A DNA stretch of 39,703 bases from Cnuella takakiae (GTDB lineage: Bacteria; Bacteroidota; Bacteroidia; Chitinophagales; Chitinophagaceae), in assembly GCF_001953305.1 (NCBI RefSeq), contig NZ_MTFE01000010.1, positions 4,709,381-4,749,083 of the forward strand, in the 5' to 3' direction. Position 1 is the first letter of the stretch, and each line of letters begins with the position of its first letter. Positions 1 through 39,703 of this stretch are shown here, piece by piece. The notes beneath the pieces were generated by a model that saw only the letters and a list, made by a program, of their open reading frames with translations, made no database searches and was not told where the DNA came from. The position numbers and the translations under genes are program-made.

Positions 1-75
1 AGTAGCGTCTGTCAGCCAGTTCTCTTTAAGGCCGGCCAGGCCGTCTTTTGGAAGCAGTTGCTTTTTTGCGATCAT
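1..75 (-). CDS. SulP family inorganic anion transporter, N-terminal fragment
   Basis: A reverse-strand frame begins at an ATG (73-75) and runs off the left edge, giving 25 residues that start MIAKKQLLPKDGLAGLKENW and continue LTDAT. This cytoplasmic leader is characteristic of Bacteroidota SulP permeases, which move sulfate, bicarbonate or related anions; the membrane domain should follow outside the window. It lies 58 bp downstream of the small gene at 134-487 on the same strand, so the two are probably co-transcribed and divergent from the LysR regulator. Substrate cannot be told from this fragment. The family call rests on recognising a short leader only. Confidence 0.7.
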   Translation of the reverse strand, partial: MIAKKQLLPKDGLAGLKENWLTDAT

Positions 76-133
76 GTGTTAACTGGGGATAACAGGTTTG
101 TCAACAGAAGTTTGGTAAAAAGATCCGTGCTTA

Positions 134-487
134 TCAGGCCAGGTAATGTTCCGGCTCAGAGGGGTTTTGGCCCAGTTGCCGGGCAGGTGCCGGTTCCGCA
201 ACCTCATTTTTGCCGGGAACCAGGCTGATGGAAAAGTCGCCGGTGATATTCAGTTCATAACCCTCAGCCGCTGCAAGGTTGATTATATCCAGGACAGCAT
301 CCTTTACAGTGCGCAGTTCGGCTACCCGCTGGTAGTGGTGGGTTACATCAGCATTTTGACGCTCCTGCAGGCTAAAAGCAGCCATCTGGTTGAACTGTAT
401 TTTGCTGCTGATCAGGGAAAGCAGTACTTCTTTTGCGTCTGCCGGCGTAAATGTGCCGTCAATCAGCTTGAACGTGTTTTGGTCCAT
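134..487 (-). CDS. Conserved hypothetical protein (117 aa), Bacteroidota type
   Basis: Small soluble protein without signal peptide or membrane segment. It opens MDQNTFKLIDGTFTPADAKE, followed by a predicted helical middle (about 20-75) rich in Leu, Gln and Ala, and a Pro/Glu-rich tail. Similar small proteins opening 'TFKLIDG.FTP.dA..vL..li..KI.FH' occur in Bacteroidota; I know no function. It is the first gene of a probable two-gene unit with the SulP transporter and is divergent from the LysR gene, so it may be under that regulator. The reverse-complement open frame over the same bases (146-493, + strand) has no recognisable product. Confidence 0.75.
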   Translation of the reverse strand: MDQNTFKLIDGTFTPADAKEVLLSLISSKIQFNQMAAFSLQERQNADVTHHYQRVAELRTVKDAVLDIINLAAAEGYELNITGDFSISLVPGKNEVAEPAPARQLGQNPSEPEHYLA

Positions 488-571
488 AAGTAGTTTTTAC
501 AACTGCAAAACTCCCCCACCTAAACCATATATTTTTATTTATACTTGCAATAGGTAGCATTAGCCCTTTTT
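488..571. promoter_or_regulatory. Divergent control region between the SulP unit and the LysR gene
   Basis: An 84-bp A/T-rich spacer. On the + strand TATACTTG (540-547) is one base off the Bacteroidota -7 consensus TAnnTTTG and lies 24 bp before the LysR start. A small dyad TGC-N8-GCA (546-559) overlaps its downstream edge and could be an autoregulatory LysR site. A second TGCA-containing stretch lies near 502. The assignment as operator is inference from position. Confidence 0.35.
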
Positions 572-1495
572 ATGAACTACACTTTACACCAGCTGCAGGT
601 ATTTTTGAAAATTACCCAAACACAAAGCATTACCAAAGCTGCCGAAGAGCTGCACTTATCGCAGCCTGCCGTGTCTATTCAACTGCGCAACCTGCAAAAC
701 CAATTTGAAATTCCGCTGACCGAACTGGTGGGCCGCCGCCTGTACATTACCGATTTTGGAAAAGAAATAGCTATTGCAGCGGAAAAGATCCTGAACGAGG
801 TTTATGCCATCAACCACAAAACCCTGGCCTACAAGGGACAGGTTACAGGCCGCCTGAAAATATCTGCGGTATCTACCGGAAAGTATATTGTCCCCTACCT
901 GTTGGCCGATTTTTTAAAGCTGCACCAGGGCATCGAACTGGTACTGGATGTAACCAACAAGGCCAAGGTGGTGGAAACACTGGAGCAGAATGAGGTTGAT
1001 TTTTCGCTGGTGTCGGTGTTGCCCGACAAACCACAGGTAGAGCAGGAACCGCTGATGGAAAACAAACTATTTCTGGTTGCCAATGGCGAGGTAGATGTAA
1101 AAGGCAAGGCCTTCAATATGCAGATCTTTGAAACCCTGCCCATGATTTACCGCGAGGGCGGGTCGGGCACCCGTTTTATAACCGAACGCTTTATCCAAAG
1201 CCACAACCTGCCGGTGCGCAAAAAGCTGGAGCTCACCTCCAACGAAGCGGTAAAGCAGGCCGTAATTGCAGGACTTGGTTATTCCATCATGCCCCTGATC
1301 GGCATTAAAAACGAACTGCAACAGGGCGATCTGCAAATCATTCCCGTGGAGGGATTTCCCATCAAATCGCAGTGGAGCCTGGTATGGCCCAAGAACAAAA
1401 GCTTCTCCCTGCCCGCCAGTTCATTCCTTGACTATATCAAAAAGGAGAAGGAAAGGATTGTGCAGGAGAAGTTTGGATGGATTAACAAGTATTAA
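572..1495 (+). CDS. LysR family transcriptional regulator
   Basis: 307 residues, normal LysR length. The winged helix-turn-helix is at about 3-62 (LHQLQVFLKITQTQSITKAA, then ELHLSQPAVSIQLRNL), followed by the linker helix and a periplasmic-binding-protein-like effector domain from about residue 92 to 290. The N-terminal half, including LVGRRLYITDFG, resembles the CbbR/CysB side of the family. It is divergent from the SulP unit, the usual arrangement for a LysR protein and its target, so a sulfate or bicarbonate-related effector is plausible but not shown. The gene ends 24 bp before a strong palindrome (1520-1559). Confidence 0.9.
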   Translation: MNYTLHQLQVFLKITQTQSITKAAEELHLSQPAVSIQLRNLQNQFEIPLTELVGRRLYITDFGKEIAIAAEKILNEVYAINHKTLAYKGQVTGRLKISAVSTGKYIVPYLLADFLKLHQGIELVLDVTNKAKVVETLEQNEVDFSLVSVLPDKPQVEQEPLMENKLFLVANGEVDVKGKAFNMQIFETLPMIYREGGSGTRFITERFIQSHNLPVRKKLELTSNEAVKQAVIAGLGYSIMPLIGIKNELQQGDLQIIPVEGFPIKSQWSLVWPKNKSFSLPASSFLDYIKKEKERIVQEKFGWINKY

Positions 1496-1519
1496 TGCAA
1501 TGCACCCACCTTTATAATA

Positions 1520-1559
1520 ATACAGGGCCGCAAGGAAGATCTTCCTTGCGGTCCTGTAT
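1520..1559. terminator. 40-bp palindrome between convergent genes
   Basis: Near-perfect palindrome with arms 1520-1539 and 1540-1559 (ATACAGGGCCGCAAGGAAGA and its complement, one G-T pair). It sits between the LysR stop and the stop of the small membrane protein gene and can fold from either strand. No clear T-run follows, so it may be a bidirectional terminator or an mRNA 3'-end stabiliser. Confidence 0.6.
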
Positions 1560-1570
1560 CAGATTGCCAA

Positions 1571-1810
1571 CTAAACTTCCCTGGAGCTTTCAGGCAGCTG
1601 ATCGTACTCGCCTTTCAGGGCATAATAACCAAAGATGACCAGGCCTGCTGCGATGGGCAGGAAGATGGTCACAAAAACGCCCCATTGGATTTTGGTATCC
1701 ACTTCGGGTTTGGCAGCAATTTCAGATGCTGCGGTCTTAATTAAATAATACATGGCAACCGGACCAATAATGATCCAAAGGATGCCGGCAAGTCTTTTTA
1801 TCTGGTTCAT
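1571..1810 (-). CDS. Small two-helix membrane protein next to MFS transporter
   Basis: 79 residues with two hydrophobic segments: about 8-26 (AGILWIIIGPVAMYYLI) and 42-62 (WGVFVTIFLPIAAGLVIFGY), separated by a charged loop. The tail is acidic and Ser-rich. Small proteins of this type (opening MNQIKR..G..W...GP.A) are found beside sugar/metabolite MFS transporters in Bacteroidota; I associate them with a DUF-type family (possibly DUF6814) but am not certain. It lies 158 bp downstream of the MFS gene on the same strand, and a repeat island fills the gap. A role as accessory subunit of the transporter is inference. Confidence 0.75.
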   Translation of the reverse strand: MNQIKRLAGILWIIIGPVAMYYLIKTAASEIAAKPEVDTKIQWGVFVTIFLPIAAGLVIFGYYALKGEYDQLPESSREV

Positions 1811-1842
1811 TGCGGGGAAAGTTTAGAGTTGATTATTTATAG

Positions 1843-1967
1843 TTGGGAAACGTGAAACGGCAAACGTGAAAAGTGATGGGGCAATGGTCAAAGGCTAATA
1901 GTAAATAAGTTTTGCAGGTAAAAGCCGTTGCCATCGTACCTTAAAAAATTGCTCACGATTCACGCTA
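1843..1967. repeat. Word-repeat island with inverted arms (CGTGAA words)
   Basis: The left arm (1843-1880) repeats AAACGTGAAA-like words; the right arm (1950-1967, GCTCACGATTCACGC) carries their complement. G-rich arm first, C-rich arm second. The right arm ends one base before the MFS stop codon. Unique sequence of about 70 bp lies between. Confidence 0.55.
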
Positions 1968-1968
1968 A

Positions 1969-3480
1969 TCATTCCTTATTGCTGATATACATAGCCCCAA
2001 TCACCAGGCTGAGCGCAGCCACCAGGATGGGGTACATCAGGCCCACCAGTTTATCGGAAGTATAAATGGTGGTAAGCAGGGTAGCCACAAAAGGCGTAAG
2101 TCCGCCAAACACTCCATTACCAATATGGTAAGGCAGCGACATGGACGTGTAGCGGATCTTGGTAGGAAACAGTTCTACCAGGAAGGCCGCAATCGGACCA
2201 TACACCATGGTTACATACAGGATCATCATAAACACAATGGCCACCATTTTCCAGTAATCGGCAGTGCCCAGCACCTTCGACACTTTTACGTCAGGCTTGC
2301 TAACCTGGGTTGCCGAAGAAGCATACACCGTATCTTTTTGCGTGGTCATTATCACCATACCACTGGCAAAGGTTGCCCTTGTTACCTGGGTGCGCAGCAC
2401 GTTGGTGGTATTGGCAATGGCCGCAGTAGACTCTTTCACCTCCGAGCTGGCAGCGAGGGCTTCCGAAGGGGTGGAAATTTCCAGCATTTTACCAAAGAGC
2501 GGCTTATAGGTAACAATGGCCACCAGCATACCGGTAAGGATGATCCACTTGCGGCCAATTTTATCGCTCCACGAACCAAACACCACAAAAAAAGGCGTGG
2601 CAAAAAGAATGGCCCAGATCAGGATGGTGCGGCTTTGCTCGAAATCGATTTTACACACATTTTCCATAAAGGACTGGGCGTAAAACTGGCCCGTGTACCA
2701 CACCACACCCTGTCCCATGGTAGCGCCAAACAGTGCCAGCAATACCATCTTCAGGTTGGCCCGGTGGCCAAAGGATTCCTTCAGGGGGTTTACAGAAACC
2801 TTCCCCTCCGACTTCAGCTTTGTAAACAGCGGCGACTCTTTCATCTTCATCCGGATATACACCGATACCAGCACCAGCACAATAGATACAAGGAAAGGAA
2901 TACGCCAGCCCCAATCATTGAACTTGGCAATAGAAACAGTTGGGTCGGCATCGAGGCTATGACGGGTGATGAGGATAACACCCAGCGAAACAAAGAGCCC
3001 CAGGGTTGCCGTAGTTTGAATCCAGGAAGTGAAGTAGCCACGCCGGTTGGCAGGTGCATGCTCGGCCACATAGGTAGCAGCGCCGCCATACTCGCCTCCA
3101 AGGGCAAGGCCCTGCAGCAGGCGCAGCAACAACACGATTATAGGTGCTGCAAAACCAATGCTTTCGTAACTCGGCACCAGGCCAATGGCAAAGGTGGACC
3201 CACCCATCAGCACCAGCGTGAGCAGGAAGGTGTACTTGCGGCCAATGAGGTCGCCAAGCCGGCCAAACACCAGTGCGCCAAAAGGCCGCACAATAAAACC
3301 TGCGGCAAAAGTGGCCAGGGTACTCAACAGGGCGGCAGTAGGATTGGTATTGGGAAAAAACTGGCTGGCTATTACCGTTGCCAGCGAACCGAAAATGTAA
3401 AAGTCGTACCACTCAATAAGGGTACCCAGCGAGGAAGCACCAATGACCTTCCAGATGCCTTTGGGAGACGCGTTGTTCAT
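1969..3480 (-). CDS. MFS transporter, metabolite:H+ symporter (MHS) type
   Basis: 503 residues with the 12-helix MFS fold. The loop 2-3 motif GRLGDLIGRKYTF and its second-half counterpart SWSDKIGRKWIIL are present, and LLLRLLQGLALGGEYGGAAT is typical of the MHS branch (ProP, KgtP, shikimate-type symporters). The start is the ATG at 3478-3480. Between the helix after the second GRK motif and the next helix there is an Ala/Ser/Thr-rich insert of about 70 residues (roughly 330-400) absent from standard MHS proteins. It is probably co-transcribed with the 79-residue membrane protein and divergent from acs, which would fit uptake of a carboxylate such as acetate or another organic acid, but the substrate is not determined. 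Confidence 0.88.
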   Translation of the reverse strand: MNNASPKGIWKVIGASSLGTLIEWYDFYIFGSLATVIASQFFPNTNPTAALLSTLATFAAGFIVRPFGALVFGRLGDLIGRKYTFLLTLVLMGGSTFAIGLVPSYESIGFAAPIIVLLLRLLQGLALGGEYGGAATYVAEHAPANRRGYFTSWIQTTATLGLFVSLGVILITRHSLDADPTVSIAKFNDWGWRIPFLVSIVLVLVSVYIRMKMKESPLFTKLKSEGKVSVNPLKESFGHRANLKMVLLALFGATMGQGVVWYTGQFYAQSFMENVCKIDFEQSRTILIWAILFATPFFVVFGSWSDKIGRKWIILTGMLVAIVTYKPLFGKMLEISTPSEALAASSEVKESTAAIANTTNVLRTQVTRATFASGMVIMTTQKDTVYASSATQVSKPDVKVSKVLGTADYWKMVAIVFMMILYVTMVYGPIAAFLVELFPTKIRYTSMSLPYHIGNGVFGGLTPFVATLLTTIYTSDKLVGLMYPILVAALSLVIGAMYISNKE

Positions 3481-3932
3481 ACAGCCAATCGAAGTTTGTG
3501 GTGAAAAAGATAAGGAGATGTGGGGGATAAATGCTTGCTGATTATTGATAATTAATTATTCGCCTGGCTTTTTCACCAGGAGTAAAAGGCTACAACCAAT
3601 CAGATATAAGCAAAGAAAAACATGCATTGGCAGCACTGCACCCTCCTGGCGGCCAGCACGATCAGGTTGGGGGAGGCAATAGCCGCCTGTTGCTGCGGAT
3701 TGCGATACAAAACGCCTTTAATAAATCCGGTAATCCCGGTTTTCGATCCAGACGATAAGAATGGCGGGCACTGCCATTTTGCAATTAAACCTTACATGGC
3801 TGGTGTGCAGCTAAATATCGCTTGTTTACACAACAGAGCCCTGCTGTTGAAAGCCTTCCTCTACTAAATTAGCAACCAAGGTTTGAGTCCTCACGCTATT
3901 TACTAGTACATTAGTTCCACAATTCACATTGC
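3481..3932. other. 452-bp divergent spacer between the MFS and acs genes
   Basis: No convincing gene. A + strand frame at 3622-3867 has Cys/His-rich, unrecognisable product and is taken as chance. Small hairpins are visible: CCTGG/CCAGG at 3563-3580, and AATGGC-N7-GCCATT at 3760-3778 followed by TTTT. The latter could be a leader hairpin for acs. I could not identify a clean TAnnTTTG box for acs. The spacer probably holds both promoters and their operators. Confidence 0.5.
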
Positions 3933-5846
3933 ATGTCATATTCTTATCAGATCAATAGCAAAGAGCAATATGATGCGGCCTACCAAAGGAGCGTCGAAGC
4001 GCCGGAAGCCTTTTGGGCCGAAGTGGCCCATAACTTTCAGTGGCGCCGCAAATGGGACAAAGTACTGGATTGGAACTTTGCCGAGCCGCATGTAGCCTGG
4101 TTTGCCGGTGCCAAACTCAATATCACCGAGAACTGCCTCGACCGCCATGTGGCCGAAAACCCCAACCGCCCCGCCATCATCTGGGAACCCAACGACCCCG
4201 AGGAACACCACCGGGTACTGACCTATAAGAATTTGTACGACAAGGTTTGCCAGTTTGCCCATGTGCTCAAAAACAATGGCGTAAAACGCGGCGACCGGGT
4301 ATGTATTTATATGGGCATGATCCCCGAGTTGGCCATTGCCGTGCTGGCCTGTGCCCGCATCGGCGCCATTCATTCGGTGATCTTTGGCGGCTTCTCAGCA
4401 CAAAGTATTGCCGACCGCCTGCAGGATGCCCGCGCCGAATACATCGTTACCTGCGATGGTGCTTTCCGTGGCACGAAGGACATACCCCTGAAAAGCGTGA
4501 TCGATGATGCACTGATCGCCTGCCCATTTGTAAAAAGAGTGATTGTATGCACCCGCACCCGCACGCCGGTGAGCATGATCAAAGGCCGCGATGTGTGGCT
4601 GGAAGATGAACTGAAAAAAGTGGAGACCTTGGGCCTTACCGACTGCCCCGCAGAAGAGATGGATGCCGAAGACCCGCTATTCATCCTCTACACTTCGGGC
4701 AGCACCGGCAAACCCAAGGGCGTGGTACATAGCTGTGCCGGCTACATGGTGTACACGGCCTATTCCTTTGTAAACGTATTCAACTACCAACCCGGCGATA
4801 TTCATTTCTGTACCGCAGATATCGGCTGGATCACGGGTCATAGTTACATTGTATATGGCCCACTGGCGGCAGGTGCCACCACGCTCATGTTTGAAGGCGT
4901 GCCCACCTGGCCCGATGCCAGCCGTTTCTGGCAGATCGTGGAAAAGTACAAGGTCAATATCCTGTACACGGCGCCCACCGCCATCCGTTCGCTCATGGGC
5001 TTTGGCCTGCAGCCTTTGCAGGGTTACGACCTCTCTTCGCTCAAAGTGCTGGGTACCGTTGGCGAACCCATCAACGAGGAAGCCTGGAACTGGTACAACG
5101 AAAATATCGGCAAGGGCAACTGCCCCATTGTGGATACCTGGTGGCAAACCGAAACCGGCGGTATGCTCATTTCCAATATGGCCAATATCACCCCTGGCAT
5201 CCCGGCATGGGCCACCCTGCCGCTGCCTGGTGTGCAGCCCGTGCTGGTGGATGAACATGGCACCGAGATCGAGGGCAACCCCGCCGCGGGCAACCTCTGT
5301 ATCAAGGCTCCCTGGCCGGCCATTTTGCGCACCACCTACGGCGATCATGAGCGCTGCCGCAAAACCTATTTCAGTACCTACCCCGGCATGTATTTCACCG
5401 GCGATGGCGCCATGCGCGATGCACAGGGCAACTACCGCATCACCGGCCGGGTGGACGATGTACTTAATGTAAGCGGCCACCGCATTGGCACTGCCGAAGT
5501 GGAGAACGCCATCAACATGCACGCAGGCGTAGTGGAAAGCGCCGTAGTGGGTTTCCCGCACGACATCAAGGGCCAGGGCATCTATGCCTTTATCATCTTC
5601 CAGGGTTTACACGAAGATGAGAACCTTACCCGCCAGGACATCCTGCAGACCGTGAGCCGCATCATCGGGCCCATTGCCAAACCCGATAAGATCCAGTTTG
5701 TAACAGGCCTGCCCAAAACACGCAGCGGAAAGATCATGCGCCGCATCCTGCGCAAGATCGCCGAAGGAGAAACCAGCAATTTCGGCGATACCACTACCCT
5801 GCTCGACCCGGCAGTGGTGGAAGAAATTGCAGTAGGAAAGCTGTAG
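3933..5846 (+). CDS. acs: Acetyl-CoA synthetase (AMP-forming)
   Basis: 637 residues, normal length. It activates acetate with ATP and CoA to acetyl-CoA via acetyl-AMP. The N-terminal ACAS domain (about 20-80) is followed by the AMP-binding domain with the P-loop YTSGSTGKPKGVVHS (about 252-266), the motif DTWWQTETGG, the hinge region GRVDDVLNVSGHRIG and the C-terminal PKTRSGKIMRR, whose Lys (about 600) is catalytic and the usual target of regulatory acetylation. The start ATG at 3933 gives the common opening MSYSYQI. A rho-independent terminator follows (5889-5922), so this is probably a single-gene transcript. Its divergence from a carboxylate-type symporter suggests joint use of acetate or a related acid. 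Confidence 0.96.
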   Translation: MSYSYQINSKEQYDAAYQRSVEAPEAFWAEVAHNFQWRRKWDKVLDWNFAEPHVAWFAGAKLNITENCLDRHVAENPNRPAIIWEPNDPEEHHRVLTYKNLYDKVCQFAHVLKNNGVKRGDRVCIYMGMIPELAIAVLACARIGAIHSVIFGGFSAQSIADRLQDARAEYIVTCDGAFRGTKDIPLKSVIDDALIACPFVKRVIVCTRTRTPVSMIKGRDVWLEDELKKVETLGLTDCPAEEMDAEDPLFILYTSGSTGKPKGVVHSCAGYMVYTAYSFVNVFNYQPGDIHFCTADIGWITGHSYIVYGPLAAGATTLMFEGVPTWPDASRFWQIVEKYKVNILYTAPTAIRSLMGFGLQPLQGYDLSSLKVLGTVGEPINEEAWNWYNENIGKGNCPIVDTWWQTETGGMLISNMANITPGIPAWATLPLPGVQPVLVDEHGTEIEGNPAAGNLCIKAPWPAILRTTYGDHERCRKTYFSTYPGMYFTGDGAMRDAQGNYRITGRVDDVLNVSGHRIGTAEVENAINMHAGVVESAVVGFPHDIKGQGIYAFIIFQGLHEDENLTRQDILQTVSRIIGPIAKPDKIQFVTGLPKTRSGKIMRRILRKIAEGETSNFGDTTTLLDPAVVEEIAVGKL

Positions 5847-5888
5847 CTTAAAGGGTTAGATAAAGAACTTATGCTTGCTTGTCATACA

Positions 5889-5922
5889 AAACCCCGGAGC
5901 ACTGCTTCGGGGTTTATTTTTT
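5889..5922 (+). terminator. Rho-independent terminator of acs
   Basis: AAACCCCGGAGC (5889-5900), loop ACT, GCTTCGGGGTTT (5904-5915), a 12-bp stem with one G-T pair, followed by ATTTTTT. It begins 42 bp after the acs stop codon. Confidence 0.88.
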
Positions 5923-5959
5923 CAGGTGGTGGGTGGCTCTTTGTGCATCCACACACAGA

Positions 5960-6901
5960 TCACAGCCGCTTTACCGGAATGCACATATCAAAGATGTGCA
6001 GCTTCTGTGGATGCGTATTAGCGTCATTCAAATGGTTGATGTAAAAATTCCGGTGATCGGGCTGGTAGCCGTTTTGTTCCAACCACTCATTAAAGAGGTA
6101 ATCCCAGGTTGTAAAACATGCATCAAGGCTGGCTTCTTTGTGCACCACCACGTATAGCCCGCCGCTGATGGTAGTGGTACCAATAAGCCCTTCGCCCGCT
6201 AACTGTTGCGGCACCGTAATACACACATCGGCCTGTATTGTACCCGAAGGGTTGGGATTGCTGCGGTAAACGGTCAGTGCTTTTGTTTCCGGAAAATTGA
6301 TCAATCCTTTTGGCCCTGCCCATTGGAGAAGCGTTTGGAACATCTGCCCGAATGTGGCGCTGTCGTGAATGGCAATATCCAGGTGCCGCAGGTAGGCCAC
6401 GTGCAATTCGGGAAGCTCCACTACATTGATCTTCATGTTTGTTTCCTTGCTCTTAGTCATCATGGTACATTGGTTTAATGTACGGGCAAGGTAATTTTCA
6501 ACGGTAAGGGGCTGCATGCAGGTATTGCTTTCTGTTTGGCAAATCTTGCTATGCTGCTGGCCGGCCCGCCACTGGGTGGCACTGCAGTTTTTTACTTTCC
6601 TGAAACAACGGGAGAAAGTTGCCGTATCGCTAAAGCCACAAACCAGGGCGATATCGCCAATGGGCTTTGCCGGCTGGTGCTCCAGGAAAAATAAGGAACG
6701 CTCTATTCTTGCGTGGATGATGAAATCGTTGAAGGCAAGGCCGGTAACCGATCTGAATACACGGTGAAAATGGTATTTGGAAAAATTTGCCTGAAGCGCA
6801 ACCTGCTCAAGCGACAGGTCGCCGGAAAGATTGGCCTTGATATAATCAATGCTTTTATTGATCCTGAAAAAATACTCCTTTATGGATGCCTCTGTTTTCA
6901 T
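5960..6901 (-). CDS. AraC family regulator with GyrI-like effector domain
   Basis: 313 residues from the ATG at 6899-6901 (MKTEASIKEYFFRINK). A TTG nine bases upstream (6908-6910) also opens the frame but is less likely. The AraC DNA-binding domain is N-terminal (about 8-105): two helix-turn-helix units with LSLEQVALQANFSKYHFHRV and PIGDIALVCGFSDTATFSR. From about 155 to the end is a GyrI-like (SOUL/BmrR-fold) small-molecule domain, with NVVELPELHVAYLRHLD at its start. This arrangement is that of Rob/SbmC-like multidrug- or stress-responsive regulators. Its stop faces the acs terminator. Ligand and targets are unknown. Confidence 0.9.
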   Translation of the reverse strand: MKTEASIKEYFFRINKSIDYIKANLSGDLSLEQVALQANFSKYHFHRVFRSVTGLAFNDFIIHARIERSLFFLEHQPAKPIGDIALVCGFSDTATFSRCFRKVKNCSATQWRAGQQHSKICQTESNTCMQPLTVENYLARTLNQCTMMTKSKETNMKINVVELPELHVAYLRHLDIAIHDSATFGQMFQTLLQWAGPKGLINFPETKALTVYRSNPNPSGTIQADVCITVPQQLAGEGLIGTTTISGGLYVVVHKEASLDACFTTWDYLFNEWLEQNGYQPDHRNFYINHLNDANTHPQKLHIFDMCIPVKRL

Positions 6902-6984
6902 GTAACGCAATAGCCGCGCTAAAGTATTGAAAACAGGGAACCGAAAGCGGGGTCGGAAAGAAGCTTCACTAACCGCGCAGTTTG

Positions 6985-7557
6985 TTACCTGCGGATTTCT
7001 ACCGGCGTACCCACCGGGATAAATGAATAAAGGTCCCGCACGTCCCCGTTTTTAAGCGATATACAGCCATTGGTCCAGTTCTTATACCGGTCGATCATAT
7101 AATCGTCGTTGGGCCAGGTGCCGTGGATGCCGATGCCACCGCCGGGCGATGCATTCCGGGGAATGGCGCCACTCCGTTTGAGCGCTTCAAAACGGGCAAG
7201 GTCCTGTGCATTGGGATAATCGAGGGAGAGAAAATGGCTCCACTTCTGGTGCGGCCGCTTGGCAACAATGTGGTAAACGCCTTCGGGTGTCAGCTTGTCG
7301 CCTTCCATTTTTTTATTGGCCAAAGGGTTGGCACCAAACACCACCGGGTAGGTGGCAAACCAACCCTTGGCGTCGTACACGTGCAGTTCGTAGTCCGATT
7401 TGTCGATGACAATACGCACTGGATTTACCGGCGCAGAACCCAGGGACCGGGACTTAACCTTAAGGTAAGCCATACCGGAAGCCGCTGTGTTTTCTTTTAC
7501 AGCAGGGTGAAACAGGCACACGCCTGCGAGCATGGTGGTAAAAAAGGCGGTTTTCAT
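6985..7557 (-). CDS. L,D-transpeptidase (YkuD domain), secreted
   Basis: 190 residues from the ATG at 7555-7557; an in-frame extension to 7620 would put 21 non-signal-like residues before the signal peptide, so the shorter start is chosen. The signal peptide is MKTAFFTTMLAGVCLFHPA. The YkuD domain covers about 45-190: VRIVIDKSDYELHVYD, the metal/His motif GIGIHGTWP, and the active-site NWTNGCISLKN with the catalytic Cys. The enzyme makes 3-3 peptidoglycan cross-links or anchors proteins to stem peptides in the periplasm. It is transcribed toward the AraC/GyrI gene, with 83 bp between them, and has no obvious operon partner. Confidence 0.9.
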   Translation of the reverse strand: MKTAFFTTMLAGVCLFHPAVKENTAASGMAYLKVKSRSLGSAPVNPVRIVIDKSDYELHVYDAKGWFATYPVVFGANPLANKKMEGDKLTPEGVYHIVAKRPHQKWSHFLSLDYPNAQDLARFEALKRSGAIPRNASPGGGIGIHGTWPNDDYMIDRYKNWTNGCISLKNGDVRDLYSFIPVGTPVEIRR

Positions 7558-7701
7558 AACAGGTGCAGGGAGGTTTAGCAAAACCTGCTGTGCCAGCCAG
7601 CACACTGGCCTTTGCAGCATTAAAATCCCAAACGTGCTTGCGGGTCAAATATTTTGGCTTGCCCGCATTTTAACGAAAGGAAATAAGCAGGCTGCCTAAT
7701 G

Positions 7702-7731
7702 AAAAAGCCCGCAGCATACACCACGGGCTTT
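7702..7731 (-). terminator. Terminator of the sigma/anti-sigma/barrel operon
   Basis: Read on the minus strand, AAAGCCCG (7731-7724), a 12-nt loop, CGGGCTTT (7711-7704), then more T. It starts 22 bp after the stop codon of the barrel gene, the last gene of the sigma operon. Confidence 0.75.
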
Positions 7732-7753
7732 CCAGTTCTTCAAGGGAATATAG

Positions 7754-8773
7754 TTACAGGTAGCTCAGGCGCAAACCCACGGTAAAAGGTGTCTGGTCGA
7801 GGCCACGCTCCCACATGCTTTTGGAAGCTACCGAACCGTACAGCCGCACCACGCCCAGGTTCAGTTCGCCAACATAGGAAAGCTTGAACTTACGGAGGTC
7901 GTAGTTGTCGTGGTTCTTGCTTACATCGCCATCGTCCTTAAACTTCTGGCGGGCCGAGTAAAGGTAACCACCGCTCACACCCAGCGAGAAGCCAAAGCCT
8001 TTCTCCCCTTTTTGCGTGGGCGTAAAGCTCAGCATCATGGGAACGGTTACATAATCGGCGGCGAGTTTGTTCTTTTTATATCCAGCCAGGTTATTGTCCA
8101 GCGAAATGATGGTGGGGTTCTGCTCCCGGAGCAGTACGCGCTTGTCATCAAAATGGTAGTTGTTCAACTCCAGGCCCAGTCCGTATTTCAGGCTTACCGC
8201 CTTTTCTATCAGGCGGATGCGCTGCATAAATACCCAGATATTTACGTTAACCGATTTTCCGGTGCGCAGGTCGAGGCTGCCCTTGGCCAGGCCGGGTGCA
8301 AAAGCCTGGGCTTCGGCAGATGCATAGTTGGTGTTATCGGAAACATTGGCAAAACCAAGGTCCACCACCCACCAGTTGGTGCTCACCCTGCCCTGGGTGC
8401 GCGGATGGCCCACGTTTACTTTTACTTCGTTGGACTGGCCTTTGTCGCTGCCATCGCCCCTGCGGATGATGACCATACCACCCACCCGGATGGTATCGGC
8501 CTTGCCTGGAACGGTGGTATCGGCAACAGCACTGTTCTTGGTTACGTCTACCACCCAGTTGTTCACTTTCACCAGGCTGCCGTTGTTGCGGTTGGTAACC
8601 TGCACGTTTACACCGGTAGCGGCAGCTGCAGTATTGTTTTGTTCTTTGCGCACCACCACCATATTGCCTACTTTCAGGCTATCCGATTTGGCGGCGATGC
8701 CATTGTCTTCTGTTTGTGCTTTGGTGCAAAGGGTCAAAGCCAGTCCACTCAGCAGAAATCCTATCTTTTTCAT
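7754..8773 (-). CDS. Secreted outer-membrane beta-barrel-like protein of the sigma operon
   Basis: 339 residues with a signal peptide (MKKIGFLLSGLALTLCTKAQ). The N-terminal half contains a duplicated short module: DSLKVGNMVVVRK (about 31-43) with VNNWVVDV (about 71-78), and DTIRVGGMVIIRR (about 93-105) with STNWWVVDLGF (about 131-141). The C-terminal half alternates hydrophobic residues in barrel-like strands (LKYGLGLELNNYHF, FGFSLGVSGGYLYS, PFTVGLRLSYL) and ends in an aromatic/Leu-rich strand, as outer-membrane barrels do. It is the third gene after the ECF sigma factor and the anti-sigma-like gene, 96 bp downstream, with a terminator behind it. It is likely an envelope target of that sigma factor. 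The family is otherwise unrecognised. Confidence 0.8.
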   Translation of the reverse strand: MKKIGFLLSGLALTLCTKAQTEDNGIAAKSDSLKVGNMVVVRKEQNNTAAAATGVNVQVTNRNNGSLVKVNNWVVDVTKNSAVADTTVPGKADTIRVGGMVIIRRGDGSDKGQSNEVKVNVGHPRTQGRVSTNWWVVDLGFANVSDNTNYASAEAQAFAPGLAKGSLDLRTGKSVNVNIWVFMQRIRLIEKAVSLKYGLGLELNNYHFDDKRVLLREQNPTIISLDNNLAGYKKNKLAADYVTVPMMLSFTPTQKGEKGFGFSLGVSGGYLYSARQKFKDDGDVSKNHDNYDLRKFKLSYVGELNLGVVRLYGSVASKSMWERGLDQTPFTVGLRLSYL

Positions 8774-8869
8774 GGTTGCTAATTTTAGCGGTTAGTATTT
8801 GTTTTTAAAAAGGCAATGCCTGGCCGGTACACAACCAGCATTGCCTGGAACTAAGAAATTAGAATTTGA

Positions 8870-9970
8870 TTATTTCAGTTTTACGGCAACCACCCCTATC
8901 AGCAGCTCTTCATCTTCGTTGGTGGCATTGATGCCGGTGCGGCGTTCTACCATCCGGGTAGCTTTCCGGAGCAGGCTTTTCAGGTTGCCGCGGCCTTTTT
9001 CTTCAGTGTTGGCGGCAAAGCTTACTTCAGCATCTGCATTTGTAAGGTTGTACGTATCAATATCAGCAGATGTTACATCGGTGTGCAATTCTTTTTTTCC
9101 GGCACGTACCAAGGGCATATCGCCAGTGGCTTCGCGGGTGATGGGCTGGTAAGCCACCGCCTGATCTTCTTCCCGGGGTTGGGCTGCCATGGTAATTTGC
9201 GCAGTTTGTGGCGATGTATTCCGGGCAGCTTTCACGGGCTTGTCATAAGCCAGCTCGGCACCCTGTTTTATAGCAGCGGATGCTACCGATGTTGCATTTT
9301 CTTTGTCATCCACCCCTCCTTTTTTCGCAAGTTGGTCATTGGGAACAATGGTAACACGATCAGGAGCGGATATGGTACCGGAAGGTTGGGTGATAGCAGG
9401 CTTGGCATCGCCTGCTTTTGCCATACCGGTATTTTGGTTACCTGTTTCGGTCCCCTGCTGGTTGTAATACAGCACACCCAGCGAAGCTATCAAAAGCACG
9501 GCGGCAGCTACCCGCATCACAAAACCGGTACGCATGCGGTACACATTGCGGCGGTACAACTCTTCTTTGTTGGGATAAGGAATGATCTCGGCGGGGTCGC
9601 TCTTGGTGCGCAACAGCAGTTGGAACTGGTTGCGATAGGCTTCGTCGGCCTGGAGCTTTTGCTCGGTAGCTTTCCGGGCTGCTTCATCCAGTTCACCATC
9701 CACGTGGAGCAGGAGGTTTTCATCCACTACCTGCTGGCCCATACTGGCGGCAAGCAGTTCTTCTTTTGCACCAAAGCTCAGGAACTCAGGCTCCAGCCTG
9801 GTACCCATCAGCAGGTCCAGTTCGGAGCGCAGCTCAGGATGGAAAGTGAGGAAAGCGTCCACAGCGGCTTTTTCCTGCCCATTCAGTTCATCATCCACAT
9901 ACAACAGGAAGTACTCTTCGTAGTTGCTCAGGTTGATGATGGGGTTTGTATCGTTTGTTTCAAAAGACAT
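8870..9970 (-). CDS. Anti-sigma-factor-like transmembrane protein with duplicated N-terminal domain
   Basis: 366 residues. The cytoplasmic part carries two related units of about 60 residues: YEEYFLLYVDDELNGQEKAA ... SFGAKEELL (about 17-75) and ENLLLHVDGELDEAARKATE ... PYPNKEELY (about 82-138). Each has a hydrophobic/VDxEL motif followed by helices, resembling the zinc-finger anti-sigma fold but without its Cys/His zinc ligands. A single membrane helix follows (about 149-168, VMRVAAAVLLIASLGVLYY). The remaining 190 residues are low-complexity and presumably periplasmic. The gene starts 6 bp after the sigma gene's stop, the classical sigma/anti-sigma arrangement. Function as the sigma antagonist is inferred from position and topology. 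Confidence 0.82.
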   Translation of the reverse strand: MSFETNDTNPIINLSNYEEYFLLYVDDELNGQEKAAVDAFLTFHPELRSELDLLMGTRLEPEFLSFGAKEELLAASMGQQVVDENLLLHVDGELDEAARKATEQKLQADEAYRNQFQLLLRTKSDPAEIIPYPNKEELYRRNVYRMRTGFVMRVAAAVLLIASLGVLYYNQQGTETGNQNTGMAKAGDAKPAITQPSGTISAPDRVTIVPNDQLAKKGGVDDKENATSVASAAIKQGAELAYDKPVKAARNTSPQTAQITMAAQPREEDQAVAYQPITREATGDMPLVRAGKKELHTDVTSADIDTYNLTNADAEVSFAANTEEKGRGNLKSLLRKATRMVERRTGINATNEDEELLIGVVAVKLK

Positions 9971-9976
9971 GGCGGT

Positions 9977-10462
9977 TCAGATTACGTTTTCAACTTTTAC
10001 CAGGTACTCTTTCAGTTGGATACGTGCCCGGTGGAGGTACACCTTCACCTGGCTGGAAGACAGTCCCGTGATCTGGCCAATCTCTTCGTAGCTGTATCCT
10101 TCATAGTCTTTCAGCAGTACCAACGACCGCTGCGTTTCGCTGAGGCGGGCCAGGGCTTCTTCCAGCACCTTGCGGGCATTGTGCATGGGCCGGTCGCTTA
10201 CCCGGGCATCGGCCGAGAACTCCTCGCGGAGATAAACTCTTTTGGCCTTGCGCAGGTGGTCGATCATGGCATTGTAAGCCACCGTAAACAGGTAAGATTT
10301 GCTTTTGGCAGCCTCTACCTCTTCGCGGTTGATCCACAGCTTTTCAAAAGCCGTTTGCACCACATCGCGGGCATCCTCCTCGTGCCGCAGGTTTTTAACA
10401 ATGAACCGGAACACATTGTCCGCCCATTGCCTAACGCAGTCGTTGTACTCTTTCTCAGTCAT
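9977..10462 (-). CDS. ECF-type RNA polymerase sigma-70 family factor
   Basis: 161 residues, typical for ECF factors. Region 2 (about 8-75) includes RHEEDARDVVQTAFEKLW and SYLFTVAYNAMIDHLRK; region 4 (about 105-155) includes LSETQRSLVLLKDYEGYSYE and IGQITGLSSSQVKVYLHRAR. It heads a three-gene operon with the anti-sigma-like protein and a secreted barrel protein and is therefore probably held at the membrane until an envelope signal arrives. The 150 bp upstream contain no clear TAnnTTTG box, and autoregulation by this factor is possible. Confidence 0.93.
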   Translation of the reverse strand: MTEKEYNDCVRQWADNVFRFIVKNLRHEEDARDVVQTAFEKLWINREEVEAAKSKSYLFTVAYNAMIDHLRKAKRVYLREEFSADARVSDRPMHNARKVLEEALARLSETQRSLVLLKDYEGYSYEEIGQITGLSSSQVKVYLHRARIQLKEYLVKVENVI

Positions 10463-10612
10463 AAACAGCAGGTAAAATGATTGGCTTCGTATAAGTGTTA
10501 CGCCCCAGGGGGCAAATAGTTACAGCAAAGGGCAGATTTTTTTTGACTTCAAAAGGTACTGAAGAGCGTTGCGACAAACAGCTTGCAGGAGCCGCTTAAA
10601 AATAAAACTCCG

Positions 10613-11233
10613 TTACAAATTACCGGGTTGCACGCTGTTTTTCAAAGCTGAACAGGGCAGGTAGCGTTCATTGGCCACAGCAAGGGTTTCCAACAGGTGG
10701 AGGATCCGCTCCCGGCCCACCAGTTCCGCCCATTCAAAAGGGCCATGGGGGTAATTGGTACCCAGCTTCATGGCGGTGTCTATGTCTTCTTTGGAAGCAA
10801 TGCCTTCCGACCAGGCCAAGTAGGCCTCGTTGATAATACCCGCAATTACCCGGGCTGCAATCATCCCCGGTTCGTCCGGCACCCATTCCGGCGCTTTGTC
10901 CCACATTCCTAGAACGGCTGTTGCAGCCATCCTGGCTGTTTCGTCATTACCACAGGCTTCTACCCGCCTGCCGCGCAGAAAGCCCGGCCAGGCATTGATG
11001 CGGATGAAACCGGCTGGTAAATCTTTACCCGTAATAACCGGCGCAGCTACAATTACCGGAACAGGCAAGGCAGATAAGACGGGCTGGTGTGCCTGCCTGT
11101 TTGCTTCAAAAAGCAAATCAACTACGGTATCGAAGTGGGCAGGCATGTCAAGTTTGCGGGTGACTACTAAATTTGAGGGCATTGCGCCCAGTTCCGCCTC
11201 CTGTGCCTCCGAACAAACCAACCAAACCTGCAT
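10613..11233 (-). CDS. 3-hydroxyacyl-CoA dehydrogenase-like protein lacking the N-terminal NAD motif
   Basis: 206 residues, against about 280-310 for a complete enzyme. The C-terminal domain (about 110-195) is clear: VPDEPGMIAARVIAGIINEA, then EGIASKEDIDTAMKLGTNYP and HGPFEWAELVG, the 3HCDH C-terminal signature. Residues about 55-105 (FIRINAWPGF, VEACGNDETARMA) resemble the second half of the usual Rossmann domain, but the GxGxxG dinucleotide-binding start is missing. The frame has a normal ATG (11231-11233), and I see no upstream remnant. It may be an intact lineage-specific short form rather than a broken gene. Whether it still binds NAD is doubtful. Confidence 0.8.
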   Translation of the reverse strand: MQVWLVCSEAQEAELGAMPSNLVVTRKLDMPAHFDTVVDLLFEANRQAHQPVLSALPVPVIVAAPVITGKDLPAGFIRINAWPGFLRGRRVEACGNDETARMAATAVLGMWDKAPEWVPDEPGMIAARVIAGIINEAYLAWSEGIASKEDIDTAMKLGTNYPHGPFEWAELVGRERILHLLETLAVANERYLPCSALKNSVQPGNL

Positions 11234-11433
11234 GCAATCGTTTTGGCGAATTTAGGGGAATATGGGTGCCGGTGGCGGCTGGGAAAGCTTTCCGGTATTT
11301 TTTCAAAAGCAGTGCTGCGTCAATTTATAACCGCACCAACATGGCCAAGGAAATGCTGCGGTGTTCGCCTATCGGGCAGTTAAAGCCGTGTAGCTTTCAT
11401 TAAACCTAAAAGGCATTGGTTTGACACCCGGCC

Positions 11434-11482
11434 CCAAAACAAAAAACCAAAAACCAGAAACCCCAAACTCCAAACGCCAAAC
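11434..11482. repeat. Single C-rich word-repeat arm upstream of the RidA gene
   Basis: A/C-only stretch made of words such as AAAACCAAAAACC, CCCAAACTCC and AAACGCC. The same words occur in the islands at 11898-11988 and 27027-27200. It lies about 34 bp upstream of the RidA start. Confidence 0.5.
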
Positions 11483-11515
11483 TTATTTCCTTACTTCGCC
11501 TCCTCAACCAAAAAC

Positions 11516-11896
11516 ATGGAACGTACCATCATCAACACCAGCAACGCACCAGCACCCATCGGCCCTTATAACCAGGCCGTGCTGGTAAACGGCACCCTGT
11601 ATATCTCTGGACAGATCTGTTTGGATGCCGCCAGCGGACAGCTTAAAAACCGCGACATCCAGGAAGAAACCCATACCTGTTTACAAAATCTCAAGGCCAT
11701 CCTGCAGGAAGCAGGCATGAGCTTCGCCAACGTGGTAAAGACCACTATTTTTATTACCGACATGCACCAGTTCAGCGAAATCAACGAGGTTTACGGCAAA
11801 TATTTTTCAGGCAACTTCCCCGCCCGTGAAACCGTGCAGGTAGCTGCATTGCCCAAGTTTGTGAATGTGGAGATCAGTATGATTGCAGTTCAATAA
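11516..11896 (+). CDS. ridA: RidA family reactive imine/enamine deaminase
   Basis: 126 residues, normal length. RidA proteins hydrolyse 2-aminoacrylate and related imines released by PLP enzymes to ketoacids and ammonia. Family signatures are visible: NAPAPIGPYNQAVLVNGTLY at the start, ISGQICLD, and near the C-terminus NFPARETVQVAALPKFVNVE with the carboxylate-binding Arg (about 104). Cytosolic; it forms trimers in known members. The gene stands alone between two repeat islands, with a terminator at 11997-12020 behind it. Symbol by family; the exact subgroup is not determined. Confidence 0.93.
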   Translation: MERTIINTSNAPAPIGPYNQAVLVNGTLYISGQICLDAASGQLKNRDIQEETHTCLQNLKAILQEAGMSFANVVKTTIFITDMHQFSEINEVYGKYFSGNFPARETVQVAALPKFVNVEISMIAVQ

Positions 11897-11897
11897 A

Positions 11898-11988
11898 CAG
11901 TTTCTGGTTTTTAGTTTTTGGTTGTGGCAAATAGTGCCTCCCCTTTCATCAGCAGCCACTAAAAACCAAAAACCAAAAACAAACAACC
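11898..11988. repeat. Word-repeat island with inverted arms (GGTTTTTAG words)
   Basis: The left arm 11898-11927 (TTTCTGGTTTTTAG, TTTTTGG) and right arm 11956-11988 (CTAAAAACC, AAAACCAAAAAC) are inverted copies of the same words around a 28-bp unique centre. It begins just after the RidA stop and is followed by a terminator. Confidence 0.65.
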
Positions 11989-11996
11989 TATTTCCT

Positions 11997-12020
11997 CGCC
12001 CTTCGGGGCGTTTTTTATTT
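11997..12020 (+). terminator. Short rho-independent terminator after the RidA gene
   Basis: CGCCC (11997-12001), loop TTCG, GGGCG (12006-12010), followed by TTTTTTATTTTT. UUCG is a very stable tetraloop. The terminator ends about 20 bp before the trehalase start, so trehalase must be transcribed from a start inside or just after it, or by read-through. Confidence 0.75.
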
Positions 12021-12040
12021 TTACCCTTCAACCCCATTAT

Positions 12041-13588
12041 ATGAGGACCTTTTTTGTGCTCGCACTAACCGCAACCCTCCAGGTGGGCCTGGCCCAGAAA
12101 ACCGTAGCGCCGCCCGATGAAATCTATGGCGAACTGTTTCGCGATGTGCAGCTGGCACGCATTTTCCCCGACAACAAAACCTTTGTTGACTGTACCCCCA
12201 AACGCGACCCTGCTGCCATCGTTGCTGATTACAAAAAGATCCGGAGCAATCCTGCCATCCGCTTTAGCCTCGAGCTGTTTGTAAAAGAAAATTTTCACCT
12301 GCCCCCTACCCCTGCTTCCAACTATAAAAGCAGCGAGGCCGATGTGTCGGAACACATCCAGGACCTGTGGCAGGTACTGAAAAGGGGCAACGACTCGATG
12401 GTGAAAGGCTCTTCGCTGCTGCCCCTGCCCCACCCCTATATTGTTCCCGGTGGCCGCTTCCGCGAGATATACTACTGGGATTCTTATTTTACGATGCTGG
12501 GCCTCAGGGAAAGCGGCGAGCACCAGCAAGTTGAAAACATGGTGCGCAATTTTGCCTACCTCATTAACACCTACGGTCATATACCCAACGGCAACCGCTC
12601 CTATTACCTGAGCCGCTCGCAGCCACCCTTTTTCGCCCTGATGGTTGGCCTGCTGGCCGAGATCAAAGGCGAAGACATTTTTACTGAAATGCTGCCTGCC
12701 CTGCAGGGCGAATGGAACTACTGGATGGATAAAACCGCACCAACCAAACACGTGGTGCGGATGAACGATGGCAGCATCCTCAACCGCTACTACGACCAGT
12801 TGGACCGCCCCCGCCAGGAGTCCTATGTGCAGGACGTGGAAACCGCGAAAGAGGCAGGCAACAAGGCTGGTATCTTCCGCCACCTGCGCAGCGGCGCCGA
12901 AAGCGGATGGGATTTCAGCAGCCGCTGGTTTGCCGATGGCAAAAATATCAGCACCATTCACACGACCCACATCGTTCCGGTTGACCTCAACTGCCTGCTG
13001 TATGCACTGGAACAGGCGCTGGTAAAAGCTTATACCCTCAAGGGCAATACCGCTCAGGCAAAGTTGTACGAAACTGCTGCCGCCAAACGCAAAGCCGCCA
13101 TAAACAAATACTGCTACTCGGTAGCCATGGGCTGGTACACCGACTACAACCACCAAACCGGCCTGCATACCCGCACCTGGACGCTGGCGGGGCTTGTACC
13201 TTTTTTCCTCAACATCGCTCCGCAAAATCATATTTACCCCGTGGCGCAAAATACCAGGTTGAAGTTCCTGCAGCCAGGTGGCCTCATCACCACTACCGAA
13301 CGCACCGGTCAGCAGTGGGATGCGCCCAATGGCTGGGCGCCCCTGCAGTGGATGAGTGTGGTGGGTATGGAAAATTACGGGCAGAAAGAACTGGCCCAAA
13401 CCATTGCCACCCGCTGGATTCAACTGAACACCGATGTGTACAACCGCACCGGCAAGCTGATGGAGAAATACAATGTGATGGAAACAGGGCTGGAAGCAGG
13501 TGGCGGTGAATACCCTTCGCAGGATGGCTTTGGCTGGACCAATGGCGTGCTGCTGGGACTGAAGGCCAAGTACAAAAGAGGCATGTAG
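12041..13588 (+). CDS. treA: Periplasmic trehalase (GH37)
   Basis: 515 residues with a signal peptide (MRTFFVLALTATLQVGLAQ), so the enzyme is exported; it splits trehalose into two glucose units. Trehalase signature 1 is PGGRFREIYYWDSY (about 146-159) and signature 2 is QWDAPNGWAPLQ (about 425-436). The catalytic acid lies in GAESGWDFSSRW and the catalytic base in the C-terminal GLEAGGGEYPSQDGFGWTNG. No truncation is seen. It is probably monocistronic; a word-repeat arm follows the stop codon, and the next gene has its own TTG start 108 bp later. TreA is preferred over the cytosolic TreF because of the signal peptide. Confidence 0.95.
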   Translation: MRTFFVLALTATLQVGLAQKTVAPPDEIYGELFRDVQLARIFPDNKTFVDCTPKRDPAAIVADYKKIRSNPAIRFSLELFVKENFHLPPTPASNYKSSEADVSEHIQDLWQVLKRGNDSMVKGSSLLPLPHPYIVPGGRFREIYYWDSYFTMLGLRESGEHQQVENMVRNFAYLINTYGHIPNGNRSYYLSRSQPPFFALMVGLLAEIKGEDIFTEMLPALQGEWNYWMDKTAPTKHVVRMNDGSILNRYYDQLDRPRQESYVQDVETAKEAGNKAGIFRHLRSGAESGWDFSSRWFADGKNISTIHTTHIVPVDLNCLLYALEQALVKAYTLKGNTAQAKLYETAAAKRKAAINKYCYSVAMGWYTDYNHQTGLHTRTWTLAGLVPFFLNIAPQNHIYPVAQNTRLKFLQPGGLITTTERTGQQWDAPNGWAPLQWMSVVGMENYGQKELAQTIATRWIQLNTDVYNRTGKLMEKYNVMETGLEAGGGEYPSQDGFGWTNGVLLGLKAKYKRGM

Positions 13589-13625
13589 GGATTTTGGAGG
13601 TTGGATTTCGGATTTCGGAGGTACT
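13589..13625. repeat. Single G-rich word-repeat arm after the trehalase gene
   Basis: Words of the form GGATTTCGGATTTCGGAGG and TTTTGGAGGTTGG directly downstream of the trehalase stop. The complement (CCGAAATCCGAAAT) occurs at 38430-38455. Confidence 0.5.
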
Positions 13626-13696
13626 GCTGTGTGGGTTGGTCTGATAATGGATGGTGAAGGCAGCCTTACCTTTTTATAAAATAAATCGCCACATTC

Positions 13697-14809
13697 TTGC
13701 TCCGCCGACTGCTATACAAACCCGTGCTCTGGGCCACCAACAAGTTTGCTTCCCGCCCCAACAGGCAGCGGATATTTGCGTCGCTGGATGCATTGACCCA
13801 GGCCATAGAAGATGGCAAGGAAAGCAAAGGACCGGTTATCCCTTTTGAAGCTGCACAGGGCAAATTCATCATCTTCTCCGACCAGCACAAGGGTGCCCGC
13901 AACGGCGCTGATGATTTCGCATCCTGCGAAACCAGTTACCTCGAAGCACTTGAATATTACCACCGCGAGGGCTACCATTATATCGCTTTGGGCGACTGTG
14001 AGGAACTGTGGGAAAATAGCTGGTCGGCAGTGCGGCAACACCAGCAGCCTTCGTTTGCAAAGGAGAAAGCATTTCTTGAGGCAGGAACCTTTACCAAGAT
14101 ATTCGGCAACCACGACCTGATGTGGCAAAACGACCCGCTTGCGCCCATGTACCTGAAAGAAGTGTTTGGACAGGCTGTTCCTATTTACGAAGGCGTGGTG
14201 CTTAAAACGGTAGTGGGCGAAAAGGTAATTCGCATTTTGTGCACGCATGGTCACCAGGGCGATGAAATGAGTGACGGTAACTGGTTCAGCAAGTTTTTCG
14301 TTGCCCGTATCTGGGCACCGCTCCAGGCATTTGTGCGCATCAATCCCAATACACCGGCATACGACGATGGCCTGAAAACCACCCATAATGTATTGATGCA
14401 GGAATGGAGTGCGGCTCAAAAGGGTTTACTGCTGATTACCGGCCATACCCACCAGCCGGTGTTTGAATCGCTTACCCACCTGGAACGGTTGTACCGAAGG
14501 TTGTTGTTTGCCCGCAGGGATAACAATGCAAGCAGTATCTCAGACCTCGAACAACAGATCGCTTTCCGCAAGCGGGAGTACAAAGCCATTGGCGATGATT
14601 ACCTCTCGCTGCAGCCCTCCTATTTTAATACCGGCTGCTGCTGCTTTGCTGATGGCGATATCACAGGTATCGAAATTGCCGGTGGCAGTTTGAAACTGAT
14701 AAAATGGACGTACAAAGAAGGAAAGCCCACACGCCTGGTTCTGGAGGAAACACCCCTCGCAGACCTGCTGGTAGCCGTAGAAAAGCCGGAAGGCAGTATG
14801 TGGGTGTGA
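13697..14809 (+). CDS. Calcineurin-like metallophosphoesterase
   Basis: 370 residues from a TTG (13697-13699); the frame is closed by TAA 15 bases upstream and has no ATG before the first motif, so TTG is the likely start. The metallophosphoesterase motifs occur in order: FSDQHKG (D and H ligands, about 62-68), LGDCEELW (about 99-106, in place of GDxxD), FGNHDLM, CTHGHQGDE and TGHTHQPVF. The aromatic-rich C-terminal part is compatible with UDP-2,3-diacylglucosamine- or nucleotide-type phosphoesterases, but the substrate is not clear. It lacks a signal peptide. It is convergent with the M1 peptidase, with a terminator and REP-like pair between them. Confidence 0.88.
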   Translation: MLRRLLYKPVLWATNKFASRPNRQRIFASLDALTQAIEDGKESKGPVIPFEAAQGKFIIFSDQHKGARNGADDFASCETSYLEALEYYHREGYHYIALGDCEELWENSWSAVRQHQQPSFAKEKAFLEAGTFTKIFGNHDLMWQNDPLAPMYLKEVFGQAVPIYEGVVLKTVVGEKVIRILCTHGHQGDEMSDGNWFSKFFVARIWAPLQAFVRINPNTPAYDDGLKTTHNVLMQEWSAAQKGLLLITGHTHQPVFESLTHLERLYRRLLFARRDNNASSISDLEQQIAFRKREYKAIGDDYLSLQPSYFNTGCCCFADGDITGIEIAGGSLKLIKWTYKEGKPTRLVLEETPLADLLVAVEKPEGSMWV

Positions 14810-14811
14810 TG

Positions 14812-14855
14812 AGAGCAGGGATGAGTGATGAATAAGGAGTGATGAGTAAGGGTCA
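14812..14855. repeat. Single G-rich word-repeat arm after the phosphoesterase gene
   Basis: Words GATGAGTGATGAATAAGG and GAGTGATGAGTAAGG beginning a few bases after the stop codon. Complementary words (CTCATCACTGATTACTCACC) lie at 20587-20612. Confidence 0.5.
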
Positions 14856-14972
14856 CATAATAAGCATTCAGCAGCAAGCTTTGAGCTACAAACGGTTTGT
14901 GGCCAGTAGCAAGAGAATGCGGTGTTGTTTGACAAAACAGGCTACCCTAACAGACCTGTTCATCCGGGCAAT

Positions 14973-15217
14973 TTAGCCCACGGTTTCAACCGTGGGTAAT
15001 GCCGGCAAAAAGAAAAACGGAAAACCGCTTCAACGGTTTCCCTGCTGGCAGGTGTGCGGAATATATTCACCTATAAAACCCTCCTATTCAATAATGACAA
15101 AGCCACCTGCATAATAATGCAGGTGGCTTTTTTGTGAACGTTCATTTTAAAACCGTTGAAACGGTTTTAGTTTACATCGCGTCTTCGCTCTTCCCCACGG
15201 TTGAAACCGTGGGGAAG
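14973..15217. repeat. REP-like palindromic element pair in inverted orientation, flanking a terminator
   Basis: Unit A (14973-15040) holds palindrome CCCACGGTT-TC-AACCGTGGG (14977-14996), then about 24 bp, then AAACCG...CGGTTT (15022-15039). Unit B (15147-15217) is the same two palindromes in reverse order: AAAACCGTTGAAACGGTTTT (15149-15168) and CCCCACGGTT-GA-AACCGTGGGG (about 15193-15214). The terminator 15099-15133 lies between. A third copy is at 36828-36895. No transposase is seen in the window. Confidence 0.85.
15099..15133. terminator. Bidirectional terminator between the phosphoesterase and M1 peptidase genes
   Basis: AAAGCCACCTGCAT (15099-15112), loop AATA, ATGCAGGTGGCTTT (15117-15130), with TTT following on the + strand and an A/T-rich flank on the other side. 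Perfect 14-bp stem in a 554-bp convergent spacer. Confidence 0.88.
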
Positions 15218-15293
15218 ACATGTTGGAGTTATCGATAGTAATAAAAGGTATTATCTACTTTTTTTGATTCTCCCTGAACAACCAGCATTGTTC

Positions 15294-15360
15294 CTGTCAA
15301 TCCTTTTTTAATCTTATTAATCACCGGTTATTAATCCTGTCCATCACCGGTCCAATTACC
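15294..15360. repeat. AATCC/ACCGGT intergenic repeat
   Basis: A run of related units: AATCCTTTTTTAATC, TTAATCACCGGTT, TTAATCCTGTCCATCACCGG and AATTACCGGTTC, ending three bases before the M1 peptidase stop codon. Other copies of the pattern are at 20445-20479 and 36765-36797. Confidence 0.6.
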
Positions 15361-15363
15361 GGT

Positions 15364-17301
15364 TCAAAATGCGCGATCCTGGCGGTTGTTCTTACGGTCT
15401 AGGTCGGGCAAAACCTTGTCCGGATCCAGCACCACTTCTTTGAGGCGGCTGGTGGTGTTCACACCAAAGGTATACTGGCCGCCACGCTGCCACACTTCCA
15501 CGGGGAGGTTGATGCGCTGCTCTTTGCCATTGCTTTCGCGTACCAATACCGTTACCGGCATCACCATTTTACCCAAAGTTTCCAGGGTGATGTTGGCGCC
15601 GTTCTTCGGGTCATTTTCTTCGTAGCTTACCTGTTTCAATGCCAGGTCGAGGCTCCAGTTGTTGAACACCCAGGAACGCCAGAACCAACCTAACTCCTCA
15701 CCACCCACATTTTCCATGGTACGGAAAAAGTCCCAGGGCGTAGGATGCTTGAAGGCCCAGCGGCGGATATATTCTTTGAATGCGGCATCAAAACGCTCAG
15801 GCCCCAGTACAGCATTGCGCAGGGCATGCAACATGATGGAAGGCTTTTCGTAGGCTGCTATCCCGAGGTTGTTCTGCTGCAATACGTCGGGAGTGGTCAG
15901 CAGCGGATCCATGTTCTTGCTGAACACCATTTTGTTGATCTCTTCGCCGAAATAGGAAAAGCCGGCAAACTCACCTTTATTGAACGCCTTGGTAGAGAAA
16001 GTATTGATGAAGGTGTTGAAGCCCTCATCCATCCAGGCATATTTGCGTTCGTTGGTGCCCACGATCATGGGAAACCATGTGTGGCCAAACTCGTGATCGG
16101 TTACACCCCAGAGGTCGGCATCGCTGCTTTCGGCCGAGCAGAACACGATACCGGGATACTCCATGCCCCCCACTACGCCGGCTACATTCACGGCCATGGG
16201 ATAGGGATATTCAAACCACATATTGGAGTAGTGCTCAATAGATGCCTTGGTAAACTCCGAACTGCGTTGCCAGCCATTGCGGCGCATACTTTCGCGGGGG
16301 TAAGCACTCATGGCCAGCGACTTCTTTCCACTGGGTAGGTTGATGCGGGCGGCATCCCACACAAAAGCTTTAGAAGCGGCCCATGCGGCATCGCGTGCAT
16401 TTTGAATGCGGTAGCGCCAGGTGCGGTTGCCGGTAAGACGCGGCTGCCCGTTGCGCACTTCATCGTCGCTGCGCAGGGCAACTGTTTTATCACTGTTGCG
16501 GGCCTGCTGCAGTCGCTCCTGTTGCTGCGGGGTAAGGGCTTCCTTTTCATTCAGCAACTCACCCGAGCCCACAACAATGAGGTTGGCAGGCGCCGTTACA
16601 CTAAACTCGATATTGCCATATTCCAAATAAAACTCACCGGCGCCCAGGTAGGGCAGCGTATTCCATCCCTGGATATCATCGTACACACTCATGCGGGGGA
16701 ACCACTGCGCCACTTCGTAAATAATGCCGTCCCGGGTTTGCAGGCGACCCATGCGGTCAGTACCGTACTGGGGTATTTCAAACTCGTACTGGATGGAGAG
16801 CTTTGCCTTCTTGCCCCCAGCCTTCAACGGCTCCTGCAGCCACACCTGCATGCGGGTATCGGTAATGGTGTATTTGGGCGTAAATTTCTTACCCTCCACT
16901 TCCACGCTGATGCTTCGGATTTGCTGTCCCTGCGTGTAAGATGCATTGGCCCAGCGTCCGCCTTCCTGCGTGGTGGTTGCCGATGCCCGCGACTCTCGTT
17001 TGTAAATGTTCTGGTCCAGTTGCAGCCAGAGGAAGTTCAGGTTGTCGGGGCTGTTATTGGTATAAGTGAGCACCACTTCGCCTGCCACCTTGTGCTGGCC
17101 GGTATCGAGGGTAACATTGATCTGGTAGTCGGCGCTGTTTTGCCAGTAGGCGGGCCCGGGCATGCCGCTGGCACTGCGGTACTGGTTGCCGCTGGCAGGA
17201 TAAAACAAGGGACTAAAGGCTTCGCGGTGATCGTAAGTCTGCTGGGCACTGCCAGGTACGCAGAACAGTGCTGCAATGGCAAGAATGATGAATTGTTTCA
17301 T
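15364..17301 (-). CDS. M1 family zinc metallopeptidase, secreted
   Basis: 645 residues from the ATG at 17299-17301, which opens a clean signal peptide (MKQFIILAIAALFCVPGSAQ); a TTG 33 bases upstream is rejected. The zinc site is HEFGHTWFPMIVG (about 400) with the third ligand in WMDEGFNTFI, the M1 HExxH-X18-E pattern. The aminopeptidase exopeptidase motif is present as GGMEYPGIVF, a variant of GAMEN. The N-terminal region is a beta-sandwich (VTLDTGQHKVAGEVVLTYTN) and the C-terminal part includes the usual helical segment and a terminal beta domain. It is periplasmic or surface-bound and probably takes part in peptide use. Confidence 0.92.
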   Translation of the reverse strand: MKQFIILAIAALFCVPGSAQQTYDHREAFSPLFYPASGNQYRSASGMPGPAYWQNSADYQINVTLDTGQHKVAGEVVLTYTNNSPDNLNFLWLQLDQNIYKRESRASATTTQEGGRWANASYTQGQQIRSISVEVEGKKFTPKYTITDTRMQVWLQEPLKAGGKKAKLSIQYEFEIPQYGTDRMGRLQTRDGIIYEVAQWFPRMSVYDDIQGWNTLPYLGAGEFYLEYGNIEFSVTAPANLIVVGSGELLNEKEALTPQQQERLQQARNSDKTVALRSDDEVRNGQPRLTGNRTWRYRIQNARDAAWAASKAFVWDAARINLPSGKKSLAMSAYPRESMRRNGWQRSSEFTKASIEHYSNMWFEYPYPMAVNVAGVVGGMEYPGIVFCSAESSDADLWGVTDHEFGHTWFPMIVGTNERKYAWMDEGFNTFINTFSTKAFNKGEFAGFSYFGEEINKMVFSKNMDPLLTTPDVLQQNNLGIAAYEKPSIMLHALRNAVLGPERFDAAFKEYIRRWAFKHPTPWDFFRTMENVGGEELGWFWRSWVFNNWSLDLALKQVSYEENDPKNGANITLETLGKMVMPVTVLVRESNGKEQRINLPVEVWQRGGQYTFGVNTTSRLKEVVLDPDKVLPDLDRKNNRQDRAF

Positions 17302-17433
17302 GAAGCTTGTTGATAAGAAATATTGGGATTGCAAAGCCTGCGCCGCAGACCGGTAAAGAAGAAATTAAATGAGCACAGAGCAAAACATTTTATGTGTTCC
17401 CCGTGTCACCACTTTATTTGCACTATAAAAGAC

Positions 17434-18147
17434 CTATGGAAAAAGCGCTTCCGCAACAGCCACACTTTCAGGTTTACCTACATCCACCAGTTTACCACCC
17501 GAATGGTCGAAACCAAGGATCCGCTGTTCTGCTGCCAGGGAAAGATACACATCAATAAGGGAGAATTTCCCCCGCTGTTCTATCAGGTCGAAGACCTTTG
17601 CATTGAACAGGGCAATACCGCTGTAAGCCTTTTGAATCAAGGCATCTTTGGGCACGGGCAAACGCTCCTGTCCGGTGGCCGTATTGCGCCAGCCGCAAAG
17701 CTGGTTCTGCTCATCAAATAAAAGGTACCGCGAAGTGCTGCGGTTGGTAACCGCAAGGGTAATCAGCGCTTTCTGCTCCTGGTGAAAAGCCATCATGGCG
17801 CCCAGGTCGAGGTCGGTGAGGATATCTACATTGATGGTAAGAAAATCCTGCCCTTCCAGCAGGGGTCTTGCTTTGAGCAGGCCACCGCCGGTTTCCAGCA
17901 CTTCGTTGCGCTCGTCGGATATGCGGATGCTGCTGCCCCAGCCGCCACTTTCCTGCACGGCAGTTGCTACCTGGTCGGCAAAGTGGTGCACGTTTACCAC
18001 CACCTCGCTGATACCATGCGCCTGGAGGTATGCCACATTGCGATGCAAAAGCGAATGGCCGTTGACAGGTGCCAGGGCTTTGGGGTGCTGGTCGGTCCAG
18101 GGTTTGAAACGGGTACCCAAGCCAGCTGCGAAAATCATTGCCTGCAT
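17434..18147 (-). CDS. MurU-like sugar-1-phosphate nucleotidyltransferase
   Basis: 237 residues from the ATG at 18145-18147 (MQAMIFAAGLGTRF); a TTG six bases upstream is less likely. The nucleotide-binding signature AAGLGTRFKPWTDQHPKAL is N-terminal, followed by ETGGGLLKARPLL, TINVDILTDLDLG with the metal Asp, YSGIALFNAKVF and the C-terminal GGKLVDVGKPESVAVAEAL. Order and wording match MurU (N-acetylmuramate-1-phosphate uridylyltransferase) closely; mannose-1-phosphate guanylyltransferase-type enzymes are the alternative. MurU acts after the kinase AmgK in peptidoglycan recycling, and an AmgK-like kinase is 9 kb away (27204-28670). A word-repeat island covers the upstream region. Confidence 0.85.
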   Translation of the reverse strand: MQAMIFAAGLGTRFKPWTDQHPKALAPVNGHSLLHRNVAYLQAHGISEVVVNVHHFADQVATAVQESGGWGSSIRISDERNEVLETGGGLLKARPLLEGQDFLTINVDILTDLDLGAMMAFHQEQKALITLAVTNRSTSRYLLFDEQNQLCGWRNTATGQERLPVPKDALIQKAYSGIALFNAKVFDLIEQRGKFSLIDVYLSLAAEQRILGFDHSGGKLVDVGKPESVAVAEALFP

Positions 18148-18162
18148 AATCAATTTTTAAAA

Positions 18163-18233
18163 ACAGGGCGAGACGACTGACTACAGACGGCAGACCACAA
18201 GTCGTTTGTCGCCTGTCGCCTGTGGTCACCTCG
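18163..18233. repeat. Word-repeat island with inverted arms (GGCGACAG words)
   Basis: The left arm (18165-18200: GGCGAGACGACTGAC, GACGGCAGACCAC) and right arm (18206-18233: GTCGCCTGTCGCCTGTGG) carry complementary words with almost no centre. It sits between divergent genes, immediately upstream of the MurU-like gene. Confidence 0.5.
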
Positions 18234-18325
18234 AATGATACCGCCCGCAAAATTTTTCGTGGCTTGCAAGATATTCTAAACCTGTTACTTATTAGGAATC
18301 ATACACCACCGCAGCCCCTGGCGGC

Positions 18326-18356
18326 TTGAAGTTGAGCCTACCCGACACTAATTTCG
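18326..18356 (+). promoter_or_regulatory. Candidate Bacteroidota promoter of the DUF3078 gene
   Basis: TTG (18326-18328), 20-bp spacer, TAATTTCG (18349-18356), one base off the -33 TTG / -7 TAnnTTTG consensus. It lies 28 bp before the start codon at 18385. Confidence 0.45.
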
Positions 18357-18384
18357 GCGTTTCACCAATTACCAACATGCCATT

Positions 18385-19329
18385 ATGAACCGCCTTTTTC
18401 TTGCATTGCTCCTATGTTGCACGCTGACCGCACTGGCACAAGACACCACCGTAAAACGCCTGCAAAACGAAGCCACCCGGGCCATCAAAAAAGACCCCAA
18501 CGATACCATTCCCCGCACCTGGCGCACCGGCGGGCTGTACAACCTGGCCATCACGCAGGGATCGCTCAGCAACTGGGCAGCTGGCGGCGACAATTTTAGC
18601 CTGGCCCTTACCTCGGTACTGAACCTGTATGCCTACTACAGCCAAGGCCGCCACTACTGGGACAACCTGCTCGACTTCAACCTCGGTTATGTAAATACCA
18701 CCAGCCTGGGTGCCCGCAAGAACGACGACCGGCTTGACTTCCTATCTAAATACGGTTACCGCCTGACGGATCATTGGAGCGTGGCCGGCCTGTTCAATTT
18801 TCGGTCGCAGCTGTTCAAAGGCTATACGTATGATGGCGATGGCCAGCGCTCCCTTTCTTCTTCCATTCTTTCGCCCGCCTATATCACCCTGAGTGCGGGT
18901 ATGGATTATAAAAAAGGGAAACACTTCAGCCTTTTTCTTTCTCCATTAACCACCCGGTGGGTTGTGGTGGCCAACGACTCATTGTCCGCACAAGGCGCTT
19001 ACGGCGTTACCCCGGGCAAAAAGAGCAACCTGGAAGTGGGCGCTTTTTTGACGGCCAACTACTTCAAGGAATTTACACCTACCGTGTCTTACCGCGGCCG
19101 CCTCGACCTGTTTTCCAACTACCGGCGCAACCCTGGGAATGTTGACCTGTTCATGACCAATGTACTGGCCTTGAAGCTATCGCGGGTGCTTTCCTTTACC
19201 TGGAACGTAGATTTCATTTACGATGATGATGTCCGCATTTTCGGCCCTCAAAACGCATCGCCGGCACTACAGGTAAAATCCCTGTTGGGTGCAGGATTGC
19301 TTGTGCGGATGAGCAACAGTGGGCAATGA
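18385..19329 (+). CDS. DUF3078 domain-containing outer-membrane protein
   Basis: 314 residues with signal peptide MNRLFLALLLCCTLTALAQ. The DUF3078 signature follows at about 50-75: GGLYNLAITQGSLSNWAAGG with N and F after it. The rest is a series of amphipathic strands (DNLLDFNLGYVNTTSLG, YITLSAGMDYKKGKHFSLFL, FTWNVDFIYDDDVRIFG), as in an outer-membrane barrel. The family is widespread in Bacteroidota and of unknown function. The annotated start is preferred over an ATG 9 bp upstream (18376) because it begins the signal peptide. A repeat island begins at the stop codon. Confidence 0.9.
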   Translation: MNRLFLALLLCCTLTALAQDTTVKRLQNEATRAIKKDPNDTIPRTWRTGGLYNLAITQGSLSNWAAGGDNFSLALTSVLNLYAYYSQGRHYWDNLLDFNLGYVNTTSLGARKNDDRLDFLSKYGYRLTDHWSVAGLFNFRSQLFKGYTYDGDGQRSLSSSILSPAYITLSAGMDYKKGKHFSLFLSPLTTRWVVVANDSLSAQGAYGVTPGKKSNLEVGAFLTANYFKEFTPTVSYRGRLDLFSNYRRNPGNVDLFMTNVLALKLSRVLSFTWNVDFIYDDDVRIFGPQNASPALQVKSLLGAGLLVRMSNSGQ

Positions 19330-19470
19330 GCTAATGTGATAATGTGCTAACCAAACACAGGGACCCTGTATTGTTATGCATACCAATACCTAGCACTTTT
19401 TAGCACATTAGCATATTAGCCAATTAGCTCATTACTCCATTAACCAATAAGCTCATTACCACATTATCTC
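19327..19470. repeat. Word-repeat island with inverted arms (GCTAATGTG words)
   Basis: The left arm 19327-19352 (GAGCTAATGTGATAATGTGC) overlaps the DUF3078 stop; the longer right arm 19393-19470 carries TAGCACATTAGCATATTAGC, CAATTAGCTCATTAC and TAAGCTCATTACC. The centre contains a small palindrome ACAGGG-A-CCCTGT (19366-19378). Confidence 0.65.
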
Positions 19471-19490
19471 CTTCCTTCCGCTCTTCTTCG

Positions 19491-19498
19491 TAGCTTTG
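19491..19498 (+). promoter_or_regulatory. -7 box of the phosphatidylserine decarboxylase gene
   Basis: TAGCTTTG matches TAnnTTTG exactly and lies 17 bp before the psd ATG. No clear -33 TTG was found at the usual distance, so the promoter may need activation. Confidence 0.5.
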
Positions 19499-19515
19499 CG
19501 CTTCATTTTTTTAGC

Positions 19516-20172
19516 ATGAAGATTCATAAGGAAGGGTACCGCAGCATATTGGTGGCCTTTATTGTATTTGCCATCATCAACCTGCTGGCCTTTTATTTTA
19601 TCGCCTCTTTTTCGGCCGTACTGGGCTGGCTGATATTCCTTGCCACCTTTGGCCTGTTCCTGTTCATCATTTCTTTTTTCCGCATACCCAAACGCGATCA
19701 CCACAGCGGCGAAACCTCCATTGTATCGCCCTGCGATGGCACCGTGGTGGTAATGGAAGAAGTGGAACCCGATGAATACTTCAAGGAAAAACGTTTGCAA
19801 CTCTCCATATTTATGAGCCCACTGAACGTACACGTAAACCGCAACCCCGTGAGTGGTGAAGTGCTGTACAGCCAGTATCATCCCGGCAAGTTCCTGGTGG
19901 CATGGCACCCTAAAAGCTCCACCGACAACGAGCGCCACAGCGTGGTATACCGCACCGGCGGCAAAGAAGTGCTGGTAAAACAAATTGCCGGCGCACTGGC
20001 CAAGCGTATTGTCAACTACCTCAAGCCCGGCGACAAAGTGGTGCAAGGCGCCGAGATGGGTTTTATCAAGTTTGGTTCGCGTGTAGACCTCCTGCTGCCC
20101 CTCGATACCAAGATTGATGTAAAGCTCAACCAAAAGGTAAAAGGCGGGGTAACCGTTTTGGGTAGCTGGTAA
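19516..20172 (+). CDS. psd: Phosphatidylserine decarboxylase proenzyme, short type
   Basis: 218 residues. Two membrane helices open the protein (about 9-30 and 34-55), followed by the catalytic domain: SPCDGTVVVM, LSIFMSPLNVHVNRNPVSGE, and the self-cleavage site in MGFIKFGSRVDLLLP (Gly187-Ser188), where Ser becomes the pyruvoyl group. This is the short PSD class, rather than the longer E. coli type with LGST. It turns phosphatidylserine into phosphatidylethanolamine at the inner membrane. The stop codon lies inside a hairpin GCTGGTAA-ACA-TTACCAGC (20165-20183) without a T-run. The small secreted-protein gene follows after 43 bp on the same strand; the terminator at 20418 serves both. Confidence 0.93.
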   Translation: MKIHKEGYRSILVAFIVFAIINLLAFYFIASFSAVLGWLIFLATFGLFLFIISFFRIPKRDHHSGETSIVSPCDGTVVVMEEVEPDEYFKEKRLQLSIFMSPLNVHVNRNPVSGEVLYSQYHPGKFLVAWHPKSSTDNERHSVVYRTGGKEVLVKQIAGALAKRIVNYLKPGDKVVQGAEMGFIKFGSRVDLLLPLDTKIDVKLNQKVKGGVTVLGSW

Positions 20173-20215
20173 ACATTACCAGCGAATGTTTGTAACTTGA
20201 TACAAACACCCAACC

Positions 20216-20410
20216 ATGAAAAAGAAGTTTGTACTATTGGCAACTGCCGGGATGCTTGCAACTGCTTCGCTGGTGTACGCCTCTTTACCTGGCGAAAACA
20301 AAGCCGCGGTAAAAAGCAATTCCGAAACCAAGAAAGAAGTAAAGAAATCAAAATGCAGTGGTAGTGCCCGCAAGTCGATGTGCAGCGGCTACTACACCAG
20401 AACAACCTAA
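20216..20410 (+). CDS. Small secreted protein with Lys/Ser/Cys-rich tail
   Basis: 64 residues. A good signal peptide (MKKKFVLLATAGMLATASLVYA) is followed by a short mature part rich in Lys, Ser and Thr with two Cys (SKCSGSARKSMCSGYYTRTT). I recognise no family. A strong terminator 7 bp after the stop and the canonical signal peptide support a real gene. The two Cys could form a disulphide in the periplasm. It may be co-transcribed with psd. Confidence 0.7.
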   Translation: MKKKFVLLATAGMLATASLVYASLPGENKAAVKSNSETKKEVKKSKCSGSARKSMCSGYYTRTT

Positions 20411-20417
20411 GAACAGA

Positions 20418-20440
20418 AGCCCCCGATTGGGGGCTTTTTT
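20418..20440 (+). terminator. Rho-independent terminator after the small secreted protein
   Basis: AGCCCCC (20418-20424), loop GATT, GGGGGCT (20429-20435), then TTTTT. Confidence 0.9.
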
Positions 20441-20444
20441 AATA

Positions 20445-20479
20445 CCAGTGATGGACAGGATTTTAAAAGGATTTATAGG
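20445..20479. repeat. AATCC/ACCGGT intergenic repeat, second copy
   Basis: On the minus strand it reads ATAAATCCTTTTAAAATCC followed by TGTCCATCACTGG, matching the pattern of 15294-15360. It lies directly behind a terminator. Confidence 0.6.
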
Positions 20480-20582
20480 AAGGCGGCGCGTGAAGCGTAT
20501 GTCATTTCTTTCATTGAAGAACAAAAAGATTACTGCTTAGAGGCTCCCGAATTGGAAAGCTTCCTGTCAGCATGACTCCCCT

Positions 20583-20617
20583 CTATAACTCATCACTGAT
20601 TACTCACCACTCACCAT
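20583..20617. repeat. Single C-rich word-repeat arm at the 3' end of the yjjG gene
   Basis: Words CTCATCACTGATTACTCACC and ACTCACCATTCAC next to the stop codon of the minus-strand gene. They are complementary to the arm at 14812-14855. Confidence 0.5.
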
Positions 20618-21313
20618 TCACAAAAGCCCTTCCAGCTCCTCCAGGTGAAACACGGTATAAGTCGCAGCAGGATCTTTTTCGCGGTTCAGGTGATTGACAT
20701 GCACACTGTCCATGCCCACACCATTAGCACCCGCAATATCGATATCCAGGCTATCACCAATCATCAGGCTTTCGGCTAGCTTAGCGCCTGCCTTTTCCAT
20801 CGCATAATGGTAAATCTCCGGTTTGGGTTTTAAGCTATTACTGCCTTCAGAAGTAATAACGTTTTCAAAGAAATGATCGATGCTGCAGCTGCGCAGTTTG
20901 CTATACTGCACTTCTTCAAAACCATTGGTGATGATGTGCATTTGGTAACCTTTAAAGGCCATGTATTGCAGCACCTCGCGGGTATGCGGGAACAATAAGG
21001 TTCGGGTAGGCAGCAGTTGCAGGAACAGCTTGCTCATCTCGCGGGCAAGTGCTTCATCAGCGATCTTGAAATCAAGCAGGGCCAGCCACATGCGTTTCAG
21101 GCGCAGTTCCTCCTGCTTGATCTGGCCCAGCCGGTACTTGTTCCAGAGGCGGTCGTTGTGGGCGAGGTAATTGGTGTAGAATAAATCAAAATCATATACG
21201 CCACGTTCCTGGAGTTTCAACTCCTGGTGCAGCTGTTCGAGGGTAAGGCGGGCATTGGCATCAAAGTCCCATAGGGTATGATCGAGGTCGAAAAAAAGGT
21301 GGCGGTAGCGCAT
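20618..21313 (-). CDS. yjjG: YjjG family noncanonical pyrimidine nucleotidase (HAD)
   Basis: 231 residues, normal length. HAD motifs in order: FFDLDHTLWDFD (motif I, about 7-18, the nucleophile Asp and second Asp), IITNGFEEVQ (motif II), SLKPKPEIYHYA (motif III Lys) and MIGDSLDIDIAGA (motif IV). The HTLWDFD variant with a helical cap marks the YjjG/YfnB group, which removes phosphate from nucleoside monophosphates including damaged or noncanonical pyrimidines. Cytosolic. On the minus strand TACCTTG lies about 7 bp upstream of the ATG, suggesting a very short leader. Divergent from the SDR gene across a word-repeat island. Confidence 0.9.
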   Translation of the reverse strand: MRYRHLFFDLDHTLWDFDANARLTLEQLHQELKLQERGVYDFDLFYTNYLAHNDRLWNKYRLGQIKQEELRLKRMWLALLDFKIADEALAREMSKLFLQLLPTRTLLFPHTREVLQYMAFKGYQMHIITNGFEEVQYSKLRSCSIDHFFENVITSEGSNSLKPKPEIYHYAMEKAGAKLAESLMIGDSLDIDIAGANGVGMDSVHVNHLNREKDPAATYTVFHLEELEGLL

Positions 21314-21330
21314 AGGGGCGCAAGGTAAGG

Positions 21331-21463
21331 ACGAAGTCAGAAGTAATAAGTACTAAGTTGAAGTCAGGAATATGAAGGTAATTATGCAACATAGATGTAC
21401 CGCTACTTTGAACTCTTGACTTCACATTTCATACTTCTTACTTCCGACTTCGTACTTTGAACT
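21331..21463. repeat. Word-repeat island with inverted arms (GAAGTCAGAAGTA words)
   Basis: The left arm 21331-21375 (ACGAAGTCAGAAGTAATAAG, AGTTGAAGTCAGG) and right arm 21407-21463 (TTGACTTCACATTTCATAC, TTCTTACTTCCGACTTCG) are made of complementary words around about 30 bp of unique sequence. The -33 element of the SDR promoter falls inside the right arm. Confidence 0.65.
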
Positions 21464-21489
21464 GCCCTATGCCACAAGCCCTATCTTTG
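21456..21489 (+). promoter_or_regulatory. Bacteroidota promoter of the SDR gene; predicted leaderless
   Basis: TTTG (21456-21459), 22-bp spacer, TATCTTTG (21482-21489), an exact TAnnTTTG. The ATG is at 21495, only 5 bp after the box, so the transcript should start at or almost at the start codon. Confidence 0.65.
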
Positions 21490-21494
21490 ATACC

Positions 21495-22202
21495 ATGAAC
21501 ATTGTGATTACCGGTGGCTCCCGCGGGCTGGGAAAAGCCATCGCCGAGATATTTGCCGACGACCGCAGGGGACATACCATCATCCTTTCTTCGCGTAATT
21601 CCGAAACACTGGAACGCTTTGCCCGTGAACTGCAATCGCGGTACCCACAAAGCCGTATCCTGCACCATGCCGCCGACCTGTCGGTGAAGGAGACCGCACA
21701 GGCTTTTGGCAAATGGATCCTGCAGCATGTGCCGCGGGTAGATATATTGGTGAACAATGCCGGCACCTTTGTTCCGGGCAATGTGGGCGATGAACCCGAT
21801 GGCGCGCTGGAGCAAATGATGTCGGTAAATCTGTACAGCGCATACCACCTTACCCGTGCCCTGCTCCCTGCTATGAAAAAGGCCAAGAGCGGGCATATTT
21901 TCAACATGTGCTCTATTGCTTCCCTAAAAGCATATCCAAATGGCGGGGCCTATAGCATTTCTAAATTTGCATTGCTTGGCTTTTCCAAAAACCTGCGCGA
22001 AGAATTGAAAGACCAAGGCATTAAAGTAACTGCCGTAATGCCCGGCGCCACCTATACCGACTCCTGGGCCGGCAGTGGCGTACCCGAAAGTCGCATCATG
22101 GAAGCAAAAGACATTGCCCTGTTGGTGTACCAGGCTGCCCACCTGTCGCCGCAGGCCACGGTGGAGGAGATCGTGATAAGGCCGCAGTTGGGGGACCTGT
22201 AA
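21495..22202 (+). CDS. SDR family NAD(P)-dependent oxidoreductase
   Basis: 235 residues, classical short-chain dehydrogenase. TGGSRGLGKAI (about 6-16) is the cofactor Gly motif, NNAG (about 88-91) the structural motif, and the active site is S in FNMCSIAS with YSISK (Y-x-x-x-K) following. The substrate is not predictable. The start at 21495 is supported by the promoter 5 bp upstream; no leader or ribosome binding site exists. It is convergent with the response regulator gene, with a paired repeat and a terminator between. Confidence 0.92.
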   Translation: MNIVITGGSRGLGKAIAEIFADDRRGHTIILSSRNSETLERFARELQSRYPQSRILHHAADLSVKETAQAFGKWILQHVPRVDILVNNAGTFVPGNVGDEPDGALEQMMSVNLYSAYHLTRALLPAMKKAKSGHIFNMCSIASLKAYPNGGAYSISKFALLGFSKNLREELKDQGIKVTAVMPGATYTDSWAGSGVPESRIMEAKDIALLVYQAAHLSPQATVEEIVIRPQLGDL

Positions 22203-22204
22203 TA

Positions 22205-22364
22205 CCCCCTGTCCCCCTAAAGGGGGAACTTAGGTCCAACAATCCTTTTAACAACAAAGCCACTCTGTGCAGAGTGGCTTTGTTGTTATTGTTCTTCAAC
22301 CTAAGACATTTTGCAGGTAAGGCAGACGCTCCGGCCTAAGTTCCCCCTTCAGGGGGACAGGGGG
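22205..22364. repeat. Inverted pair of 30-bp G/C-block repeats flanking a terminator
   Basis: Arm 1 (22205-22234: CCCCCTGTCCCCCTAAAGGG then GGAACTTAGG) and arm 2 (22335-22364) are reverse complements with one mismatch. Each arm is itself partly palindromic (CCCCCT..AGGGGG). The terminator 22251-22286 is between them. It fills the convergent spacer between the SDR and response-regulator genes. Confidence 0.9.
22251..22286. terminator. Bidirectional terminator between the SDR and response-regulator genes
   Basis: ACAACAAAGCCACTCT (22251-22266), loop GTGC, AGAGTGGCTTTGTTGT (22271-22286): perfect 16-bp stem followed by TATTGTT. Confidence 0.88.
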
Positions 22365-22374
22365 TGAACTGTTA

Positions 22375-23079
22375 TTACTCTGTATACTTATACCCCACGC
22401 CCCTTACCGAGTGAAAGTAGATGGGGTTGCGGCTGTCGGCTTCAAAATACTTGCGGAAGTTGAGGATAAAATTATCGATGGTGCGGGTGGTGGGGTATAC
22501 ATTGTAACCCCAAACTGATTGCAGGATTTTTTCACGGGGCACTACCTCGTTCTTGTTTTCAATTAGCAGTTTCAGCAACATGGATTCTTTCTTGCTCAAA
22601 GGAATCTTTTCGCCATTGGCAGTGCGGGCTTCCTGCGCTTTGAAATCAATAGTGTTACCGCCAAAACTATAGGTATCGCCAACGGTGGACTTCTCCTGGA
22701 TGATCTTATTTTTCTTGATCAGTTTTTCGATCCGCAGCATCAGCTCCTCTAAGTCAAAGGGCTTGGTCAGGTAGTCGTCGGCCCCTTTTTTCAAACCCAA
22801 CACCTTATCGGCCGATGTGCTCTTGGCACTCAGGATCAGGATGGGCACTTCGTTGTTGGTGAGGCGAATGTTCTGTGTAGCGGAAATACCATCGATCTCG
22901 GGCAGCATCACATCCATGATGATCAGGTCGAAGTACTCGTTCTGTACTGCCTTCATGGCTGCCGCACCGTCGTATGCCGACGTTACTTCATAGCCTTCCA
23001 GCTCCAGGTTCATCTTGAGGGTATCGTGCAGGTTTTCTTCGTCTTCTACCAACAGGATCGAGTACTTGGTTTTTTCCAT
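22375..23079 (-). CDS. OmpR family response regulator transcription factor
   Basis: 234 residues from the ATG at 23077-23079 (MEKTKYSILLVEDEENLHDT); an upstream TTG extension is rejected. The receiver domain (about 6-118) has acidic residues EDEE, phosphoacceptor Asp56 in LIIMDVMLPEIDG, and switch Lys in DDYLTKPFDLEELM. The C-terminal winged helix (about 140-232) includes PLSKKESMLLKLLIENKNEV and TRTIDNFILNFRKYFE with SVRGVGYKYTE. Its partner is the histidine kinase gene immediately upstream. The 53-bp gap between them holds a perfect palindrome (23099-23131), which could set the kinase/regulator ratio. Target genes are unknown. Confidence 0.95.
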   Translation of the reverse strand: MEKTKYSILLVEDEENLHDTLKMNLELEGYEVTSAYDGAAAMKAVQNEYFDLIIMDVMLPEIDGISATQNIRLTNNEVPILILSAKSTSADKVLGLKKGADDYLTKPFDLEELMLRIEKLIKKNKIIQEKSTVGDTYSFGGNTIDFKAQEARTANGEKIPLSKKESMLLKLLIENKNEVVPREKILQSVWGYNVYPTTRTIDNFILNFRKYFEADSRNPIYFHSVRGVGYKYTE

Positions 23080-23098
23080 TTTGCGGGGGTTGAAAAAC

Positions 23099-23131
23099 AA
23101 ACCTATAAGGTTTTTAAAACCTTATAGGTTT
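23099..23131. repeat. Perfect palindrome between kinase and regulator genes
   Basis: AAACCTATAAGGTTTT (23099-23114), one central T, and its exact reverse complement (23116-23131). It starts one base after the kinase stop codon on the minus strand and ends 19 bp before the regulator ATG. A Bacteroidota-type dispersed palindrome (recognised pattern; other copies not visible here). Confidence 0.85.
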
Positions 23132-23132
23132 T

Positions 23133-24116
23133 CTAACTATTGAACTGTACAATAAATATACTACCCACAGGATTATGATCCGCAATGCGGATGGTGGCAC
23201 GATGGTCCTGGACAATTTTGCGGCACAACCAAAGTCCCAGCCCAGTGCCCTTGGCCTTGCGGGTAGCCTCATTGCCGATGCGGTAAAACTTCTGAAACAC
23301 CCGCTCCCTTTCATCTGCTTCAATACCGGCACCTTCATCGGCTACCTGCAACTGAATATGATTGCCGGTATGCTGCAGGGAAAGGCTTATGGGTTTCGGC
23401 TTGGGAGAATACTTGTGTGCATTCTCCAGCAGGTTGCTCACCAGCAGGTTCAACAGCACCGAATCACCATTGATGCGGAGCTCTTTTGCAACATCCACAG
23501 CAACCTCCCGGTCGGGGTAGCGTGCTTTGAAAGCCGTTACCACATCACATACCAGCTTCGACAGGTCTACCGCATCATGCTGCATCTGGTAGGCGTTGGC
23601 TTCCAGTTGCGACGAGAGCAGGATATTGTTGATCAGGGTATCGAGGCGGAGGGTTTCCTGCAGGGTCATTTTCACCAGCTTGCTTTGCTTTTCCTCAGGC
23701 AGCTGGTGCTTCTGCATCGTTTCCAGATTAAGCCGCGAAACGGCAATCGGGGTCTTCAATTCATGGGTTACGGCCATGATAAAGTTTTGCTGTTGCTGCT
23801 GCACCCTGAACTGGCGGCGTACGGCGCGGTAGATAAACACCGCACCAACGGTAATCAGCAACAAAAAGGTAAGGCCTTCACTTTGGTGTTTTACGGTATC
23901 GCGGCGGCGCTGGTCTTCAATTTGAAAAAGGCGTTGCCGGTAAACAGCAGTGTCCTTGCTTAACGTTTCAATACCGGCTTTTTTAAGCGCATACATCTCC
24001 CTGCTTTGGAGCTCAAGAGAATAGTACCACCACACCAGGGCGGCTACGATGTACAGCAACAACACCCAGTATATTACGGTTACCCGCCGGAGTTTTCTTT
24101 TATGCGGTTCGGCCAT
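23133..24116 (-). CDS. Sensor histidine kinase
   Basis: 327 residues. There are two membrane helices (about 12-31, YWVLLLYIVAALVWWYY; and 81-98, LTFLLLITVGAVFIYRA) with a small periplasmic sensor loop of about 45 residues between. A Gln-rich linker follows. The HisKA domain has the phosphoacceptor His118 in FIMAVTHELKTPIAVSRLN; the HATPase domain has the N box LLVSNLLENAHKYSP, G1 VADEGAGIEADER, and G2 GTGLGLWLCRKIV. It begins 39 bp after the gldH stop on the same strand and precedes the response regulator, so gldH-kinase-regulator probably form one transcript. Confidence 0.93.
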   Translation of the reverse strand: MAEPHKRKLRRVTVIYWVLLLYIVAALVWWYYSLELQSREMYALKKAGIETLSKDTAVYRQRLFQIEDQRRRDTVKHQSEGLTFLLLITVGAVFIYRAVRRQFRVQQQQQNFIMAVTHELKTPIAVSRLNLETMQKHQLPEEKQSKLVKMTLQETLRLDTLINNILLSSQLEANAYQMQHDAVDLSKLVCDVVTAFKARYPDREVAVDVAKELRINGDSVLLNLLVSNLLENAHKYSPKPKPISLSLQHTGNHIQLQVADEGAGIEADERERVFQKFYRIGNEATRKAKGTGLGLWLCRKIVQDHRATIRIADHNPVGSIFIVQFNS

Positions 24117-24155
24117 AGCAGCTTTATTACAGGCTTTTAACTAGGAAGGCAGCAC

Positions 24156-24638
24156 CTACTGACCACTCCCCTTCCGCTCCACCCGTATGCCCACATTAAA
24201 TGCTTCCTGAAGGGGATCTTCCCGCATCAGTTGCTCTACCTGGAAGGTATAAGCACCGGCTTTGCGGAAATAAAAGCTGCCCGACTCGGGCGTGAGTGCA
24301 ATCCGGTGTTCGTACAGGTCGTCCATACCGGTGCCCAGCCAGCCCCTTTCGTTGTTGGCAAGCGGCAGCTCATACTGCGCAGCAGAAAGGCGGGTGCTGT
24401 CCGGCGACTGGATACCCAGCTTCAACCACAGGTTGTTGTAGTTGTATTTTTCCGAATGCCGGAACACCACGTACAAACGATAAGGCACGGCCGTATCGGT
24501 GATATTAAAAGTAAAACGAGGTTTGTAACTGCTCCTCCACTGGTGCCCGGGTATGGGCACCACCTTTTCATACAAATCGCCGGTGGTGCAGGAAAGGAGC
24601 AGTACGCTCAGCAAAAGAAAAAAGCAAAGATTTCTCAA
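24156..24638 (-). CDS. gldH: Gliding motility lipoprotein GldH
   Basis: 160 residues from a TTG at 24636-24638, giving MRNLCFFLLLSVLLLSCTTG, a lipoprotein signal peptide with lipobox LLSC. A TTG 21 bases further upstream (24657-24659) also opens the frame, but it is part of an exact -7 promoter box (24657-24664), so a transcript from that box would not contain it. The body matches GldH: KVVPIPGHQWRSSYKPRFTF, YRLYVVFRHSEKYNYNNLWL, GMDDLYEHRIALTPESGSFY. GldH is a periplasm-facing lipoprotein needed with GldB/D/J/K-N for gliding and type IX secretion in Flavobacterium; in non-gliding relatives it may serve secretion only. Confidence 0.88.
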   Translation of the reverse strand: MRNLCFFLLLSVLLLSCTTGDLYEKVVPIPGHQWRSSYKPRFTFNITDTAVPYRLYVVFRHSEKYNYNNLWLKLGIQSPDSTRLSAAQYELPLANNERGWLGTGMDDLYEHRIALTPESGSFYFRKAGAYTFQVEQLMREDPLQEAFNVGIRVERKGSGQ

Positions 24639-24656
24639 GCGCCGTGGTTTAGAGTA

Positions 24657-24664
24657 CAAAAGTA
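24657..24664 (-). promoter_or_regulatory. -7 box of the gldH-kinase-regulator unit
   Basis: On the minus strand TACTTTTG, an exact TAnnTTTG, about 19 bp upstream of the chosen gldH start. It borders the G-rich arm of the repeat island. Confidence 0.55.
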
Positions 24665-24669
24665 GGAGG

Positions 24670-24830
24670 AAGACCGGAGAGACAGGAAAGACGAGAAGTT
24701 GGGAAAGTTGGGAAAGTCAGTAAAGTCCGGAAAGACGTTAATAAAAGTTCAAGCGCTTCTATTCTATCACACAGTTTTTAAAATAGTACACGTCTTTACT
24801 GTCTTTCCCGTCTTTCCTGACTTTCCCGTC
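24670..24830. repeat. Word-repeat island with inverted arms (GGAAAGTC words)
   Basis: The left arm 24670-24738 (GAGACAGGAAAGACGAGAAG, TTGGGAAAGTTGGGAAAGTC) and right arm 24790-24830 (GTCTTTACTGTCTTTCCCG, TCTTTCCTGACTTTCCC) are complementary, with a 50-bp A/T-rich centre. The right arm reaches the yicC stop codon. Its words match the perfect 9-bp tandem at 39644-39703. Confidence 0.7.
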
Positions 24831-24831
24831 T

Positions 24832-25710
24832 CTACAGCACATTCAATACCTGCTCCTTGGCCTTTTCCAGTTCATCCTTCATCAGCACCACGGCTTTCTG
24901 GATGGTGGAATCGTATGCCTTGGAACCGGTGGTATTGATCTCGCGGCCTATTTCCTGGAGGATAAAGGATAGCTTCTTGCCCTTGCCTTCATCAACAGGT
25001 TCGTTGAGCACTGTAAGGAAATAATCGAGGTGGTTGTTGAGGCGCACCTGCTCTTCGGAGATGTCGATCTTTTCGATGTAATAGATCAACTCCTGCTCCA
25101 GGCGGTTGCCATCATAGTTTTCCTTACCCACTTTTTCTTCCAAGAGGCGGGTGATGTTTTCCCGGATTTTGGTTTGACGCAGCGGTTCCAGCTCGGTAAC
25201 AATAGCCTGTTGCTTGCGGATATTATCGATGCGCAGTTCTAGGTCGGCCCTGAGCGAACGGCCTTCATCAAGGCGGTGTTCGTTGAGGTTGTCGGTAGCA
25301 GCATGCAGCATGCCTTCAAAAATGTTCCACTCTTCATCGGTGAGGGTATCGCTGGTAGGAGTGATCACTTCGGGCAATTTCACCAGGGTGCTGAGAATGG
25401 AAGATGCATCCAGGTTGAGTTCGGCAGCAAGCTGCGCAAGGGGCTGGTAATATGCTTTAGCCAAACCGGTGTTGATGGTTACGGGTTTTGCATTGCCTGT
25501 TTCCTTGAGGTTGATGGAACAATCTACCGTACCACGTCCCAGCCGCTCGGACAATACCTTGCGGATATTGAACTCGAAAGGTTTCAGAAATGCGGGCATC
25601 TTCAACTGCAGGTCGAACTGCTTTCCGTTGAGCGACTTGATATCTACTAAAAAGGTTTTGTCTCCTACCACTTGCTCTGCGCGTCCAAAGCCGGTCATTG
25701 ATTTAAGCAT
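24832..25710 (-). CDS. yicC: YicC/YloC family endoribonuclease
   Basis: 292 residues, normal length. The N-terminal YicC domain opens with the hallmark MLKSMTGFGRAEQVVG and KSLNGKQFDLQLKMP; the C-terminal DUF1732 domain has NRLEQELIYYIEKIDISEEQ, RLNNHLDYF and the very conserved GKKLSFILQEIGREINTTGS followed by KAYD. E. coli YicC is an RNase that takes part in small-RNA turnover. A weak -7 box (TATCTTTA, 25741-25734) lies 24 bp upstream. A candidate small RNA on the same strand ends 80 bp upstream. In many bacteria yicC precedes gmk; here gldH follows. Confidence 0.95.
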   Translation of the reverse strand: MLKSMTGFGRAEQVVGDKTFLVDIKSLNGKQFDLQLKMPAFLKPFEFNIRKVLSERLGRGTVDCSINLKETGNAKPVTINTGLAKAYYQPLAQLAAELNLDASSILSTLVKLPEVITPTSDTLTDEEWNIFEGMLHAATDNLNEHRLDEGRSLRADLELRIDNIRKQQAIVTELEPLRQTKIRENITRLLEEKVGKENYDGNRLEQELIYYIEKIDISEEQVRLNNHLDYFLTVLNEPVDEGKGKKLSFILQEIGREINTTGSKAYDSTIQKAVVLMKDELEKAKEQVLNVL

Positions 25711-25789
25711 GTACCTGTTGTTTTAGATCGGGGTAAAGATATCTGAATTAAGGGGTAATAAAATTGGCATGCCACTATGCTGAAAGGAT

Positions 25790-25861
25790 AAAAAAAAGTC
25801 CCGCAGAAGCGGGACTAATATTGGGATGGGTTAGTAAGTACAGGAATCATAAAATTCCTGA
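25790..25861 (-). ncRNA. Candidate small RNA (about 70 nt) or attenuated leader upstream of yicC
   Basis: No protein gene on the minus strand precedes this site, yet a textbook minus-strand terminator is present: AGTCCCGC (25816-25809), loop TTCT, GCGGGACT (25804-25797), then seven T. Upstream is a second hairpin CAGGAAT-N6-ATTCCTG (25860-25841), and just before it TAATATTG (25871-25864), one base off TAnnTTTG, at the right distance for a transcript starting near 25860. The 24 nt between the hairpins, with CTTACTAACCCATCCC, would be single-stranded. Alternatively it is a terminated leader of yicC, although yicC seems to have its own -7 box further down. No known RNA family recognised. Confidence 0.55.
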
Positions 25862-26057
25862 CACAATATTAAAAAGATTTTTTGCGAACTAAAAAAAATT
25901 CATGCAGATTTTATTCACATTTTTTATCGTGGTGCAATAAATCTTGTGGATAGCAGGTGCATGTTGTTGCAATCAATGACCATTAACGATCATTAACCTG
26001 TCATTGCATCAACCACCAACATCACCTGATGCATCATGCAGGGATGCTGCTGCACCT

Positions 26058-26065
26058 TACCTTCG
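26058..26065 (+). promoter_or_regulatory. -7 box of the lpxD-like gene
   Basis: TACCTTCG, one base off TAnnTTTG, 14 bp before the chosen ATG (26080). It argues against the upstream in-frame ATGs at 26029 and 26044. Confidence 0.45.
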
Positions 26066-26079
26066 CAAAAATTTACACT

Positions 26080-27024
26080 ATGCGTTTTGCACAACCTGTA
26101 CCCATTACTGAAATAGCGAGCCTGATTGGTGCACAACTCATCGGCAATACCAATGGTGCAGCCACCGGCATCAACGAAATACATAAAGTAGAACTTGGCG
26201 ACCTGGTATTTGTTGATCATCCCAAGTATTACCAGAAGTGCATCCAGAGTGATGCTACCTATATCATCATCAACGAGGCTACCGATTTCCCGGAGCATAA
26301 AGCACTGTTGCTGGTAGACCAACCTTTTGAAGCATACCTCTCCATCGTCAACCATTTTCAACCCGTGCAACCCGTAACAAGTGTTATGGGTGTGGGTTCT
26401 TCGGCAGGTGCAGGTACTACCATCATGCACGGTGCGGTGATTGGCAACAATGTGCAGATCGGCGACAACTGCACCATCTATCCCAACGCGGTGATCATGG
26501 ACCATACCGTTATTGGCAATAACGTGATCATACAATCGGGCACCGTTATCGGCTCCGATGCTTTTTATTATAACAAGAAGACCAACCGCCCGGTGTATTT
26601 CAAGAAAATGCAAAGCTGTGGCCGCGTGGTGCTGGAAGACTTTGTAGAGATCGGCGCCAACTGTACCATTGACCGGGGTGTAACTGCCGACACGGTAATT
26701 GGTGCCGGCACCAAGATCGACAACCTGGTGCATGTGGGCCACGATGTCGCCATTGGTAAAAACTGTTTGATTGCTGCACAAGTTGGTATCGCCGGTGCCA
26801 CGGTGCTGGAAGATGAAGTGATCCTGTGGGGACAAGTAGGTGTCAACAAAACCATCACCATCGGCAAAGGCGCCGAAGTGATGGGGCAAAGTGGTGTAAC
26901 CAATACTCTTGCACCGGGTGGTAAATATTTTGGTCTGCCCGCCGAACCGGCCATGAACAAAAAGCGCGAATCGGTTTGGGTGAAAAGGATTCCGGAGTTG
27001 TGGGAGAAAGTGATGAAGGGTTAA
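26080..27024 (+). CDS. lpxD: UDP-3-O-(3-hydroxyacyl)glucosamine N-acyltransferase (LpxD-like)
   Basis: 314 residues from the ATG at 26080 (MRFAQPVPITEIASLIG). The N-terminal LpxD domain (about 1-95) leads into a left-handed beta-helix of hexapeptide repeats (TTIMHGAVIGNNVQIGDNCT, IYPNAVIMDHTVIGNNVIIQ). Landmarks are SGTVIGSDAFYY, GRVVLEDFVEIGANCTIDRG, and KIDNLVHVGHDVAIGKN with the catalytic His. The C-terminal part ends in a short helix. LpxD adds the N-linked hydroxyacyl chain in lipid A synthesis in the cytoplasm. Bacteroidota often have more than one LpxD-like protein, so another acceptor sugar cannot be excluded. A terminator (27092-27136) follows. Confidence 0.87.
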   Translation: MRFAQPVPITEIASLIGAQLIGNTNGAATGINEIHKVELGDLVFVDHPKYYQKCIQSDATYIIINEATDFPEHKALLLVDQPFEAYLSIVNHFQPVQPVTSVMGVGSSAGAGTTIMHGAVIGNNVQIGDNCTIYPNAVIMDHTVIGNNVIIQSGTVIGSDAFYYNKKTNRPVYFKKMQSCGRVVLEDFVEIGANCTIDRGVTADTVIGAGTKIDNLVHVGHDVAIGKNCLIAAQVGIAGATVLEDEVILWGQVGVNKTITIGKGAEVMGQSGVTNTLAPGGKYFGLPAEPAMNKKRESVWVKRIPELWEKVMKG

Positions 27025-27026
27025 GG

Positions 27027-27200
27027 GTTTGGAGTTTGGAGTTTGGGGTTGGGTGTTTGGTGTTTTTAGTTTCTGGTTTTTAGTTGATCGTAAATAGAAA
27101 GCGGCATGTCCATAATGAACATGCCGCTTTCTATTTTTAAGGCAACTCCTAACTCCAAACTCATAACTCCAAACCCCTAACCCCAAACTCATAACTCCAA
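27027..27200. repeat. Word-repeat island with inverted arms around a terminator (GTTTGGAG words)
   Basis: The left arm 27027-27085 (GTTTGGAGTTTGGAGTTTGG, GGTGTTTTTAGTTTC) and right arm 27141-27200 (CTCCTAACTCCAAACTC, AACCCCAAACTC) are complementary. The terminator 27092-27136 is the centre. Both arms touch the ends of the two convergent genes. Confidence 0.75.
27092..27136. terminator. Bidirectional terminator between lpxD and the AmgK-RapZ gene
   Basis: AAATAGAAAGCGGCATGT (27092-27109), loop of 9, ACATGCCGCTTTCTATTT (27119-27136): perfect 18-bp stem, T-rich flank on + strand and a T run on the other. Confidence 0.88.
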
Positions 27201-27203
27201 ACC

Positions 27204-28670
27204 CTAAACTCCATACCGTTCATTCTTCCACCCCTTCATTTCCTGCTCGCGGTGGAAGAGTTCTACTTTAACCTTGTACTTGTTTTTGAGGTGACGGGCC
27301 AGTGCATCGGCGGCATATACGCTGCGGTGCTGTCCGCCGGTACAGCCAAAGCTTACCGTGAGCGAGCTGAAGCCACGGCGGATATAATCTTCTACCGAAA
27401 TATCCACGATGTCAAATACAGAGTTCAGGAAATCCTGGATACGGGTCTGGCGCTCCAGGTAATCCATCACCGATTTATCGCGGCCATGGTGGAGTTTGTA
27501 TTGCTCGTGGCGGCCGGGGTTGTCGATACCGCGGCAATCGAATACAAAGCCACCGCCATTGCCATTATCATCGGCGGGTATACCCTTCTTGTAAGAAAAG
27601 GAACCCACCCTTACCACCAGCGGTGTTTCTTCGGTGGCCTGTATGGGCGTAAAATGAGCAATGACCTCATCGGAAGTACACAACTCCAACACCTTCCGGA
27701 ACTCGGGTAATACAATGCCTACGCTGTTGTTTTCAATAAACCAACGGAGGTTGTTCAGTGCCTGCGGAATGGATGTAAGGAAATGGGCCTTGCGCTCAAA
27801 CAAACCCCGGAAGCCATAGGCACCCAGCACCTGCAAGAGGCGGATGAGTACATAGCCATTGTACTGGCTTTGAAACACAGCCCGGTCCAGCGGCTTGCCA
27901 ATGGTGGCCTCAAAAGCATCCATATAATCGTGCAACAGCTTGCTCTTCCAATCATCGGGGAGGTTGGCCTTGGCCTGCCACAAAAGGGAGGCTACATCGT
28001 ATTGCGGCGCACCTTTCATGCCGCCCTGGAAATCGATAAAGCATACCGATCCATTGGGATGTACCTGTATGTTGCGGCTTTGGAAGTCGCGGAACATAAA
28101 GTATTTGAACTCCGTAAACGTGAGGTAGGAACTCAGTGCTTCAAAATCATCCAACAGCTTTTGCTTGTCGTAGGGTTTGCGCAAAGCATCAAGGAAGTAA
28201 TATTTAAAGTATAACAGGTCGGATAGGATGGCCTGCTTGCCAAACTCCTTATTGGTAAGACAGTAGTCGTAATCAAGTCCTTCATCGCCCTGCACCTGCA
28301 GTTTGGCCAAAGCTTTGAGGCTGGCTTGGAACAAGGCATATACATCCTCGGTATAGCCTTTCTGCTCCAGTACATTGAGCAGCGAAACAGCACCAAGGTC
28401 TTCCTGTAAATAGTGTGTTTTGTCGGCACCTACAGCCAGGATACGGGGCACAGGCAAACCCTTTTCCGTAAAGTGGTTGGAGAAGTATATAAAGGTTTCA
28501 TTTTCCCGCACATTGATACCCGTGGTACCAATAACGGTGGCACCCGCAGCATCGTGCAGTCGAAAATAACGGCGGTCGCTGCCGCTTTCGGGCAGCACAT
28601 CAACCTGCGCCGGGGCGGCGCCTTTCCATTGGGTATATAATTGTGTAACGGCGTCTATCAACTGTTGCAT
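27204..28670 (-). CDS. AmgK-like sugar kinase fused to RapZ C-terminal domain
   Basis: 488 residues. Residues about 1-345 are an aminoglycoside-phosphotransferase/AmgK-type kinase: PESGSDRRYFRL, the catalytic loop FRDFQSRNIQVHPNG and metal motif VCFIDFQGGMKGAPQYDVAS. AmgK phosphorylates the anomeric carbon of N-acetylmuramate or N-acetylglucosamine in wall recycling. Residues about 350-488 are the C-terminal domain of RapZ: FVFDCRGIDNPGRHEQY and VSFGCTGGQHRSVYAADALA. In E. coli this domain binds glucosamine-6-phosphate and RNA; the N-terminal P-loop kinase half of RapZ is absent. A -7 box lies 4 bp upstream of the ATG (28668-28670), predicting a leaderless mRNA. Its partner MurU is encoded at 17434-18147. 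Confidence 0.9.
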   Translation of the reverse strand: MQQLIDAVTQLYTQWKGAAPAQVDVLPESGSDRRYFRLHDAAGATVIGTTGINVRENETFIYFSNHFTEKGLPVPRILAVGADKTHYLQEDLGAVSLLNVLEQKGYTEDVYALFQASLKALAKLQVQGDEGLDYDYCLTNKEFGKQAILSDLLYFKYYFLDALRKPYDKQKLLDDFEALSSYLTFTEFKYFMFRDFQSRNIQVHPNGSVCFIDFQGGMKGAPQYDVASLLWQAKANLPDDWKSKLLHDYMDAFEATIGKPLDRAVFQSQYNGYVLIRLLQVLGAYGFRGLFERKAHFLTSIPQALNNLRWFIENNSVGIVLPEFRKVLELCTSDEVIAHFTPIQATEETPLVVRVGSFSYKKGIPADDNGNGGGFVFDCRGIDNPGRHEQYKLHHGRDKSVMDYLERQTRIQDFLNSVFDIVDISVEDYIRRGFSSLTVSFGCTGGQHRSVYAADALARHLKNKYKVKVELFHREQEMKGWKNERYGV

Positions 28671-28674
28671 CGCG

Positions 28675-28682
28675 CAAAAGTA
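28675..28682 (-). promoter_or_regulatory. -7 box of the AmgK-RapZ gene; predicted leaderless
   Basis: On the minus strand TACTTTTG, an exact TAnnTTTG, ending 4 bp before the ATG. No good TTG at -33. The word-repeat island starts 12 bp upstream. Confidence 0.55.
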
Positions 28683-28693
28683 GGACAGACAAG

Positions 28694-28850
28694 GGAGTTG
28701 ATAGTTTTGAGTTTATAGTTTAAATGCAGGAGTTGGAAGGAGCCAGTTGAAAGTTTAAAGTCCGGCGTTCAAAGTTGAAAGCCTGTGTAAGCAGTACTTC
28801 AAACAATGAACCCCGGACTTTGAACTATAAACTTTAAACTTCAGACTGGT
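28694..28850. repeat. Word-repeat island with inverted arms (AAGTTTAAAGTCC words)
   Basis: The left arm 28694-28780 (GTTGATAGTTTTGAGTTTAT, GTTGAAAGTTTAAAGTCCGG, GTTCAAAGTTGAAAG) and right arm 28806-28850 (CCCCGGACTTTGAACTATAA, ACTTTAAACTTCAG) are complementary. The right arm ends at the stop codon of the next minus-strand gene. Confidence 0.7.
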
Positions 28851-28851
28851 C

Positions 28852-29955
28852 CTAGAACTTGACAGAGAAGCCCAGGTTCAGCACCCAGTCGGCAAAAGCA
28901 GCATCGCCCTGGCGGAAGGTGCCAGTCTTTACCGTTGTTTCTTTATCCGTTACACTTTGGGTGCGGTTGCGCTCCAGGGCAATAGGTGCAGTAACAAAGA
29001 AGTTCAGCTTCTTCACCATATAGTTTACACCGGGCTCCGCGGAGATAATATAACCGGGCCTGCGGAAGCCAAGGCTGCCACCAACAAGGTCTTTAACCGG
29101 TATACCTTCCAGGCGGCCACCCAGCAGGAAGGACAAACCATGCAGTTTGCCACCCAGGCTGTAGTTGGCACCCAGGCGAGCCATGTACTGGTCGGGCACA
29201 CTCATGATGGCTTCGTTGGCCAGCGTGGGGCTTAGCGTTTCGCGGAAAGTGCGCACGCCATTCACCTCCCTTGGGTTTACCATATAATACAGCGTAGTGT
29301 ACAATCCGAAGTGTTGGTTGAAATTGCGGAATGCATTCAGCTCGGTGATCAAAGCAGTACCGCCATCACCCAGTTGAATAGACTGATCTACAGGGCGCAG
29401 TTCAGGTGTTTTGTTGGGTCCTACGTTTTGGAAATAATCCTGGTAGTTCTCTTCACCGGTAGGCAGTTTCAGGCCCAGGCCCAGTTGCACATTTCCTTTT
29501 TTGTTTTTGTTGGGATCGAGCAGCCAATGGTAACCTACAACCCGCATATCACCCAGGCCATACGAACCTGAACGGTGCCTTTCGGTGCGGCCATGTTCGT
29601 ATAAAGAGGAGCGCTCGTTGCCCAACAGCGGCAGGCCCACCACCATGCTCCAGCGGTTGTTAAAGTTGCGCACCAGGGCCAGGTCCAACGTATGCTGCCA
29701 GTTAATCACTTCGGTATGCTGTTCCAGCCTTTCCTTTTGTTCTTCGCGGCCTTTGAAGTGGCGGAAAGAACGGAAATAACGGTAGTTGGCATTCAGTTGC
29801 CAGCCCTTTGTTTCGGCTTCTATATGGTCCATTTTGGTACATACCATACCGGTGCCGCGGATGGCTACACAGCCTTGTGCATTTGTATTACTGGTAAAAA
29901 GAGTGCAGGTAAATAGGGCAGCGAAAGCAGTTTTATAAAAAGAAGCAATAGCCAT
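28852..29955 (-). CDS. Outer-membrane beta-barrel-like protein with N-terminal Cys pair
   Basis: 367 residues from the ATG at 29953-29955 (MAIASFYKTAFAALFTCTLF ... NTNAQ signal peptide); an in-frame extension to 30144 would overlap the upstream gene and is rejected. The mature start carries two Cys in GCVAIRGTGMVCTKMD. Barrel-like strands follow (GWQLNANYRYFRSFRHF, LDLALVRNFNNRWSMVVGLP, VQLGLGLKLPTGEENYQDYF) up to a terminal DWVLNLGFSVKF. I recognise it as a conserved Bacteroidota hypothetical without known function. It is last in a four-gene minus-strand cluster after the PAP2 lipoprotein; a weak -7 box (TACATTTT, 29984-29977) could also drive it alone. Confidence 0.82.
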   Translation of the reverse strand: MAIASFYKTAFAALFTCTLFTSNTNAQGCVAIRGTGMVCTKMDHIEAETKGWQLNANYRYFRSFRHFKGREEQKERLEQHTEVINWQHTLDLALVRNFNNRWSMVVGLPLLGNERSSLYEHGRTERHRSGSYGLGDMRVVGYHWLLDPNKNKKGNVQLGLGLKLPTGEENYQDYFQNVGPNKTPELRPVDQSIQLGDGGTALITELNAFRNFNQHFGLYTTLYYMVNPREVNGVRTFRETLSPTLANEAIMSVPDQYMARLGANYSLGGKLHGLSFLLGGRLEGIPVKDLVGGSLGFRRPGYIISAEPGVNYMVKKLNFFVTAPIALERNRTQSVTDKETTVKTGTFRQGDAAFADWVLNLGFSVKF

Positions 29956-30065
29956 GTTGATTTTTTTTGAAGTTGAAAAATGTAAGGGGTGGTTTTTACA
30001 AGGAAACAGATGTATAGAACACTGCCTGCTTTTTAAAACAAGAGAGCAGTGTTTGCCATAAAGCA

Positions 30066-31607
30066 TCAATCGGCGCCATCGGTTCTTGCCCGGGAAATAG
30101 CCATTTCCCCGATGGCCTTGCCCATCTTCAATCCTACTTCGCAATCGCTGCGGTAGTGGATAGCGCCATACATACGCGAAAGCGAGGCCTCGTTGGCCAT
30201 GGCCTGGAAGGCCTGTGCTTTTTCAGGTACTACATAACCCAGCAAAGTAGCCGCAGCGCCGCTGAAAGTTGAGTGGCCCGAGGTAAACGAAGGGAAATTG
30301 GGTGTACCGGTTTGTGTTTTGATGGATGGGTCTACCTGCGAAGGTCGTGGGTTAAAGTAATGGAACTTGGTATCCCAGCAGCAGATGGCGGCATCCATCA
30401 TCGCCATATTGAGCAGGGCCAGGTTGCGGGCCCACCGCACTTCACTAAATCCTTTCTGTACAAATTCTTCGGCGGCAATGGCATTCCAATGGCCGGGAGG
30501 CGTGTAAGTGCCCACGCCATCGGCCCAGAACTGTACGATGCGGATGCGTTCGGCAGTTGGGTTTTCGCTAAACTCTTTTATCTCGGCCAGCTCCTTTCTG
30601 AACTGCTCGGAACCCGTTGAGGGCGGTGGTGCAGGCCTGCTGGATATTACCTTGAGCGAGTCCATCAGGAAGCCTTTTACCTTGCCGAACATCGCCAGCA
30701 TGGGCGGCCTTGCAGGCAGTTCCAGGCTCTTCCAGGGCATTTCGCCACGTGCGATGCAATCGGCCTCCATCTGCTTCCAGTCGGCCGGAGTACCTACCGC
30801 TTTACCGGCATTGTCGGTGCGGGCACGGCCTACGAATTTCTGCGCTACCATTTTACCCAGCGCAAAGCCTGCTTCCACCTCGCTGCGGGTGTTGGCGCCA
30901 GCCATGATGTACACCAGTTGTTGCTCGGCGGCTTTTTGCTGCACCAGGCTTTGTTCGGCAGGAAACAACAGCTTCAGCAGCTCGGATGTCACGCCAGCCA
31001 GCACAGCTCCTTCCGAAGGATAGCTGGACACGCCGCTTTGCGGTAACATTGCCTTGATACCAGCATCCACCTTGTAAGGCGCCTGCTGGTTGTACAGCTT
31101 TTTGTAGTACCAGGCTGCCACCAGCGCATCGTACTGCGCTGCAGCCACATAGGCATAGGCCCGTGCAGCATAAGGCGGGTTGGCAAAAGGAAACATGGGG
31201 TAAGCAAATGGGTTGGCAGCACTGGGAACAGGATACGTACCATCGGCATTCTGGTAAGGCGGCAGGTTGTATTTGGCTACCAGTTCGCGCATGATCTCGT
31301 TCCACCGCAATACGCCGCCGGCGCCCCAATAGCGGATGGCCTCTTTTTGCTGGTTGCTCATATTAGCCTGCCAGCCTTTTATTTCCAACAATTCGGCAGC
31401 GTAAGCAGGCGTATTGGTTGCGGCGGGTGCAAGGAGTGTAAATTCATCTGCCTTTGACAGCAGTACAGGTTTCCAGCTACCTGCTTCCACATCGGCCTGT
31501 ACAGGCGTCAGGGCAGGGAAAGCATCGTTGCGTTCTTCAATTCCTTTAGAGCAGCCGGCAAGCAGCAGGCAAAACCCAAGGGTTATGTTGATCAGTCTTT
31601 GTTTCAT
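30066..31607 (-). CDS. PAP2/vanadium-haloperoxidase-type lipoprotein
   Basis: 513 residues. A lipoprotein signal peptide (MKQRLINITLGFCLLLAGCS, lipobox Cys19) anchors it. The phosphatase/haloperoxidase catalytic triad of motifs lies at the C-terminus: KFHYFNPRP (K-x-RP), FPSFTSGHSTFSGAAA (SGH) and SRMYGAIHYRSDCEVG (R...H-x3-D). The 300-residue helical N-terminal part is typical of the vanadium-dependent haloperoxidase-like branch, larger than simple PAP2 phosphatases. It may be a phosphatase or, if it holds vanadate, a haloperoxidase; sequence alone does not decide. It starts 5 bp after the barrel gene at 31613-32554, so the two are translationally linked. Confidence 0.9.
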   Translation of the reverse strand: MKQRLINITLGFCLLLAGCSKGIEERNDAFPALTPVQADVEAGSWKPVLLSKADEFTLLAPAATNTPAYAAELLEIKGWQANMSNQQKEAIRYWGAGGVLRWNEIMRELVAKYNLPPYQNADGTYPVPSAANPFAYPMFPFANPPYAARAYAYVAAAQYDALVAAWYYKKLYNQQAPYKVDAGIKAMLPQSGVSSYPSEGAVLAGVTSELLKLLFPAEQSLVQQKAAEQQLVYIMAGANTRSEVEAGFALGKMVAQKFVGRARTDNAGKAVGTPADWKQMEADCIARGEMPWKSLELPARPPMLAMFGKVKGFLMDSLKVISSRPAPPPSTGSEQFRKELAEIKEFSENPTAERIRIVQFWADGVGTYTPPGHWNAIAAEEFVQKGFSEVRWARNLALLNMAMMDAAICCWDTKFHYFNPRPSQVDPSIKTQTGTPNFPSFTSGHSTFSGAAATLLGYVVPEKAQAFQAMANEASLSRMYGAIHYRSDCEVGLKMGKAIGEMAISRARTDGAD

Positions 31608-31612
31608 GGTGG

Positions 31613-32554
31613 TTAGCGTGTTTGCGTGGTGGTTGCTTTTTTACCAAACTGGAAGATGTAAAACACACCGCCGTAAAAGGCCGTGGCCTGCCCCATATTG
31701 CGGCCTGCAATGGTGCGCATGCCGCCACCGGTAAGGGATACCTGCTTCAGCCAGCGGGGCTCGTAGCGGATGTTCAGGCCCAGGTTGGTGGCATTCATCC
31801 GGTTGCTGATAAAGGGCATGTCGTTGCGGCGGATATCAAAGCCGCCAAGGGTGTTTATCTGGTCGGCAACGGCCTCGATGATGAGGTGCGAAGTGCGGTA
31901 GCCGGCACGCAGGTTGGCGGTCCAGGCGTTGGGCATCTCCACCTCATTGCTGTAATGCATCCGGGTGGTGTAGTAGGCAGTACGGGCAATATCCACATTG
32001 CTGCGCAACAGGTAGGTAGCCGATGCCGTGGTAAAGAACTTACCCCGCTGGTAGTCGGCCATACCGCGCAGGAAAGCCTGCTTGCTATGCAGCCCGATGG
32101 AAAGCGGCAGGAAATCGGGTGTGTACTTGCTTAAAGGCGCCGATACGCCACCAATGGCAAAAAGGGCATACTTGTTCTTGCCGCTCTGGTGGCTGAAGGC
32201 TTTCCATTTGGCGCCCAGCATGCCATCCTGTATGCCTTGCTGGCCGGCCATGGTGCCGGCGGATGCTTTGGTAAAAACATAGGGCAGCCCAAAGAGCAGG
32301 TTCAGCTTTTTGGTAATGCCATAGTTGCCCATCACAGCAACACTTTGTGTGGTAACGGTACCGATGTTAAGATTCTCGCGTTTGAGCGTTCCTTCCCAGT
32401 ATTGGTCCCAGCTGCTATGGTTGTATTGAAAACCGGCGCAGAACTGGTTCCGGTTCATCATGATGGCGTCGATGTCAGTTTGCGCCTGCGAGATAAGGGT
32501 GTACAGGCATGCAGCCGCAAGGGGCAGCAGCCTTCGTTGAATATGGCGAAGCAT
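31613..32554 (-). CDS. Outer-membrane beta-barrel-like protein of the PAP2 cluster
   Basis: 313 residues from the ATG at 32552-32554 (MLRHIQRRLLPLAAACLYTL ... SQAQ signal peptide); a 68-residue upstream extension has no signal features and overlaps the next gene. Barrel-like strands are visible: FCAGFQYNHSSWDQYWEG, VMGNYGITKKLNLLFGLPYV and FYGGVFYIFQFG at the end. The phrase 'ITKKLNLLFGLP' parallels 'FNNRWSMVVGLP' in the barrel at 28852-29955, suggesting related channel or transporter-type barrels. It is 5 bp upstream of the PAP2 lipoprotein gene. Confidence 0.8.
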   Translation of the reverse strand: MLRHIQRRLLPLAAACLYTLISQAQTDIDAIMMNRNQFCAGFQYNHSSWDQYWEGTLKRENLNIGTVTTQSVAVMGNYGITKKLNLLFGLPYVFTKASAGTMAGQQGIQDGMLGAKWKAFSHQSGKNKYALFAIGGVSAPLSKYTPDFLPLSIGLHSKQAFLRGMADYQRGKFFTTASATYLLRSNVDIARTAYYTTRMHYSNEVEMPNAWTANLRAGYRTSHLIIEAVADQINTLGGFDIRRNDMPFISNRMNATNLGLNIRYEPRWLKQVSLTGGGMRTIAGRNMGQATAFYGGVFYIFQFGKKATTTQTR

Positions 32555-32714
32555 AAAATTGGTTTGGTGGATCGTTGACGGGACAGCTGGCTGTCCCCAT
32601 AAAGGTTCATTGCATAAAACCCAAAGCCATTTACAGCAACTTGCGATACAATACAGCAACCTTATCGTAGACGAAGGCAGCTGCTTTGATACCAGCAGGA
32701 AAGTAAATGGGGAT

Positions 32715-33275
32715 TTAGCCGATCCATTCGGGAGGTTGCCCGTGTACAGGCAAAGCACAATGTAGCAGTGCTACGGAAGTAATTACAAAGGTTTGACGCC
32801 GGGATTGCCCCTCCGCTGAAAAGCGCCAGCTTAACTGGTGGTCGTCAAAATCGGTAAGGGAAGGTTTGGTAAGCTTGATGGCATGTGCCGGTGCCTCTTT
32901 CTTCTGGTCATCACTGAAGGAGTTGGCCAGTTCAAAAAAGCGGTCGCGGGCCGACACCAGTTGTTGTTGCTTGTGATTGGGCAAACATTGCAGGATCATC
33001 TGCCCGCCGGAAACCTTGCGCTGCACATACTGGTAAACGGTACCATCAATTTCGATTTCACCGCGCACTTTTTCCCAGTCGGCCCAGTCGGTTTGATAAG
33101 GTAGCGAAAGGGGAACAGTAAGGGTGATGAGTTCGGAAGGATTGTATTGCTCCTGTTCGACGTTGGCTACCAATTGCGCTGTTGCCTGTCTTTCGGCATA
33201 GTAGAACCAAAGACGGTACCCTGCGATATTAAACAGCAGCAGGCAAAGGAAAGATATGGCAGCCAGTCGTTTCAA
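32715..33275 (-). CDS. Conserved hypothetical envelope protein heading the PAP2 cluster
   Basis: 186 residues from a TTG (33273-33275); a stop lies 15 bases upstream and no ATG is available, so TTG is likely. The N-terminal hydrophobic segment (MKRLAAISFLCLLLFNIAGY) is a signal anchor. The body is soluble and mixed (YNPSELITLTVPLSLPYQTD, IEIDGTVYQYVQRKVSGG, ILQCLPNHKQQQL), ending HCALPVHGQPPEWIG. Similar 'NIAGY...ITLTVPLSLPY' proteins are known to me only as Bacteroidota hypotheticals. It is 160 bp upstream of the barrel gene; a hairpin GGGACAG-CTGG-CTGTCCC (32580-32597) lies in between. Confidence 0.75.
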   Translation of the reverse strand: MKRLAAISFLCLLLFNIAGYRLWFYYAERQATAQLVANVEQEQYNPSELITLTVPLSLPYQTDWADWEKVRGEIEIDGTVYQYVQRKVSGGQMILQCLPNHKQQQLVSARDRFFELANSFSDDQKKEAPAHAIKLTKPSLTDFDDHQLSWRFSAEGQSRRQTFVITSVALLHCALPVHGQPPEWIG

Positions 33276-33387
33276 TGCAAAGCCAAATTAACGTTTTTTA
33301 ACAAAGTGCATCAGTTGAGCCAAAATTTATTTTAAAGACCAACCAGGGCACTCAAGTGCTGCATACGGCTGCGCATCCATTCTGCTG

Positions 33388-33395
33388 TACCTTTG
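33388..33395 (+). promoter_or_regulatory. -7 box of the mutase gene
   Basis: TACCTTTG, an exact TAnnTTTG, 26 bp before the chosen ATG (33422). It also argues against the upstream frame start at 33356. Confidence 0.5.
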
Positions 33396-33421
33396 GCCGC
33401 AACGCTTGCTTATTTTATTTT

Positions 33422-36400
33422 ATGAGTTACAAAACACAAAACAAGATCCGTATTGTCACGGCCGCATCGCTCTTCGACGGGCACGATGCGGCCATCAATA
33501 TCATGCGGCGCATCCTTCAATCGAAGGGCGCCGAAATCATTCACCTGGGCCACAACCGGTCGGTACATGAAATTGTGGAGTGCGCCATCGAGGAAGATGT
33601 GCAGGGCATCGCCATTACTTCTTACCAGGGCGGCCACGTAGAGTTTTTCAAATACATGAAAGACCTGCTGGAAGAAGCCGGCTGCGGCCACATCAAAATC
33701 TTTGGCGGTGGCGGCGGTACCATCCTGCCCCAGGAAATTGAGGAACTTCACCAGTATGGCATCACCCGTATTTACAGCCCCGATGATGGCCGGAAGATGG
33801 GGTTGGAAGGGATGATCGAGGATGTAATCCGCCAGTGCGATTTTACCCTCAACGGAAGTGGCGTTTACAGCACCCCAATGACATTGGGCGAAGTAAAAGA
33901 TGTGCGCACCATTGCCCGGAAAATTACCAACGCTGAAAATGGAGTTGCAGGAGGAATGGCTTTGCAAGTTGAAGGTCGCTTTCCCGTTCTTGGTATTACC
34001 GGTACGGGCGGCGCCGGCAAATCTTCGGTTACCGACGAACTGGTGCGCCGTTTTCTCAACGCTTTTGCAGACAAAACCATCGCGGTTGTTTCGGTTGATC
34101 CCTCCAAAAAGAAAAGCGGCGGCGCACTGCTGGGCGACCGCATCCGGATGAACAGCATTTCCTCACCCCGCGCCTACATGCGTTCGCTGGCCACCCGCGA
34201 CGATAATACCGCACTGAGCAGTGCGGTACAGGATGCACTGGACACCTGCAAGGCAGCAGGCTTCGACCTTATTATATTGGAGTCAGCAGGTGTGGGACAA
34301 AGCGATGCCTCTATCCTCGACTACTGCGATGTAAGCCTGTACGTGATGACACCAGAGTATGGCGCCGCATCGCAACTGGAGAAGATTAACATGCTGGATT
34401 ATGCCGATGTGATCGCCATCAATAAATTTGACAAAGCCGGTGCACTCGATGCCCTCGCAGATGTGCGCAAGCAATACAAACGCAACCACGGCCTGTGGAC
34501 TGCCAAAGACGATGAACTGCCTTTGGTGGGCACTATCGCCGCACAGTTCAACGATGCAGGTGTGAACGAATTGTTTAAAAAAATCATTACTACGATCGGG
34601 CATAAAACAGGTGCCGATTTTGGCACCATTGAACTGCATGCACACACTGCAGATACCACTACCAAGGCACAGATCATTCCACCTAAACGGGTACGTTACC
34701 TATCGGAAATTGCGGATAGCAACCGTGCTTACGATGCTTGGGTAAATGACCAATCTGCGGTAGCGTCGAAGCTTTATCAAATTGATGGCGTGATGCAAGA
34801 TCTTCCAGCTCTTAAAGAGATGGAATCTCTGAAAAAAACCTTTGAAGAACGCCTCCACCCCTCCTGCCGCAAGCTGATTGAGCAATGGCCCGAGGTGGTA
34901 AAAAAATACAACGCCGACTTCTTTGAATATCAGGTGCGCGACAAGGTAATCCGCCAGCCGCTGACCACCACCTCGCTGAGCGGCACCCGCATTCCCAAAG
35001 TTGTTTTACCCAAATACAAAGACTGGGGTGACATCCTGCGCTGGCAATTGCAGGAAGCACTGCCCGGCGAGTTTCCTTACACCGCAGGCGTATTTGAATT
35101 AAAGCGTGCAGGCGAAGATCCCACCCGTATGTTTGCCGGTGAAGGCGGCCCCGAGCGTACCAACAAACGCTTTCACTATGTATCGGAAGGGCAGCCTGCC
35201 AAGCGCCTGTCCACTGCTTTTGACAGTGTTACCTTGTATGGTGAAGACCCTGCACACCGCCCCGACATTTACGGTAAAGTAGGCAACAGCGGCGTTAGCA
35301 TCGCCACCGTTGATGATGCCAAGAAACTATACAGCGGCTTTGATCTTTGCGACCCCAAGACCTCGGTATCCATGACCATCAACGGACCTGCACCGATGCT
35401 ACTGGCTTTCTTTATGAATGCTGCCATCGACCAGGAATGTGAAAAGTATATGGAGCAAAATGGTTTGTGGGATGCAGTGGAACAGGCTTATAACAACAAG
35501 TTCAAAGAGCTGGGCCGCCCCCGCTATTTTAACCCGTCGGCACCCGATAATTTGCCCAATGGCAATAATGGCTTGGGACTACGCCTGCTGGGCCTGAGCG
35601 GTGATGAGGTGCTGCCTGCTGATGTGTACCAGCAGTGCAAACAAAAAGCCCTGCAAAGTGTGCGCGGCACCGTGCAGGCCGATATCCTGAAGGAAGACCA
35701 GGCGCAAAACACCTGTATCTTCTCCACCGAGTTTGCCCTGAAGCTGATGGGTGATGTGCAGGAGTATTTCATCACCGAAAAGGTGCGCAACTTCTACAGC
35801 GTTTCCATCTCCGGTTATCATATTGCCGAAGCCGGCGCCAACCCCATCACGCAGCTGGCATTTACTTTGGCCAATGGTTTTACTTATGTAGAGTATTACC
35901 TGAGCCGCGGCATGCACATCGATGATTTTGCGCCCAACCTGTCCTTCTTTTTTAGCAATGGTATGGATCCCGAATACAGCGTGATCGGCCGTGTGGCCCG
36001 CCGCATTTGGGCCAAGGCCATGAAGCAGAAATATGGCGGCAACGACCGCAGCCAGAAGCTGAAATACCATATCCAGACCAGCGGCCGTTCGCTCCATGCA
36101 CAGGAGATCGATTTCAACGATATCCGTACTACGCTGCAGGCGCTTTATGCCATTTACGACAACTGCAACAGCCTCCACACCAACGCCTACGATGAAGCCA
36201 TCACCACGCCTACCGAGGAAAGCGTACGCCGTGCCATGGCTATCCAGCTGATCATCAACCGCGAACTGGGTTCGGCAAAAACGGAGAACAACATACAAGG
36301 CTCCTTTGCTATTGAAGAACTCACCGACCTGGTGGAAGACGCAGTACTGCAGGAGTTTGACCGCATTACCGAAAGGGGCGGTGTACTCGGTGCCATGGAA

Positions 36401-36763
36401 CGCATGTACCAGCGCAACAAGATCCAGGAGGAGAGCCTGCATTACGAGCACCTGAAACATACCGGCGAGCTGCCCATCATTGGTGTGAATACCTTCCTGA
36501 ATAAAGCGGGTAGTCCCACGGTGTTGCCGGCAGAAGTGATCCGCGCCACGCAGGAAGAAAAAGAATTGCAGATCCAGAACCTGCAGGCTTTCTGGCAACG
36601 AAACGCGGAGCAGCGGGATGCCGCGTTGAAACGACTGAAAGAAGTGGCCATCAGCAATGGCAACCTGTTTGCGGAGTTAATGGAAACGGTGAAATACTGT
36701 TCATTGGGACAGATCACGCATGCTTTGTATGAAGTGGGTGGACAGTATAGGCGCAGCATGTAG
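33422..36763 (+). CDS. icmF: Fused isobutyryl-CoA mutase (IcmF), methylmalonyl-CoA mutase family
   Basis: 1113 residues from the ATG at 33422 ([20 protein letters not shown]); a 22-residue upstream extension precedes the promoter box and is rejected. Domain order is that of IcmF: an N-terminal cobalamin-binding domain (about 8-140) with the Co-ligand His in [13 protein letters not shown]; a central MeaB-like G-protein chaperone (about 180-400) with P-loop [13 protein letters not shown] and NKFD; and a C-terminal mutase barrel (about 540-1113) with [20 protein letters not shown] and [14 protein letters not shown]. It interconverts isobutyryl- and butyryl-CoA (adenosylcobalamin), linking valine and fatty-acid breakdown. 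The substrate residues were not checked. A terminator (36920-36957) follows. Confidence 0.93.
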
Positions 36764-36764
36764 A

Positions 36765-36797
36765 ACCGGTGATTTGCAGGATTTTTGAAGGATTAAT
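36765..36797. repeat. AATCC/ACCGGT intergenic repeat, third copy
   Basis: Reads ACCGGTGATTTGCAGGAT then TTTTGAAGGATTAAT, i.e. on the minus strand ATTAATCCTTCAAAAATCC and GCAAATCACCGGT. It begins two bases after the icmF stop codon. Confidence 0.65.
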
Positions 36798-36827
36798 ATG
36801 AATCTGATGCAAAAGTGGAGCTGAACT

Positions 36828-36895
36828 TTAGCCCACGGTTTTAACCGTGGGTGGGGCAAGGAAAGAAAACGGTGGAAAACCGTTTCAACGGTTTC
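36828..36895. repeat. REP-like palindromic element, third copy (single)
   Basis: CCCACGGTT-TT-AACCGTGGG (36832-36851), 24-bp spacer, AAAACCGTTTCAACGGTTT (36876-36894): the same two-palindrome unit, in the same order, as unit A at 14973-15040. Confidence 0.85.
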
Positions 36896-36919
36896 TACCA
36901 AACAGGACGCTTCGTTGAT

Positions 36920-36957
36920 AGCCCTGGAGGATCGGATTCCTTCAGGGCTATTTCTTT
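36920..36957 (+). terminator. Terminator of icmF
   Basis: AGCCCTGGAGGA (36920-36931), loop of 6, TCCTTCAGGGCT (36938-36949), one mismatch, followed by ATTTCTTTT. Confidence 0.8.
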
Positions 36958-37022
36958 TACAACAATGTTCGACGCTACATGGATGGCACAAAATTTTTCA
37001 TAAACACACAAACAGATGTGTT

Positions 37023-37775
37023 ATGAAGCGTTTTGTATTGTGTGCATTGGGAATAGCAAGTATTACTTGTTTGCAGGCACAGGAAGACACCATCTCTGCG
37101 GAAAGGCCCAGCGAAAGCCAGTCGCCTAACCTGGTTTCCAAGGGCTATCTCCAATTTGAAGCCGGCATACGCAAAGAAGGCTCCGGACACGACTACATTC
37201 TTTTTCATCCGCGCAGCACCGTTCGATACGGCCTTTCTAAAAAACTGGAATTGAGGTTGGAACTGGATGCCGCTGATGAAAAAACCTATTCCAAACAAGA
37301 AGCGGCTTATGGCTTGCAACCGATACAGGTTGGATTTAAAACACCTTTGCTTGAGGAAAACGCCTGGGTACCTAAAACAACTTTATTGGTCATGGCGGGC
37401 ATCCCTACCCTTGCAGCCCATGCCTACCAGGTGCCACACGTTTTTCCGCTGGTGCGCCTGCTGATGGAAAACAAATTAACCGACAACCTGGAACTGGATT
37501 ATAATGCCGGCACGGAATGGGACGGCGAAAGCACCAATCCACGCTGGATGTTCAGCATAGAGCCGCAGCTTAACGTTGGCCGGCACTGGCAGGTATTTGT
37601 AGAAGCTTATGGTCGGTGGCAACAAGGCCATGGAGCAGAGCATGTAATTGATGCAGGCCTTGGCTACTATATTAGCCGTAATGTAAAACTGGATTTAATT
37701 GCGGGCAAAGGACTGTCGCACGAAGCGCCAGATTATTTTATGGCAACAGGTATTTCCTTCCGTTTCAGGCCGTAA
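37023..37775 (+). CDS. Outer-membrane transporter-like beta-barrel protein
   Basis: 250 residues from the ATG at 37023, which opens a signal peptide (MKRFVLCALGIASITCLQAQ); a 36-residue extension upstream crosses the icmF terminator and is rejected. The opening SAERPSESQSPNLVSKGYLQ and the strands FEAGIRKEGSGHDYILFHP, VRYGLSKKLELRLELD, WQVFVEAYGRWQQG and GLGYYISRNVKLDLIAG match the barrel proteins annotated as 'transporter' (phenol MetA-like). Substrate unknown. Its stop codon is inside a 40-bp palindrome shared with the convergent gene. Confidence 0.85.
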   Translation: MKRFVLCALGIASITCLQAQEDTISAERPSESQSPNLVSKGYLQFEAGIRKEGSGHDYILFHPRSTVRYGLSKKLELRLELDAADEKTYSKQEAAYGLQPIQVGFKTPLLEENAWVPKTTLLVMAGIPTLAAHAYQVPHVFPLVRLLMENKLTDNLELDYNAGTEWDGESTNPRWMFSIEPQLNVGRHWQVFVEAYGRWQQGHGAEHVIDAGLGYYISRNVKLDLIAGKGLSHEAPDYFMATGISFRFRP

Positions 37776-37811
37776 GTTAAAGGCAGGATTATTTTCCTGC
37801 CTTTAACTTAC
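37772..37811. terminator. Shared terminator-like palindrome spanning two stop codons
   Basis: GTAAGTTAAAGGCAGGA (37772-37788), loop TTATTT, and its exact reverse complement (37795-37811): perfect 17-bp stem. It contains the stop (37773-37775) of the + strand barrel gene, and the other arm encodes the last residues (RKLKAG) of the minus-strand gene. Confidence 0.75.
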
Positions 37812-38319
37812 GTTCGGCTTTCTTGAGGCCTTTTACCACTTTGGTCTTTTTTATTTTCTTGTTGTTCATGGCTTTTATAGCCGCACCAGCCAGTACACCG
37901 CCAAGGGTATAAAGGGTTACAGTAACTATCTTTTGCCGCATCGCTTCTGCTTCGGCATCGTACATCCTGCCATCGGCATGGATGGCCTGTTTGCTTGTGT
38001 CATTATCATTATCCAGGAAAGCAATAGCCAGACCCGCAGCCGCACCCAGCAATCCACCACGTAATATTGCATTTTTCTTTTTGCCCAGTCCCGATAAGCC
38101 AAATAAACCGGCATGTCCCAGCAACTCACCAGCAAGGTTTACATAGAGTTCCTTGGACTTCTTGCCGCTTTTCTTTCCTTTTTGTAGTTGCTTAATGGTA
38201 TCCGACTTATGGAGCATGGTATGGGGTTCGTCCCCGTTCATCTTACCCAGTGCTTCCTGTATCAAACTTAAAGTAGTAACCCCGGTAATGCCGCTTTCCA
38301 GCACATCTGCAATCTTCAT
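37789..38319 (-). CDS. Conserved hypothetical protein with Gly/Ala-rich membrane segments
   Basis: 176 residues. The N-terminal half is soluble and Lys-rich (MKIADVLESGITGVTTLSLI, KGKKSGKKSKELYVNLAGEL). Two Gly/Ala-rich hydrophobic segments follow: about 85-103 (ILRGGLLGAAAGLAIAFLD) and 131-149 (IVTVTLYTLGGVLAGAAIK), resembling glycine-zipper helices, with a very basic tail (NNKKIKKTKVVKGLKKAERK). I do not recognise a function. No signal peptide is present. It is on the same strand as the AraC gene upstream, separated by 139 bp with a hairpin and a repeat arm. Confidence 0.75.
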   Translation of the reverse strand: MKIADVLESGITGVTTLSLIQEALGKMNGDEPHTMLHKSDTIKQLQKGKKSGKKSKELYVNLAGELLGHAGLFGLSGLGKKKNAILRGGLLGAAAGLAIAFLDNDNDTSKQAIHADGRMYDAEAEAMRQKIVTVTLYTLGGVLAGAAIKAMNNKKIKKTKVVKGLKKAERKLKAGK

Positions 38320-38342
38320 ACACCTCGTTTCCCTGTACCTCC

Positions 38343-38402
38343 AAACAAGGTGCCGAAAGCATGGGATGTCGATTAATGATTTCGGAGCATTACTCCTTGT
38401 TT
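38343..38402 (-). terminator. Long imperfect hairpin after the AraC gene
   Basis: Outer stem AAACAAGG (38343-38350) / CCTTGTTT (38395-38402), inner stem CCGAAA (38353-38358) / TTTCGG (38380-38385). It lies between the AraC stop and the start of the next minus-strand gene. No T-run, so a terminator role is uncertain. Confidence 0.4.
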
Positions 38403-38407
38403 AAGGC

Positions 38408-38457
38408 CTTCGCATTTCAACAACTACCGAAATCCGAAATCATACATCCGAAATCCT
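38408..38457. repeat. Single C-rich word-repeat arm at the 3' end of the AraC gene
   Basis: ACCGAAATCCGAAATC and CATCCGAAATCC directly beside the stop codon. The complement of these words is at 13589-13625. Confidence 0.5.
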
Positions 38458-38458
38458 C

Positions 38459-39397
38459 TCACCCCAGCCACTGCATCTTCTGGTAGCTGCCCGGTGTAAT
38501 GCCTTCCACTTTACGAAACAGGCGAACAAAATAGTTGACATCTGAAAAGCCACACTGCTGGCTTATTTCCGCGAGGGAAAGACGGGGGTTGGACAGCAAC
38601 TGCTTAGCTAGTTTGATGCGTTCATTAATGATGTATTCAAGCGGAGTAATGCCTACCTGTTCACGGAACCATTTGAAGAAGTGGTTGCGGCTCAGGTAGG
38701 CTTTACGGCACAACTGATCAACCAGGATCTTATCTGTAAGATGTTCGTGGATATACCGCATTACGTATTGCAGCCTCGATGCATTGTCCCCCGACTGCAT
38801 GTCGTTGCGCACCTGCTCGAGGTGCTGGCTTTGAATGAGGCGGATCAACAGTTCTTTCAGGTTTAGATCAGCATATACATTCTTGGCCTTGTCGGTGCTA
38901 CTGCAAATACGGATCAACTTATTGATGAGGGCAGTTACTTCTTCATCGTTATCGAAGTGAAATTTATTGCAATGCAGTTGCCACTGCGTTTTGCTGTCTG
39001 GGTCACTGTTGTAATACTGGTTGAGGTATTCGATGGTACTGCGGATATAGCTTTCATCTACAGCCAATGCGATACACTGGGTGGGGTTGGCTTCAGATGC
39101 TTCCGGGAAATCGATCAGCATGGTTTGGTGCGCCGGCACAATCACCGACTCGCCGGGCAGGTAATCGAATGCAGGTGCTTCGGCAAGGTGCATCACCTTT
39201 TTACCCCGCACCATGCTGGTAATCACAAAATCAGGAAAGGTGAGGGCTACATCATAAGCTTCGCGGTAGCTTTCAAAAACATTGAGCTCGCAATTGTGCA
39301 GGTTAAAAATGCGGCGGTTCTCCACCAGGGTCTGGAGGTTTTGGGATGGCGTCAGCGCAACGGGCCGCAAGGTATTTTTTTGAGCCAAGGCAATCAA
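38459..39397 (-). CDS. AraC family transcriptional regulator
   Basis: 312 residues from a TTG (39395-39397); no ATG exists before the stop upstream, and a second TTG is three codons further in. The N-terminal domain (about 20-140) is a cupin-like sensor (VIVPAHQTMLIDFPEASEAN). The C-terminal AraC domain (about 210-310) has both helix-turn-helix units: LVDQLCRKAYLSRNHFFKWF and SLAEISQQCGFSDVNYFVRL, with the closing RLFRKVEGITPGSYQ. Effector and targets unknown. The upstream 300 bp contain repeats only, so its partner gene may lie beyond the right edge. Confidence 0.9.
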   Translation of the reverse strand: MIALAQKNTLRPVALTPSQNLQTLVENRRIFNLHNCELNVFESYREAYDVALTFPDFVITSMVRGKKVMHLAEAPAFDYLPGESVIVPAHQTMLIDFPEASEANPTQCIALAVDESYIRSTIEYLNQYYNSDPDSKTQWQLHCNKFHFDNDEEVTALINKLIRICSSTDKAKNVYADLNLKELLIRLIQSQHLEQVRNDMQSGDNASRLQYVMRYIHEHLTDKILVDQLCRKAYLSRNHFFKWFREQVGITPLEYIINERIKLAKQLLSNPRLSLAEISQQCGFSDVNYFVRLFRKVEGITPGSYQKMQWLG

Positions 39398-39519
39398 TCG
39401 TTTGGATTAAGATAAAGCAATTTGGGGAAAGACAAGGTTTAGGGTAGGCGGCCTGTTGCTTTGGAAAATTTGAATATTTGCTTCAGCATGACAGAAGATA
39501 AGGATATTGTCATGATGAT

Positions 39520-39587
39520 GCATGTCGGCATCTCCCTCTACTTTCGGGCACCCTGTTTTCAAAGGGGATGCCGACATGCGTCGGCAT
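39520..39587. repeat. Compound palindromic element (GTCGGCAT family)
   Basis: GCATGTCGGCATC (39520-39532) and its exact complement GATGCCGACATGC (39567-39579) form an outer inverted repeat; ATGCCGAC (39568-39575) and GTCGGCAT (39580-39587) form an alternative hairpin sharing the same bases. The two folds are mutually exclusive. Confidence 0.75.
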
Positions 39588-39643
39588 GACAAGCTGTTGA
39601 AGGTCGAATAAGCTTTCTACACTTAACTTGCGCAGCCAAAACC

Positions 39644-39703
39644 TTTCCTGTCTTTCCTGTCTTTCCTGTCTTTCCTGTCTTTCCTGTCTTTCCTGTCTTT
39701 CCT
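39644..39703. repeat. Perfect 9-bp tandem repeat (TTTCCTGTC) running off the right edge
   Basis: Six complete copies plus six bases of TTTCCTGTC, all identical, continuing past the window end. Same word as in the island at 24670-24830. Confidence 0.95.

Follow-up and report, generated by a model that had tools for sequence, protein, structure and literature searches.

Roughly a fifth of the spacers sampled in the genome of Cnuella takakiae (152 of 734) hold arrays of degenerate tandem words, and these arrays have tight borders and follow one orientation rule in all four classes of neighbouring gene pairs, the G-rich strand usually leading away from the gene. The dictionary of words is common to the spacers of the genome, and at three orthologous spacers the words differ between species. 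The reading favoured here, at a probability of about 0.55, is that word arrays that grow by slippage and disperse through the genome fill free spacer DNA and are oriented by the flanking gene border. An earlier note on this DNA had described islands of words with a constant plan and polarity; its observation largely holds, and its interpretation is partly supported.

Word arrays in the spacers

The window, that is, the whole stretch of DNA that was analysed, covers 39.7 kb of a 5.7-Mb genome. The sample comprises the window and 60 stretches of 20 kb each, evenly spaced at one in every 78 kb of the first 4.62 Mb of contig C1, which makes 1.24 Mb in total. Tandem words with periods of 6–10 nt were searched for in the spacers, inverted arms were scored as well, and dinucleotide shuffles served as the control; an array is called signed where it has a clear G- or C-rich strand, and unsigned arrays are counted separately. 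Genes were delimited with a custom-made caller based on hexamers, so that some start codons have probably been assigned too far downstream. Spacers shorter than 30 nt, longer than 1000 nt, or containing N were excluded, with a higher minimum length in some tests and with upper limits of 500 nt in the survey of inverted scores, 600 nt in the survey of promoter boxes, and 1500 nt in the test of pairs against edge distance. Bases called N either never matched or removed their spacer; in an early run the expected counts lay near 5 at every threshold, which was attributed to runs of N.

The sampled spacers contain 216 arrays, against 9.8 expected from the shuffles and 24 found in a similar length of coding DNA, and these two controls rule out chance or composition as the source; the islands are genome-wide, as the earlier note had supposed. 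They have the tandem units of about 7 nt and the enrichment in spacers by which heptamer-type simple sequence repeats are recognized, with a period of 7 nt in 150 of the 216 arrays and periods of 9 (32), 8 (28), 10 (3), and 6 (3) in the others. Within the window, 13 of the 30 spacers of at least 30 nt contain an array by our own gene calls, among them the spacer 25699–26043, which is absent from the 13 islands originally listed; 12 of those 13 belong to spacers with a best tandem score above every shuffle (p = 0.003), whereas 14812–14855 does not (Table 1). Rfam, at the gathering score, gave no match within the window, and one island compared with a plasmid collection by BLAST found none there.

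Table 1. Word islands of the window, with tandem and inverted scores where given; a tandem p of 0.003 means that the best score lies above all 300 dinucleotide shuffles
Position	Type and setting	Words	Tandem score	Inverted score
1843–1967	G-signed array 1847–1876; island between 1571–1810 (−) and the stop of 1969–3480 (−)	period 7	11.5, p = 0.003	not significant, p = 0.158
11434–11482	C-rich array upstream of 11516–11896 (+)	period 7; GTTTTTG/GTTTGGA family on the G strand	26.2, p = 0.003	p = 0.109
11898–11988	two arms; G arm 11900–11923 at the stop of 11516–11896, C arm 11958–11987	GTTTTTG family	16.1, p = 0.003	17, p = 0.010
13589–13625	G-rich array abutting the stop of 12041–13588	GGATTTC family	12.5, p = 0.003	p = 0.386
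14812–14855	after the stop of 13697–14809	14-nt unit given by TRF	7.9, p = 0.076 (not significant)	
18163–18233	divergent spacer; array 18201–18223	GTCGCCT words, skew about 0	11.4, p = 0.003	13, p = 0.010
19325–19473	two arms; G arm 19325–19350 covers the stop of 18385–19329, C arm 19400–19473 ends about 17 nt before a −7 box	period 8, GCTAATGT; family of 41 sites genome-wide		
20583–20621	C-signed array overrunning the stop of 20618–21313 (−), G-rich on the sense strand of that gene	GGTGAGT family	13.9, p = 0.003	p = 0.990
21331–21463	two arms in a divergent spacer, the C arm ending 18 nt before TATCTTTG			
24670–24831	two arms between yicC-like 24832–25710 (−) and gldH-like 24156–24659 (−)	period 9, GGAAAGACG/GGAAAGTCA; family of 41 sites genome-wide		
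27017–27209	two arms between convergent genes; G arm 27017–27085, C arm 27144–27209		29.8, p = 0.003	53, p = 0.010
28694–28850	two arms; C arm 28817–28847 above threshold, G arm by inverted alignment only	AAAGTTT family	12.5, p = 0.003	21, p = 0.010
38408–38457	C-signed array at the stop of 38459–39397 (−)	GGATTTC family on the sense strand	9.2, p = 0.003	15, p = 0.010

On their G strand the arms consist of 31% G, 31% T, 29% A, and 9% C, and their words fall into many families, not into one conserved word containing GGG. The view that each island has a word set of its own does not stand, since, of the 203 arms sampled outside the window, 182 score at least 14 against an arm of a different spacer. 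A larger set of arms gives 198 of 220, against 118 of 220 with the arms read backwards, and the stricter score of at least 18 gives 162 of 220 against 51; the array at 11434–11482, for example, has similar arms in 18 other sampled spacers. Matches of arms between species are in small surplus (49 against 32 of 208). Two arms of the same spacer share a family in 57.6% of 66 pairs, compared with 4.7% of random pairs, and the order of the words agrees between the two arms at p ≤ 0.05 in 4 of 68 pairs, roughly as many as chance would give; an exact inverted duplication of one arm is unsupported because the word order differs between the arms. The proposal that the arms surround a terminator is rarely true: a strict terminator, with a G+C-rich stem and a T run, occurs in 4 of the 70 cores between paired arms and in none of 70 shuffled ones, too few for terminator pairs to be the identity of the islands. 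The core of 27017–27209 appears, on a reading of its sequence, to contain a terminator-like hairpin.

Orientation at gene borders and in related genomes

Outside the window, the spacers with two signs read G to C in 30 cases, C to G in 2, and G-C-G in 1, with 20 more array-bearing spacers lacking a clear sign, and in the window two signed arms are detected in five spacers (11898, 19327, 21331, 24670, and 27027), with the G arm first in all of them. The polarity claimed in the earlier note is thereby confirmed, and the reverse order is clearly not as frequent. Among the two-sign spacers of the whole sample, G to C is the order in 16 of 17 co-directional spacers on the plus strand, 7 of 8 on the minus strand, 4 of 5 convergent spacers, and 7 of 7 divergent ones. 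Five word families searched for in the whole genome agree: among the matches listed, the two-strand clusters, formed from listed matches within 400 nt, have the G strand first at 48 of 48 distinct loci, 2 of which lie in the window, and in 49 of 49 clusters when the listed matches of all five families are pooled.

Arms outside the window that lie within 10 nt of a stop codon, many of them abutting it, are G-rich on the sense strand of the gene in 47 of 48 signed cases, as had been claimed, and the proportion falls to 9 of 13 at 11–40 nt and to 9 of 25 beyond 40 nt; arrays outside the window that are nearest a start codon show, on the sense strand, 65 C against 8 G. The orientation described by Rehm et al. 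(2015), in which the G strand is the coding one at stops and the non-coding one ahead of ORFs, is the one found here.

The tests by edge distance pool four sets, and their data are clustered by spacer and species. Pairs in the order G to C outnumber those in the order C to G by 41:2 when the nearer arm lies 0–10 nt from the border and by 14:3 at 11–40 nt, and pairs more than 40 nt from the border have no order (5:5 in 10 pairs, or 6:6 in 12 by a looser count). Most of these far pairs belong to other species, low-skew words are a confounding factor in them, and this genome alone gives 3 G to C against 1 C to G. Inverted pairs exceed direct ones by 58:2 up to 20 nt from the border, 8:0 at 21–40 nt, and 12:9 beyond 40 nt. 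Lone arrays also obey: in this genome they are G-rich on the sense strand by 24:1 within 10 nt of a stop and follow the rule by 19:1 within 40 nt of a start, and in the other sets the ratio of rule to opposite is 29:12 (29 of 41) within 10 nt of a stop and 23:4 within 40 nt of a start. At 11–40 nt from a stop, the lone arrays of the sets other than this genome have no order (7:8), and those of this genome that are nearest a stop but more than 40 nt away lean in the opposite direction (4:11). As lone arrays near stops follow the rule, it needs no partner arm, and this, with the lack of order in far pairs, speaks against the single element of inverted architecture that had been envisaged.

Array starts peak at −8 to +7 around the stop codon. 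The signed arrays that cover or abut it (to +5) number 57 G against 1 C in this genome (8 unsigned arrays excluded) and 61 G against 11 C in 80 named relatives (11 unsigned excluded), and those covering the stop are 20 G-signed and 0 C-signed in this genome and 24 and 2 in the named set. Array-free DNA 3′ of stops has no G bias, with G/(G+C) of 0.45–0.53, so the stop-side orientation belongs to the arrays. Seeding of arrays from the last bases of the gene itself is weak at most; swapped genes attain the observed end-match in 37 and 29 of 300 swaps in this genome and in 2 and 6 of 300 in the named set.

At the promoter, the strict −7 box (TAnnTTTG, 4–60 nt before the start codon) is found at 347 of 1855 start edges, against 50 with that stretch reversed. 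Over all sets, 36 arrays lie within 80 nt upstream of such a box, at a median gap of 7–8 nt and with 29 of them within 20 nt, against 3 arrays between the box and the start codon, and at the four divergent sides with a strict box the array is upstream of it in each; most promoter-side arrays in the box survey are without a strict box nearby. Arrays within 40 nt of the box comprise, on the sense strand, 25 C, 5 G, and 2 unsigned, and those 41–80 nt upstream 1 C and 3 G. Since array-free promoters already lean mildly to C over G upstream of the box, with G/(G+C) of 0.41, the promoter-side orientation may be ordinary composition. Selection for a G-poor leader (5′ UTR) is unlikely to be the sole cause of this polarity, because, wherever a strict −7 box can be recognized, most of these arrays lie upstream of it. 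Array ends, which fall near −7 boxes and stop codons, could aid the annotation of genes and promoters.

Judged by the YicC-like protein, the nearest named genomes are those of Paracnuella aquatica (86%), a Chitinophagaceae MAG (83%), and Flavisolibacter ginsengisoli (81%). Among 11 orthologous Paracnuella spacers, islands are present in both species in 3, in the window only in 3, in Paracnuella only in 1, and in neither in 4. The three in which both species have islands, 27025–27203 (convergent), 24615–24831 (co-directional), and 21314–21494 (divergent), have other words and the same G-to-C plan, in keeping with the earlier note; in the Paracnuella counterpart of 24615–24831, the G arm alone is above threshold and the C arm was recognized by eye. 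The yicC–gldH spacer of other genus members has, also by eye, still other words or none. The best 80 of 565 named loci contain 199 arrays, against 14.7 expected, with 24 of the 80 lacking arrays, and in these best 80 the order is G to C in 28 cases, C to G in 4, and C-G-C in 1. One genome, G003, obeys the polarity rule, and in another, the genus member G015, arrays are abundant and the polarity is weak (left 14:11, right 11:10). The phenomenon is patchy, because four genomes from two genera of the same family and from two other families (G022, G018, G024, and G029; 100 kb each) have almost no arrays, at 1, 2, 1, and 1 against 0.8, 0.4, 0.2, and 1.0 expected.

Origin of the arrays and of their orientation

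The favoured reading supposes that degenerate arrays of 7–9-nt words grow and reshuffle by slippage and spread between the spacers of one genome; we infer both the slippage and the copying. The arrays would occupy unconstrained DNA, with a stop codon on one side and a −7 box or another stop codon on the other, and each border would tolerate or generate arrays mostly with the G-rich, C-poor strand leading away from the gene. Because a spacer has two borders and its local word pool is often common, two-arm islands would mimic inverted repeats, a G arm followed by a C arm. The cause of the orientation that is thought most likely is outward transcription with an R-loop-like effect: outgoing transcription, with its ribosome-free RNA, may stabilize or drive arrays whose non-template strand is G-rich, and purging of the opposite orientation beside promoters may contribute. 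A wider formulation is offered as a tentative and rather doubtful extension, namely that word arrays renew themselves under a strand rule set by the borders of genes, through a border-coupled process at the level of DNA, for which R-loops formed in outward transcription, or synthesis of the G-rich strand from a template, would be candidates, so that words are rewritten and direction is kept, and that the same rule would operate in Bacteroidota, Xanthomonas, and Nostoc whatever the word.

If the islands acted instead in RNA, with the G arm and the C arm pairing into an extended, imperfect stem by which mRNAs of either direction are terminated or protected, the predominance of inverted pairs near borders and the many arms adjoining stop codons would be accounted for, as would the 171 of 681 spacers with an inverted-repeat score of at least 16, against 2.0 in shuffles, a count in which other repeats and terminators are included. 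Such a hairpin is nevertheless unlikely: divergent spacers, which have no gene 3′ end, show the same order in every two-sign case, arrays near a strict −7 box lie mostly upstream of it, the word order is unmatched between arms, lone arms obey the orientation rule, and strict terminators are few.

It is distinctly improbable that the islands record breaks in spacers that were healed after both 3′ ends had gained G-rich words from one template, as in telomere fusion. This end-addition would produce the uniform strand order of the two-strand clusters, seen among the listed matches of the five word families, and arms that use the same words in differing order, but the direction of lone arrays goes with the gene border, and no order is seen in the few far pairs. 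Less probable again is a mobile element of the MITE or REPIN type with incidentally repetitive ends. Word families do recur in many spacers and pairs are mostly inverted, yet 22 of 29 cores match nothing elsewhere in the 1.24 Mb at E ≤ 1e−3, which rules out a MITE-like unit with a common core for most islands; moreover, no fixed terminal sequence of the islands was seen, words differ between species at the same spacer, and a MITE-like family of this genome, by contrast, ends in a fixed sequence. Regulatory repeats forming G-quadruplexes, as proposed for the Xanthomonas heptamers, would suit a G-rich, C-poor strand adjoining gene ends but are hardly credible here, as a motif of four G3+ tracts occurs in 6 of 370 arms and a G2 motif in 68 (G015 excluded), by which the G3 form is largely refuted. 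Slippage-grown arrays oriented by the border are favoured because a hairpin RNA fits divergent spacers and lone arrays poorly and nearly all arms lack the motif for G3 quadruplexes.

Known repeats and the meaning of the rule

REP, BIME, and REPIN elements likewise form short inverted pairs in intergenic DNA, often close to the 3′ ends of genes, with a conserved palindrome tied to RAYT transposases; unlike in these palindromes, no conserved sequence was found in the islands. Heptamers of cyanobacteria (Calothrix) go under the name STRR, and Mazel (1990) reportedly dealt with them. Cyanobacterial heptamers, including those of Calothrix, and the heptanucleotide long simple sequence repeats of Mrazek (2007), for which an excess of 7-nt units in bacteria was described and slippage proposed, are cited in PMC4679880 and PMC4692102; they are like the present arrays in their 7-nt units, and in what those two papers say of them no orientation rule with diverse words was found reported. 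TAACTGA direct repeats are described from Beggiatoaceae, some Cyanobacteria, and five Bacteroidetes, where they are mostly forward and just upstream of start codons, with one inverted case in the main genome (MacGregor 2015, PMC4679880). They resemble the islands as intergenic heptamer arrays with Bacteroidetes among their hosts, but, as described there, they differ from them in being a single word, and TAACTGA or its complement, in any rotation, is absent from the 40 commonest words of the arms of this genome.

Single-word repeats with the same positional rule are already known from other bacteria, and the claim that nothing similar has been described was too strong. The GGGAATC heptamers of Xanthomonas are G-rich, mostly intergenic, and generally not tied to mobile elements; downstream of ORFs they lie mostly on the coding strand, up to 50 nt from the stop and in some cases overlapping it, and upstream of ORFs mostly on the non-coding strand, and pairs of convergent sites number 70 and 75 in two genomes (Rehm et al. 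2015, PMC4692102). The same report describes GGGGA(T/C)T repeats in Nostoc with a similar distribution of distances and with rare pairs (PMC4692102). The positional rule and the convergent pairs are thus common to Xanthomonas and to the islands. Compared with the single GGG-tract word given in that report for Xanthomonas or Nostoc, the islands have many degenerate families of period 7–9, in which G3 tracts are scarce; their dictionary is largely particular to the species, and the −7 box is one of their borders. A full-text literature search, judged by title and abstract and with most subscription journals outside it, found no paper on oriented islands of several words in Bacteroidota.

Short repeats are commonly regarded as noise, and here they follow one orientation rule that is largely independent of the word and extends to all gene-pair classes of this genome, a rule kept at three orthologous spacers while the words differ between species. 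If the same is true for unrelated heptamers in other phyla, as the account of Xanthomonas in PMC4692102 suggests, it would suggest that a strand-dependent process, or a constraint, acts generally at the ends of bacterial genes.

Arrays at gene ends and in the genus

Stops of the TAG type are more frequent at genes abutted by the arrays, degenerate tandem words of 7–9 nt in the spacers: in this genome TAG accounts for a share of 0.36 of the stops with an abutting array (n = 66 genes) against 0.21 (raw fractions). In the named set, composed of 80 named loci of relatives (L131–L210), the corresponding raw fractions are 0.37 with an abutting array (n = 82) and 0.21. Arrays are also abundant in the genus member G015 (L101–L110), where polarity, the order of G arm before C arm within a spacer, is slight, spacers are longer, and arrays lie at a greater distance from gene borders.

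At the right end of the window, a perfect array of 6.8 copies of the 9-nt unit CTTTCCTGT is found, and the sequence adjoining it is similar to an island core, the DNA between paired arms, in the sampled stretch L037, which is in turn similar to a segment of L036.

Dispersed inverted repeats and palindromes

One spacer carries an element of ~170 nt. Its two ends (CCCCCTGTCCCCC...GGGGGAACTTAGG) form a long and almost perfect inverted repeat, and the core between them resembles a hairpin. With up to two mismatches allowed, the inner end pattern of this element occurs 102 times in the genome, compared with 0 occurrences of the same pattern read backwards, and the element looks like a member of an abundant MITE-like family. 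A second dispersed inverted-repeat family, whose ends resemble ACCGGTGATTT...AATCACCGGT, is present in several spacers. Elsewhere, an AT-rich palindrome (AAACCTATAAGGTTTTAAAAACCTTATAGGTTT) takes up nearly all of its spacer, and similar palindromes are found in the sampled stretches L009 and L011.

Other features of the window

In the divergent promoter region that precedes the yicC-like gene, one portion appears by eye to share strong conservation with Paracnuella, a near relative; this portion holds only a single weak period-10 array, which sets it apart from neighbouring spacers. Elsewhere in the window, one ORF combines B12-binding, MeaB-like GTPase, and methylmalonyl-CoA mutase domains and is thus a fused mutase–chaperone of the IcmF type.

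Coordinates of the features in the window and in sampled stretches
Feature	Sequence	Positions
MITE-like element	window	22203-22374
Second inverted-repeat family	window	15308-15351
Second inverted-repeat family	L014	9656-9907
Second inverted-repeat family	L015	16203-16589
AT-rich palindrome	window	23101-23132
Divergent promoter region	window	25699-26043
Fused ORF	window	33356-36763
Core-like sequence	window	39564-39645
Core-like sequence	L036	16294-16362
Core	L037	
Perfect 9-nt array	window	39643-39703
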